From contig CM073194.1 of the NCBI GenBank assembly GCA_037042915.1, positions 1,550,001 to 1,614,000 of the forward strand: a DNA stretch of 64,000 bases, given 5' to 3'. The position numbers were made by a program, and so were the translations under genes. Under the pieces are notes generated by a model. The model saw nothing but the letters and a program-made list of their open reading frames with translations. It made no database searches and was not told where the DNA came from. The first letter of the stretch is position 1, and each line of letters opens with the position of its first letter. Below are positions 1 through 64,000 of the stretch, one piece after another. Origin of the DNA: Auricularia sp. M13. Taxonomy: Eukaryota > Basidiomycota > Agaricomycetes > Auriculariales > Auriculariaceae.

Positions 1-1227
1 GCATCCGGACTTTGAGCGCGAGTGGCTCGGCAGCTCTGAGGCGCGCCGCGAGGAGCTCATCCTGGAGGGCCTCGTGCGCACGTGCGAGGCCGTCGCGGAC
101 ATGGAGGACCGCCGGACGAACGCGCCCGAGAGCTGCCTCGACTTTTTGCAGCGCCGCGGCGGGCGCGGCTTCCTCGACCTGCTCGCCCAAATGGAGGACC
201 CGCCGCAGCCGGAGCCGCGCATCGTCCCGCACCCGGTCTACGACGCGCTCATTGGCGTCGGCCAGGCGGCCAGGCGCTCGCCCGCGGAGAAGCTGCTCGC
301 GCGGATGCAGACTGTCACGCGCAATTTCTTTTTGGCGATGATGGTGTGGAATACGGTCCTGGCGTTCTATGGCGACAGTGAGAACTTTAGGGCAACGAAG
401 CGCAGCAGGGAGGACAAGGCCGAGATGCGGCATATGAAGACCGCGCATCCTGAGCTGTACCGGGAGTCGAAGGAGGATAAGAAAGGGAGTCAGTGGAGTT
501 GTCGCGCGTGCAGCAGGCTCGAGGAGTTGTTGCCGCCGGGTACGCGTTTGCTTAGCTGCGCCAGGTGCAATAAGGTCAATCGCGTCGTGAAGTACTGCGA
601 CAGGTACGCAGGTCCCCATTCTGTTTGGGGGCGACTCGGAAATACTAAGCCATCTTTCGCAGGGAATGCCAGAAGCGCGACTGGCCGAACCACAAGCTCA
701 TCTGTGGCAAGATTCTCGATGCCAACGAGGCCTTGAACCTTTTCGGTGGCGCCGACGGCAAAATGACTGCGGCCAACGACAACAGCAAGTATACATCGAC
801 CACGGACTTCCCGAACCATACCCCCATCACACCCGATGAGATTGGGGACGTCAAGAGCATCCTGAGCGGCGACGGCAGCGCTGACGCGTCCGCGTTCCCC
901 GCGCCGGTCGCGCCGTTCACGCACTCGCGGCACCTCAAGTACCAGATCAAGCTGCTCAAGGAAAACCCCGTGTTCGACTACTTCATCACGAACCCCGCGC
1001 CGCAGCCCGACTACGGCCTCGCGCTGCAGCACCCGATGGGCAAGATGATGTTCCACATCATGCGCCGCCGCGCGTTCCAGCGCGGTGAGCCGCACTCCGT
1101 GCTCATGATGTACAAGTACCTCGCCGACTCGGCGAAGAAGAGCGGCTCGCTGCCCAAGCTGCGCGAGCAGCTCGTGCTTGAATACGGCGTCGATACCAAG
1201 TTCCTCGAGAATGCGAGTTTGGATTGA
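1..1227 (+). CDS. MYND zinc-finger protein, C-terminal part (5' end outside window)
   Basis: Exons <1..603 and 663..1227 (GT-AG intron, phase 2). The reading frame is open from base 2, so the N-terminus lies upstream of the window. Across the splice the protein shows a MYND finger: CRAC, then CARC, then a YC with REC after the splice, QKRDWPNH, and a final C. This is the C-x2-C / C-x2-C / YC-x3-C / H-x3-C pattern of MYND fingers, which are protein-protein interaction zinc folds. The long helical N-terminal part and the Ser/Pro- and charge-rich tail after the finger have no motif I recognise. In Agaricomycetes many MYND proteins of this layout exist without assigned function. I am sure of the finger and not of the role. 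Confidence 0.85.
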
Positions 1228-2326
1228 CGTTGATAGAAGTTGCGTCTGTATGTATGGCTTTCTGTTTGTCTTTGTAGCGATAGATTTCCCGACACATGTT
1301 TATGCCCGGCAATGTTTGAATGTGCATCGTTTAGCATTTGTTCCATTACGAGCTCAACGAACTGTCGGCAGCGCGGCGACCAATAACCACAATGCGACCC
1401 CTCTCCATTTTTCCGCTCAGACCTGAAGAGACCGCTTGCATGTGCCTTTAAATTTGGACTTTATGGGCTCAATTTGTGAATTTCTCTGCACTGAGTCTGC
1501 GTCGCGGATGGAATTTACCGCCACCGACTCGGAAGTTCTCCTGTTCCCGAGGGGAAACGAATTCTCTTCATGCGTGTGAAGGCATCGGAGATGAATTCGT
1601 TATCCCTGTTCCAACGGCCGTTAGTTACCGCTCCAATTCCGCGCTTGTTCACTTCCTTTGACACCCCCAGCTGTCTCTTCCAAACGCCGCGCTGAGTGAC
1701 AACATACATTCATGATCGGATCAACTCTCGCCTATGCTTTCGATATGTTCGGTTCACAGGCTGCCGCTTGGTTTTGGGTATCGCGCTCAAACTCGTAACA
1801 CCGCCGTATCTCGTCCATGCTCTGCTATCCCACATTTCTGTCCATTTGCGTGCCTGATCTACCTCCCACAATATTCTACATCTCCAGCGTTCATACAAGC
1901 CAGCCGTTCGCGTTGACGAACCATCTGAGCGACGAAGAAATACGATCCCTGTGGATCAGGAGCGCCAGCGCCAGCTCCTGAAGCCTACGCAGCGGGTGGT
2001 GCAGCCGTCTGTCTAGCTGATGTAGCCACCGTCGCCCGCTTAGTGGTCTTGTAGTCTAGATGGGCCGGCAACTGGCTCGTCGTCCTCCTCGCCCTCCGTC
2101 TCCTCCTCAACTCTTCCGACAGATTTTCCTGAGCTTGCAAGATTGGTCAGATTGCAAAGCTTCGCAAGATTCCAAGTTCCTTCCTGTGTGGGTATTGGGA
2201 AAGAGCGTGGCAAAGTACTACATGACCGGGTCCCCGGGATAACAACTGATGGACCTGGAAATAAGGCGCAAAGTACAGTTATATACAGTGTCCAATTTGC
2301 TTTCTGGATCCTCTTGGAGGCATAAG
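1228..2326. other. Intergenic, convergent 3' ends
   Basis: About 1.1 kb between the stop of the MYND gene and the stop of the minus-strand dehydrogenase gene. It holds T-rich 3'-UTR-like stretches. I see no supported gene, transposon end or RNA here; the short open frames lack homology or splice support. Confidence 0.6.
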
Positions 2327-3703
2327 TTACTGAGGCTGGTGCTTCTTGACCTGAGACTCCAGCCAGGACCACAGCTTCTCACCAAGGGCAGGATCGTTCG
2401 CTGCGGGGTTGCTGAGTCCCAGGCGAGCCCAGGGAATGAGAAACTGAAACTCGCAATGAGTGAACGCCGAATACCGTTAGTATTAGTGATTCTCACCTGG
2501 CCGCCGAAGTCCTTCCCTTCTGGAGATGTTCCCGCGTAAAGCTGGGTCAGCGCACCGTCCTGACTGGAATGCAACGTCGTGGAAAACTGTAAAGTTGTCG
2601 GGAGGCGCTCTTAGACTTTAGGGAGGATCCTCACTAGGAATTTGCGGAGAAAACTTGGGAAATGCTGCCACAAATCGGTGCGGATGTTTCCTTTCGCGAG
2701 ATTTAGATATCGCGCGAGCGGGAATTGATCGACACTCACCAGGGTTCAGAGACGTAACTACGATGTTGTCCTTTGAGACGCGACGGTGAAGCTGCTTGGC
2801 GTAGACGACATTGCCCTGGATTTGGGCGTGGTTCAAAAGGCTAATCTGAGATATCGCGAGCACTCACGAATTTACTCTGTGCGTAGAGCCTGTATTGCCA
2901 GCCAAACCACTTGCGGCGTTGGGGAGTATCCTCGAAGGTATCAAAGTTGAGCTCTCCCCAGTACTGGATACCGCTGGAAACGTTGACAACGCGCGACACG
3001 CCGTCGCTGGATGACTTCGCGCCGGCGACAAGTGCCGGCAGAAGTAGTTCGGTCAGGTAGTAGTGACCGAGCACATTCTACGTCGGAGGTTAGCCATGTT
3101 TACATCGTAGGAACTGGAGGTCCTCACCGTCCCAAATTGCAGATCGTAGCCGTCGGCGGTTAGCAAGTTGAGATCTGTGAACATGACACCCCTGTCGATC
3201 ATAGTCAATATCAACACCCAGCGATGTTTTCGGAAGACGTACGCGTTATTGTAGAGGACGTGGAGCTCTTTCTCTTTGCTGGAAGTTTCGAAGGGTGAGT
3301 GGGGAATATGCGCATGCAAAAAAGCAAAAAAGCAAACGGACGAAAGGAACTCCTGCGCAGCCCGTCGAATGGACGCGAGAGACGCCAGGTCAAGTTCAAG
3401 GAAAATTGCCTCGTTGCCTGTTTCCTGCTTGAGTTCAGCGATAGCGGATTCTGCTTTCGCTTTGCCGCGCGCTGCAACATAGACGCGCGCGTTCTTCTTC
3501 AGCAGCGCCTGGTCGTAGAGCAGTGTCAGACAAGACCGGCGGGTTGAGCATGAGTAGCGCACCTTCACTGTCTCCTTCCCTAAGCCAGCGGCGCCTCCAG
3601 TAACCAGATGTACACGTCCTGTCTGGTCTGGAATGTTGTCGACGCCCCACGTGGGCCGTGGAGGCCAGCTCTGCGTGTAAATGGTCTTCAAGCTGGGGCC
3701 CAT
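2327..3703 (-). CDS. Short-chain dehydrogenase/reductase (retinol-dehydrogenase-like SDR)
   Basis: Nine exons: 3703-3563, 3508-3342, 3278-3243, 3191-3128, 3077-2868, 2815-2740, 2690-2635, 2586-2497 and 2443-2327. All introns are GT-AG and the sum is exactly in frame (318 aa). The protein has the NAD(P)-binding VTGGAAGLGKE motif (TGxxxGxG) near residue 35, the NNAG motif, NVSSG with the catalytic Ser, and YAQSK with the catalytic Tyr-x3-Lys, followed by a VVTSLNPG segment. This is the classical SDR fold used for NAD(P)H-dependent oxidoreduction of alcohols and ketones; fungal members of this WW-oxidoreductase/retinol-dehydrogenase-like group have mostly unknown substrates. Two exons (36 and 56 nt) are very short. 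The start was chosen because it precedes the Rossmann strand by the usual length. Confidence in family is high and in substrate is none. Confidence 0.9.
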
Positions 3704-4705
3704 GTTCGCAACACGGTGAAGGAGGGGGATAAGACGGTCGAAGCAGAGCATCCATGCTTGTCGCCTTCTTGAAGCATTCGCCGGAGTCCAAGATGTCAAG
3801 ATGCCGTATGGACTCTCGCCGCTACCGATCAAATCGGAATGGAAATGCAGGTTGACATGCAAATCACCGAACTGCGGCGCTCGGCTCTGGATACTTGAGC
3901 TGGACTCGCACACGGACCGCGAACAAACGCACCCAGTGCATTGAAACAGCCCAAAGTAAGAAATATAGTATTATTTGAATCCCTCATCACGTGGTCCGAC
4001 TGCAAGCAGCACTGGCTGATCAGTGATCCACGAATCCCAAAACGGTGACCCATCGAGCGTGTATTATGGAGGTACATGTCTTCTAAGTCGGAATCGAAAA
4101 TTTGCTCATGCGTTGGTATGACGACTCGCAAGGTCCTTCAGGGACCAGCATCCTACCTCGGGCTTGGTGTACAACCTTACAGGTAACGACTCGTGCAGCT
4201 ACACCGTAATGTATGCACTTACTATTGTTGCAGGAAATCTGATAAGCTTTCGGCGCGTTCCAGTGCCTGCACCATGCGTCGAGAACAGCGCACGACATCG
4301 TGAATCAGAGCGATACATTTTCCGCCGATTCTTCTGGATCTTCAGATCCTGTGTATTTCACCATCCGGAGCATTTCTATCAGAATTTGCCGGCAGTAAAG
4401 TCGTAAATCGTCGCTGCTGTTGTACCGCACATCCGCCGCAGAACTCGAGCGAACATATATCATCTTCCCAACAATTTTGTGGGGTCTCGAAGAATGGCGA
4501 AAAATATATATAAAAGACACATTGTCATTGTGTATTCGCTCCATTCCTACATTCGAAGGTTGAACGTTGAACTGAAGAAACTGGGTTTGGGGGGTGCTGA
4601 GCTTGAACCTCGTAAGACACATTTCCCCCGAACACTCACTGCCCCGAACGAACATTGAGAGCCTTTTGGAGCCATACGCATCGTCGAATCGTTAGCCTAC
4701 TCCCC
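3704..4705. promoter_or_regulatory. Shared divergent intergenic region (SDR / F-box gene)
   Basis: One kilobase between the SDR start (minus) and the F-box gene start (plus), so it must hold both promoters. It contains AT-rich tracts (for example TATATATAAAAG around 4504-4515, a TATA-like match about 190 bases before the plus-strand start). I see no gene in it. Confidence 0.4.
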
Positions 4706-6604
4706 ATGGCCACTCCAGGTAGCACGAAGCACATAGAACAACTGCAGATCTGGCTGCGAGCGGTCAAGGATGGCTTAAATCGAGCTTCAAAGTTCGTCGT
4801 ATAGGTGTGAAATTATATTCTCCGCTCACAGCCCAACAGCTCCGTTGCAGAATTCGATCTGACTGTTTGGTATGACTTGGTTCGGCGCGCACTGTCTCGC
4901 CACGCTGCGGCTGCCAATCAACGCAACCTGTTCGCTGCGCTCCCCTCTGAGCTCTTGTGCCGCATACTCTGTTTCACCAGGACCGAAGATTGCATCCACA
5001 TCATGCAATCATGCACTCTTCTGCGCTTCAGGCTTTTAGAACTGCCACAGCTCTGGGCTGCCACGTCCGCGAACGTGGAACTGTACAGTTGGCATCTGGA
5101 TGGCGAGGCCGAGCGAACCACCGCAATAGCCAAACTTAGCCGCCCTGAACCGCTCTCGTGTCTAAGGGTTGTATGGAAGTCTGAACAGTCGGTGGCTCTG
5201 ACGCTTCTGGTCCAGGATACCCTGCCCCGGACGCAGTCTCTCCGCGTCATCGTGCCAATATGGCCTCGCACCTGGCCTCAATCCCACCCGGGCGGGTACG
5301 ATGTCTACGACACGCACAAATATGTGACAGATGTGGCAAACGCCCTGATTGTCCCGGCGCCGCAGCTCAGGTCATTCACCGCAACGTTCTATCACCCTCT
5401 CTGCCCCGAATTCATGGAGGCCGCAGAGCTCCCCAGTAGCCTCTTTGCGGGCGAAGCTAGTATGCTTTCCGAGTGCACTCTCGTCAACACCCTTCTCCCA
5501 CCCGCTGGTTGTCTCGCCTTCGCCAACGTACGGAGGCTCGATTGGCGTTATGATCGAAAGGAATTGGGAAAGGCAGAGCTCCTCTCTATGCTGAACAGTG
5601 TCCCACGCTTGGAGGTGCTGAAACTCACAATCATGGCACTCTCCTGGGACGAGGCGGCCCAGGATCCGCCGCTCCAACGCAGAGTTCGCAACGTCCACCT
5701 GGAGGGCATGTCGGGCATGCACAACGTTTCCAGTTTCATAATGGACCTGGGAATGGATCGCTTTGTGTTTAACGAGCGGTTATGAGTGCCTGATGTCGCC
5801 GTCTGGGACGATTTAGCCTCGTCCGAGTTCGAGTTCGAGTTTTCCACGATAGCGGTGGGTCTGCAGTTGTTTGAGGCTACCATACGTATTCCCTCGTCGG
5901 ATCGCGACCTGCTAATACGCTGTCGGCCTTCGGACGTCATCGATTACTTCGACGAGATCCTGCCAGGCATGCCGTCCGTGTCAACGCTACCTATGCTCAC
6001 TTCGCTCTGCATCCACGAATTCTTTTGGCTTCCGGCGCCGGAGATCATAGCACCTGGCGTTGCAATACCCGCTGTCTCATTGCCTAGTCTTCCAGCCCTT
6101 CGCACCCTCAAGGTTTTATTCGCCTCATGTCTGGACTATTACGAGACAGAATTTTACGATACTGCTGGAGTCCTACATCAGGCAGAACTGCGTATCTGGG
6201 ATACGCCTGTGCTCGAAACTCTGCATCTCAGCTACTATCTATCCCAGACATGCCAAGCGTTCAGATCTCACTGGGGGGAGCCCCAACCTTTCATCCAGCC
6301 GCCCTGTTGCTGCAGCGAGACGCTTACGATCTCCCTACTGGATGTGCACGCATTCGTCGAACGCTTCGTGACGAATGGACATTCCAATCCGCGCCGCTTG
6401 CAGCGCCTGAACATCACCGGGGTAGAATGCATCGATCCGGACCAGGGTGTCTCCGGGATGCGGCTTCTGAGCTCCCTGGCGGACGAGGTGCATGTCTCGC
6501 CCACGTCCCAGCCAGAGAATTGCAATGCCGGCTTGGACGTCTGGACAGCCGATCTCGAGAGTATCTTCCGCGATAAGCTATCCGCGACGTCTAATAGTGG
6601 CTGA
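4706..6604 (+). CDS. F-box protein with an in-frame TGA
   Basis: Start ATG 4706, then one small intron ending at the AG 4830-4831; the donor is uncertain (4763, 4796 or 4799 all keep frame). Exon 2 contains a canonical F-box beginning LFAALPSELLCRIL, which recruits Skp1 in SCF ubiquitin ligases. It is followed by irregular Leu-rich segments typical of the expanded agaricomycete F-box family, substrate unknown. The frame stops at TGA 5783-5785 and continues in the same frame without a break for another 272 codons to 6604. Either the TGA is a real stop or assembly error, or it lies in a 63-nt GT-AG intron (5765-5827, phase 0) that removes it. The continuation keeps the same composition and LRR-like pattern, so it belonged to the gene. 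F-box genes in these fungi turn over fast, so recent pseudogenisation is possible. Confidence 0.75.
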
Positions 6605-6876
6605 ATCCTGCGAGTGGAGCCCGATGATAGGAACGCATCGTCTCCGCGACGATGCGTCCCAACAGGCTCGTCATTGTGCGGGGCTCCGGACGCGGCCTAC
6701 ACGGCGGCCCGCAGCGCGCGATCGCCGCGGACAAGTCGATCCAGTTTTGCATACACATTCGCACTCGGACCGGGCTCTGTACAGTCTTGATCGTGACCAG
6801 CGTCATCGTGTCATATAATAGAAGGGTGATCCTCAGATACTTGTCAGACCATCTCCCCACCCACAACTTGGTCATC

Positions 6877-7871
6877 ATGCTCCCAATCCAACGCCGCATG
6901 TCGGCCACCCTCACCACCAAGCCCAAGTTCTCGTCGGCGCGCCCGAATTTCACTCGGTACAAGTCGCACATGGTGTCCGAGTCGCCGTTCATCCGCTCTT
7001 ACTTCTCGCGCCGGACGTACACCGCCTACCAAGTGCGACGAATCGCCCTCTTCGCGCTCGCCGCGGTCTCCTTCGCGGCGACGGTCCTGATCGTACACGG
7101 CTACCTCTCAACACCGCATATCCCCAATCTCCAACCGCTCCACGACGTCCACATCGCCGTGCAGCAGGCGCACATGCATCCCTTGCACAACGCCCCGCCC
7201 GCGCGGCCGTCCAAGTCGAAGCTTTCTCGCACCGCGGCGCAGGCCGAGTTCAAGTTCGCCGCGCAGGCGGACGAGCTCGGAGCGCTCATCGGGTTCATGG
7301 CGGCGTTTGCGAGCAACTCCCTCCCCTCGCACGTCGACCCGCAGCAACCACTCGACCCTGATCTCATTCTTGGCTTTGACCCGCGCGAGCAGAGTATGCA
7401 GGGCGAAGTCCGTGAAGCCGTCAAGGAGGCGTGGCGCGTCAACCCGGTGGTCGTCCTTTCTGAGGTGCGTGCCTGGCCCAGTTCACTGTACTTCAAGTCA
7501 ATGGTGGCTAAGCCTGTCAATAGCTGAAGACGGGCCGTCCTCCGGCATCTCGCGAGGCGAAGGACATCATCCAGTCTCTCAAGTTGTACCCCGATCCAAC
7601 CATATTGGAGCTTGACCAGCGTGGTGAGTACATTTACGGTGCCCCGCCTAATTTGTCTAATGCTGGTGAAGCCGACGTCGACGTTGTTCGCCCACTACTC
7701 AAGCGTTTGACTGGCGCGGAACACTTTCCAGTTGTCATCGTCGGGGGCGAACCGATCCGCACCATCGAGGAACTGCGAGAGCTGAAAGAGTCGGGAAAGC
7801 TCAATGAGCTTATCACCGCCGCGGGTGCGAAGATAAATGGTAAAAAGAAGAAGGGTGGCCGTAAGCATTAA
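6877..7871 (+). CDS. Membrane-anchored glutaredoxin-like protein lacking the active-site cysteine
   Basis: Exons 6877-7464, 7524-7623 and 7672-7871 (GT-AG, total 295 aa in frame). Residues about 45-70 form one hydrophobic helix (RIALFALAAVSFAATVLIVHG), fitting a type II membrane or signal anchor. The C-terminal ~100 residues follow the glutaredoxin fold: PVVVLSE strand, helix, YPDPTILELDQR strand, RLTGAEHFPVVIVGGEPI with the cis-Pro, then the GKL helix. Where class I and Grx6/7-type glutaredoxins have CxxC or CxxS after the first strand, this protein has LKTGRPPASRE, with no Cys. I infer a non-redox role, such as ligand binding or a structural role in the secretory pathway. It ends in a Lys/Gly-rich KKKKGGRKH tail. 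An alternative start ATG is at 6898. Confidence 0.75.
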
Positions 7872-8112
7872 ATCCACCAAGAAGGTGGAACAAGGTAATG
7901 ATAATAAGGGAAGATGAATGGACATTTGTGTTTATAGCAGCCGTAGGCTATGCGTTAGGTGTGAAGCAAGCATTTGTCCCTGTATCACGTTCAATCGCGC
8001 AGTTAGTTGCACCGCGCAGCAATTGTCAGTTGTCTCCTTAATCCTTGCAAGATACTAAGATGCCACTGCTCATAACAATCCGGAAAATAACTCGGAAGTT
8101 AGCGCAGTGGTA

Positions 8113-8807
8113 CAGTTGGGGACAGTCAAAGTGTAGCCACTTTTATATACCCCCATACTTATATAGTCGAAAATGTGCGTCTCGTTGAGGGCTTTCCAAC
8201 GGTATAATTTTTATCGAAATCCAACGAGCCGTTCTCTGGGAAACTTCCTTTTTAGGAAGGAGGTCCCTGAAATTTGGCAAAAAGCTTAAAACCTGATGGA
8301 ATATTACGTAATATATATCATTCGAAAGCTATCAATGCCCTGAGCATGAATCTGCACAAATTGGACGGTTTTAACGAGCCATTTGTATGCCAATTAGCAA
8401 AAGGTCTCTGGTAGCGGAGCTGAGCAATTTGATTCCGGAGCAGATCCAACGGCTGATGAGCATCTGGAGGTCAATATCCCGCTCGGTGCAAATGAATTCC
8501 ACTGCCAGACACCATCTAAAGGGTCAATGGGACTGAGAATCTCATGGTCCTCAAACTTTTCAAAAAAATAATTTCCTATGTAAATTTCTCTTGTGCTCAA
8601 AATGCTTTTTGAGACAACTTGTAATTTTGGTTGAGAGCCAAAATTTTTGGCAAAACCTTATTTCTCGTTAGAATATTACGTAAGCATACTCAAAAAATGC
8701 GCATTATTTTCCTGAACATGATGGTGTAACATTTGAGAGGGTCTATAGCCTGCATGGAAAGATATGGGCAGGATACTATCTGGATACACTTTGACTGTCC
8801 CCAACTG
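8113..8807. mobile_element. Tc1/mariner-type MITE (695 bp)
   Basis: Terminal inverted repeats are perfect for 25 bp including the TA: 8111-8135 and 8785-8809 (outer sequence TACAGTTGGGGACAGTCAAA), extending a few bases with one mismatch. The element is flanked by a TA dinucleotide on both sides, and CAGT termini with TA duplication are the Tc1/mariner signature. The interior is AT-rich, unlike the host DNA, and has no transposase frame. Two related internal blocks around 8275-8315 and 8645-8680 share AATATTACGTAA. It is non-autonomous. Confidence 0.85.
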
Positions 8808-8809
8808 TA

Positions 8810-9849
8810 GTACAAGACGAAATGAAGCAAGGACATGCAGTGGTCGTGTTGTTTGCCAAGACTTCTGTCACCCGTCATCGCCAAACAGCGCATCGCAGCG
8901 CCCGCCGCAAACTGTTGCACGTCCAGTCCGGCCGAGCGTGCAGCGCATTTGGAGCAGCAAAAAGGAGTCCAATCACAGGGGTTTGACCGTCGGTGGATTG
9001 GCGATCATGATCTTCGTTGTGTACCGGCGCATCACGGAAGCACTCGCAAAGCTCCAAGCTTGTCCAGAAGAGTGCAAAGCGGGGCTCTGGTGCAAAATCC
9101 CAAGGCCAGTTTGACCGTAAAGTCAAACAGTTTATGCGCCTGCCGCGTCGTCAGAGTGATGATAACGACGGATTTTGAAGCTCGGGATGGCCGGGGATCA
9201 TGGATAATGCCAGGACCCGATAGAGCGGTTCAAGGCTGTGGCCGCGATGATGGCGGAACCAGCGTGCCCATTGAGTTTTGCGTCCTCGAGCGGGCGGCAG
9301 GACGGCACAAGCCTGGCGGACAGTGCGGTTGCCATTCTGCGCGATCTCTATAGCTGTAGGCAGCTTTCAGGCGAGGTGTGCAATGGTGAAAGAGAAGATG
9401 AAGCTAAAGCGATAGAGAGGACCAGCAGTGGACGGATGATCGGGACGGTTGGCATCAATGGCGCTTGGAAGTGTTTCGATGGAGACGAAACTCCGACGCG
9501 GCAACTGTTATATCTCCAGCAGAATCAGCTCAGCAGGACTTTGCCCTTTCGCCCCAGCCCTCCTTTTCGTTCATTCATCCCTCCCGTGAGTGCCGCCGTC
9601 TGCGACCGACCATTTGCAATGCTGAGCTGGTCTGTTAGGTCGGCTAGCCGACTTTTTCCTACGTGCTTTGTTGATCAAGGTGTGTGTGCAGCCAGTGGAT
9701 TGCGGGGGATGCAGGGGCGCTGACACCGGCAGCAGTTACAACTGTACTCCGCGAGACAGTCCATTACACCAGTCAGACGACGACTCCATCCCATCCTTAA
9801 CACTCCCTTCGACGTTTAAAGAGACTTCACCTTTCAATCCGCAATCATC
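8810..9849. promoter_or_regulatory. Upstream region of the cupredoxin gene
   Basis: No supported gene. The last 150 bases before the ATG at 9850 are C/T-rich, which is usual for strongly expressed basidiomycete promoters, with a TTTAAAG tract at 9816-9822. Region 7872-8110, between the glutaredoxin-like stop and the MITE, likewise holds nothing I can name. Confidence 0.4.
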
Positions 9850-11273
9850 ATGGTCCGCCTCGCATCCTCCATCCTCGGTGCCGCCGTCGTCTTCTCCGGT
9901 TTCGCAGCTGCAGCTCCCACGAAGCGCCAGGACATAACGCCCGTTATCCCCACACCCGCCGCGCCTGCTGCCTCCGGCGGCGACATCACGCCGATCGTCC
10001 CCGTTGTGGGCGACTCTGGCGCTGGCGCTGGCGCAGCAGAGGGAGAGCCTCTCAACACCATCGACCTCTCGGGCGTTCCCACCGGCGTCCAGACGAGTGG
10101 CAGTCTTGGCTCGCTCCCGTCAGCCACCTCCGTCGAGATCCCCCCCGTTGTCGAGACGCCGCCCGTTGCGCAGCCGCCGGTCGTTGAGATGCCTCCCGTT
10201 GAGCAGGCGCCGCCTGTTCAGATCCCGCCCGTTTCCTCAGGTGGCTACAACCTCCCTCAATACGGTTCCGGCAGCGTGCCGTGGGGTCAGAGCTACGACT
10301 CTTGCGTCCAGAGTGCGTTCCCGATGTTCTATCACCTGAGACATGGTCTGATGACATTTCTTCAGCTTGCTTCGCGAGCTACCCGCCGCCCGCAACCCAG
10401 GTCACACTCCCATCCGTTGAGCAGGCGCCCATCCACGGCAGCGTCTCGTCTGGCTCCAGCGTCTCGTCCGGCAGCGGCACCGTGTGGAACATCGTCGTCG
10501 CCCCCGTCAAGGGCGTCTTCCGCTTCATGCCGCCTTTCGTCAGCGCCCAGCCCGGCGACACCATCCGCTACACCTGGGCCAACGGCGAGCATACCGTCAC
10601 CCAGAGTTCCGCGGCCGCGCCGTGCAACGCCACCGTCGCTGGCTTCGTCTCCGGCAAGCAGCAGGCCGGCTTCACGTTCGATCAGCGCGTAAACGACACC
10701 AACCCGGTCTGGTTCTTCTGCAGCGTCGGCCAGCACTGCGCGAGCGGCATGTGGGGTGGCATCAACGTCCCCAACGGCGATGTTAACTCGAAGACGACCG
10801 TGGCGGCACTCATGCCGCAGTGGGCTGCTTCCAACCCTGACATCGCCGCTGCGTTCTCTGCGACGCAGGCGAAGGCCACCGGCACGCCGGGTGAGAACTG
10901 GGGCAACACCGTCGACCTCGCCGGCATTGACCCGGTCTACCACGCCGGCATCGCGTCCTCCATCCTCTACACACGCGCCGTCATCGCGGAGAACAAGGAC
11001 ATGGTCGGCGCCGACGGTGTCTTCCGCCCGGCCAAGGACGTCAAGCTGCCCGCGGACTTCTCTGCGCTCCTCAGCACCGCGGACCAGGGCGGCCTCCCCG
11101 GCAGCAACACGCAGAACGCGAACGTCGCGCAGCAGACGGGCACGCCGCAGAACAACGCGTCGCCCGCCGCCGACGCCGCCGAGACGTACGGATCCAACGG
11201 AGCCGGCTCCCTCGTATCGTCTCGCGTCGCCGTCGCCGCCGTCGCGCTCCTCGCCGCGTTCTTCGCGTTCTGA
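9850..11273 (+). CDS. GPI-anchored extracellular cupredoxin-like protein
   Basis: Exons 9850-10312 and 10366-11273 (phase 1, GT-AG; 456 aa). It begins with a signal peptide (MVRLASSILGAAVVFSGFAA) and a likely KR processing site. A Pro/Val-rich low-complexity region (repeats of PPVVE/PPVEQ) spans roughly residues 95-135. A plastocyanin-like domain follows: GVFRFMPPFVSAQPGDTI, GEHTVTQS, FFCSVGQHC and SGMWG. These supply His, Cys, His and Met, the four ligands of a type 1 copper site. The C-terminus is Ser/Ala-rich and ends in a hydrophobic tail (VAVAAVALLAAFFAF) with no charged end, so a GPI anchor is predicted. Such extracellular serine-threonine-rich cupredoxins are abundant in basidiomycete walls. 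Electron transfer or copper binding is inferred; the substrate is unknown. Confidence 0.88.
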
Positions 11274-11987
11274 GCCAAGTAGATCTGCTTCCCCTGCATG
11301 CCACGACGCCCCCGCACATTCATGTCATTGCGCTTTGTCCATCATCAATCATCTCGTCTGTCGTCTTTTTTTCCTCGTCGGTTTAGGGCACGGACCCTCG
11401 TCGTTACACCCCACGTCTGGCTATTGTGATAGCTCGGTCGATAGGCACACCCCCATCCCTTTTTCCGCACCACCCACACCACACACCAACGACCTGGAGG
11501 GTAATACCGCATAGCTTTGTCTGTTACCAGCCATAGATAATAGCATTGCTTTGCGGCACAGGATATCGTGTAGTAAACCGGCGTGAGCTGAACATTTGTG
11601 CTAATGTCGTCGCATGTACTGATGTGGTGCTTTGTTGACTGAAGGCCGTTCTGGGATGCCAGGGTAGAATCTCTTCTGCACTCATCTGCACATATGGTTC
11701 TCGAACTTTGCCAAAACATGAGCAGTGTTCATGTAAGGGGTTTTGGTGTAGTCGAATCTAATATTACGAGTTGAGCTCTCTGCGACTCTGAGTGACTTCC
11801 GGTACAAATGGCACCTAATACATCCGCCTGGCGTTACTCTTGACTTGGCGAAATGCCAGCACCAGGCACAGTGCTGCTCCGGTAAGCCAGAGCCCTGAGC
11901 TTGTCCAAAAAGGCCCGCGGATATAAGCGCGGATTCTGGGATTTAGACGCCGCGCACGCGTCTTGCACCTGGACCATTACCTGCGCG
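11274..11987. other. Intergenic
   Basis: 3' flank of the cupredoxin gene and 5' flank of the acyltransferase gene. A pyrimidine-rich stretch lies at 11340-11480. I see no gene. An ATG at 11853 followed by a GTAAGC donor could be an upstream exon, but it does not join the next gene in frame. Confidence 0.5.
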
Positions 11988-14312
11988 ATGTGGCTGCTGC
12001 ACCGAATCATACGACGGCTTGCGCGGGCGTCGATATGGTCGTTCTTCGCGGACATGTATGTCGTAGGCGAGGAAAACGTGCCCCAGGACGGCCCAGTCAT
12101 CATGTAAGTGCTCACCGGCGCTTCATATATTGAGAGCAAAGACTGAGCCCCCCTACAGCGTCAGCACGCACCACAACATGCTCATTGACCCCGCTGTACT
12201 CTGTGCGCTTGCTTGGGACTCAATAAGAGCTGCAGCCCAATTGACGGTACCTCGCAGCCTGCACCATACCGCACAAGCGTTATACATTACTGGGCAAAGT
12301 CAACGCTGTTTATCAACCCCATAGCACGCTATATTCTTCTGGCAACTGGCAACATCCCCGTCGACCGGCGCAACAAGGATAACCAGGTGCTTTTCCGCGG
12401 CACCTTCGATGCGCTCGCACGGAACAACGTCGTTGCGCTCTTCCCCGAGGGCACTTCGTACACCGAGCCGCGGATTATGCAGGTCAAAGACGGCGCAGCC
12501 TGGACGACGATGGAGTATACGAAATATCTCAAGAACAAACCCGACGCCGACGCTTCGAAGGCGCAGAAGATCACGCTTGTGCCTGCCGCCATCGTCTACA
12601 CCAACAAGGCCAAGTACAGGAGCTCCATTATCGTCGAGTACGTACAATTCTATAGTTCTATGTCCGTGCATTCTAGCCTGTGCAATGTGCCACAACTCCG
12701 GGTTCTGCGTGTTGGCGGGCGCTGCAAGCACAGGCTTTGCCGGTCCGGCCACCGTCTCACCTCAGTGCGTGTGCTGATTCTGCTCACAGATTCGGCAAGC
12801 CCATCGAGCTCGACGCCCTGGAAGCGGAATTCCTGTCCGGCGAAGAGGGCTCTGCGCGTAAGGCGGTCAAGAAGCTCACACAGGAGATAGAACACCGACT
12901 CGTCGACATGTCCATCAACGCGCCTGACTGGTGCGTATGGACTCGCTCCAAACTCTGCGGATTCGCTAAGCCGAGTCTAGGGAAACCTTGTTTGCTGCGC
13001 GCACAGCGCGCGACATGCTGTGGGGCAGCGAGCGCGCGATCAAGCTGCCCGACTTTGTGCCCGTCTCCCAGACGTAAGTGTACATGCTGCTTTCATTCGC
13101 CTGAATGACCGCAACGTGCGCTGTTCATGTATGGTCCTTGGTTAACAACTGCACAGAATTGTGGACCTATTCACGACGCCAAACCTGCCAGGCTTGCCGT
13201 CGCTCAAGTCCAAACTCCTCGCCTACCACTCGCTTCTGCGCACGACGAAGCTGACCAACGCGGACCTTTCGTCGCTGCCGCTTCCGCGCGAGCTCAACCC
13301 GTCCCAGCACAATGTCCCGCTACCGTCCCGCCTGTCGACGCTCTCGCTCCTTCTGCGCGATACCCTGGCTTGCGGCATCCGCCTGCCGTTCTTCTTGCTT
13401 CCGCTTCTGGTGCACGCGCCAGCGTACTACATGGCGCGCTTCGGTGCGAGCCTTGTACCAGACGAAGAGGAGACGCAGGCGCAGAACAAGGTCGTCTTCG
13501 GCCTGCTGCTGCTCATGCTCATCTACCCCACGCTCTTCCTCGCGCTCTGGGCGCTGTTTTGGCTTAGTCCGGCGGGCGCGGTCATCGCGGCGGGCCTGGT
13601 GTGGCTGTTTGCGATGTACCATGTGCGCGTCATTGACGATCAATACGAGCAGTACGTCCAAATCCCTATCTACATCCATGCACCATCTGACGCTTGATGC
13701 TTTAGTGCCAAGCGCCTGCTGGCAACCTGGCGCATCCTCGTCGGCGTCTGGCTCCCGAAGCGGTGGGAGATCGCGCTGAACAACATCGCGCCGTACACCG
13801 AGCTCGTCCTGCCCCCGGCGAACCCGTTCCTGACGCCCAAGCCCGATCCAGCACGCGCTGACCCCACCGCCTCCAGCACGGCACCAGCCCCTCCGCCGCC
13901 TCCGAAGCCTGCAGCTGAGGTTGCGGCCAAGACGGACAAGAAGAAGAAACGCCCGCCGCGCCGGCGGCTCGTGCGGCACGTCCTGCGCGCGCGGATAGAG
14001 TGCGCGAAAGCGCTCGAGCAGCTTCTTTTGCACCTGCAGCGCGAGCCCGTGCGATTGCACGCGAGCGCGCGTCTTGCCGCCGCGTATGGCGACGCGAAGA
14101 CGGGTACGCGCGACTCGCGCGAGGTCCTGGCGTTCCTCAAGGCGCGTGGCGCGCAAATATCAGGGCTGCGCGGCGAGGGCGCCGAGGATGACCGTTACGA
14201 GTGGGCGGCGCTGAGCAGCGGGGACGAGCATGAAGACGGCAGCGCTGCTGGCACGGGCAACGAGCGGGAGGACGATCTTGTGTGGGTTCCGAGCGGTGCA
14301 AGGAGCGATTGA
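11988..14312 (+). CDS. Glycerol-3-phosphate / DHAP acyltransferase (Sct1/Gpt2-like), one frame break
   Basis: Exons about 11988-12103, 12159-12202, 12258-12637, 12790-12930, 12981-13073, 13157-13651 and 13706-14312. The PlsC motifs are clear: THHNMLID (H-x4-D catalytic), GNIPVDR, FPEGTSYTEPRI (glycerol phosphate binding) and LVPAAIVY. Two long hydrophobic segments (near FFLLPLLVHAPAYYMARF and the following GLLLLMLIYPTLFL region) place it in the ER membrane, where it starts glycerolipid synthesis. The tail is Pro- and Lys-rich, then acidic. The exon sum is one base off a multiple of three: SCTIPHKR and VIHYWAKSTLF are both family-like but lie in different frames around 12279, so there is an indel of about 2 nt, by assembly or mutation. 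Everything downstream is open. Confidence 0.85.
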
Positions 14313-14588
14313 TGTCCGAGGTCAAGTTGCAGATGATGACGACAACGAGCGATGCGCATTTCTTTGACGACATATTGTATCTGTGGGAGCTTTTCCTTTC
14401 GTTTGTACACAACGTCTCTATCTTCAACTGCTAGTGGTTCTCCGGACACTCTACAAATATAACAGCCCATTTCAAAGTAGTGATGCGATGCTGCGTGTTG
14501 GTGCATTCTCCGCGAATATGGGCAGGAGGAAGAGGTGCGGAGTTTGCCCAACTCAGGATGCACGTCTAAATAGTAAGTTGAAACAGCG

Positions 14589-15361
14589 ATGCTTCCCACC
14601 TTCCTGTATGGCTTTTTCGAGGACCTCTTTGCTGCTTTCCGAATTGCCTTTTGGCCAACGTTACGTGCCATTTCAGCTCGCCGAGCACGCTGCTTCACCC
14701 GCTCGCCCTCCGGCGCATTTTCTTTGCCAATGTCTGGACTGTATTCTCCGCTGGGGTCGACGAGGGCGGCCGGGTCGTCAAGCAGGGGCTGCTGACGCCG
14801 CACGCCGCGGGCGTTGTGCTCGACCTTGGCGCAGGCCACGGCCACACGATGCGCTACCTGGACCGGGCGCGCGTGACGCGGTACATCGCGCTCGAGCCCA
14901 ACAAGCTCATGCACACCGCCATCCGGCGCACGGCGGCCGAGTGCGGCTTCTCCGAGTACGAAAACACGCTGGTCATATTGCCCTTCACCGCCGCCGAGGC
15001 CGTCCGCAACAACTCTCTGCAGCGCGGAAGCGTGGACACCGTCACCTGCATCCTGACCTTGTGCTCGATCCCCGACGCTCAGAAGACTGTGCGCGATATC
15101 GTGCGGACGCTGCTCCGGCCTGGCGGGCAGTTTCTGCTGTATGAGCATGTCGATAGCCCGGTACCGCGCGTGCGCTGGTGGCAGCGGCTCCTCGCGCCGG
15201 TCTGGGCTGCCGCATTTGACGGCTGCACGATTGGCCTGCCCAGCCATGTCTGGGTCCGCGATGCCGATGAGTGGGCGTCGGTCGAGCTCTGGGGAAAGGA
15301 GGGTGAGGAGCCTGACAGCATGTTCTACCACCAGGTTGGGCGTTTTGTGCGGGCGTCGTGA
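14589..15361 (+). CDS. METTL7-like SAM-dependent methyltransferase, possible frame break near the start
   Basis: The main frame runs to 15361 and has motif I VVLDLGAGHGHT (SAM binding), the acidic EPN end of strand 2, GSVDTVTCILTLCSI, and LLRPGGQFLLYEHV, the order seen in class I methyltransferases of the METTL7/ubiE type. The N-terminal piece from ATG 14589 (MLPTFLYGFFEDLFAAFRIA) is in another frame and looks like the family's hydrophobic leader. The two join best if one T is missing in the T run near 14672. Alternatively an intron 14606-14676 (GTATGG...TTTCAG) keeps frame but removes most of the leader. Substrate unknown; the leader suggests membrane association. Confidence 0.8.
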
Positions 15362-15993
15362 CAACGCATGTATTTTGTTGAACCTCCTCTCGCTTGATTG
15401 AGCTGTCATCGACGCGACCGTCTTCCAGTGCTGCAATCGAAGGCTTTTCGAGACAATGCGGCTGGATCTGGGAACTTCACTTTTCCCGCGATCTAAGGAA
15501 CTCCATGAAAGGCCCTACGTAGACCACATGGGTCCCTCTCTGCAAATAATCACACCTGGCAATATCAGGGCTCTGCCAATCACGGTGTTGCGGCGTCATC
15601 CCCAGGATACACCTCTCGCCCCTCTCGTGTCAAGATAAAGCTGTCAGCATGGCAGTCGATAGACGTGTCTTTCTGAGTGGGCCTAGGTGCCCTCACATCG
15701 CTGTCTGAGTGGGCCTAGTGGTTGACGTCCTATACGCTGATGGCGATGATGACGGGCCCTCGCAGCTAATGCCCATGGCTACCACGGAGCACGTTGGGCG
15801 AGGGCGTCGACGGGCTAAGGAATCGCGTTACTGTGGGGTTGTTTTGAGGTAGAGTACTGTCGCAAAGACGGTTCTGGTTCCTAAGGATCATTTGGATTTC
15901 GTACAAGCCTTTCGAATACAAGTGCTCTCGTCGTCCTAGGGGCAGAAAGCCAGTCAGCCTCCTCGTTTTAAAACTCCCAAGCACGATGTTCAC
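15362..15993. other. Intergenic, convergent 3' ends
   Basis: About 630 bases between the methyltransferase stop and the minus-strand GST stop. A near repeat of GAGTGGGCCTAG occurs at 15675-15690 and 15707-15722. No gene is supported. Confidence 0.5.
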
Positions 15994-16781
15994 CTAAACA
16001 GCTGTGTAGGGAGAGTAATTTGTAACGAATCTCTCCCATCGGCCGTCATTTCGTTCCTTGACCCTATTCCAACCGTCCGAGGCACCACTCTTGATCATCC
16101 ACTGTAACCACGAAGCAAGGACGAAATCAGCGTAGATAGGTTGAGTTCCTCCCAGCCAATCCCCTTCGCTCTTCGCCAACCAGGATGAAACCTGGTCCAG
16201 AGCGCGAAAGACATTCTGCCAGGCCTCGTCGCGCTTTGGACCCGTAGGAAGGATGTCTTCCAAAGGACAGCCCCATGCCGCCTCACGCGTTCGACGGAAA
16301 TACTCTTGGCCGCGAGGATCGAGAATGTGGACGATACTCGGTATGATGAGTGGTCTGAATGACGGCAGGAGATTGTGGGATAGATAAGAGGTGCAGGCCT
16401 CCTGCAGCGCGCGCGTGCCGGATGGGAAGACCTTTGGCTCGGGGTATTTCTTCTCGAGATAGTCTATGATGCGATTGGAGTCTGAGATGACCACATCCCC
16501 GTCCTTGATGGCAGGCACGGTGAACAACGGGCTGCCGTCCTCGCGCGTGCCTGTGGGAGCGGCGTTAATCCCCCGCATGACTCCTTCGATGTCCGGATAC
16601 GAGATATACTGGGTTTCGTAGGGAACCTTCTTGTAGTTCAGTACGAATCTGAACAACATTCGTATGAGTACGTGAAAGTTGATCCTGCAGATTAGTAAAT
16701 TATGACGTGCCGAGCTTTCCAGACATGAGGCGACCAACTAGGCACGTCGAGGGTGGACAGAAGGTCATAGAAAATTATCAT
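15994..16781 (-). CDS. Glutathione S-transferase-like protein
   Basis: Exon 1 is 16781-16711 and exon 2 is 16648-15994 (241 aa, in frame). The N-terminal half is a thioredoxin-like GST_N domain: MIIFYDLLSTL, VLNYKKVPYETQYI, LFTVPAIKDGDVVISDSNRI (cis-Pro VPAI and the glutathione-contacting DS), IDYLEKKYP. The C-terminal half is all-helical with WLGGTQPIYADFVLASWLQW, the GST_C buried-Asp region. The best fit to the family uses a GC-AG intron (16710-16649, donor GCACGT); no GT donor in the region gives the family sequence WKAR-FVLNYKK in frame. Expected cytosolic; detoxification or secondary-metabolite conjugation is inferred from family only. Confidence 0.85.
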
Positions 16782-17232
16782 GCTGCAAAACCTGGAGCTT
16801 GAGACTGCTCGTGGTTGCTTGTCAAGCCTTCGTGCGGCGAAAGCCGGATAGTCGGAAGGGTGTTTATAGTAGGTAGCGTGTACCTCGTGTGCCGACGACC
16901 TAAGGACACATTACATCTTTGGTTTTCTCCTCGAATATCCTTTTACCGGGTTCTCGGGAGGCGAAGATTCCACATGCTTCTGAGTGTCTGACCGGCCGAC
17001 CAGTTGCATGACCGCCGCTGGTCAAGGACTAATGAAACGGGCCGTTACCTAGATTAGATACTGCCAGCGAGCTCCATCGCGGTTATTTGCCAGGATGATG
17101 AGGCCGGCGTAAGTAGTAGGGACGGTCCGGGGAGTCGCGCTCGGAGATTGCCGAGTAAACTCAACCGTGTCATCTACCTACCTACCTACCTACCGACTAA
17201 GTCTTGGTCGAAAACGATACAACCTTCAGGCC
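16782..17232. promoter_or_regulatory. Intergenic with (CTAC)n microsatellite 5' of paralog A
   Basis: Holds the divergent promoters of the GST gene and paralog A. A CTAC tetranucleotide run lies at about 17173-17196, some 40 bases before the ATG of paralog A. Similar CTAC/GTAG runs lie upstream of paralogs B (28368-28393) and D (37957-37976). Confidence 0.5.
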
Positions 17233-18739
17233 ATGACACGTCCATATTATACGACGGAAAGCCTGCTTCACATCCCACATGCTGGCTATTGCGCTTCGTA
17301 GGTAAAACAAAAATTATGGACCTCCTTCATCCGGATTGACAGCTCGTCGTAGGGATTTGGTTTTCCAGACAGGAGCCATTGTCGTCAATGACAAGGAGAA
17401 GGTTTTACTAGTCGAAGACCCCATCAGTCACATCATCGGACTGCCTCGTTCCTACGTGCCATATCGCCTCGACGATCTCCTCCAAGCTCCATTAGCATTT
17501 TTGACTGAGGTAGCACTCTTGCTCTAAATATACATACTGACTTACGTACGCCTTTATTCAGATTGGATATGAAGTTGACCCCTTACCCCTGCGAATACCT
17601 ACAAGACGTCCAAAGGATCCTAAGGACATCCATGGACGGGAACGGCCCGAACTTGCATTTGCGGAGACTGCCACCACCAATTCGTTCTCTATCGCATTGG
17701 ACGTCGCCTATCTCGACGAGTCGAATCTTCCGCGGCTTGCAGACGTCCGGCAATCGGTTGTCTTGTGGCACGGCGGAATTCTGCGCGGACGGTTGGCGAC
17801 AAAGGCGCCGCGACCTCGCGCGCGCTTCTATCGCATTCCTGAAGCGATTTTCCTCATAGAAAGCCAACCTCTCCCCGATTGCGTGGCCATTGAAGCGCTG
17901 CGTTTGTTCCAGAAAGTCTTTAAGGCTAGTCAACCCATCCCACGTGAACCCGGCGCTGTTGCCCTGAAAGCACGGCCCAATGCATCACACGAACGCCACC
18001 CAAAGGATGCGCAATGCTACCCCGCTTCCACGATACAAAACGCCATTTTCCCCGTCGCGACACCGAATACAAGCGCTATTGTTGCCAACGCATTCTGGGC
18101 ATCAGCGTCAGTCTGGCCGTCACTGTTCATTATTTTCTGGCTTTCGTTGACTGACTTAGCAGGGATTATATTGTGATGACTGGCACTGTGATATTCGACG
18201 CACAAAAAGATGTGGTCCTCTTAGCTCCTGGCCGTTGGTCTGACGACCCCTTGAGCCTACCACGCCGAGCGGCTGACAATATCTGCGAACTTTTGTGTAA
18301 TCCACTGCCTGATATGGAGCCGAAGGTACGCTTCCATTTGCGCCTGCCTGGCTGCAGCTGTTGATTCAGATAGGCTCAGTGCTCGCGACTTGCCCTCCCT
18401 CGCATGTCGAAAAAATACACAAATGTGGACAACTGCGAGGATCCCGCGGCGGAAACTGTGTTGGAATTCGAGACCACGACCAACCCATTCTTCGTCACAT
18501 TCGGCACCTGGTGGCAGCACAGGGAGAAGACGATCGCCAAGGCGAACGGTCGCCAGGAAATAACGTTTTGGTTTGCGGGATCCTTCGACGCTTCGCAGGG
18601 GATACCGCAAGGCTTTGTGGCATTGCAATTTCCACAGGCTCTCACGCATCTCGAAGATAATGACCCCTACGCCTTCGCAGCTCTAACCCTCTTCCGCGAG
18701 CTATGGGATGCGGCCAAGAATGATGTGGTGGAGCCGTGA
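17233..18739 (+). CDS. Paralog A: tandem degenerate-Nudix protein, intact
   Basis: Five exons: 17233-17297, 17353-17509, 17562-18106, 18163-18325 and 18380-18739; all GT-AG, 429 aa, no break. The leader MTRPYYTTESLLHIPHAGYC is shared with the other copies. Half 1 has FQTGAIVVNDKEKVLLVED, GLPRSYVPYRLDDLLQAPLA, TEIGYEVDPLPLRIPTRR and VLWHGG. Half 2 has MTGTVIFDAQKDVVLLAPG, LPRR, CSRLALPRMSKKY, FFVTFGTWW and ITFWFAGSFDAS. The order strand / LP turn / helix / TG / PLP / WWYxG matches the Nudix fold, but the catalytic glutamates of the Nudix box are mostly gone. No signal peptide or membrane segment. Function unknown; a ligand-binding pseudoenzyme is my inference. Confidence 0.8.
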
Positions 18740-18935
18740 CAATCTGAAACTCTCATTCGTTATCTCGCTTTGCTGTCTTACCATCGTGCTATCACTGCTG
18801 TCCACGTACTCAGGCTGTGTATCAATTGCAATTATAGTTCGTCGACATGTATCGAAGGAAATTAAGCAAGAATAGCGGCGGCGGCAGGAGTTTGTGGAGC
18901 ACACGTCGCGCTCACTCCGGGCGTCGTCGGTCAAC

Positions 18936-19190
18936 ATGAAGCGCACCGAAGACGCGCTCACCGTGCTCATCACTCAGATTACTGATAAACAAGGCGTAGT
19001 CCACCGCCGGAACGTCGAGATCGCCCACAATGCCGGTCTTCACGACGAGGCCGCCGCGGCGCGAGAGCTTGTGATTATTGTAACTTGGCTGACGTTTGGC
19101 TTCCCTTGCTCGAGTACAAGGAGGAGTTCGGGAACGTACTGAAGGGCGTCAATTTGCAATTACAAGAGTCCTATTACACTGGCAGTAAAT
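18936..19190 (+). pseudogene. Fragment of the SART3/Prp24 gene 5' end
   Basis: Starts at an ATG and reads MKRTEDALTVLITQITDKQG, then VEIAHNAGLHDEAAAAREL. It is clearly the N-terminus of the intact minus-strand gene at 24852, whose start reads MASTEDTLTALSELITQITA. It diverges, loses frame after about 50 codons and ends near 19190. It sits directly after the 3' end of paralog A, the same relative order (paralog 3' end facing the SART3 5' end) as at paralogs B and D. Confidence 0.8.
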
Positions 19191-19220
19191 AATTCAAAGC
19201 CCAATGGCATGAGGAATGAG

Positions 19221-19639
19221 CAAGGGGGGCGCGGAAGCAAATCAATGGCACGGGGTCGGCATCCGCTGCAAGCCCAGCGCGACCTGACCTACCTACCTAT
19301 GGTCCGCGGACCCTGCGCGGATTATCTTCCGAGGCCCTGATCCGAACCCACCGCCGACAGTCAAATTCCTTATGTCCGTATGGCCCGTCACTGTGGTACC
19401 CAGGATGCTTCCCCAGCCTTGAAAAATGCTCCTTTGAGGATTTAGAAGCATATTCCATGATCTTAACTGCAGCTTGAGGTCTGGTCATAGGTGCTCTACA
19501 GGCTTACATAAGTACCCAAATCCGCGGAACATCCGCCGGAGATAATGCCAAGCCTGAGTTCCCAAATCCTGCAGCTCGCGGACGGACGGAGGTACCTATC
19601 TATGATCCGGTCCGGAACTTTGCTTCCGCGCCCCCCTTG
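19221..19639. mobile_element. hAT-type MITE (419 bp)
   Basis: Perfect 21-bp terminal inverted repeats (outer 20 bases CAAGGGGGGCGCGGAAGCAA) at 19221-19241 and 19619-19639, flanked by the 8-bp direct duplication GGAATGAG at 19213-19220 and 19640-19647. An 8-bp target duplication is typical of hAT. The interior has no transposase and contains GC-rich subterminal palindromes such as GTCCGCGGAC. Confidence 0.88.
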
Positions 19640-19824
19640 GGAATGAGTGCCCTTAGGTAGTTACGCCGTACCTCAATCGTGGAACTGCGCCTCCGAGGAG
19701 CGTTTACCGACGCACGAATAAGCTATGTGCGCCATGATGTCGGATTTCAGCAGACTAGATATCCTCGGAAGTTCGTGATGCACCTGGATGGCATGAGACT
19801 ATGCAAACCTTGGACGCAGGGAGC

Positions 19825-20325
19825 TCACGCGTCAAGGTCTATCGACGAGTGAATAGTGGTGTCATTGATTGCCCTGCAATCGCAGCGCATTAAGCGTTCG
19901 GCGCCGCTGTGAGAGCAATTTGTACAGGAGTTCATGAAGTTTCTGCATGAAATAGCTCAGTCCACATATGCTCCGAACACTGAGTCGGAGCTGGTCATAC
20001 CCAGAATAATCTGGCATGTCTCGTCTGCACGTCAAGTAGCCATCCTGGTTTCCTAGCATCATGCGAGCCCGTAAGCAGGGAGTTGACAGCGACAGACAAC
20101 CGATGCAAACGTACCAAGGCAGTTGCTTAGTCGAATGCTGGACTTGACAAACCACGGCTGAAAGTTCCCATCCAGACAGTACGCGGACAGCTTCAAGTCG
20201 CCACGGGAGCCGATCTGGTGAGAGGAAATTTCGCGACAGCTAGCTGTGAAGCCGCCGGATGCCAACAGCGGCAGGGAGTATAATGTCATGAAAAGACATA
20301 AGGAGAGGGCGGGACGAAGCACCAT
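19825..20325 (-). CDS. Secreted cyanovirin-N-like (CVNH) lectin
   Basis: Exons 20325-20115, 20052-20031 and 19942-19825 (the middle exon is only 22 nt); 116 aa, in frame, GT-AG. The signal peptide is MVLRPALSLCLFMTLYSLP. The mature protein shows the two-fold CVNH repeat: GGFTASCREIS, LSAYCLDGN, SSIRLSNCLGNQDGYLT, then NFMNSCTNCS, LMRCDCRAIND and SSIDLD. Cysteines fall at the expected positions for disulfides. Fungal CVNH proteins bind mannose-type glycans. Here secretion is likely, and a role in defence or wall interaction is an inference. It lies between a MITE and the SART3 gene, not in an obvious functional cluster. Confidence 0.85.
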
Positions 20326-20893
20326 GAAAGCAGAAATGGGCTGTCCCGAGGCCAAAAGGAGAGGGATTCGATCGTGCACCCGCCTGCTTATATCTGTCGA
20401 TTCGGAACTGCGTGCTGCCGATCCTATGTGCTTCTTCACCGGACAGATGCAAGCAAATCCGTGGATCTCACTGCCATCCGCAGCTCGACTCGTAAGTTTC
20501 GGGATGGCATGTTGGCAATTCTTGCAGTACTGTATCTGCATGGTGCACGAGGAGCGATTATCGAATTATCGCCATTTATTGGTCCGCAGTTGATGCCATA
20601 AGTCATGGTCAGGGGCAGCGACATGTACTCGGGAGACCTAAGATTACAGGGACGTAGCCAGATGTCGATAGGCTGCGCTGAGGCTGCGAATTCGTAGTCG
20701 AGACGCCGGCGCTCATAGAGAAGACTGCATCGTTTCAATCAGCTTTGCCGATCATTCCGATTCATTCGAGCACTTCTTCCTGCAGTGATGAATCAGCCAC
20801 TTGAGTTGCAGGCTTCAAGATACCTGCTATCCGTTTCTGTAAAATACAGCAGCTCGCAAACATCTCTGGTACAAGACGGCAAGCAAAATCACC
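20326..20893. other. Intergenic
   Basis: 5' flank of the lectin gene and 3' flank of the SART3-like gene. No gene or repeat is recognised. Confidence 0.5.
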
Positions 20894-23800
20894 TCAGAGA
20901 CCCAACATCTTTCTGAAATCGTCCTGACCCTTCCCGCCACCCTCATTTTTCTCCGCTGCAGCAGAAGAGCCCAACGATGCCGAAGAAGCGGACGAATCTT
21001 TAGAGACGATGCCCGCCCCAGCACTGACTGCTGTTGCGCCGCCTCGCTTTTTACTACCAATTCCAGCGCGTGGGCGCGAGGCGACCCCGCGCGGAATAAA
21101 AGGCGCGGAGGACGACGCGGTGGTAGCGGGTGCGGTGGCAGTCTTCTGCGCCTGGACCAGGAGCTATAATTGACTCCTCACCGATGGTCAGCTCATGGCC
21201 CTGGAAAACGAATGGCGCAGTCGTTGTCTTCAGTATAAGCTTGCCAACAGCCTGTCAAAATCGTCAGACCAACGAGTGGTTAATCGCAGGAGGAAGACAT
21301 ACGGCCTGTGATTCCAGTTCAACAACGGCTTCGTTGACGTCTTCGAAGAGCTCGACGCGTTTCACGCCCTCGAATTCGCTCTCCAGCGCTTGCTGGAGCA
21401 ATCCCTCCTGAGTGCCAGCAGGGAGCCCGCGAACGCGCACAGATCGACTCTTCAAGTTCGACTTCCTGCCTAAACCAGTCGCGTCGTGTCTGAGTCGGAG
21501 CGTCAGAAAATTCAGACCAAGTTGCGCTATCAGCGGTCGACTCACTTGTGCTTCGCCTTGACGCGTGGATCCGCAAGCGTGACTGCAATTCGACGGTTCT
21601 TCAGCTCGAAGTTGTTGGCGCTCAAAGCAGAATGTGCAGAACGCTACAGCGGACATCTATCAGCATCGATACAGCCTGCAGCGATCCCAACCACTCACCG
21701 GTTCTTCAAATTCCACGAAAGCAAAGCCTTTGCAATGCCCGTTGTCGTCCAGAGAGACGCGGATATCCTTTATGGGCCCGAACTGTCGAGCGTATGAGGA
21801 CTTGGATATTCAGACAGACACAGAAACCAGACCAACCTGCTGGAACAGCGTCTGCAGATCCTCGCGCTTAGTGAAGCGACTCAAGCCCGCAACAAACAGC
21901 TCGCGCTCGTTGGCATCGGCGTCCGTGCGGTCTTTCTTCCGCGTCGGGTCGCTCATCAGCACGCTCAGCTTCATGCCGGGTTCAAGTTCGCGGCCATGAA
22001 GACTCAACGACGCTTCAGCTGCCGCCTTCGCCTGTCATGAACAAACTGCTCAACGACGATGACGATGTATGGGCGTACCGGGCTGGTGAACTGTACGTAG
22101 CAGAAGCGCCTGGTGCTCTTGAACTTCTTGCTGGGCCACCGCACGTCCAGGATCACGCCGAACTGGCCAAACAGGTCGCGCATGGCGGCATCGTCCGTGC
22201 GCTCCGGGAAGTTCGTAACGTAAAGCGTCGACTTCCAGCCGACATGCACGGCGACCTCGCGCCCGTCGATGCGCTTTTTATCGCGCGTCAACGCGGCCGG
22301 AACACTGTCCTAAAGCCGTAACACCATGAGTATTCCAACGAGCAACGAAGCAGTAAAGAGGCTTACCCTCGACATGAACTCCACAGAGGCAACAGGCCCG
22401 CTCGCCAGCTGCGTGATCTTGACCTCCCGGATGGCGCCGCAGTCTTTGAACAGCTTCTTCAGCGCGTCTTCGCTGACATCTTTGGGCAAGTCCGCCACAA
22501 GCACCGTCGAGTTCTCGCGGTCGCGTTTGAGAACAGAGTCGTCTATCACAAAGCGTCAGCGGGAACGACGAAGCAGGCACTGCGCCACATCGCACCAATC
22601 TTGACGCGTTTCGCAGCCTCGCCCTCGTCACGGGCCGACGCGTCGTCGTCGTCCGCCTTGCGCTTCTTGCTCGCCTGCGGCGGCTCGTCGACCTGCATGG
22701 CGTCCTGCACATCAGCGACAGGCGGCTTGCTGCGCGTAGGCCGCCTGGTAAGCTTCTGCTTCCTTCGCACCAGACCATCAGTCAATGCGCCCATATGCAG
22801 TCAAGCCGTCGCACACGCACCTTCGCGCGCTTGAGCAGCAGCTTCTCGTTCAGCGCGGCGACGCGGCCGACGCAGTCGTCGACGTCGTCCGCGGCGCCGT
22901 GCAGGTGCTCGAACGCGAGCCACGCCTCCCACAGCATCTCGGGCCAGTCGAGGTTCTTCGCGGACACGTCGCGGAAGACCGAGCGCGCTTTCGACGCGTC
23001 CGACTTGCTGCGACGCGATGCGAGTCAGCGTGGGTCGCAATGAAATGTTTGTTTGAATGGACACACGCGAGGAGCTGTAGGTATTCATTCCAGGCAAGAT
23101 ACGACGTCTTGAAGAACTTGGCCGTCGCCTCCCACATCTCGAGCGCTCGTTCGGATTCGTCCATATCGTCGTACTGCGCGGCAGTCAGCTTGTTGCAGAG
23201 GTGTTCGTGAGGGTATGCGTACAATTGCCGCAAGGTATTTCTCCAACCGAAGACGCGAGTCGCCGCTGGCGTTCGCTGCGAAGAAATGAGCTTGAGGTGC
23301 GGAGATGCGAAAGCTGCCCACCACTTCGCACGAGCTCAATACCGCCCTCAAGCGTCTGAACCAGCCTCTCGGCCGCGCCGCCCTCATCATCGTCATCTTG
23401 TGCCGACGACGCCGCACTGCGGCGCTCGTAATCCGCGCGGGCCAGGACGAGCGGGACGATATCGTCCACGCTGTCCTGGACGACGCCCATGCCCAGCGCG
23501 CGCCCAAACGCCTCCCCGACGGTCTCCTTGGGGCCCTCGACGCCGGCATGGCGCTCCAGCGCGCGCAGATACGCCGCCCACGCGTCGCCGCACGCAGGCA
23601 CGCTGCGCGTGCTGCGGTACAGCGCCGCGAGCTCCCTGCGCGGCTCGCCCGTCTTGTCCGTGCGCAGGAACGCGGCATACGACGCCCAGAAGGCGCGCAG
23701 CCGCTGCTCCGCGCCGTGCTCGCCGCGCCACACGCGCTGCCAGCCTCGGCGAGCGCGCGCTCGTGCAGCGTGCGCAGGAGCGTGCGCGCGATCTGCTCGT

Positions 23801-24852
23801 CCTGCGGGTTCCGCGCGGGCGCCTTGCGGCCTTTGCGCGCGGGCTCGGGTCTGCTGGCTTGGTGCAGACGCTGCTTGTCTTCGGAGAGGTATGTTGCGTA
23901 GGCTTCCAGCGAGTTTGAGGCATTCCGCTGTATCAGAAGTGTCAGTTGCGATAGGATTATGAAAAAAAGTTCTACCAAAGCGATTTCGGACGTTTCGCGC
24001 GCATTCCACGCTTTCACTGCGCTGACGCGCGCTTTGGTGACGGCTATCATGAGCTTCTCGTAGTCTTCGGCTGGTCTGTGAGTCGAGTTGAACGACGAAT
24101 ACGCTTGTGACGTCTCTTCAAACGCTACGGTAGAGTTAGCGTGAACTAAACAATGTTCGGAAGTCAGCGTACCTGCATGAGGAGTTTGCAGCCTGGCCAG
24201 GAACAACTTGTCGATGCGCTCGACTTGGGCTTCGCGCTCGGACGCGTCCAGGGTTTCGAGCTGCTGCATCTCCCATTCGCAGAGCTTGTTCCATACTTGT
24301 GTCCCTGGTAACACCTGGTCAAGCGTCTTTCATCACGCAGTATGTCAAACGCACCTCTGTGAGGTGCCATGCACCGCGCTCGACGATGGCGGTCAACGCG
24401 TCGCGCGTGACCGTGACCTCGTCTACGTCCTCGCCGTCCTCGCCGCCAGCACCGAGAGCAAATAGGTCCTGGTGGTCGATGACAAACTGCATGTGTCTGA
24501 GCAGCAGTGGGACGCCTGGAATATATACTGAATGAGCTGGACTCTCTGGGCGAACACAACGCGTACTCAGGTAGTCCTGCTCTGCGCGCTGGTACATCTC
24601 GTGCACCTCCTTGACGCCGTCGAGCGTGTCCCCGAGCTCCTTCTCCTTGTGCTCGAGCAACGGGAGCCAGACGTCGGGGGGCGCGGCCATGACCATGACC
24701 ATAAGCTCGCGCGCCGCGGCCGCCTCGTCGAGCAGCCCGGCGTTGTGGGCGAGCTCGACGTTCTGGCGGTGAAGCTCGACCGCGCCCTGCTTGGCCGTTA
24801 TCTGCGTGATGAGCTCGGAGAGCGCGGTGAGCGTGTCTTCGGTGCTCGCCAT
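20894..24852 (-). CDS. SART3/Prp24-like U4/U6 snRNP assembly factor
   Basis: A multi-exon gene starting at ATG 24852 (MASTEDTLTALSELITQITA) and ending at TGA 20894. The N-terminal two thirds (about 24850-22800) are helical HAT (half-a-TPR) repeats, for example EVHEMYQRAEQDYL and LWEAWLAFEHLHG. RRMs follow: STVLVADLPKDVSEDALKKL, STLYVTNFPERTDDAAMRDL, RELFVAGLSRFTKREDLQTL with GFAFVEFEEP, and a divergent RSVRVRGLPAGTQ. The C-terminus ends DDFRKMLGL, matching the conserved Lsm2-8-binding tail of Prp24/SART3. Known role: reannealing U4 and U6 RNAs after splicing, in the nucleus. About a dozen short introns; I did not fix every boundary. Its 5' end was copied into fragments at 18936 and 35600. Confidence 0.88.
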
Positions 24853-26556
24853 GTTGGCGGGAGAGACTCAGAGCTGAGCGCGGTGTCAACTCCGCCCTTG
24901 ACTTGTCCAACGACGCCAGCCACGCCGTCGCGTCCGGCGCTAAGCCTGATCATCATCGCCACCCAGCGCGTTGTCGTGTTCTCAACTCGCTTGCATGCCT
25001 GTCCGATGCCCGTGTATGCGCTCGAAGTCTCTGCCCCGATCACTGGCGTTCATAGCACGCTGCCTGGCAATTAATGGCGCAGAGAAATGCTGCGAGCTTG
25101 ACGATGCTCAGAACTCCAACCAACTCCAGTGGACGTTCGAGCACGTCAAGCCGCCCATAGGACCGCATCCCAGCCACGCCCAACAGCCCGTCTTGCAATG
25201 ATCGCCCGTGAACTGTAGCCAGACTCGGCGCCAACGCTCGTCCGTCCGTTCTCCGCGTTTCCCAGCTCTTTTCTACTCTCCAGGCTATAACTGTTACCAA
25301 TCGCGCTGGCGTGTGAGTCTTTTAACACGCTGAAGCCGAGCTGCCTGGTCAACACTTGCTCCCGCCAACCATCGCGCTCATGGTCTCCTGTGCACCAGTG
25401 GCGCGTGTTCTACTAAAGACATGTCACTCGGGCGCTCAGAAATCACCCGACTCCTCCCGCGCAGCATGCCCAGCGTCGGCATGGACGCCCCAGACGTGAT
25501 CTGCACAGTCCAGGGCAATTGAGCAGCACCGCAGGCGGTTCATTCGCTCCCCCGCCATCCCAAGCTCATTTTCACGCTCTAGGTCACACTCCTCGTCACC
25601 AACGATTGATCAAGAGCCACCCGAAGCGTGGTGGGGCGCGAGCTCACGCCGCTCGCAGTACGTTCGCCATGCGCATTCACGAACGCCCGGCTGCCTGCGA
25701 CCCACCGATGTCAGGCGAATTTTACTATCAGAGTCGCTCACCGGATGTGTACGCTCCCGGGAGCACCGACGGTGCTCACGCTTCCCCGCGTTTCTGAGCT
25801 CATTTTATCACGCGAGCCTATCGCGTCAACGAGGTGCCAAATGCGAGATTGCGCGCTCCGTGAGACCCGCACGACCACCGACACCACTGGCACTCACGAT
25901 CTTGAGCAGGCAGCCGGCAGCCATTTCAGCGCGCGCGCACAACGTCCTGAAAGGCCATGCGGTGGTTCAAGAGCGCAGGATCGGCCCTCGTCGAGGCAGC
26001 GGGTCGGCCCTCGCGGACGTGAACGGCTCAATCTCGTCCGGACGGCAGAAACGCTTGAAGGCCTAAATACCGGCGATTTGACGTGCGCGTGGGCTCGTGC
26101 AGGCTCGATAAGCAGTGGAAAACGCGTACAGCTTGGTAGTTTGAAGCAAAAAATGGATTTTGCACCTCCACCCGCGCTACGCACCGTCTGAATGAGTTTC
26201 CCTGTGCCGGAATAAGGAGTACCAACAATGTACAAATACAGAGCCGCCAGCGACATCGTTTCGTTGCGTGAGTTTTTCTTCATAAGATAGCAAATAATCA
26301 CTCATAATACGGCGACCCATCGAGCGCGGCGTTCGGCGGCGGGTGAACTGCAATACGGGCTGCGGTGACGCGCCTGTCAATCCCCGAAGTTGGTCAACTG
26401 CAATGTTCAAACTCTCGTCCGATGTTGAATTTCGCAGCGTCTAAAATGTTCACAGCCATTTGCAGCGCAATTTGTTTATCAGGTATCAAGCTTCAAGGAC
26501 AGCGATATCGAAAGCAGGATGTCGAGATGTGGCATACAGTTACAGTAATGTGTGTT
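24853..26556. other. Intergenic, with duplicated segment
   Basis: Promoter of the SART3-like gene, then 3' flank of paralog B. Bases about 24890-25110 recur, diverged, at 35980-36160, and 26500-26550 recurs at 36165-36235. No gene is supported. Confidence 0.55.
25855..26215. repeat. Segmental duplicate, copy 1 (without MITE)
   Basis: Matches 28435-28590 plus 29206-29405, at about 80-90 per cent by eye, for example CTCGATAAGCAGTGGAAAAC, and a tail CTACGCACCGTCTGAATGAG. The second copy is split by a mariner-type MITE that is absent here. A third, shorter relative (about 38343-38405) lies 3' of paralog E. Confidence 0.7.
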
Positions 26557-28292
26557 TCACGAATCAGACGAGTCGGACTTCGGGCCATTCATCATGGCAC
26601 GCCAAAGCAGGTTAAATAGCTTCAGCGCGTTCCGCGCGTAATGGTCTTTCCCTTCGAGCATCTCCATGGCCTCCGATATCGGCACGGCTCTACCCTTGCC
26701 CAGCGGCGCGGACGAGTCGAAGCTGCCTGCGTACCAGTACGTTATGGCCTGTCGACCTTGCGAGTCCTCCTCCGTTTTGGCCACGAGATCCCACCACGTA
26801 TGAAACGTGACAAGGAAAGGGTCCGTCGTCCTGGTAGCCCACGCCCTCGCCTCCGACCGAGGCGTATCTTGACCTGGGACAGCGATATATTTCTTCCAGA
26901 TGCGGGGGAGAGCCAGGCGTGTGCTCTGCGTGCATTGTCAACAGCGAAAACATATTGTAGAGCGTGAACACACCGCGATCTTGACACAGCTGAAAGGGTC
27001 CAATAGTAACTTGTTCGGGTCTTTATCGCCGTTGTCCCGAGAGCTACGAGGAAACGTCATGACCTCAGGCAAAAAGCTCATGGCCTCATGCGAGAAGACC
27101 GTGCCCGGTTCGACGTATACGCAGCCAGTCCGTTTGTCAAACAGAACGACACCGGTCCTAACGATGTAATCCCTGCAATGGAGTCAACATAGACCGCGGT
27201 TGGTTTGAGCTACCAGCGAGAGCACACTTACGCGGCGGGCCAAAATGCGTAGCAGATGGTCGGTGTCGAATTGGGCGTTGCAACTGGAAATACGGGACGA
27301 TAAACCATCGCGGGTGTATAAAAATCAGAATCTTCTGGGCGTCGTTCTAACTGTTGAGCTGCACTGCCGTTGTCGCCCGCTGACAGTTGCCGGAGCTCCA
27401 AGGGCAGGTCTTTCGTGGCCGCCAAGATCTTCTTGAAGAAACGCAGGACTTCGACGGCGACAACGTCGTACAGGTCCTGGTTCTGAATCAACTCCACCGC
27501 ATCGTCTACGGAGAGAAAGTGCACGGCGCAATAAGCGCCGGTCGGTTCCGCTGCTGGCTGACGACCAGCGCGCAGTATCCCGCCATACCACCACACGATT
27601 GACTGACGACCGTCGTGGACACCAGGCAGATTGGAGGCTGGGAGGTAGCCAATGTCGACAGCAATCGAGAACGGCGCCGTGGTGACAGTGTCGCTAAACG
27701 TGAGTTCTGGTGCTGGCCAGCCCTCTTCCTCAGGATTCTCAGCACGATACCGCCTCGTAGGCTCGCAGAGCGGCAAACGATCGATCACATAGCCGGTCTA
27801 GAAGTAGTAAGAATCAATAAACCCGGAGTGGACATAAAAAAACTGCATGGACCTCGACTAGGTAGCCCAGCGGTGACCGCAGTAGATCGTCCAAGCAAGA
27901 AGGGACACGAGAACGAGGCAGCCCAATCACGTGAGTGAAAGAGTCTTCGACGAGGAGCACTTCATCCTTGTCGTTGATAATGATACACACCCTGCACCCA
28001 ATCCTTCTCAATCCATTTTCGGTGGCACAAAAGAGGTGGAAAATGCTTTGGATGGATTTTCCCCCTGTTTTTGAAGCCTTTTCCCTGTTTTTAGCATTTT
28101 CCACTTCTTTTGTGCCACGGAAAATGACTTGATAAGGATTGGCTGCAGGGTGTGATAGCGCCTGTTTGGAAGACTAGATCACTTGGAGAAGGTCAGTCAC
28201 TCAACAGACTACGGGAAGGCCACATGCGAAACACAATAAATGCCATGCGACATAAGGCGCGAGCTAAACTCTGTAAGGTACGGCAAGGCCAT
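26557..28292 (-). pseudogene. Paralog B: tandem degenerate-Nudix gene interrupted by a MITE
   Basis: Exons 28292-28228, 28181-27853, 27797-27232, 27172-26974 and 26925-26557. Without the 169-bp insert and its 3-bp duplication, exon 2 is 157 nt, exactly as in A, C, D and E, and the protein would be 451 aa. The leader is MALPYLTEFSSRLMSHGIYC. Half 1: GLPRSRVPSCLDDLLRSPLG, TGYVIDRLPLCEPTRRY and IVWWYGGILRAG. Half 2: VRTGVVLFDKRTGCVYVE, STRLALPRIWKKY, FHTWWDLVAK and ITYWYAGSFDSS. Intron 1 has a GC donor (GCATGT) where D and E have GTATGT. The insert shifts the frame. An ATG inside the MITE reopens the frame from 28104, so a shortened protein with a transposon-derived N-terminus is possible. Confidence 0.75.
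27986..28154. mobile_element. Foldback MITE in exon 2 of paralog B (169 bp)
   Basis: The two ends are inverted repeats of about 60 bp with a few mismatches (outer CACACCCTGCACCCAATCCT; inner GTGGCACAAAAGAGGTGGAA). The whole element is nearly a hairpin with a T-rich centre. It is flanked by ATA at 27983-27985 and 28155-28157, read as a 3-bp target duplication. Comparison with four uninterrupted paralogs proves the insertion and its exact size. The superfamily is uncertain; 3-bp duplications suggest PIF/Harbinger-like. Confidence 0.85.
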
Positions 28293-28434
28293 CGAGCGTG
28301 GCGTTGAGCGTGGGGTAAATTGTGGGGTCAGGACGAGCCTATTTGTGCGAGGTTGGTTGAGGTAAGTAGAGATGGTAGAGGTAGGTAGATGGTTGGCCGC
28401 GGCGGAGATTTCCGCGAGCGTTCGGAGGTGCCGA

Positions 28435-29405
28435 ATGCGATATTGCAGGCTCCGTGCTGAGACTCGCACGGCCGCCGACCACAATGACACTCACGAGTCC
28501 GCCCGCAAGCCATTCCAGCGCGCGCAAAGCGCCTCCGAACAGACATGCGGCGCGTCGAGCAGCGGTTCACGTCCTACGGCCTTCGGCTGACCTACAGCCG
28601 TTTGCCTAAGTTCGTGGACACCCGTCGATTTTTTCAGGGCCCGGTCCGAGCCGGAAACCCCGACTCCGACGCTTCCGAACGAACGCTGGGCTCAGAGCAG
28701 GCGCTCTTTGAGGCTACAGCACGAGTGTATAGGCCCATTTTAGGCATAATACACGCATTGTGAGCTTGTGGTATCGATTTTAAGCGTTTAGAAGACATTC
28801 TGAGCGAGTTAGTGCCACGGCCCCAGATCCTCCGGGAACACTTCACCACTTTTACCATCCGCAAGCTATCTTTCAACACCGGATTCTCATCCTTATCCAT
28901 AGAAAACGATTTTAGGTTCGCTGCGCGCAGTTAAAGCAAGCACAGCGCTCATATAGTGCTCGGAGTCTGGGAACGGCCCCAACGCCGCTGGCGGCCTAGT
29001 AAAAGACATAGACACAATTATTTTGACGTAATCCCACTGTTATAACATGCCATAACCTCTTAGAAGGCCTCTGAGGTGCGGGCAGCGCTCAAAGAGCGGT
29101 CGAGAGCGCCGTGGGCAGCGGGACAACGTTCGGGGTCGGGGTTTCCGGCTCGGACCGGGCCCCGAAAAAAATCGGCGGGTGTCCACGAACTTAGGCAAAC
29201 GGCTGTAAACCACCCAATCTCGTCCGGACGGCAGCAACGCTTGCAGGCCTACATAACGGCGATTTGACGTGCGCATGGGCTCATGCAGGCTCGATAAGCA
29301 GTGGAAAACGCGTACGTACCCGTCTTGGTAGTTCAAAGCAATAAACGGATTTTGCACCTGCACCCCCGCTACGCACCGTCTGAATGAGTTTCCCCGTGCC
29401 GGAAT
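28435..29405. repeat. Segmental duplicate, copy 2 (split by a MITE)
   Basis: The two halves, 28435-28590 and 29206-29405, correspond to 25855-26215. The mariner-type MITE at 28595-29205 lies between them. The promoter region of paralog B (28230-28330) also resembles that of paralog D (37720-37850). Confidence 0.65.
28595..29205. mobile_element. Tc1/mariner-type MITE (611 bp)
   Basis: Inverted repeats of about 80 bp with some mismatches begin CAGCCGTTTGCCTAAGTTCG at 28595 and end with the complement at 29205. TA flanks both sides (28593-28594, 29206-29207). It has no transposase frame and is unrelated in sequence to the MITE at 8113. Confidence 0.85.
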
Positions 29406-29618
29406 ATCAGCGTCGACAATATGTATCAGGATGAAGGCTAAACTGTGAAAAGTGACGTGTGCTGTCGATTGACTACGTTCCAGGATGGCGAGCGACGTCA
29501 CCGGTCGTGGCCCCCGCCACCGAGATGTGCGGCGACGAACCCCTCCTAATTTGAACGGCGAACGAATGATGTACTGTCAGTAGGTATTTATTTGCGGATG
29601 CACGAGTCATTTGGTGCG

Positions 29619-29935
29619 CATGGTAAACCGATGATGCCGGTTACGGCCCTACGGGGTCTTCAACGAGAATTACATGAGCTTTATGGTTGAGCATAACGGC
29701 AGCCATTCGAAAGACAAGGTCACTGCGAGACCGTCAACGGATGGCAGAGCAACGAACGATGAGACATACGAGGTACATTGTGCAGCCTGGTATATGTGGT
29801 AAGAGCTTTCGCTCCCTGCTGTATAACACGGGCGCTTCATATCCTCGCCGAGCTAGGAACCATGACGTTCGCGACGTCGTGCAAAGGAGAGATCGAGCCG
29901 CTTGCCGAACGATATTGAGCGAGTTATAACTTAAG
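29619..29935 (-). pseudogene. Truncated sixth copy: 5' end of an E-like paralog
   Basis: Very similar to 39853-40160 (paralog E). It keeps the leader exon (MKRPCYTAGSESSYHIYQAA), the GTATGT intron and the first part of exon 2, then breaks off at about 29619 before the LPRS turn. It sits just downstream of paralog C in the same orientation. It is the product of an incomplete duplication and cannot make the full protein. Confidence 0.8.
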
Positions 29936-29985
29936 ATAACTTATGTAAACATATTTTGATTGGCTCGCGAGGGCTCTCAATACCA

Positions 29986-31565
29986 TTACGATGCATCCTC
30001 AGGATCATCCTTACATGCATCCCACATATCAAGAATCCAGATCAGCGCAGCCGACGCGTATGGATCCTTCTCGAGCCGCGACGGAGCATCCGCCACAGGC
30101 ACCACGATACAGTACTCAACCAACCCAAGGAACCTTTGTACATCATTGAAATTGCGAGGAGTGCGCCATAATGCCACTTTCCCCATCTTGTCCTCTGCCA
30201 TATAAATACCATCATCAGTGATGATTATGCCCCACAGGCTGCGAGGCGTCGAACCGTCCGCTATACCAAAACGTTATAGCCTGCCGTCCCCGAGATTGTT
30301 GAATATATGTGCCTCGGAAGTCCCAAGTGGTGTTCAGTGTCACGAGAAACGGGTCCGTCGTCTTGTCCATGAGCATGTCGGATTGCGCCCGAGGCTCCTC
30401 CTCGCCTTCGACCCAGTTGTATATCTTTGTCATCCGGGGGAGCGGTAGACGGTCGCACTGGGAATGCGACATGTCGCTTAAGAGACTAATGGGGCCACCG
30501 AGAGGGACACGACGCACTGCAGTATTCGCGCATGCCAGCGGGTTTTGTAAAAGAGTTCCCATCTCGGTGTCATCGCTGGTTCCTCGAGGAAAGGTTGCTA
30601 TTCCGGACTCGGCATCCTCGATGAGGAGCACACAGTTGCGCACTGTGTCAAAAAGAACGGCCCCCGTCTTGACCAAAATGTCTCTAGTTATCGATCAGCG
30701 TCTTAGTATTAACCCGAAAGTACGGCTTACGGTGTCGCCCAGAATGCAAAGTTCACGATATCATGCGTGCTCGATGTCTTGAGGACATACAAAGGGTCGG
30801 ACATCATCGAGGCAGGATAGCAGGCAATATCATTCGCGTGTCGCGTCCAGGTCGACGGCCGCGGGCCCTTCGCAATTTGCTGCAGGTTAAAGTTCGGCAG
30901 CGCTCGGGTTGCGGTCCAAATCTCCTTGAAAAGGCGCAGAGCAAACACGCCGACAGCATCCGCCGCTGGCGGCTGGTTGCCGATGAAGTAGATCGCCTTG
31001 TCGATCGGTACGAAGTGCACGAATGCTCGTTTCACTTCCGGGATATCCGCGAGCCGGGTGTGGGTGACGCCACTATACCACCAGACGATGGACTGGCGGC
31101 TATCCGCGATGTGTGCCATATTCGAAGCAGCAATGAATATGATGTCGAACGCGATGGCGAATGGGGCAGTGGTTAATTGTTCGTCGAAGGCCAGTTCGGG
31201 TCGTGGGTCCGGCTGGGTCTCAGGGGAGTCTTTATATCGCCGTTTGGTCGTACAGAGTGGTAAACGGTCGACAACGCAACCGGTCTGATATTCCGTCAAG
31301 CTGAAGATAGCCGGATACAAGGTGAAACTTGCCTCTTCCAAAAACCCAAGTGGATCCTTCAGCAAATCGTCCAGACAGTGTGGGGCGTACGAGCGGGGGA
31401 GCCCAATAATGCGTGATACGGGATCTTCGACCAAGAGTACATCGCCGTCGCCGTTCAACACGATAGCCCCTGTTTGATAGACTAGGTCGCTAAGGATAAT
31501 GTCAGATTTATGTTGGCAGAACTTGATTCAATATACGCAGTATTATATCCAGCGTGCGGTATGTG
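29986..31565 (-). pseudogene. Paralog C: tandem degenerate-Nudix gene, split by a hAT element
   Basis: Exon 1 is divided: 35526-35491 on the far side of the hAT element and 31565-31537 here; together they give 65 nt, the same as in A, B and D. Then 31489-31333, 31284-30731, 30683-30518 and a last exon 30457-30236 plus 30114-29986. Half 1: YQTGAIVLNGDGDVLLVED, GLPRSYAPHCLDDLLKDPLG, EETGCVVDRLPLC and IVWWYSGV. Half 2: VKTGAVLFDTVRNCVLL, FPRGTSDD, CDRLPLPRMTKIY, ITFWYSGRFDAS. Intron 2 has a GC donor (GCAAGT). The last exon holds a 121-nt retroelement-derived stretch. C keeps the EETG of the Nudix box best. It probably makes no normal mRNA while the hAT copy is present. Confidence 0.75.
30115..30235 (-). 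mobile_element. Ty3/Gypsy retrotransposon fossil fragment inside paralog C
   Basis: About 40 codons resembling the C-terminal end of a Gypsy reverse transcriptase (the W-x-TPRN and DVQRFLGL signatures). Only this fragment is present, with no LTRs and no other domains, so it is a short broken fossil. It begins with GT and ends with AG on the gene's strand and lies in phase 0 of the host exon, so it could be removed as an intron. Age not determinable; the host copies A, B, D and E lack it. Confidence 0.7.
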
Positions 31566-31573
31566 ATACTTGC

Positions 31574-34500
31574 TAGGGATGAGAACGGATGACAGTATCC
31601 GCGGATAAGTATCCGCGTTCTGCGGAACGGGTAGTATCCGATCTGTACATAATCTACCCGGATAATCTGTCGTTGTCTACACGTTCGGATACCAGATCAG
31701 GTGGTGTGCGCTGGTGTATCCGCAGATACCATACATCCTGCAATTGATCATCCAGCATGACTCGAACCTTATTCTGGCCTACAAAAGCGACCGGGATCAT
31801 CCGGAAAAATTTTGTGACTCTCTGCACCAGCACCGAACGTAGTGCAGTGCCGTGCAACCATGCACCTTGCCTCCCTCTGGGTTTTTGTAATCTTTATTCT
31901 CGTCGGCCCTGTCATTGGCCTACTCATCAAAGCTCGTCGACGTAAACGCGCCTTGTTTCTACTCGGACGTAATAGTCGGACACGGCCGCGACAGCATCCG
32001 CCAAGATCCAGAAAGCCGACTCGGGCTCGCCGGCTACTCATTGTCCAGCGCGTCCGACACAGTGTGCCGATTGCCACAGAACGTATCCAAAGTACGTCAC
32101 AAGGACATTGGCCTTCCTTGACGCTTATTTCATCCACAGAATCTTTCCAGACGCTCTATATCCGAGGCTGCCATGCACAGCCGTGGAAGATCGGTGCGTG
32201 CGTGTGCCAATGCTATCTTGTGATTCACTAACTCCTTCACGCTTCGCAGTCGTGGGCACAGATGCATCTGTGGCCGAGGTGCTGTATGAGGTCCAACGTC
32301 GATACGGTGTCCCGGCTGCCGACGGCGTGCTCTTCAAGTCATCGCGATATGCGCCGCTCCACCCTGCTGAATCCATTTCATCGCTACGTCTCGACGATCT
32401 GTCTATCCTAGTCTGGAGTCCACGCCTCCGCGGTGGAGCCTCAGTATCAGATACTTTGGCGGCTACACCATCTACTGCTAACACGGGAGAGGAGTCGACG
32501 CCGGCGCCTGAGGAGTCTGATGGACACGATTCGGACGGTCAGCCTCAGGCCAAGAGGCGTCGCACGACCATTCGGGCAAAGGGCTTGAATGCTAAATCGG
32601 ATTCTGACGTATGGGACAACGCTGACGAAGAGATCATCAGTGCGTACTCAGACAAGCTTATGGTCTTGATGTGAGCTCACTTTGGACTTGCAGAGGATGC
32701 TGTTGAGTCTTGGCGGTCAACTGTTTACGACCACTATCATATCTCGATCAAGCGGGAGGAGAAGGGCAGCAAACGGACAATGTACTACGTATTAACCTGC
32801 AAGACGCACCCTGAAACCCATGAGAAGCAACTGCGCGCTCGTGAAGGTTTTGCTGCAAAGGGCACGGGCAACTTCCGGAAGACGGCAAAGGCTTGCGATG
32901 AGCGTCACGGGGCTTCAACGAAGGCAAAGCAGCTCACAATCGAGGAAACCAGGTCGACCTACACGCGGGCGCGCCACCGCGCAATTCTTGCGCTACGCAC
33001 CGCCGTCTCGAGTCGACCGTTCAATGCCCTAGAGGACAAGTACTACAAGCTCGAGGTCGACCTGCTGCGACCTGGGACAATCATACCACACCGTACGACA
33101 ACCTCGACCGACGTCAAGTTCCTGCATGACAAGATCCGCGGCAGCTTGGTGACATATTTTAAAGTCAGTGCCATTCAGGGCATCACTGCATTGAGGTGCT
33201 CACCTTCTACAGAACTACACCGGCGCTGTACACGTCGTTATTGATGGCTGGACAGCGCCAAATGTTGCGTCGTACCTCGGCATTATCCTCGTTTGGTGGG
33301 AACAGAAGATCAATCGCTCGATCCTCGAGTTTGAACAGTGAGTACGCGCCTGATTGTCGAGCGGCTTCCTCAGACCTCCTCAGTATCACCGAGTCGCACA
33401 CAGGCGAGCACCTTGCAGAGTGCCTGGCAAAGTGCTTGAATGAGTATCATATCAAGCCGTTCACCATCTGCGCCGACAATGCGACGAACAATGACAAGTT
33501 GGTGCGCATCCTGCCCAGCCACATCCCCGAGTTCGGCGGCATGAAGCGACGCATCCGCTGCTTCGCGCACATCATTAACCTCATGGCCAAGGTGAGTTGA
33601 CTCCGGGGATTGCTAGGTCTTGTACTCACAAATGTAGACGTATATTTCGCTCTTCTTTGAGAAACCCAAGAAGAAGCGCGGTGTCGTGAAAGTGCAGGTC
33701 GGCAGCAAGCGTACCAGAGCATATGCGGAGGAAGAAGAGGAGTTCGACACCGGCGAGGAGATCATCGAAGATCCTGACGGCATCTATTTGGGCGCGGAGG
33801 GTGACGACGACGTAGACGAAGCCAAGGAGGCCCACGACATCGTCGCCATCACAAAGGCTGCCGGTGCCGCCTACGCCAGAGCCGCTGAGCTGGGCATCTC
33901 TGTTACCAATGACCAAAAGACAACCGCACTCCAGCTTTTCCCCAAGGTGCGTGAACAAGAGTGAGCTGCTGGCAATGCCATCTAACAGAGCTTCCAGGTC
34001 GCCGGGCTAGTGCGGCGGGTACACGATGCACCGGTCCTGGCAAAGCGCTTTAAAGAGCATGTCGAAGCAGATAAGGACCTCTGCGCGAAGACTAAAAAGC
34101 GCGCACTAGACCGTCGTGTTCCAACCCGCTGGAATTCGGACTTTGTTTGCCTTGGCGCTCACCTCCTCCTTCGCGGGCCGGTGAAGCTCTTGACGTCCGA
34201 ACCCGCATACGACTTGACAAAATACAAGCTCACCCCATCGCAGTGGACGCTTGCTGACGCGCTTCACAAGACGTTGCCAGTCAGTTTTCATTACTTGCTT
34301 GCCCAATCGCATTTGCTGATAGTGCGCGCCCAGCTCTTCGATGCCCCAACGAAGCTCTTCTCGCGAACCGAGTTACCGCTTGTACACGACGTCGTTCCAA
34401 TGATTGAGCACATGGAGCTCCAGCTGGAGCGCATCCGCGACGACAAGGAAAAGCCGCCAATCCTGCGCGTTGCCGCAATTGCGGCACTGGACGTTGTCGG

Positions 34501-35490
34501 CAAGTACTACGCACACACGGACGACACAGACATCTATCGCATCGCAATCAGTGAGTCAATGCAATGCCTTGGTTTCCTTGCTTACATAGTGTTAGTTATG
34601 TGCCCCAATCGCAAGCTCAAGTGGTTCGAAAAGACCTGGCTGCCAGCAGATATCGCCGAGGCGCGCCGCCTCGCGGTTGAACTCTTCAACACAAAATACA
34701 GGGGCAACAACGGCGCACCTGCCCCATCGGCTGTGTCTGCACGACCTGCGGTTGAACGGGTGAGTGCTGTTGCGATGCTGACGGTGCAGCATGCGCTGAC
34801 ATGTCCAGTCTGTGTATGCATACTGTGCGGATGAAGATGACTTGGCGCTCCCTGCGGACAAGGACACCATCGAGCACTACCTGGACTCGCCCGTTGTCTC
34901 GTATAGCGATGTACAGGCCTGCGGCGGGCAACTCAGCGGACATTGGGAACAACACCGCAAGTTCAGCCCTCGTGTTGCTCAAATGGCACTTGATGTCTTG
35001 AGTACACCAGGTGTGTGCTGACTCTTACCATCCTCCTTCCCACGTTCTGACGGTCTGCAGCTACCTCCGTCGATGTGGAGCGCTCGTTCTCGAACGGACG
35101 GATGCAGGTTGATCATCACCAGCATAACAAAAGTGCAGAAACATTCACGGCGCAGATGGCACTCGGTTCGTGGGACAACAGCCCATTCTGGCCTGGCATC
35201 GACTACTGCGCCGACCAGCTGGAGGAAATGAGTAACCGCAGTGCACCGAAGGGGTCCAAGTCGGGAAAGAGTGCAGGAACGTCCAAGACGTTCGCCATCC
35301 AGGTAGATTGAACTCGACATTGTTGTCGCTATCCTACATCCTGTGTACATACGTTATCCGCGGATTATCCGCAGATGTACACGGATAATCTGTGCTCCTC
35401 TACCCGTTCAGATACCAGATCAGCGAGATGGCGGTCTCCATCTGCAGATTCATCTGCGGATGATACCCGGATTACCCGTTCTCATCCCTA
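31574..35490 (+). mobile_element. hAT DNA transposon (3917 bp), apparently complete
   Basis: Ends TAGGGATGAGAACGG at 31574 and its inverted complement ending 35490; both sides carry the 8-bp duplication ATACTTGC (31566-31573 and 35491-35498). Subterminal regions hold many short repeats around ATCCGCGGAT and CGGATAATC on both sides, typical transposase-binding arrays. It contains one transposase gene with introns. The clean ends and duplication suggest a recent insertion, here into exon 1 of paralog C. Confidence 0.92.
31859..35311 (+). CDS. hAT transposase with N-terminal ubiquitin-like module
   Basis: Multi-exon gene inside the hAT element; the start is uncertain (ATG 31859 with an early intron is plausible). 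An early exon (about 32250-32440) looks like a ubiquitin-like beta-grasp segment and ends SPRLRGG at 32417-32437. Next is a BED-finger-like region around 32690-32890 (W, YDHYHISIK, CKTHPETH), then RNase-H-like parts: FTICADNATNNDKLV, RRIRCFAHIINLMAKV, VPTRWNSDF, and KLKWFEKTWLP. The C-terminal hATC dimerisation region is SVDVERSFSNGRMQVDHH and MALGSWDNSPFW. An acidic insert occurs at 33730-33840. I see no obvious stop breaking the exons, so the enzyme may be active. Confidence 0.8.
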
Positions 35491-35526
35491 ATACTTGCTA
35501 TACGAAATATAACAAGGGCGGGACAT
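35491..35526 (-). other. 5' piece of exon 1 of paralog C
   Basis: Start ATG at 35526; codes MSRPCYISYSKY up to the hAT target duplication. It is the missing beginning of paralog C, displaced 3.9 kb by the transposon; the following codons (HIPHAGYNTA) are at 31565-31537. Matches the leader MTRPYYTTESLLHIPHAGYC of paralog A. Confidence 0.8.
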
Positions 35527-35599
35527 CAGGAAAGTAGAGAGTTGCAGTCGTGGTTGTGGCACGCGGTTGAGAGCCTTCGGCCTTTCCCGCGGCCAAGCT

Positions 35600-36170
35600 C
35601 GGATCGATCATCGTCATACTGCGTGGAAGTCAGCTTGTTGCGGAGGCGCTCGCGAGTCGCCAGGGTACGCGTACGATTGCTGGCATTCTGCTGCGAAGAA
35701 ATGAGCTTGAGGCGCGGACATGCGAACGCTGCTCACCACGTCGGGGGGCGCGGCCATGACCATGACCATCCATAGCTCGCGCGCCTCGTCCAGCAGTCCG
35801 GCATTGTGGACGACCTCGACATTCTGCCAGCGGAGCTCGACTGCGCCTTACTTGACCGGTATCTACGTGATGAGCTCGACAGCGCCGTGAGCGACTCGTC
35901 TTCGGTGCTCGCCATGTCGGCAGGAGAGAGAAAGCTGAGCGCGGTCTGCAACTCCGCCTTTGCAGTTCTGTCCAGTCCAACGCCGTCGCGTCCGGCGCTG
36001 CCTGCTGCTCGCCGTCACCCAGCGCGTCGTTGTGCTGCCCAAATCGCCCGTTTACCACGCATACCTGCCCAAAGCCCGTGTATGCGCTCGAAGTTTCAGT
36101 CTCGCTCGCTGGCGCTTCGTAGTGCCCTCGCAATTAGCACAGAGACATGCTGCGAGCTCGAGGACGAGGA
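35600..36170 (-). pseudogene. Rearranged SART3/Prp24 fragment with its upstream flank
   Basis: 35740-35925 matches the first exon of the gene at 24852 (start region and the AAAREL-like stretch). 35600-35740 matches an internal part of the same gene (about 23160-23310), so the middle was deleted. 35930-36110 matches the promoter region 24860-25080. It lies directly 3' of paralog D, as the intact gene lies 3' of paralog B. Confidence 0.75.
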
Positions 36171-36224
36171 CAGCAATATCGAAAGCGCGATGTCGAGATG
36201 TGTTATACAGTTATGTGCGTTTTA

Positions 36225-37789
36225 TCAATCAGACACGTTGGACTCCGGGTCATCGTTCATGGCACGCAACATCTCGCCGAATAGATTCAGCGCGGTCCGC
36301 CCATAAGGATCTTGCCCTTTGAGCATCTCCAAGGCCTCCGATATCGGCACGGCAATACCATTGCCGAGCGGGGCAGACGAATCGAAACCGCCTGCGTACC
36401 AATATGTTATGGCCTGCCGGCCTCCCGATTCAGCGTCCGTTTTGCCAACAAAGTCCCACCATGTGTGGAATGTGACAAAGAATGGGTCCGACGTCCTTTC
36501 CGCCTTGGCCTGCGTCTCCACCCGTGGAATATCGGAACCCGGGACCTCGGTGTATTTCTTCCAGAGACGGGGAGGGCCAGACGAGTGCACTGCGAGTGAA
36601 AAAACTTTCAATATATGCTCGAGTAGCTTGGAAGCGACGGACCTTGACTTTAACATCGCTGAAAGGGTCCAACAGTAACGCGTTCAGATCATTGTCACCA
36701 TTATCCCGCGTGCTACGAGGAAGCGTGGTCATTTTGCGCGTCACGCTCAGATGCTCTGGAGAGAAAACGGTGCCCGGTGCGAGGTATACGCAGCCACGCC
36801 GTTTGTCGAACAGAACGGCGCCTGTCTGCACCTTGTAATCTCTATAGAGCAGTTAAAACCGCCGACCGCGTTCGGTGGGAGCGCACTCACGCGGCGGGCC
36901 AAATCGCGTAGCTGATGATCCTGGTTGTATTCTTTGTCGCAACCGGGAAAGTGGGACAGGTGATCATTGCCGGCGTGTAAAAATCTGAATCTTCTGGGTG
37001 GCGCACAAACTGTCGAGTCCATTTATCGTGGTCGCCCGAGCGTTGACGAAGTTCCGGGGGCAGGTTTTTGGTGGCCGCCCAGATCTTCTCGAATAGCCGC
37101 AGGATTGCGACGGCAACGACGTCGTATAACTTGTCCCTTTGGATCTCGTACACCGCATCGTCTAGCGGGAGAAAGTGCACGGCGCAATAATCGCCGGTCG
37201 GCTTCTGTGGTGGCGGACCACCAGCGCGTACCATCCCGCCATACCACCACAGGTTGGTCTGACGACCGTCCTCGAGATGAGGCAGGTTGGACGCGGGTAG
37301 GTATCCAATATCGAGTGCAATGGAGAATGGCGCCGTGGTGACATTGTCGCTGAAGGCGAGCTCTGGTGCTGGCCAGGTTGGGTCGTCTTCCGCTTCCTCA
37401 GGATTCTCGAAGCGATACCGCCTCGTAGGCTTGCACAGAGGTAAAGGATCAATCACATAGCCCGTCTAAAGAAGACGAAGAGTTTAGTGCTCAACCCATC
37501 AAAGCGACTCAATTGTACCTCGACTAGATAGCCCAGCGGTGACCGGAGTAGATCGTCAAGGGAGTGCGGGACACGAGAACGAGGCAGTCCGATGATATGA
37601 GTGTACGAATCTTCTACAAGGAGCACTTCATCCCTGTCGTTGATCACGACCGCGCCTGTCTGAAAAACGAGATCGCTTGAAACATGGTCAAAGTTGCTCT
37701 GCAGAGTGTTGGAACGCCACATACGATGCACAATATGCGGCGTGTCGAATGTGGCGCGAGCTGTCGTCTGTATGATACGGGGTGCTCAT
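36225..37789 (-). CDS. Paralog D: tandem degenerate-Nudix protein with a frameshift in the last exon
   Basis: Exons 37789-37725, 37675-37519, 37465-36891, 36841-36643 and 36589-36225, GT-AG. The leader is MSTPYHTDDSSRHIRHAAYC. Half 1: FQTGAVVINDRDEVLLVED, GLPRSRVPHSLDDLLRSPLG, ETGYVIDPLPLCKPTRRY, NLWWYGGM. Half 2: VQTGAVLFDKRRGCVYLAPG, LPRSTRDNG, FHTWWDFVGK, ITYWYAGGFDSS. The last exon is one base short: CTRLALP and RLWKKYTEVPG are in different frames across the CCCTCCCC run near 36567. Mutation or homopolymer assembly error cannot be told apart here. If intact, about 454 aa. Confidence 0.75.
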
Positions 37790-38573
37790 CGAACGTGGCA
37801 CTGGGCGTGGGGTGAATCGATGGGTGGAATGAGCCAAGTTCTGCGAGGTAGACTGAGAGTCATGGCACGGTTCGCTCCGAAGGAGGTTTCCGATCAATGT
37901 ATTTACGTTCCAAAGCGGAGGCAGTCCATCGGATGGGCCCACCAGCTCCGAATGTGCCTACCTACCTACCTTAGCACCTACTACAAATCGAGAGAACCAA
38001 CCTGCGACCAACACTATGAATCTCAGCATAGACTCGACTCCCCAACGACACACCTCTGGCGGAATTTCGTTCAACAGGAAGCAGTCTGATCTCAAGCCCC
38101 TCATTCAACAAGAGGTTGAAGGAGCTGTGACTATTCTCCGGTATCATGTCGATATTCACGTCTATGGCCGGCCTACTCGTTGAGATGAGTCCTCGAGTCG
38201 CGGCCCATGACTGAGTTCCTGCGCAAGTTCAGGCTGGAGCATTCAAGAGTACACAAGAGCCGCGGCGCAGCCTCAGGGTTTCGGGGCAAATAGTAAGAGT
38301 ACACGGGCTGGGAGGAGGATCCTGAGGAAAGCCGACATGCACCTCGACGGCAGAAATACTTGGAATTCAATACCCACGGCGGGTGGACGTGTGCGTGGGC
38401 TTGTGCAGTCGATTACTTCGAGTGTCAGACATGCATGGCATGCATCTGAAAGGCGGGCATCCAACAGAGTCGTAACAATCGATTGTTGTAGACGTTAGGT
38501 ACATGGAATAGCCTTTGGAAAGCAGGTAGAAAGCTTGACAGAACCAGAGCAGTGCGTGACTACGAGGCAGCCA
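37790..38573. other. Intergenic with (CTAC)n repeat
   Basis: 5' flank of paralog D, with CTACCTACCTACC at about 37957-37976, and 3' flank of paralog E, with a piece (38343-38405) related to the repeats at 26042 and 29227. No gene is supported. Confidence 0.5.
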
Positions 38574-40065
38574 TCACGCGTCATCGTCGCCCTTGACAGT
38601 GTCCCAGAGCTCGCTAAATAACGATAAAACCACCCAACCAAAAGGGTCCGTCGCTTTCAGTCCATCGATGGCCTGAGCCAATGGCACGGGAACACAGTCC
38701 GCCGGGGTCTCCAACGAGGCGTCGAAGGCCCCCGCATACCAAAACGTGATGCCCTGGTGGCCGCGAGAAGTCGCAACAGTCTTGAGATGGAGATCCCAAT
38801 GAGTCCTGAACGTGACGAAAAACGGGCCGGTCGTCTTCTTGAATTCCGCCCGCGTCTCCGCCTCTGGCACTTCGGAGCCGTCGACAAAGCGGTATTTCTT
38901 GGTCAGCCGAGGAAGTGGAAGACGTGTGCACTGAAAGCCCGTTCAACGAGAATACCGACTGTGCGGGGTCAAGTGGCTTACCGTTTTCAATACACCGCTC
39001 AGCGGTGACTGCAGCAACGAGCCGACATCGTTCCCGTCACATCGCGGAATGGTCGTCCGGTCAGACTTCAACAGAATTACACCCCGCTCCTTGTCGAAAA
39101 GAATGGCCCCTGTTTGAACAAAGAAGTCCCTGCGCTACAGTGAGAACGACACGAACGGTGTCTTCCAGGAGAGAAATGGCGCACGACGCTGCCCAGAAGG
39201 CATTGTTCACAATTTCCGAAGAGTTTGGCGTCGCGACGGGGAACATCGGATCCTCCATCATCCCAGCAGGATAGCACTCTATATCGTCCTCGTGTCGCAT
39301 GTGAGGGGCCCGGCGGCACACTTGCTTGTTTGAGAGCGCCGCCCGAACTTCTGTTGGCAAGCACTTAGTTGCCGCCCACAGCTTCTCAAAGAGACGCAAC
39401 GCCCGGACGCCGATGCTATCCTGAAGGGGCCGGTTATCGATCATATAGATCGCATCCTGAATAGGCAGAAAATGCACTAGGCCCGGAGACGGCGCACACG
39501 TTGGTATGCGACGGTTCACGAACCCAGCATACCACCAGACAATGGATTGGCGCCCATCTGCAAGCCGTGACATGTTTGAGAATGGAAGATAGGCCAGATC
39601 CAATGCAATAGCAAACGGAGTGGTGGCAACGTGCTCCGTGAATGCCAAATCTGGCCGCGGATCGTAACGCGCAGCATCGGGGTCTTTGTATCGGCGTATG
39701 GGCATGCAGAGCGGCAGCGGATCCACGTTCAGGCCAGTCTGTATACACATGTAAGTGACAATGCAGAACATCCAATAAAAAAGACCTGACCTCGTCCAGG
39801 AATGCAAGGGGCGCCGCGAGGAGATCGTCGAGCGAGTGCGGGACATGTGATCGTGGTAAACCGATAATGCCCGTTACGGGGTCTTCAACAAGCATTACAT
39901 GAGCTTTATGGTTGAGCACAACGGCAGCCGTCTGAAAGACAAGGTCGCTGCAACACCGTCAGCGGATGGCAGAGCAACGGACGACTGGACATACGAGGCA
40001 CAGTATGCAGACTGGCTTATGTGGTAAGAGCTTTCGCTCCCGGCTGTATAATAGGGGCGTGTCAT
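38574..40065 (-). CDS. Paralog E: tandem degenerate-Nudix protein, intact
   Basis: Exons 40065-39995, 39947-39791, 39738-39188, 39129-38982 and 38930-38574; all GT-AG, 427 aa, no break. The leader is MTRPYYTAGSESSYHISQSA. Half 1: FQTAAVVLNHKAHVMLVED, GLPRSHVPHSLDDLLAAPLA, DETGLNVDPLPLCMPIRRY and IVWWYAGF. Half 2: VQTGAILFDKERGVILL, IPRCDGNDVGSLLQSPL, CTRLPLPRLTKKYRF, FFVTFRTHWD, ITFWYAGAFDAS, then ELWDTVKGDDDA. In half 1 the turn-helix reads S-x5-L-x7-L-A-F-L-D-E-T-G-L, the exact Nudix-box spacing (G-x5-E-x7-R-E-U-x-E-E-x-G-U) with only D, E, G and the hydrophobics kept. Role unknown. Confidence 0.82.
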
Positions 40066-40600
40066 ATTATCGCCGAGCTAGGAACCATGACACTCGCGAC
40101 GGCGTGCAAAGGAGAGATTGAGCTGAATCGGCGGTTGCTGAACCATATTGAGCGCCTGTAAGAAAGAAGTCGTCGAATACGATGCGGGCGTTCAATGGCG
40201 ACGACGCCTGGGATGCTCAACGTTCAACAGCCCGTCGCGTCGGCGCACCGTACTCTAGCAGGCTGCAAGCAATCACAGAACAACGAGACCCTGAGACGCG
40301 TCGGCCCAATATGGGAAGAATTTTCAACGGCAGAGCTCGATCTCAAGAGACAAATGCAAGTTGAATTGCGTGCGTGGTGATCTACTCTATTACAGGCTGG
40401 CACCGCCAGTGGTCCCTACTTACGAGACTTTCAAGTCGTAGCGCAATTTCTGCCAAAAGGAATAACGGGGAGGGGGCGGGTGTGTGGGGGTATTAAGTGC
40501 GTAGTGCTACAGGCGAGGTGGTGTATGGGATACTTGATTGAAGGCGTCTACTGGAAATAAAACACGGTGGCCTGCCTCCTGCGAAGCAAACGGTTGACGT
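40066..40600. other. Intergenic
   Basis: 5' flank of paralog E and 3' flank of the sulfoxide reductase gene. A G-rich tract (GGGGAGGGGGCGGGTGTGTGGGGG) lies near 40468-40491. No gene is supported. Confidence 0.5.
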
Positions 40601-41295
40601 TCACTGCAGGGAAAACACGGCGCGTGACGCAACGATGCGTGCGATGCGCTCGAGGCCGGCCTGGTCGTCGTGGTCGAAGGCGGCGGGGGCCAGGCAGTCG
40701 AGGTCGAAGACGCCGACGGTGCAGCCGTCGACGACGAGCGGGATGACGATCTCCGAGCGCGTGTCGGCGTCGCAGGCGATATGGCCTGGGTACTCGAACA
40801 CGTCGGCGACGCGCACAGTGCGGCCGGAGGTGTAGGCGTCCGCGCAGACGCCGCGGCCGGGGTGGACGTCGATGCGCTGGCACGCGGGCTTGCCGCAGAA
40901 CGGGCCGAGCAGCAGCGCCGGCGAGGTGTTGGCGGCGAAGGGCCCGGGGAAGTGCGACGACTCGAGGTAGAATCCTTCGAAATTTCGAAATAACTTCAGT
41001 TGAAAATCTGACAGGGATGCGCGACGACGCCACCCACCACACCAGTTGACCGCGCTGTCGCCGGTGCCAAAGGCCGCGGGGAACGCCGCGAGCGCGCTGT
41101 AGACGAGCGAGGCGGCGTTCGCGAGCGTCGTCTGGGCCGGCGTGAGCGGGGGGTTCAGCGTTCAGCACGACGGCGACGCACGACCCAGTTGGTCTTGGGC
41201 TCGAGCAGGGCGTCGAGCTGGTCGGCGACGAGCGCCCAGAACTCTTTCTTGGACGCGATGTGCTTCGGGATCAGGGCAGAGTCGGCGTGCGGCAT
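40601..41295 (-). CDS. Free methionine-R-sulfoxide reductase (GAF-domain fRMsr)
   Basis: Exons 41295-41182, 41131-41038 and 40974-40601 (GT-AG; 193 aa, in frame). It is a single GAF domain: NWCGFYLESS, LLLGPFCGKPACQRIDVHPG, RGVCADAY, IACDADTRSEIVIPLV and GVFDLDCLAP. The three conserved cysteines in FCGKPAC and GVC are those used by the fRMsr family (yeast YKL069W type), which reduces free Met-R-sulfoxide with thioredoxin. The usual family length is about 180 aa. Cytosolic oxidative-stress repair. Divergently paired with the glycolipid transfer gene. Confidence 0.9.
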
Positions 41296-41417
41296 GGCAC
41301 TGGCACTGGCAGCGCTGACAACCGTTGACGGGGAGGGTCGGCCCGGCAAGTGCCGCAATCGCAGCTCGCTCTCCCCTGTCCCGCCCATTTCTGCGATCGC
41401 TGCCCGATACTGCGACA
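41296..41417. promoter_or_regulatory. Bidirectional promoter, fRMsr / GLTP
   Basis: Only 122 bases separate the two start codons, so this is a shared divergent promoter. It contains GGCACTGGCACTGGCA repeats at 41296-41313. No TATA box is obvious. Confidence 0.5.
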
Positions 41418-42342
41418 ATGAGCACCTACTTCGACACCGTCAAGAAGGTGAGCACCAGGATTATCCTGCCCGCGCTCTTACTTATCGCCAGTATCCGCCC
41501 AGTCCTTTGCCGATGTGCCCGTCACCGACGACGGCGTAGACACCGTTGCCTTCCTCGACGCCTCCGAGGGCCTTGTCAAGATATTTGGTCCGCCTCGCCG
41601 CCGCCTGCTTCAGTCTTAGGCTCATCTTAACGCCGTGTCAGATCTGCTGGGCTCGGCCGCGTTCTCCGTCGTCCAGAAGGATATCTCCGGCAACATCGTC
41701 GTATGTAGTAACCCCCCACCCTGAACCTATGTCGCTCTGAATTTTCTCTTCTTCAGAAAGTCCGCACGCGCTACGACGCGTTCCCGAGCAAGTCCGCGAC
41801 GCTCGAGCAGCTCGTCAAGAACGAGTGGACGACGGAGAAGAAGCGCACGGCGACGGAAGGCCTCATGTGGCTTCTCCGCGGCCTCAACTTCACGTGCCAG
41901 GCCCTCAAGTCGAGCCACGAAAACAAGACCGAGGAGCTCGAGGCGAGCTTTTCGAGGGCCTACGAGGGCACGCTCAAGAAGCACCATTCCTTCCTCGTCA
42001 GGCCGCTCTTCGCCGTACGTTCCATTCCATTCTTTGTCCCGCTCGTTTCCCGTGCCCGTCCTGGATTGACGCGCCTGCCAACCGTCCGGCCCGTCTCCGC
42101 GGCGCTTGCATGTCCCCGTTCCGACCTTCCGTGTCACTCACTGTACACTGACGCCCGCCGCCGCCCTGCAGGTCGCGATGAAGGCGTGCCCCTACCGCGC
42201 CGACTTCTACGCCAAGCTCGGCTCGCCGCCGGAAAAGGTGCACGAGGAGCTCGGCAAGTGGGTCAATGCGCTCGACGCCATCGTCAAGCGCCTTGAAGCC
42301 TTCTACGAAAAGAACGGCTACTCCAAGGGCCCCTTCGCCTGA
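41418..42342 (+). CDS. Glycolipid transfer protein (GLTP fold)
   Basis: Exons 41418-41447, 41503-41587, 41642-41700, 41757-42014 and 42172-42342 (GT-AG; 200 aa, in frame). Family residues: DISGNIVKVR (the D-x3-N-x2-K sphingolipid headgroup contact), TEGLMWLLRGLNFTCQALK (W contact), KKHHSFLVRPLFAVAMKACP (His contact) and RADFYAKLG. GLTP proteins move glycosphingolipids between membranes in the cytosol. The length matches the family. The first exon codes only ten residues; the ATG is supported by the splice phase. Confidence 0.92.
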
Positions 42343-43658
42343 TACCCCTCTACCGCACGTCATCCCACCTACGCACCCTCCCCACGACCCCCGGCATGAT
42401 CTACAGTGTACTGCACCGCGACTGTTTCCTCTGAAAATTTTAGCCTGCGCCTTTGTTGTTGTTTTCTTCTGTTTCTTTCTTTCCCGGCGAGTGCTTACCT
42501 GGAGGCCCGCATTTTCAACTCGATCGTGCGCGATACGTAGGGATTGACTCGTCAACAGCGCGATCAGTAGCCTCAACATCGAAAGCGTGGCGCCGATGCA
42601 TTGAAGTAGACCTTGCCAGTGCCACTCCATGCCGGGTACAGAACGCAGGTTCCACCACCGGTAGCAGCGATATTCTGATTCATGATTAGGCGCATACTAA
42701 GTACACTGGGTTTCCGCCAGAAATTAGAATGCTCCTCTCCGGTCCTCAAGAGTCAACGCGTGAGCCAGTACAGTACTAGTGTCATCACGTGATGCAGCCG
42801 CTGAGCGCAAAAGTCAAGAAGACTACCGACATCGTTTTACCTCATTCTTTCCATTAAAAACGTAGCTTTAGAAGAGTGATGCCTTCCCGCGACGAGAGCA
42901 TGGTCCGAAGAGTCGACTGCTATGGGCGCAGCATGCCCGGGGCCGCCGAAATGGTTCAGCCGTACTACTCTTCCTTCTCAGGCTCCTCCACCCAGCCCGT
43001 ATAGTCTGACCCTTTATGTACACATAGAACACGTTTCTTAACTTTAGATAGAGCCCGCGATAACAGTTAAAGTACTGAAGCTTGTGGGACCGAGATATTT
43101 CTCAACAGTTACGGTCACGCTTTGGTGACCGTTTCTTATCTGTGGACCCCTGGTTCGGCGTTTGCCAATTCTGGCTCAGAATTTCGTTTGCCTCCGCAAA
43201 ATCGCTGCCGCCGCCGCGTCTTATAAACCTCCTATGTGCCGCGCTGGGGTACTCGGGAACTGGATGTACCATGAATCCCGTTGCCTCAATTGCGCCCTCT
43301 CTTGACGCTGGGAGCGCAAAAAATTGCCCAAAGTGCCTCCGGTTGCACCCGACTAGCATCCGACGCGCTGTTCCGCGGGCGCAGATTTGGGGCCGGGGCG
43401 CACTGTGCACAGTCTCTTGGGGCACTTTTCAATGTCTTCCTGTCAATGGTTTGCATTTTTGGAAACTAGATTGGTGGCTTGCTTTAATGGGGGGATAATA
43501 TCCAAGAATGTGCTCAATTTATTAATGGCTAATTACTGACTGAAGTGGCACGGCACAGGTGACGCCGGAGCTCGAATAGACTCCTGACGGCATCGGTGCG
43601 CTGGGCCCTCGAGCTCGCGCACCCGCACGCCCGTATGGCGCGGCCAGTCGCCGTACCA
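42343..43658. other. Intergenic, about 1.3 kb
   Basis: 3' flank of GLTP (T-rich at 42430-42485) and 5' flank of the next gene. An open frame at 43082-43498 has no recognisable domain or codon pattern, and I do not accept it as a gene. Confidence 0.45.
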
Positions 43659-44609
43659 ATGTACGGGCTTGCCGCGCCGTTCCCGAGCGGCAAGCCGGCG
43701 CTCACGGCCATGGAGGTCAAGGCGCAGCCGACGAGTAGCGCCAAGAGCGCGTTCTTCCGCCGCCTGCGCGACTGGCAGGAGCGGAATGGGCCTATGGCGC
43801 CGGAGATGGATGTGCAGCGGCCGGATATTCGGGATGCGGAGGACGATGTGAAGGAGGACGAGCATCCGTGCGTATTTTTGCATGATGGATGGGTGTGCGG
43901 GGTGCTGATGCAGTTACCGCTGTGCAGGTATGAAGGCGTTGTGGAGCTGCCGCATGAGGGTGTTGAGGCGTCGCCGAGTGGGAGTACGGTCACTGGGCGC
44001 AGGTGTGTCTTGCATCTTTTCGCGCGCTGTGGCTGATGAGCGTGCGCGTGTACAGCGCGGTGTCGTACGACTGCACGACGGACACGTCGTCGACGCTGAG
44101 CGAGCCGCTCGAGGCCGAGCACGAGACGCCGCGCCGGCGGCGCGACTTTGGCCCTGGACCCAGCCCTGCGCGCGAGCATGGCAGCATCATCCGCACGGCT
44201 GCGCGGGTGACGCGCGCAGGCGAGTTCATCGCCAGTGCCGTGCGCGAGGGTACACCGGAGCTTGTGAGCGGTGTAAGGCTTGTGAGTTTGAGTGGCGTTG
44301 TGGACTCAGCGCCGAGGTTGGCGGTTGGTGCTGTTGGGAGGGGGGTTGGCAACGGTGCGTATTCCGGTTTGCCTGCGCGATGCTTGCGCTGACGCTCCCG
44401 CAGCTCCGACGCTGACGCCGAGCCCGGATCCGCGCATGAGGGCGTTTGGCCAGATGCAGCTCATCGAGCCCCACGCGGCCGCGCGCGAGTCTGCGCTGAG
44501 CTATTTGACGACGAGCAGTGCGGCTGAGGATCCGGACGAGGACGAGGACCCAGCTATTGCGCAGGCGAGGCGCGCGCTGCATATGGGCCGCGGGGCGCCG
44601 TTGCGTTAG
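43659..44609 (+). CDS. Unrecognised protein, four exons
   Basis: Exons 43659-43867, 43928-44002, 44056-44354 and 44404-44609 (all GT-AG and phase-consistent; 262 aa). I do not recognise the family. Visible features: MYGLAAPFPSGKPALTAMEV, a charged segment RPDIRDAEDDVKEDEHP, SAVSYDCTTDTSSTLSE, a basic/Pro stretch ETPRRRRDFGPGPSP, a helix TAARVTRAGEFIASAVREGT, and an acidic AEDPDEDEDP near the end. No signal or membrane segment. An in-frame ATG at 43635 is an alternative start. A dyad motif overlaps the start codon. Expressed gene status is likely from the splice logic only. Confidence 0.6.
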
Positions 44610-45101
44610 ATGCGCCCGCTTGCGTCGTTTGGTGGCTTGGCATGGTACGTCGCGCGCCGAGTACGCTGAATCTTGGGCTGACCGTGGAGCGTAGTCTGTC
44701 GCGCTGACTGTATCGCTATCGCTATCGCCGGAGGGCGTTAGACTCGAGCGCGCACGCGCTCTCCCTCCCTGTCGTTGTACCGGTTTCGAATTCCTTTTTT
44801 TTCTAGTGCTGTATCACCCTCTGTTTGTATCGTGTCCACCTGCTGTATCATTAGCTCTCCACACCCTTGTCTCTGTGCCGGCCCACCCTGTATTGCGCAT
44901 GTATCGCTCGGATTTGTAACTTGGACTCTTGTATGTCTTGCCTGTTGGCGTTGTCGCCATTGATGTGTAATCAGTACGCTTGTGGTCGTCTGCGGTGTTC
45001 CTGTATGAGTGACTTGGGTCTGACTGGAATGCGGGAGTGTCAAGAAGACATAGTACAATTGAGGCTAGACGGACTAGCAACAAATGACCTGCATGACCAA
45101 A
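44610..45101. other. Intergenic
   Basis: Pyrimidine-rich 3' flank; (CGCTAT)n-like run at 44712-44727. No gene is supported. Confidence 0.45.
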
Positions 45102-46721
45102 CACCGCGTAAAGCCGGTTGAATACGAGCGGCGAATTCCGCCCAAATGTCGTTGAATATGGGTCGCATCCCGGTCAAATACCACTCACATATAGCCGGCC
45201 ATATTTGAGCCAGAGGTTCCGCTTTTTAGCCTGAATATGGCATACATATACGCGACACGGATGCAACCTGCCAGCCGGGATTGTCCAGCTCCCGGCTTGT
45301 CGTCTCAATTTCAATTGTTAAAGGCAGCCATTCGCGTCACGGAAGGGCGTGTAAATGATGAAAATGAACATATGCTATTCAGCTATCTACACAAGAGGCA
45401 GTCTGCTGAGGCGGGCGAGCCTGAGGACACGACCACCCAGCTTGCCAGATACGCACCGGATGCCCTCTTCACCACATCGCACCATGCACACCGGATCTCC
45501 GCCCCCAGGACGACGGAGAAGACGGTCTTAGACACCTGTAGCAATTGATATGAGCTGATTCGACGCTCTCCGCGCTTGAAGCTGCTATGGGTGTAAGTGT
45601 GCAATGACGAAAAGCCGACGAGCACTCACAATGATACTTCGCGCCGTTGCAAGCTCGCGAGATCGTCAACTGGCCTACTTGCGAAGATACTGATTAACCA
45701 AGAGGTTAGCACGCATGCCACACTTCGCAAGGTACACTCACCAGGGTGCACAATCGTCGTCGTAACCTAGGACGACCGAGCAATCAACTGGCGGCACCGG
45801 TAGTACAGAGAAACTCACTGTGCTGCCCGATCACGGTCTGTGGCCTCAGGATAGACAGCGCCTGCGCCGATGCGCTTTCAATGAGCCGTAATTCAGGCTA
45901 CTGTGAGTATATGCCACTCACTGAAGTCTGTCGCCTGGGCGTAAGTAGTGCGTTCTCATGGACGGCAGCATGAACCTGGTTCAATCGTCGGTGTAAGCGA
46001 CAAGGCTGACAAAATGTGGTAAAGGACGCACACATCGAAGCCCAGGGAAAATATAAGTGCAATAAGCTTTGAAGAAGACAGTGCCCAACGAGCAAGACTC
46101 ACTTTGAGTAGTAGATATGCTCAGAGATCGAGCACAATCTAGAATTATTATATGCCCAGTGAGCCTCGTCAGATGGCCCTCTGGATGGCAAAAAAGTTGC
46201 GCCTGCATGCTCGCGTGAACGGGGCACATATATCAGTATAAAATAAACAAAGGGCCGACGGCTTACAGTCTGCGGCAAGAGATCGAGAGAGTAAAGCTCA
46301 GAGAACCAGAAGGCATTCGTGCGCAGATGTCGTAGCTTGTCTGGATCGTGCCGCTGGTGAAGGCAGTCAAGCATCATAGTCAGTATCAGCGTGGCCGAGG
46401 ACGGGCGGAACGCGCATGGGTGCAAGCACCAGGGGCAGCCGCGCGTACGCGCGCATATCGGCTTTGCGCTTGTCTTGTGGCTCGGCGGTGAGCAGCTTGG
46501 CGATAAATAAGAGGACAAGACGCGAAGGCGGAGTCCAGAACCTGGACGCGCTGGTTGACGTCAGCAGGTCCGTCTGTATTCCGCATATATATGTGTCAAA
46601 TTCGGAGTATACAATCCTAATACTTGCGACGATATTCAGGCAGTATGTGCCCCGTATAATGGCTATATTCGGAGAATTCGGACGGCATACGCCGCTCATA
46701 TTCAACCGGCTTTACGCAGTG
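45102..46721. mobile_element. Candidate TIR element abutting the MULE (about 1.6 kb)
   Basis: 45102-45133 (CACCGCGTAAAGCCGGTTGA...) and the complement of about 46690-46721 match over roughly 30 bases with a few mismatches (CACYGCGTAAAGCCGGTTGA). I do not find a clean target duplication, perhaps because the next transposon starts at the same point. CAC- termini would fit a CACTA-type or a hAT-type element. The interior has no transposase I recognise, only a minus-strand coding-like stretch. Confidence 0.5.
46099..46640 (-). pseudogene. Possible gene remnant inside the TIR element
   Basis: Several adjoining frames read like protein, for example KLRHLRTNAFWFSELYSLDL and EAHWAYNNSRLCSISEH, with GT-AG candidates between them (donor at 46265, acceptor at 46211). 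I do not recognise the family and cannot fix a start. It could be a captured host gene fragment. Confidence 0.3.
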
Positions 46722-46800
46722 CCAGCGTTGTGGTGCATCCGAAGCTCCGACTCCGACCGGTCCGTCGGGCCATGATGACGCAATGCTTGGCACCGGACTT

Positions 46801-46839
46801 GTGCAAATGCCAGAGGTCGCCCGTCTCTGGCATTTGCAC
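46801..46839. repeat. Perfect 15-bp hairpin
   Basis: GTGCAAATGCCAGAG at 46801-46815 and its exact complement at 46825-46839 with a 9-base loop, just inside the left MULE repeat. It may be a transposase-binding or subterminal structure. Confidence 0.7.
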
Positions 46840-47451
46840 GAAGACTGCCCATGCTGATGTTGGCCTTGATTTCATAAAGTATTCTTAAAACCGCTATTGT
46901 GCTATATATAAATCACTGTTTTGTTTTATTTCTTGCAATGAGATGGGCGAATATTGGCATGCTGATGGCAAATGCAAGTAAGTAGTATATGAAATTCTAC
47001 ACTGTTCAGCATGTCAGGAGAACAGGTGATATAAAAGCTGAGATACCGTGTAGCACATCTACATTGTTCACGAGTCTTAGTGTAGTCGGCCCCGATAACA
47101 AAGTGTGCAATAACAGGATGTCAATAAGTGACCGAAGTTGAAAGATCCTATTTATTCGTTACTCTCGGTCAGTAGTCCTGTCTGATAGCCCATAGTGTTC
47201 CGAGAGTATTGCCTCCCTCGCTTGTTGCTGCCCCAAGTGCCACGGCGTACGCGACCGTGTTCTTTGCAGCCGATTGCAAAACGATAGACCCCAATAGCAC
47301 CCGACGCGCACTCCACTGAGCAAAGTGGGGCTTTTTCGGAAAGGTCGGAAAGGTCGTGAGCGGCCTTCCGACTGTACTCCGGCAACCGCGGCCGTGGTAG
47401 AAACATGCGTTGTAGATGCCTCGCAACCCTCAGCGCCTGAGCCGGAGTTCC

Positions 47452-50400
47452 TTAACTGGGAAAAGGCTCTATTAAGGCTCTATTGAGATGATTTGGAAGT
47501 ATCTCAGGAGCAGTTGGGAGGCCCAGTACGCATGGGTACATGCAGAGCAGTCCCAGCGCCATTCTGACCGAGCTCGACTGAGGCATGGAGCTGCGCGCCT
47601 CGGGTGGCGCCGCCCTTCCGACGTGGAGCGTGAGTCGGGTGCTATTGGGGTCTATCGTTTTGCAATCGGCTGTGAGTTTGATGTCGGCGGCAAAGTCCTC
47701 CAGCGCGTCAAGTGCGGGCATCTCGTTGGTGGTGCGCAGCCACAGTTTGACATCGTTCGGTGGTGCCTTGTCCAGCTGCGCGTCGATTGCATCGGCGAGG
47801 AAGCGCAGTGTTTTGGCGCGCTTGCGCATTTTTTCCCGCACCTGCTGCTCCTGCAATTGATGGATGAGTAAAAATGAAGATGCAATAGCGGAAAATGAAC
47901 CTGCTCAGCTGTCTCATCGGCATCGGCACCGTCGATCTCAGAGGCGTCATACGTGTGTTGTGACGCGGCGTCGTCCCAGATGGAGCTCGTCCCAGCCTGA
48001 GGCTGGTGTATCCCTGCGCTTGCGTTTGAGATGTAGCTGCTCAGCCGCGCGGCCTTCCATCATGTCGCGCCAGCCGCCACCACCTTTGAGCTTGCGCGGA
48101 TCGCCGTTCCAGACCTGATCATCGCCGTCTGAGATGCAGCCCTCATCAGCGTCAATGTACTCTCCCTCAGGCTCGCCGATGGGACAGAGCTCAGGATGCT
48201 GGTAGAAGGGGACAGTACGGCGGCGGTGAATGAAGACCCAGAACTCTGGGGACGGCTTCGGGACTGCCTGCACAAGGTGCTTGCAGAGCAGGTGCGCAGA
48301 GTACTTCTGCGCGCCACAGTCGCATAGCCAGTTGGCCATGCTGGTGCGGTATGTTTTGTGGATAGGAAGTCGTGCAAGCCGTTTCCACTCCCGCTTCATG
48401 CGGACCTGAGAGCTCGTCTGCTCGCGAGATCGCCCGTAGTGGTACGCGTTCTCGAGTTTCTCGGCGCGCTGGACGTAGACTGGGACGAGCTCGGTACAGA
48501 GAATGTAGACAAGCTGATCGAGGCGCGGTCGCGTCAAGTGGTGCAGCCAGTCGTGCTTCACCTGTTTCCAGAAGTTCTCGACGATCATCGTCGTGCGCAA
48601 GCGCGGAATGCGAGTCGACGCTGACAGAGCCCAAAGTTTCCACATCTTAGGGCTGTACCATGACGTCCACATGTAGGCCCAAACTTCCGTGAGTCCTCTC
48701 GCGTAGCAGAACGAGTACATGGACTCCACCGCGCGATAGCGGATTTCGTCGGCAGAGCGCGGGCGGCCACGCTGATCAGGGTCGAGGAGCAGCGGGTGCT
48801 GCACGAAGTGACGCGTAAATAGCCGCAGTAGCTGTTTGCGATGCTCAGCAGGGCAAAAGACATAGCTGGGGTTAGCAGAACGTTGTTCGCCATCCTCGAA
48901 GAGCCAATCTGGGCTGTCTTCCTCGTCCGTTTCATCCTCAGCGCCATCCAGAGCCTTCTCAAGCAGGTCCGCAAATTCGTCGTCCAGTTCCTCGTCAGAG
49001 TCCTCAGTCGCTGCTGTGGTGGACACGCGAGCAGACGCCGATCCGGGTACTGCATCAGAGGCCGCTTGCGGATCGCCCGAAGCAGCGGATGCAGGCACAC
49101 TTGCATCGCACGTGCCTGCATCCGCATCTTCGCAAACAGCATCGTCTGACTCCATGCGTGGCGGGATGCGAATGCGGAAGCTGGGCACGGGGCGAGCAAC
49201 GACCTCCCCGTTCAAACGGACGGTGATTGTAGGGAGTGTCTTTGCAACTGGCTGGATCGGCGCAGAACCCGCTGCACGTTGTGCAACCAGTAGGAACGTC
49301 GGGGATATGAAGCTGAATGCGGCATGCGCACCTGCTGCGTTGTAGTGTGCTGGCTGGCGCCGAAGGATCGATAATCGGACCTTGACAGCACGGAGGGAGT
49401 GCCAGAAGCAAAGCTGGTGCTTTGCTGCCGCAACCTTTGCACGGAACGCGTTGATCTCCGGAAGATTCTTGTCACTGTGAGTGACCAGAATATGCTCCAG
49501 CCGCTCTACAAAATGGCCGATGAATTGCTCCAGGATGCGCTGTGTATCTCCTGGTGCACCGCCTTTGCTGTGCAGCAGCAGGAACCCGAGGGGGAGACCC
49601 GAGCCGTATGCCTCGCCCAGAAGTGCATATAGCTCGAAGCGGCGCCCGTTTGTCTCCCCTACATCAGCATGTAATTAGAAAATACTCCGCGGACACAAAT
49701 AACGGTACTCACAGGCAGAATCAAGTGCGACTTCACGGATGCGGCCACCCCATTTGCTGAGGACAGTGGGAAGGGACCACGCAAGCGCTTCAAAGCCCTC
49801 CTCAAGCTTGATGTCGATGGGGCATATCTCATACATCCCGAGCCCACCCGCCTTCTTACCCCGCTGGAGCAAAATCTCGGCCGATTTGAGCTCATCCTGG
49901 TCCAGCTTCCATTTGGCGGAATCCCGCTGAGCCCAGAGATTATAGACGGCTTTGCGGGTAAAGACTGGGGTAGGGTACTTCTTGAGAACCATCTGCCAGA
50001 TCTACATGACGAGCGGGTCAATCAGCAGGCAACAGCGGCGGTGGTCAGGCAACTTGCCTGTGTCACTGTCAGACCTGGATTGTTAATCACGATATCGACA
50101 ACATCTTGTGGCAGAGTCACACTCTGATAGTGTACGTGATCTTCGTGGTGTTCAAGCTTAACCAGAGCAGCGGATGCCCCATTGGCGATGGAGATGTGCA
50201 GCCAGCCGCGACAGTCGAACGTCACCAGCGAGATCTTATCGCGCTGCTTATCGGGAGCCGCGGTCTTCTCTGGCTTGTGCTTCCGCTCCGCATTCTGTGC
50301 ACAGGTGTACGAGAAGCGGGTTGTCGGTGTCGTTGCAGACTTAAGTACATCCTTTGAGTGATATCTACAAAATGACTTGTCAGAAAAAATAATGCAGTAG

Positions 50401-50813
50401 TGTTCTGTACATACCTGAATCGGAACTGTGTATTTTTCCAAATAATCTGGGAAAGCTCGTTGGCGATGGCACGATGGTCGGTGCCTACTCGGGCCACAAT
50501 CTCATCGGTCTTAATGCAGGCCTCAATCTTGAGGATCTCGGCCTGCTCAGACAGGAGCGCGACGAAATCCTTGAGCTCTGACGGCGGTAGCGGCTCCTCT
50601 GCGCTGGCGCGTTGTTTTACGACTAACAACGTCAGGGTCGCTCGGCGCGATGTTCTCCTTCTCGTCGGCGCGCGCAGGAAGACAGCGGCAGCATTTAGCA
50701 GTGCGCTGTTTGCCATCGGGATTGTTCCTCTTCTTGAGCGGGAAGTCGGTGATAGGGTGTGTCTTTCTGCACGTCTTGCAGAACGCAGTCGACGCGTCGA
50801 CGGCGGCGGACAT
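47452..50813 (-). CDS. MULE transposase with SWIM zinc finger
   Basis: Multi-exon. Likely start ATG 50813 (MSAAVDASTAFCKTCRKTHP), which opens with a small Cys cluster (CKTCRK...CCRC). Middle exons (50441-49675) include VFTRKAVYNLWAQRDSAKW. The DDE core spans roughly 49720-49200: IREVALDSA, RRFELYALLGEAYGSGLPLG, THSDKNLPEINAFR, AAKHQLCFWHSLRA. The big 3' exon (49215-47947) has IVENFWKQVKHDWLHH and the SWIM finger CDCGAQKYSAHLLCKH (CxC...CxH). Reading continues, probably across a small intron or frame change near 47950, into a coiled-coil-like tail (EQQVREKMRKRAKTLRFLAD). It is probably a nearly complete autonomous enzyme; exon borders are not all fixed. Confidence 0.75.
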
Positions 50814-50956
50814 AGCAGCAAAAACGCGCAGCACGTGTCTATTGTACAAACAAACATTTGTGGACGCGTCTTGCGTCATCATGGCCCGACGGACCGGCCG
50901 GAGTCGGAGCTTCGGATGCACCACAACGCTGGCCGGATAGCATTTGGTCCGTCCGG

Positions 50957-50998
50957 CGCGGTCAGTCGCCCGTACTAATGTACGGGCTGGCCGCGCCT
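50957..50998. repeat. Dyad-symmetric GC element
   Basis: Contains CCCGTACTAATGTACGGG inside a larger imperfect dyad with GGCGCGG/CCGCGCC arms. A close relative is at 43638-43681 and a half copy (CGTACCAATGTACGGGCT) at about 51114-51132. Confidence 0.6.
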
Positions 50999-53641
50999 TT
51001 GCGCTGACGTAGGAGCCGGCATTGTGTGTGCGTGCGCTGCTTCCTGCTGGCCGTGGCGCTCGGAGCCTTGCAGCTCAGGCGCCCGAACGAGAATTCGACG
51101 CCGCCAGCAGCTCGTACCAATGTACGGGCTTGTTGGGCTTCGATACCGCTGCTAGAGGCTGCGGTGGGCGCGCGTTCGTTGTTCTCGGTCGACCACGGCG
51201 AGCTCAGCGTTCCGGCTGGGTCTTCTGGCCGACTCTGGAGGTGTGTGCGCGCGGCGGGCTACTGTTCAGCGCGGGTCGGCAATTCCCACGGGTCGGATAT
51301 AGCAGCGAGGTACAGCCATTCGGCCCGGGTCAATTCATCCGACCCGATGGCCCGTGTTCAGCTGTGGCAATGATACAATTAATACCAGGCGTACTGAGAT
51401 CGAGCGAGATTAAGCGTAACGACTCCAGTTGATTCGCCTAGTTTGCTCTGACATGGTGACCGCCCAGATTGCGTACATTCCGACGTTCAGGAAACCGGGC
51501 GCGCTTCTTTCTGATGGCAGCCCAGTAATCTTCCGCCAAGAGAGCTGATCAGCGATCGTCGCCGTGCAGATCGCAAACAGTGTGTTGGTGACTCTCGGCC
51601 GCAGTTCCTACACCACCAAACGAGCCTAAGGTTTTGACAGCGCCGGCCTAGCGGGTTCTCCAGAGATATCTCCAGATGTTAGCTTGGCCTGCTTTGAACC
51701 TTACCAAAAGGTTTTTCGTCGACAACCTCTCTCAAAGCCACATGGGGAGCCCGTGCCCTGCACCGCAGGCGATGAATACGGCCTGCAAAACGCACTCCTT
51801 TGCAGTACTCGTTATTGTAGTAGACTGTATATTTTCAGCAAATGATAAACAACTTTCTTTTTGATTTGAATGGACTGGGAAATGTGCTCTTCGTTGGGCA
51901 GCTGCAGGGTGGGCGGGTAGCCTCGGAGACAAATCCCCGTGTTCACACGGTTGGGTCGGACTTGGGCGGAGTCGGATGTTGCCTCTCGCTCGCATCCCCT
52001 TCAAGGCTTCAAGTCGACAGCACCTCAAGTTGCCCTATGCGCTCGCCGGTGTCTCTATTGCTTGCTGTGGTACTCCGGGCTGTGGCGATTCTTTGCGTTT
52101 CCTGCTCCATGGCTGCGAGGCTTCGGTGCTATTGGCTTTGGCTTGTCTGGTTTGCTGGATCTTTCCGTGCCTCTGCGCTCTGGAGACTTACCGAGGCTCA
52201 CTGGCTCTCTCTGGCCCCCTGTCCCTGTCTTTTGGGCTCCTGTCTGTTGCCTGATATTAACATATCATTTGCAGGCTCTTCGCACAGTAACTCGCTGAAG
52301 GCCCACAACCACAGCCGACCCCAAGGTAAGCCCTTTCGCCCTTGGTTCATCCATTCGTCTCATTTCTGACCGCTCCGGATCATCACAGTTTTCATATCGT
52401 GACTTGGCCACGTCGGAAGTCGGCAGTGCAGCCAGGTGTGCCACTCTTGTTATATCGACACCCGGCACGCTCATTCACCCACCTTTTTTTATAGAACTCA
52501 TCCGCAGCCTCCGCGGCATCACTGTTGTGGCGCTCGGTGGCCGCGGCGCGTCGTCGGCCTTGCTGAGCAACACATACGGGGCCTCGGGCGGCGAGAGCGA
52601 GTGTGCTGCGGCAGACAGCGCCACCGACATGGACAGCTGGATGTACAGCCGCTCTGCCTTGGCAATGCGGTGTGCGGCCTACGCGAGCTTGCGCCTCAGA
52701 TGGTCGACTTAGCAGACAGCGTCGCCGGCGCAAGGGCAGCCGTCTCCTTGTGTACATTATCACCTGCTACTTTCGTATACACTCATTCCTGTTCCTTCAT
52801 CATACACACTGGTATTGCTTGGAACAAAGAAAATAAGAAATACAACTGGGCATGCGGCTCTTGTAAATCCGACCTCAAAACCTTTTGAAAACCTTTGACC
52901 TTCGTACAGGCTATATTAACTCGTAAATTATGTCAAAAAAGGGTTTTGGGATTGCCCTTGTCAGGCCGCTAGCACATCGTCATTCCGGTCTAACGCGAAC
53001 CTTGTCAAAATGTTCGTCTTGTGTGGTGGTGTACATAAGAGCGCGAGATGCTTATACCTGCCCTGTTGTGGAGAGTCGACTCGAAGAGCAAGGGCTATAG
53101 ACATTGTGCATCGTTCTTGACTAAAGCCGTTATCTACACCATCGCACAGGTGCGGCGGGCAGTAACCATGTTAGATCTGTGAATCTTAGATGCGTCGTGG
53201 GAAATGGAAGTCGGCGGTGAGTGCAAAATAGTGCTTTGTAGTCGTAGTGCTCATGTGATCATCAGGTTCGCAGACCTAACATGGTTATTGCATGCACGCC
53301 TCTTGCCATTGGAGTGGATAAAGATGTTACCGCTCGGATCATGCGCAGTAGTATGGTGCTGCGCATAGGGGGAGGCGAAGTTGTGGCGTGAGAGGTAAAG
53401 GGCAAACTGGGCACATGGACTGAGTTTGTATTCAACCCGAACAGGGGTCTCGACCCATTTTGTAATGCGTGAGAATTGCGAACAGTCAATATCGCGTAAA
53501 GAGCTCATTTGGGTTATTGGTAATGTCCTTGGCGGATTCTGAATGGATGACATATTCGAAGTCAGGGCGAGCAACACTATATTAAAGCGCCGAAACTCTT
53601 GCATCTTTACACGTAGATAATATTTGCATTGTTCTCGCACC
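50999..53641. other. Sparse region, no supported gene
   Basis: 2.6 kb right of the MULE. Open frames at 51022-51432, 51842-52369, 52392-52763 and 53251-53643 lack domains, consistent composition or splice partners. The minus-strand frame at 53251-53643 is the most protein-like (an ATG and 130 codons) but shows no motif. Confidence 0.4.
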
Positions 53642-53911
53642 ATGTGTCAAAACGCCTTTGCAAGCACTCGGTCGGCCTGCGGACATCTTGGAGGCGTCGA
53701 GGTTATTAGGCTAGATTGTGGCAAGCCTTGTTGCCGCTTCAGTTGCGCGCACAATCCGGACTCTCACGACTGCACCAAGACCTGCGAGCAGGTTATGGGT
53801 CGGGCAATATATCTGCGGCCAAATACTTGCAGTGTTCGGTGCTATCATTGCTGGAGGAAGTGGCAGGATGCCGGATCTCAAGATTGCGACGATGACCCAC
53901 CATTTCTCTAG
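53642..53911 (+). CDS. Small Cys/His-rich protein
   Basis: 89 codons from ATG 53642: MCQNAFASTRSACGHLGGVE, then LDCGKPCC, SCAHNPDSHDCTKTCEQ, RCYHCW. The spacing of Cys and His (C..CGH.....DC...CC..S..H....H.C..TC.....C..C) resembles small basidiomycete-specific proteins with zinc-binding-like patterns and unknown role. Single exon, with no signal peptide. Confidence 0.55.
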   Translation: MCQNAFASTRSACGHLGGVEVIRLDCGKPCCRFSCAHNPDSHDCTKTCEQVMGRAIYLRPNTCSVRCYHCWRKWQDAGSQDCDDDPPFL

Positions 53912-54429
53912 TCGCCTTACCGCGGGTTTATGTACGTCACCAGATTTTTTTTTTCTTTTTTTGGTGTGTCGTGGTAACAGGAGCTGATTTGCGTGCTGCG
54001 GCATAGACTACCCGTCTGCGATAGTTCGCATCTTGTATACGAATTAGGAAACGATTACTATGGTTAAATCCGGAGCATATTACACGATTACGCGATCTTT
54101 CGCACAGCCACAAAGTAGCTTATCTCCGATGGCACTCTGACACATGCTTTGCTTATGCGCGGGATCTAATGCGGCCTGCTCTAGTGTCACGGATCTCACC
54201 ATAGTATTCTTATAATAACGGTCGCAGTTTCCACGGTTGTCCGTTGTGTGTTCAGTTCCCCACTCCAAAGCTCACTCTGATGTCTCCGCCAAAAATCGAC
54301 TGCATCTGCAGGAAAGTTGCGCCCGACAAGCCCCCGACCATCGCAAGCATCGCCGCTGTCAGTATATGCAATTCGAAGGCGACATGTCTGTGAGTTCAGT
54401 GTTGCCCCGCTGGATTCGCACTAGTATTA

Positions 54430-54834
54430 ATGTTCGCATGGCAGCGTCGGGCGGACATCCAGAGAACGAGGGCTCTAAAGATTGCGCGTGAGCTTCGCCA
54501 TATCCCGCTGTGGTCATGCATCGGCCCGTCTATGACTGCAGGTGCTCTCTTGGTCCACTGTCTGGGTGTCGCGCGCTCCCTTTGCGATGAGCGCATCTGT
54601 GTGGAGAGCTGGGCTACGGAGGTCCCTATCATATTCGTGAGTCGCTATCACCGGGTCAATGCAGTCTAACAGCCCTGCGCGTAGTCGATCGTCAGACTCA
54701 TGGAGGAGAAACCCACCCGAGCCTTCTTCCGGCGCCCGTTTGAGCGCCTGAGGGTTATGTACGCGTGGCGAGTGTTTGGTATGGCACCCAAGGACAACCT
54801 GCTGCTCACGGGCGTGGAGTGGATGTGGCACTGA
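54430..54834 (+). CDS. Small unrecognised protein, two exons
   Basis: Exons 54430-54636 and 54685-54834 (GTGAGT...GTAG, phase 0; 118 aa). The sequence is protein-like: RTRALKIARELRHIPLW, then after the splice SIVRLMEEKPTRAFFRRPFE and NLLLTGVEWMWH. The family is not recognised. It could be the 3' part of a longer gene, since coding-like codons occur upstream around 54290-54400. Confidence 0.4.
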
Positions 54835-57688
54835 TGATGCATTGCCCGTCTCTATACGTGTCGTGTCATCTAGTGGCAGTTTATCTCATCGTACAATGCA
54901 TTGGGTGTTTCTCGACATAAGGATCCGTGAGACTCGGAAACCGGATAGAGTGCTCTGGCTTTCTCAGGCCGAGGCACATGTGCGATTGACCGTTCTATTC
55001 CGGTAATGCACACACAATGTTCCCGATGATGCAGCTGAACATTCGGCCACGTTTTTTCCCGAGCCTGATCCGTTTAAGCCGTGCAAAGACCTCTGAAGCT
55101 ACTGTGTACTATTGCGTGTGCATCCCTCCGTCCAAAGCCTGTCCCACGGCTGCCTGCCTCTGCATCATAGCCATCGCAGGGCAATTCACTGGCCTGGTTC
55201 GGGCTTGAGAACGCCGGTGGCGCATATCAGGGTGCCTGCACCTCTTCACAGGGTATGAAGATCGAAGCTAGACTTCCGGCTGACATGTGCCGCTTCTGCG
55301 AGCCGGCGCAGCAGGGTGGCGTTATTCATTGATACGCGGCGAGTTCGCCTCACTACTTCAGTATGGGACCCCATCAGATCTGGACTGGGCGCGAGGTTGT
55401 GACGTATCAGTGAATTACCCATCGACCTGCACGACTTGTGCGCGGAGATCTAGCCACAGGGAGATAGGTTCTTCGTAGCACAAGCGAAGTGGGCCACAAA
55501 CCTAGCGGATGGCATTACGCAGTGTCTCGACAGCGTTTCTTTTATTCTTGAAGCATGGTGACTCATGAGCTTGCAGCTTGATCTTCGGCCGCAGAATAGA
55601 ATGTAACCAAGCCTCTGAAATCGGCTCCGTCTCGACAATTCACTTCACACATGTACCTCAGGTGATGTGGCTTTTTTCAGTTCGAAATTGCCCCTGATTT
55701 ACGTCACATGACAGAGCGGTCTTCTCAACGGAGCATGCCCCATTTGGTTTGAACGGATCTGGCGCGTGAGACGCCAACAGTGTAAGTCTGTTCCAATTAG
55801 CGCCTAATAACACGGGCAACGAAGGCTTTTAAACAGGAGCAACTGGACGGTGTTCGACGACTATGCAAACGCTCACCGGTGCAGAGATAGGTCCAGGTTG
55901 CAATGTGCTGCGCAGTTTAGTGAGTTCATACGGTATGCAGTTAGGCGTCGACTCAGCTGACGATGATCGTGATTCCCCATTAGCGACAAGGCTATTGGGA
56001 ACTGTGGCGTATGGGTAGATTCGCTCACTGAACGTCCTGAAAGATTTACACCCTTTTACCAGCATATTAGAAGCCCGATAGCAGCGAAGTTCGATTGTGC
56101 AAAACCGTACTGTCCCCTCAGCATGCTGCGCGCGGAAGATTGCAGTCGTACCATGTCCTACAAAGTGCGTTGGAGCCCTTTGATTTCTAAACGGACAAAC
56201 TGATGGGACATAAGGATATGCCAGTGAAATACATGAACATCGGTTGCGTGGTAACCTATCCCTGCAATGTCTGCTCGTTGCGATCTTCGCGCGCGAGACT
56301 TGCACGCGAATAGAACGGTTTTGCTACTCTGTCGGCGATCAACACGTCCTCGGGCAACCGCGGAGCAGATCTTTGTTTGGATGCTCAGGGCATGCGTGTC
56401 AACATAAAGTATAGTTCCACGCGTGCGGGAGAATTGAGCCAACGGTGCCATGCCAAGCGGCAGCTTGCGCTGATATCCTGGGGCCTTCAGTGTGGCCAGC
56501 GTCACTCCGTCGCCCTGGTCATTGACCGCGGCGGAATTTCTGACTCACCCACCCCCGACACAGCCACCTTTGGTTCTGCACCACGTGGGAGTCGATACTC
56601 GCAGCCATCACATACATGTACCCGCTCTCTTTTAATCCACAACCTCGTCTCTTCGTCCATAGACGGCCCTCAACGCGGGGCTTGCCCTCTCGACTCGGTG
56701 CCTCCCCGAGTAGACCTTTCGGCCTCCCTCAAGCGGCCGAGACGCCGCCGGCGCTGCAAGCAGAGCAGCTCCCGGACGACGCGGCACGAATACGGATATA
56801 AGGCCCGCGACCATACTGTTTGACCCGTCAGCCCAGATGCACAGGAAGCCACCCTCCCATACCTGTCGACAGAATGAACAGAAGCAGTATAAGCTCAACC
56901 CACAATGAGGCGAGCGGCAAACGAGATAGAAGGCGGGCTCGAAAGGAGCGTTGACGTAGTGCTGTAGAACGCTCAGAGGTCACCGTAAATTGCCCTGCCA
57001 CTTACCCCGCACTGGGAATAATCGAAAGTGATTCTGAGCAAAATGAGCCCGCACCTGGAAAAATGGTGTAGCTCTACTCACGAGACAGAGCGGCACATGC
57101 CTTCGAGTTTGCGAGAGTTACGCAAGTAGGTCTCCCCTTAAATAGTCCAGCCAATCACAGAATCATATGGTGGATTGTAATCTCAAAACACAGCTGATGA
57201 TTTCCAAGTCACCTGCCTCAAACATTCCGCTAGAACGAGCGCAACATTATGATCACTGAATCAGGAAACACAGTCAGCCTGTAGAATAATCTTGCCGCGG
57301 ACGGGGCTGCAGATATGCAAACCTTATTCCGGCCCTCAGCCCCGAACTGACAACAGCAACTCCCGGGATACTCAAAGACAGCGCCCCCCGATGCGCCCTC
57401 GTTCCCCGATGGCGCTGGCAACCAAGTCATTATCCTAGCAGTCCGCCAGGTTAGACTGCCCAGCGACGCGGCCGGCTACAGTCCGACCGCAGCCCAACAA
57501 TGATATGATATGCCATTCGCCTTCCATCCAAAGCCTCACTGCGGCGTTCCCCAGCTTATCGCGCAAACTACACAGTTTGACAACCTCGCGGAGGAGCTCC
57601 TAAGGACAGTAGTCTTCCTTATTCGAAGCGATCTGTCCAAGCTAACCCTCCAAGTATAAAAAACATTCCCGCAACGCGTGTTTCAGGC
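54835..57688. other. No supported gene
   Basis: 2.8 kb of mixed composition. The frames at 55829-56505 and 56377-56823 have no domain or splice logic. I see no repeat ends. Confidence 0.4.
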
Positions 57689-58105
57689 ATGTCACCAAAC
57701 ATTCCCCAGGCTGTTGCTGCCGCGGCTATTATCGCACTCATCGCAGCTGTGGCAATATGCGCAGGAGTCGTGTTCGCCCGTTACCTCGCTGTTGGAGAGC
57801 ACACGCCTCTGCCTGTGACCAACCCGGCCACGACGGTACAGGGTCAGACATGGCACCCCCTTCGCGAGACAGGATCATGCGCGCCACGCCAGCCAGATAG
57901 CGAGAGATACACCACTCCTTCACATCGCCACACCCCTGCGGCGCCTGATGGCCTGCCGCCGATTTGCCCACGAACCCATGCATGCCTGAGTGACAGGAGC
58001 GCCCATGATCCGGATCAGATCACCGGCACCCGGGAGCTTCTCGATTCAGTCCCAGACATCGTCCGCTGTACGTCAGAGTCGCCGCATCATGCTGCGCATT
58101 CATGA
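57689..58105 (+). CDS. Small single-pass membrane protein, unrecognised
   Basis: 138 aa single-exon frame from an ATG. Residues about 8-33 are a strong hydrophobic helix (AVAAAAIIALIAAVAICAGVVF...), then a Pro/Thr/His-rich tail with three Cys. It fits a signal anchor with an outside tail. No homology recognised. Confidence 0.4.
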   Translation: MSPNIPQAVAAAAIIALIAAVAICAGVVFARYLAVGEHTPLPVTNPATTVQGQTWHPLRETGSCAPRQPDSERYTTPSHRHTPAAPDGLPPICPRTHACLSDRSAHDPDQITGTRELLDSVPDIVRCTSESPHHAAHS

Positions 58106-58751
58106 GACTCAATAGAACCTAGATACAGAGAGCGCTCCGCGTAGTGTCAAACCACGCATCCACTTACCGAGCCCGCGTCCGACCGGACACGTGTATTCGA
58201 GTCCCTCCCACGTCAGCCAGTCCAGCCTACCTACCTCGGACATCACCTCTGCTCACCACAGCGGCAAACAACCTAGCAAGGCGTCGCCGGTAGACTTATT
58301 GGATAGTCCGGTCATTGGTCGCAGTTCACCCCTCTTCTTCTCCCCAGAACACAGAATTTCCATGGACATCGCGAGTCCATTCCCCATTATCCCGATCATT
58401 TATGTGACATCTACAGACTAGCATTTCCAGCAATGATGAACATGTAGGCGCTCGCAAACTCTATCTGCCCACCCATGTGCTACGCGAACTCAAGATCCTG
58501 TGCACTCTTCTGATTTCTGTTCCCTTGGAGGGATTGAGTTGTGCCGCGCAGGGCAGTGGGAACGGAACATACCTTCTTCGCCCGATATGAATAAATTAAG
58601 TAATCACACATCCTGTCACTGCCTAATCAGGATGACAACTCACTCACACCCCAGCTCGGGCTGAGCACGTGCTTCCCCCAAAGCCATGTTATAACCACAG
58701 CCGACATGTATACAGGCCTCTGACCATTCTCCTCATTGCCTCAGCTCGAAC

Positions 58752-59670
58752 ATGGCCGACGACGCCCGCAGCCCCCTATACAACTTCTCTTCTGCTCTTA
58801 AGGTCGAATTCAACAGGCCGGAACTGTCACTGCCATCGCTCTCCGCTCAGCTCTCTCAGCCGTTCCTCTTAGCCCAAGCTCGTGAGCACTTCGCTGGGTT
58901 CGATAGGCCCGGCTTCCGCGTCTTCCTCACCGCGCCCATCGACCCGAACGCCCCCCATGCCGCGGGCTCCCTCCCAATCATCTCGCAGCCCTGCGCAGTG
59001 ATACAGTCACCTCCCCTACTGCCGGCTACTGTGGCAGCACCAAACGAGAAGCCGATCGTCACAGCGCACTGTGCGATGAGATTGTGCAGCCGCCCACCAA
59101 CTCCCGATTCTGGGGCCACCCCCTTCCAATACTCCCTACAGGTACACCCTCGGCCGTCGTGGTCTCATGACTCCGCAAGGGAGCCCGAGGAGCTCCTCAG
59201 CCGGTGGTGGCAACTCGCTTGCCTATTCGCCCACGGTAGCAACAGTGTGGACGCACGACACCAATTCACTGGTGTACAAAGGCACTACGAAGGTCCCTCT
59301 AGTGTCCGCTCTTTTCTACATCCGTGACGCAGCTGGCCCATTGTCCTCTCCTCACACACACGGCATGCATGCAACCGGCACGGAACTGGCACCCCCGGCG
59401 CTCGCTCAGTCGGCCTGCCCCCCATCGCCCAAATCAATCATAATTTGTGAGACTTGCCTTATGTCCTTCGATCAGGTGCTCAGCGCCATCGAGCACGGCG
59501 CGGAGCATGGCGGCCCTTGGTCTGTCATGGAGGCTGTGGGAAAGCCTTTGAGACTGGCCTGGATAGACACGAGCACTGGCAAGAGGTCCCGCTGTGCGAG
59601 AAAGACCACCATAAGTCCTTCATCGATGCGGTCATTGACTCCGTCCTCCCATTGTACAGGTACTGAATGT
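58752..59670 (+). CDS. Unrecognised protein with a C-terminal zinc-finger-like part
   Basis: Frame from ATG 58752 (MADDARSPLYNFSSALKVEF) through PELSLPSLSAQLSQPF. The later part (59440-59660) has IICETCLMSFDQVLSAIEHG in one frame and VCHGGCGKAFETGLDRHEHW, VPLCEKDHH in another. Together they look like two C2H2-like fingers with a one-base frame break near 59517. Splicing between the parts is unclear. Lineage-specific; function unknown. Confidence 0.35.
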
Positions 59671-60564
59671 TGTCTGCCTGCGCTCGTCTCGAACCAAGAA
59701 CCTTCTTACCGTGTAGCAGTGCTAGTAGTATCTGAAAGATGAGCATGTACGCAGCTCAACACCGCGTATCTCAGAGAGCACTCGGAAACTCTTATGCATT
59801 ACAGGACTTCAGTTGAGGCACAAAGAGAGGCACTAAGCGCCGTCCGGCGGAGACAAAGGCCACACAAGCCCAAACAGTGAGGCTATGCCCGCGCTTTCCC
59901 CAGCTGAACACCGACGCTCCTAGCAGCTCGAGCCCGCGGCCATCCCTTGAAGGCCATCCAGGCCTGCAGCGGGTGCCACTACCCTCTCGGGGCTTCCAAG
60001 GTCGGGACTTGTCGCGGCAGTGACACCACATCTCCAACCTGAACAGCGGGCACTGCGTGCGACCGCGCTGTCTTGCCCGTACGAGTGCCAACATCACATC
60101 CCTGCGCCCCAAGCCCGTCGCTAACTGGACAGGTTTCAGTGACGCGTAAGCCCTCCATCACCCACGGCGCAGTTAGCTGACAATGGTACTGGTCCCAGAG
60201 TATCACCAAGCGCTCCCGTATTCGCCCACGACGGCGAGCGCCTTTCTTCACTCTAAAATTCGTAAGCCAATAGGTCACATTGACCCTGCCACAGTCTGTT
60301 CAACATTAATCAGGTCATCAATACTAGAGTAACGAGCACGAAGTGTGCACTCCAGTGTCAACATCGCACCTGTTGACGCCCTGCCACAAGGAATAGCCAT
60401 GCGCTCGGTATCGACTGTAGCGCCGACACCTGCCACTCATGCGATGTACGACCTGCTGACAAGCAGCACGCAAGATCTATCTCCCGAAACCTCACTGCGA
60501 ACGGTGGGCCGAGACGTTCCAGACAGCACGCAAGCCCGTCTAACCGATTTCCAGCCAGCCTATA

Positions 60565-61022
60565 ATGTCCAAAATCGCTCTCTCCCCCGACAATGTCATG
60601 GGCAATGCAGAGCTCTGGAACCAACTCGGCGACAACATGATTGGTTTCACGCTGACAACGGAACTGGACGGGGGCGACACAAGCTCAATTATAGTGGCCC
60701 ATGTCGAGCCCACGGCAGGCACGCCAGGCGGGACGGATTCCGATGCGGTTGACAATGCCTCGGAGGCGCAGACAGGTGAAGCACCAGTCTGCCATTAATA
60801 TTCGGATCTCTAACGGCCCTGCGCGCAGCTCCTGCCACTTCCTCGGGAGAAGTCCTGCGCGATGACGACGGGTTCATCATGCAGGTCAGGAAGAGGAAGG
60901 GCAATGCGAGACGCCCCTCAGCTGCGAGCGCCATGGACGAGTCGCTGCTGCTCAAGAAAGCGCGCAACTCCTCTCCCGGCGTGCTGGCTGGCGAGGAGCA
61001 CGCTAGCGGAGGCGAGGAGTGA
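60565..61022 (+). CDS. Small unrecognised protein, two exons
   Basis: Exons 60565-60775 and 60829-61022 (GTGAAG...GCGCAG, phase 1; 134 aa). Begins MSKIALSPDNVMGNAELWNQ; the second exon has DDDGFIMQVRKRKGN and SLLLKKARNSSPGVL, charged and Ser-rich like a nuclear or disordered protein. A coding-like frame upstream (60400-60540) may belong to it. Not recognised. Confidence 0.4.
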
Positions 61023-63176
61023 GTACCGGCAATGGCTATGAACCGGAAGTATCCGTTGGGAAATTCCCGTCATAGGGCCAGGTGACCGGATTCCATAGCG
61101 GGCTAACCAGACAACATGAACTTCAAGGATTTGCTGCATAAATATGAGAAAAAAGAATTAAAATGTTACTCAGGAGGAATTCCAGATCTATCAAGCTGTT
61201 GTGGAGTCCAGGATCATCGAGATAATCCCAGCGCTTTTTGTCATCCTCCCAAGTATCTAAGTCATCAGTTCAAAGTCTCAGCATTCAGGCACATAAGTTC
61301 TAAAGTTATTCCTGAACCAGATCCAACCTGTGCTCATGGACTGGATAGTCTCTAATGACCTACTTATGAATCATGTTAGGGTTCAAACAAGGTTTACCCC
61401 TCAATTTCAGGTGGTTGTACAGGTCTCAGGACCTTCGGGGCGGATCTCGGAGGCAAATAACCATTTTTCAAAAAACGAAATAAGGTCCTCATCGGACCCC
61501 TCCCTCCCTCGTCCTCGTGCTATCGGATTTTGCCGATGGACACCCCTTGTTGCAGGCTATGGAGACGATGTAGCGGATAGGATGAGGTGGAACGGGTCCC
61601 AGGATGACGTAGGACGACTACTCCCAAATAGGAAGGTAGTGGAAGAAGACTAAGAGATCGATGCGGCATTGATTCCATGGTGTAGCTCATGGAGTAAGTC
61701 CCCTGGGCTTGAGACCTTCCAGGGTAGATTCTACATATTAACAAAGGTTTAGAATAATTTCTCCGGAAGTCCTGGTGAAAGGGACGGTGGACAATGGACT
61801 TGCATAACGGCCTTCGGAGCCTTGTCAGCTTCCCTATCGAACACCCAGCATCGGTCCTCTTCCACGGGTTTCCCCTCAAAAAAATCGAGCTCTTCGGTAA
61901 ACATGTTCTCATAGAAGGCAAAATCAACCTATGACAAGCCGAGGGTGCGATGGGAAAGGGAATGTGCTGAGATCAAATTGTGTCAGCTTCCCTGTTAGGA
62001 CTAGTATACCCATCCCGCATGCCTCTCCAGGCTGCTGGCACCTCGGCTAGCCTCCCTCGGCATCACTGAACCCTTGTCAACTTCGGTTGTCTCATGCGAC
62101 ACACCAGTACCATCGTCCTCGACCACCGCCACGTTTGTTTCCGATCAGCGTGTAGGCGTTCATCGGTCTGTCTCCTCGGTGTCACATTATGGCCTACACC
62201 TTTGGAGATGTAGCACACCACACCTCGGGTATTGCCCTGCATGGCCGGTGCGCACTGGGAGTACAGGTGACGCTACAACGATCTTGCTGACATACATCCT
62301 TCACCCTCTGTCCCATGGATGCTCGACCGCTCCGGTACCTTGGACCTCGGCCACTACACTCTCCTCGGTCTGCGCTCCACATGGTCCATGGTCCGGAGGA
62401 TGTCTGGATACGTTGGGAGTCTCGATTGTGGGGTGGTGCGCTTGTACCTCACTCGCCGACGCGTTGCGCTCGCTGCTGCGCTCGCCATTGCGCCGGCCCC
62501 TTTCGCCCCCGGTGTCGGTGTGTGCGTATATGCAGTGACACCTCAGTCTGTCGTGGATACCCACCGGATACCCTTCATAGGCACAGACATCCTTATCACC
62601 TTCGTCCGGAGTCGTTCCACGCCTTCATTCACTCTTTCTTGACCCTCCCTTAAACCCCTTTACCCCCCATTGCTTTCACTGGCTTCCGATTACCCTCGGT
62701 GACTTCCCTGATGTCTTTCCCCATCGCTTCCGGACCCCCTTTGGTGTTGGTTGGCTTTCTTTGTCGTCCGGAGCGCTCGGATCCGGTTTGCCTCTGATCG
62801 GACTATATGTACCGGCAATTGCCCTCGGATGTACCCTAGGTTGGATCTGGTCTATTATGTGTTCGACCTTCCCCTCCTGAGTACCCTTCCTGGTCGGCTA
62901 TGCCTCCTGATTGGTAGTGTATGCAGCACACCTTGACACAAGCCAGCCAGAAACCAATGCGGATGTAGTCGAGGACAACGACAATGGCATATTTCATCCT
63001 GAGACAGAGGTTGATGGGGTCCAGTGAAGCTGAGGGAAAGTAGCCGAGGTTCCAGCGACCTGGTGAGGCATGCAGAGAGGGTATATTGGCCACCAGGGGC
63101 GGGCAAAGTGGTGAAAGAGATACAACAGGAGTGGCCTATAGGTGTAATCGTCGCAGACTATAAAAATCAGACCACA
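61023..63176. other. No supported gene
   Basis: 61100-61950 is AT-richer than its surroundings and full of stops; 62070-62650 is C/T-rich with long but motif-free frames. I see no element ends. A composition change at about 61100 suggests inserted, decayed DNA. Confidence 0.35.
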
Positions 63177-63469
63177 TAGAGATTATGATTGTTAAGGTTG
63201 TGTGCGGCGCGAATAGCGAGGTGCAAAGCGCCTCGAATGAACGCCGCGCGCAATGCTGCCCCCTCAGTCATGCTTTTGTGCACCTTGGGAACCCAGTTGT
63301 TCTGGATGAATCAATTTATGCTGCCGCTCCAGTGCTGGATCAGACCAAGTAGCGATTGTAATTGTTAGGATTGCGCGCGCGGCGTGAATAGCGAGGTGCA
63401 GAGCACATCGCATGAACGCCGCGCGTGATGCTGCCCCCTCAGTCATGGTTTTGTGCACCTCGGGAATCC
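63177..63469. repeat. Direct repeat pair, about 117-121 bp each
   Basis: 63177-63293 and 63349-63469 are about 85 per cent alike by eye. Shared strings include GAATAGCGAGGTGCA and ATGCTGCCCCCTCAGTCATG. A 55-bp unlike spacer separates them. Each ends with a TTTTGTGCACC motif. Origin unknown; perhaps a tandem duplication or solo ends of a lost element. The stretch 63470-64000 holds no supported gene. Confidence 0.75.
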
Positions 63470-64000
63470 AAAGTTAAGTAAAATACTTTTCAAAGAATCA
63501 GCAACTTCACAGTAATCATCATTTGACTGTGTTGGTCAGAGGTATCAGGCAAGTAGCCTCCCCCATGCATCTTGGCATTGCTGTTTTTTCTAGCACTCAA
63601 ATGGCACCTGCTCAACATCATCAGGGTAATGTATTGATGGAGATTGTATTGCATGAGTCCCGATGAGGCACATCCAGCCAAGCCTGGTACATCAGCAACG
63701 GTTATTGCAACTGCGAAACTTTGGGACTATTGGTGCTCGCATCACGCCCGAGTTTCTGCACCCAACCAAGCAACCAACCAAGCCAGCGGCTGAACCAATG
63801 GCCAGATAGTAGACCCAAGTCACCCGACCAATGGCCAAACCAGCAGACCTGAACGACCAACCCAACGGCAGTCCAGGCCGTCCGGAAGCGTGACCGTCTG
63901 CAAGCCGCAATGCTACGCGCGGCGCACTGCACTGGTATTTTGAGTATCCCAAATGCGGTTCATCGGCAACGCCCGACAACCTCCGTGATAAGTCCCTCGC

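Follow-up and report, generated by a model that had tools for sequence, protein, structure and literature searches.

Clustered fungal genes encoding degenerate Nudix domains, mostly two to a protein

Introduction

What might a protein built from Nudix domains do once the residues needed for catalysis are gone? The question is raised by a window of 64,000 nucleotides from Auricularia sp. M13 (GCA_037042915.1, contig CM073194.1, positions 1,550,001 to 1,614,000), in which a preliminary description recognized five related genes and took their products to be degenerate Nudix proteins. Pseudo-Nudix domains are already known, in TRPM2, KRIT1, and DBC1. At issue here are whether the fungal domains are of Nudix origin, what remains of their catalytic core, and what might keep them in the genome.

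Results

All five genes are where the preliminary description placed them, but the family is larger than that set. Cluster 1, on C2, consists of seven genes (A to G) and one fragment, with F and G lying outside the window. Cluster 2, on the same contig at a distance of 2.9 Mb, consists of six loci at C2:4446-4501 kb, whose copies bear letters such as J, K, L, and M. That the copies constitute one family is clear from their mutual similarity, which is far above chance: self-blastn joins B with D, B with F, and D with F at E 0, and gene E, used as a tblastn query, gives 33 exon matches at E<=0.1, the best at 2.7e-127.

Gene A (17233..18739, + strand) is intact, judging from its spliced translation of 429 amino acids, its GT-AG introns, and its matches to the family. 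Its five exons (17233-17297, 17353-17509, 17562-18106, 18163-18325, and 18380-18739) are 65, 157, 545, 163, and 360 nt long. Gene E (38574..40065, - strand), also intact, has five exons as in A, the first of 71 nt and the second of 157 nt, and encodes 428 amino acids. Gene F, just outside the window (C2:1619385-1620982), is apparently intact, with a protein of 453 amino acids as counted from exon coordinates. Exon 2 had been said to be 157 nt long in every copy, which is true of A and E but not of B, where an insert interrupts it. Nor are all of the motifs described as common to the family found in each member: QTGA is QTAA in E, and WWYxG is LWHGG in A.

The other genes of cluster 1 are broken in various ways. 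In gene B (26557..28292, - strand), an inverted-repeat element of 169 bp (27986..28154) breaks exon 2, and the remaining exons are open; the element occurs near full length at three other places (91-95% identity), with more distant copies elsewhere. Gene C (29986..31573, - strand) retains exons 2 to 5 and the end of exon 1. The first part of its exon 1 (35491..35526, - strand) appears as a stray piece because an insert of 3917 bp (31574..35490) splits the exon. The terminal repeats of this insert are identical over the first 15 bases and it is flanked by an 8-bp target duplication, ATACTTGC; from these features and from motifs we take it to be a hAT-like transposon, and its open reading frames have no match in Pfam that would name them. 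Gene C also has GC instead of GT as the donor of exon 2 and carries in exon 5 an insert of about 120 bp, which resembles a reverse-transcriptase fragment by motif, has no match in Pfam, and occurs a single time in a DNA search of the genome. Gene D (36225..37789, - strand) is open in exons 1 to 4 and frameshifted at the start of exon 5. It is related to G, just outside the window (C2:1621.2-1624.4 kb), as an inverted duplicate of 88-93% identity, and G is itself split by an insert of 1.67 kb. Finally, a fragment of an E-like copy (29621..29921, - strand), consisting of upstream sequence, exon 1, and part of exon 2, is 83% identical to 39854-40154.

The breaks are real, and the division of the five genes in the window into two intact (A and E) and three broken (B, C, and D) is upheld. 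In cluster 1 as a whole, four of seven genes are broken (B, C, D, and G), and A, E, and F read open from end to end. The proposed turnover of copies is borne out as well, by the transposon insertions, the frameshift, the fragment, and the inverted duplicate. Duplication passengers lie beside two of the genes: a fragment of the 5' part of a SART3-like gene beside A (18907..19152, + strand; 72%) and SART3-like fragments beside D (35610..36164, - strand; 76-89%). The source of both is the neighbouring SART3-like gene.

Are these proteins derived from Nudix proteins? In Pfam, no single sequence shows it: A and E in their entirety match no family, and the NUDIX search that the preliminary description proposed gives no hit for either. 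None of 15 degenerate domain units matches PF00293 at E<=10, the sole match among 16 sequences scanned being a canonical Nudix gene of the same genome (C3:3637149, at 5.9e-10). In the Pfam scan, a DUF7759 match (E 0.06) was seen for one of the units.

A profile is more telling. One was made of the 15 degenerate units and no canonical member, leaving aside B half 1, C half 2, D half 2, G, K2, and M. Searched against PDB, it gives seven matches at E<=10, all seven of them Nudix, two at E<=0.01 (the best at 0.0068) and the other five at E 0.44-1.5. Aligned by hhalign with the canonical gene, it gives a probability of 97.7 and an E-value, for one comparison, of 1.8e-12 over 155 columns; the score is 78.3, against 20.4 for the best of 100 shuffles and 16.8 for the reversed sequence. 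An hhalign comparison with five divergent Nudix domains was negative (probability 2.4). In a genome-wide search, half 2 of copy L finds 15 places at E<=0.1, of which 14 lie within the two clusters and the fifteenth is the canonical gene, at E 0.022. A search with copy J finds 11 places, the canonical gene not among them, and when the canonical gene is itself the query, a cluster member first appears at E 0.99, outranked by two other weak matches. One stretch of 128 amino acids from exon 3 of E found no relative in viral contigs, and its 23 pattern matches in bacterial and archaeal genomes yielded no confirmed relative.

The canonical gene resembles the family in more than the 155 columns of the shared domain. 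Both have TT-x-x-F, W-Y, and the region of the C-terminal helix, and both introns of the canonical gene coincide in place and phase with introns that A and E have in half 1. The canonical gene has a Nudix box and one domain, whereas in the family no box is intact and most members have two domains.

The structure model of half 1 points in the same direction. The AlphaFold model used for half 1 has pLDDT 68 and pTM 0.68 (the remaining four of five models are poor, with pLDDT 42-45). Foldseek returns 463 PDB matches for it at E<=10, and the best 50 of the 463, led by one at E 1.4e-4, all belong to the Nudix clan, some of them being taken as members. Half 1 resembles Nudix-clan structures, with TM-scores that are low (0.30-0.47, normalised to the query) and large rmsd, and it is predicted to have the fold of that clan. 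The model for half 2 is weak (pLDDT 57), with 388 matches at E<=10 and none at E<=0.001; 48 of the best 50 of these are Nudix, MutY, or NadQ, the latter two of which we take to be Nudix-like, and the other two are chains of 3rh7. Taken together, the PDB profile matches, the alignment with the canonical gene, and the model of half 1 argue for the degenerate Nudix origin that had been proposed, and the profile shows homology to a curated Nudix member. For half 2, the argument runs through its homology to half 1 and, weakly, through its own model.

That homology bears on how the two-domain form arose. In gene A, half 1 comprises exons 2 and 3 and half 2 comprises exons 4 and 5. The first degenerate domain (17354..17942, + strand) is split by an intron after the position of EE in the Nudix box, and the second (18164..18724, + strand) has introns at both aligned places; in E as in A, the introns of half 2 are at places aligned with the two introns of the canonical gene. 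The halves match each other in sequence, and in a tree, the first domains and second domains of both clusters part on one branch, with support 90/93. The sequence match, the introns, and the tree indicate that duplication inside the gene produced the two-domain form.

The Nudix box has the form GX5EX7REUXEEXGU, with metal-binding glutamates. Little of it is left. Its first G is kept in none of the 15 units, its first E in 3, the R of RE in 2, and the E of RE in none; the first E of EE survives in 6 units and the second in 2. The last glycine is missing from five of six second halves. By sequence, the units lack an intact Nudix box of the kind that characterizes PF00293, and the loss of the catalytic core claimed earlier is confirmed at the E of RE in all domains examined. 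Other positions have become fixed: R/K67, Q116, and an aromatic residue at 102 are each present in 15/15 units and differ in the one canonical gene compared, and R/K68 is present in 13/15. By their residues (P, G, L, F, W), many of the conserved positions seem to be structural. Among columns conserved in at least 13 of 15 units, none near the box is a newly acquired acidic residue.

Broken as the boxes are, the domains have evidently been kept by selection in B, D, F, and G, the genes for which dN/dS could be measured (A, C, and E are saturated or have dS >2). The six pairs of these genes, which share branches and include three genes broken today (B, D, and G), give dN/dS of 0.23-0.36, with upper 95% bounds of at most 0.48 and a highest bootstrap value of 0.53. 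The selection is seen on both halves.

Discussion

Because the glutamate of RE is gone from every domain examined and the others from most, we strongly infer that the usual metal mechanism for hydrolysing nucleoside diphosphates is probably no longer available to the proteins. The core is lost and yet the sequence is kept by selection, and therefore the proteins probably bind rather than cut. The explanation that we consider probable is a family of double Nudix proteins that evolves by birth and death and whose members, no longer catalytic, bind either a ligand or a partner. A Nudix hydrolase gene related to C3:3637149 would have given rise to a paralogue without the catalytic core, a step for which the homology and the loss of the core are in evidence. 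The two-exon domain would have doubled inside the gene, as the halves attest, so that one chain contains two Nudix folds. These two events may have come in either order, and C3:3637149 need not be the direct ancestor. The gene has multiplied into the two clusters on one contig, where births by segmental duplication and deaths by transposon and frameshift have left their traces. The cleft, or the newly conserved RRY/KKY, the invariant Q, and the aromatic residue in place of T, may hold a ligand that bears phosphate, or else a partner protein, and the tandem form would amount to a built-in dimer. A role as binder is the most likely one, by analogy with the inactive Nudix domains of TRPM2 or KRIT1 and from the conservation.

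NrtR regulators are bacterial and carry a DNA-binding domain. They are described in PMC6800001 as Nudix-related transcription factors, and row 44 among the structural matches listed for half 1 is 3gz8, the Nudix domain of an NrtR with ADP-ribose. According to PMC6461439, the Nudix domain NUDT9-H of TRPM2 has a mutated box, and ADP-ribose activates the human channel, in which this domain is inactive; likened here by description, it is part of an ion channel, unlike the fungal family. DBC1/CCAR2 (PF14443) has a non-catalytic Nudix homology domain predicted, according to PMC5389931, to bind NAD metabolites, but it is a large nuclear protein, and none of the 15 units matches PF14443. In a set that yielded 347 Nudix domains, the same article counts seven proteins in which there are two; the passage is silent on degeneracy, and the word 'fungi' does not occur in the main text.

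Perhaps no small ligand is involved, and the proteins serve as scaffolds or adaptors. This account, which overlaps the preferred one, is possible but we would not expect it. Its precedent is the pseudo-Nudix domain of KRIT1, which according to PMC7729028 has the Nudix fold, appears to lack hydrolase activity, and is presumed to bind partners; human KRIT1, however, is an adaptor with a single such domain, next to its ankyrin and FERM domains. The many structural-looking positions would suit a scaffold, but R/K67, R/K68, and Q116 may be ligand contacts. More tentatively still, the preferred explanation may be narrowed to an as yet undescribed fungal family of receptors with two pseudo-Nudix domains in one chain, where a new conserved site of R/K-R/K-Y, invariant Q, and aromatic residue would replace the catalytic site and receive a phosphate-bearing signal, with birth and death of clustered copies diversifying the family for lineage-specific sensing.

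It is unlikely that the proteins are still enzymes in which catalysis has passed to different residues as the Nudix cleft was remodelled. Selection on both halves and the persistence of the first E of EE in six domains would be in keeping with this, as would the isomerases and glycosylases that PMC5389931 includes in the Nudix clan. However, the E of RE and the first glycine are each lost in all 15 units, the last glycine is lost from most second halves, and near the box no strongly conserved acidic residue has newly appeared. Rather less likely is a locus of recognition or drive, where conflict (self/non-self, spore killing) would lie behind the turnover and variants would matter more than a fixed ligand. 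The birth and death of clustered copies would fit, but pairwise dN/dS in B, D, F, and G gives no sign of positive selection, and the cluster is on C2, whereas STE3 receptors are matched on C7 and the PF05920 homeodomain, a single time, on C3. Linkage to mating type was thus not found with PF02076 and PF05920, which counts against one form of self/non-self recognition. A functionless family, decaying as duplication carries it along, is very improbable: despite four broken genes and a fragment in cluster 1, dN/dS is low in all six pairs, and A, E, and F are open throughout.

The binding family that we favor would show, within one genome, the likely passage of a domain from enzyme to non-enzyme and its doubling, together with a canonical relative, an intron history, and copies both broken and intact. 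The ligands of dead Nudix domains thereby become a testable question in a fungus, and a family is added that Pfam misses from single sequences. At the level of titles and the beginnings of abstracts, no description of a fungal double pseudo-Nudix family was found. The literature that was found under 'pseudo-Nudix' concerns cerebral cavernous malformations.

Genes of the family

Five genes in the window share a plan of five exons. Gene A (17233-18739, plus strand), with GT-AG introns, gives a clean spliced translation of 429 amino acids, and E (38574-40065, minus strand) follows the same plan on the opposite strand, encoding 428 amino acids. The three other genes, all on the minus strand, have the plan of A and E, and each is broken in its own way: B (26557-28292) by a 169-bp inverted-repeat element in exon 2 (27986-28154), C (29986-31573 and 35491-35526) by a 3917-bp hAT-like transposon in exon 1 (31574-35490) and by a second insert, about 120 bp long, in exon 5 (30120-30240), and D (36225-37789) by a frameshift where exon 5 begins. 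Two intact genes and three with breaks are what the preliminary description had reported.

Its five copies are real, but the family is larger. Searching the genome (52.1 Mb, 14 contigs) by tblastn with E gave 33 exon matches (E<=0.1). Every one of them is on contig C2, which contains the window (C2:1550001-1614000), and they form two clusters. Cluster 1 consists of seven genes (A-G) plus an E-like fragment at 29621-29921; F (C2:1619385-1620982) is apparently intact, with 453 amino acids by exon coordinates, and exon 3 of G is split by a 1.67-kb insert. Six loci, with gene models that are incomplete, make up cluster 2 (C2:4446-4501 kb): I and L with two domains, J (L050, C2:4459.3 kb) and K1 (L051, C2:4466.9 kb) single-domain in appearance, K2 apparently broken, and M remote and fragmentary.

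Copies turn over. D and G are inverted duplicates (88-93%), and pieces of a neighbouring SART3-like gene (about 23085-24852) adjoin A (18907-19152) and D (35610-36164) at 70-89%, so segments spread by duplication together with part of that gene, whose hand-pieced protein has a weak PDB match to SART3 (E 0.0078). Directly upstream of A lies a glutathione S-transferase gene (15994-16737; PF22041, E 3.9e-41).

The element in exon 1 of C has terminal repeats identical in their first 15 bases and an 8-bp target duplication. With 1791 of its 3917 bases as query, copies were found at C2:3132431 (99%) and C5:28768 (95%), similarities that point to a recently mobile family; the ORFs tried were unrecognised by Pfam. 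The 169-bp element in B belongs to a dispersed repeat family of the Auricularia sp. M13 genome, and at three further sites it has copies that cover 167-169 of the 169 bases at 91-95%; more distant copies occur elsewhere. The insert in exon 5 of C occurs once in the genome by DNA search and resembles a piece of reverse transcriptase, by motif only. B is flanked on both sides by a direct repeat roughly 190 bp long, with 89% identity between its copies (26029-26214 and 29215-29406). A long ORF at 47947-49215 has no Pfam match at E<=1; its C-x-C...C-x-H pattern is SWIM-like, and it perhaps encodes a MULE-type transposase.

Relation to Nudix proteins

Similarity to Nudix proteins had been proposed for both halves of the protein (half 1, exons 2-3; half 2, exons 4-5). 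Searched as single sequences in Pfam, the degenerate units gave no match to PF00293, but a profile made from 15 units (half 1 of A, C, D, E, F, I and L; J; K1; half 2 of A, B, E, F, I and L) matched seven PDB entries at E<=10, every one a Nudix protein: Ndx1 twice (E 0.0068 and 0.01) and, at E 0.44-1.5, a Bacillus methanolicus Nudix hydrolase (three entries) and Dcp2, also a Nudix protein, twice. The family is homologous to a Nudix gene of the same genome, the single-domain, PF00293-positive gene at C3:3637149 with an intact box (the canonical gene). In a single comparison by hhalign, the family profile aligned with it over 155 columns with E 1.8e-12 and a score of 78.3; the highest score among 100 shuffles was 20.4, and the reversed sequence scored 16.8. 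Half 2 of L, used as query genome-wide (E<=0.1), found 15 places: 14 belong to the two clusters, and the remaining one is the canonical gene (E 0.022). The canonical gene was not among the 11 places found with J, the reverse search from it brought up a cluster member at no better than E 0.99, ranked below two other weak places, and hhalign of the family against five divergent Nudix domains gave no relation (prob 2.4). Sequence similarity links half 2 to half 1 (e.g., A half 2 with D half 1, E 4.6e-5).

Predicted structures bear out the proposal for half 1, with low TM-scores. The best AlphaFold model of C half 1 (pLDDT 68, pTM 0.68; four other models, pLDDT 42-45) had 463 PDB matches at E<=10, five of them at E<=0.001 (best 1.4e-4), and all 50 best listed of the 463 belong to the Nudix clan, with query TM-scores of only 0.30-0.47. 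The model of E half 2 is weak (pLDDT 57): none of its 388 PDB matches reached E<=0.001, and 48 of the 50 best listed are Nudix, MutY or NadQ.

Loss of the box and doubling of the domain

The core of the Nudix box, GX5EX7REUXEEXGU, is broken in all 15 units, yet some acidic residues remain: the first G is kept in none, the E in three, the R in two, the E of RE in none, the first and second E of EE in six and two, and the last G in ten. The proteins very probably do not carry out classical Nudix hydrolysis, to judge from these residues.

The domain has doubled within the gene. In the canonical gene, a phase-2 intron immediately precedes the domain's first D, and a phase-0 intron directly follows the EE of the box. 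In A and E, half 1 carries both introns at these same positions and half 2 has them again at the aligned ones, so that exons 2-3 and exons 4-5 both seem to derive from a single ancestral module of two exons. Copy I is an exception, its first domain reading through without the first intron. One branch of the tree (90/93; 200 of 200 bootstrap trees) splits the first domains of both clusters from the second domains, so the doubling preceded the separation of the clusters. Because of long branches, the tree places J, K1 and the canonical gene only with uncertainty, and either box loss or doubling may have come first. J and K1 are possibly survivors of the state before doubling, their position in the tree being unsure.

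Selection and possible role

Selection has acted in one subgroup, B, D, F and G. Of 21 gene pairs, six were usable, sharing branches among these four genes (F being the sole intact one), with dN/dS of 0.26 (D-G), 0.33 (B-D), 0.31 (B-F), 0.36 (B-G), 0.25 (D-F) and 0.23 (F-G); the 15 left out, comprising all pairs with A, C or E, showed saturation (12) or a dS greater than 2 (three). The highest bootstrap value in any of the six was 0.53, and the halves taken separately gave 0.20-0.29 (half 1) and 0.20-0.45 (half 2). Some residues are fixed in the family and different in the one canonical gene compared: R/K67, Q116 and an aromatic residue at 102 (15/15 each) and P46 (14/15). Such ratios and newly fixed residues are what one would expect of a protein whose job has changed, not been lost.

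By analogy, the double Nudix protein probably binds a ligand or partner, and would act as a built-in dimer. Pseudo-Nudix proteins are already a known kind: precedents come from human TRPM2, whose Nudix domain is inactive (PMC6461439), from the pseudo-Nudix domain of KRIT1 (PMC7729028) and from DBC1 (PMC5389931). No description of a fungal, doubled, clustered pseudo-Nudix family was found in the open-licence literature searched. Nudix is mentioned ten times in a paper about a mycovirus that infects a mushroom, Lentinula edodes (PMC3365873). Both clusters are on C2; matches to STE3 receptors are on C7, and the sole PF05920 match is on C3.
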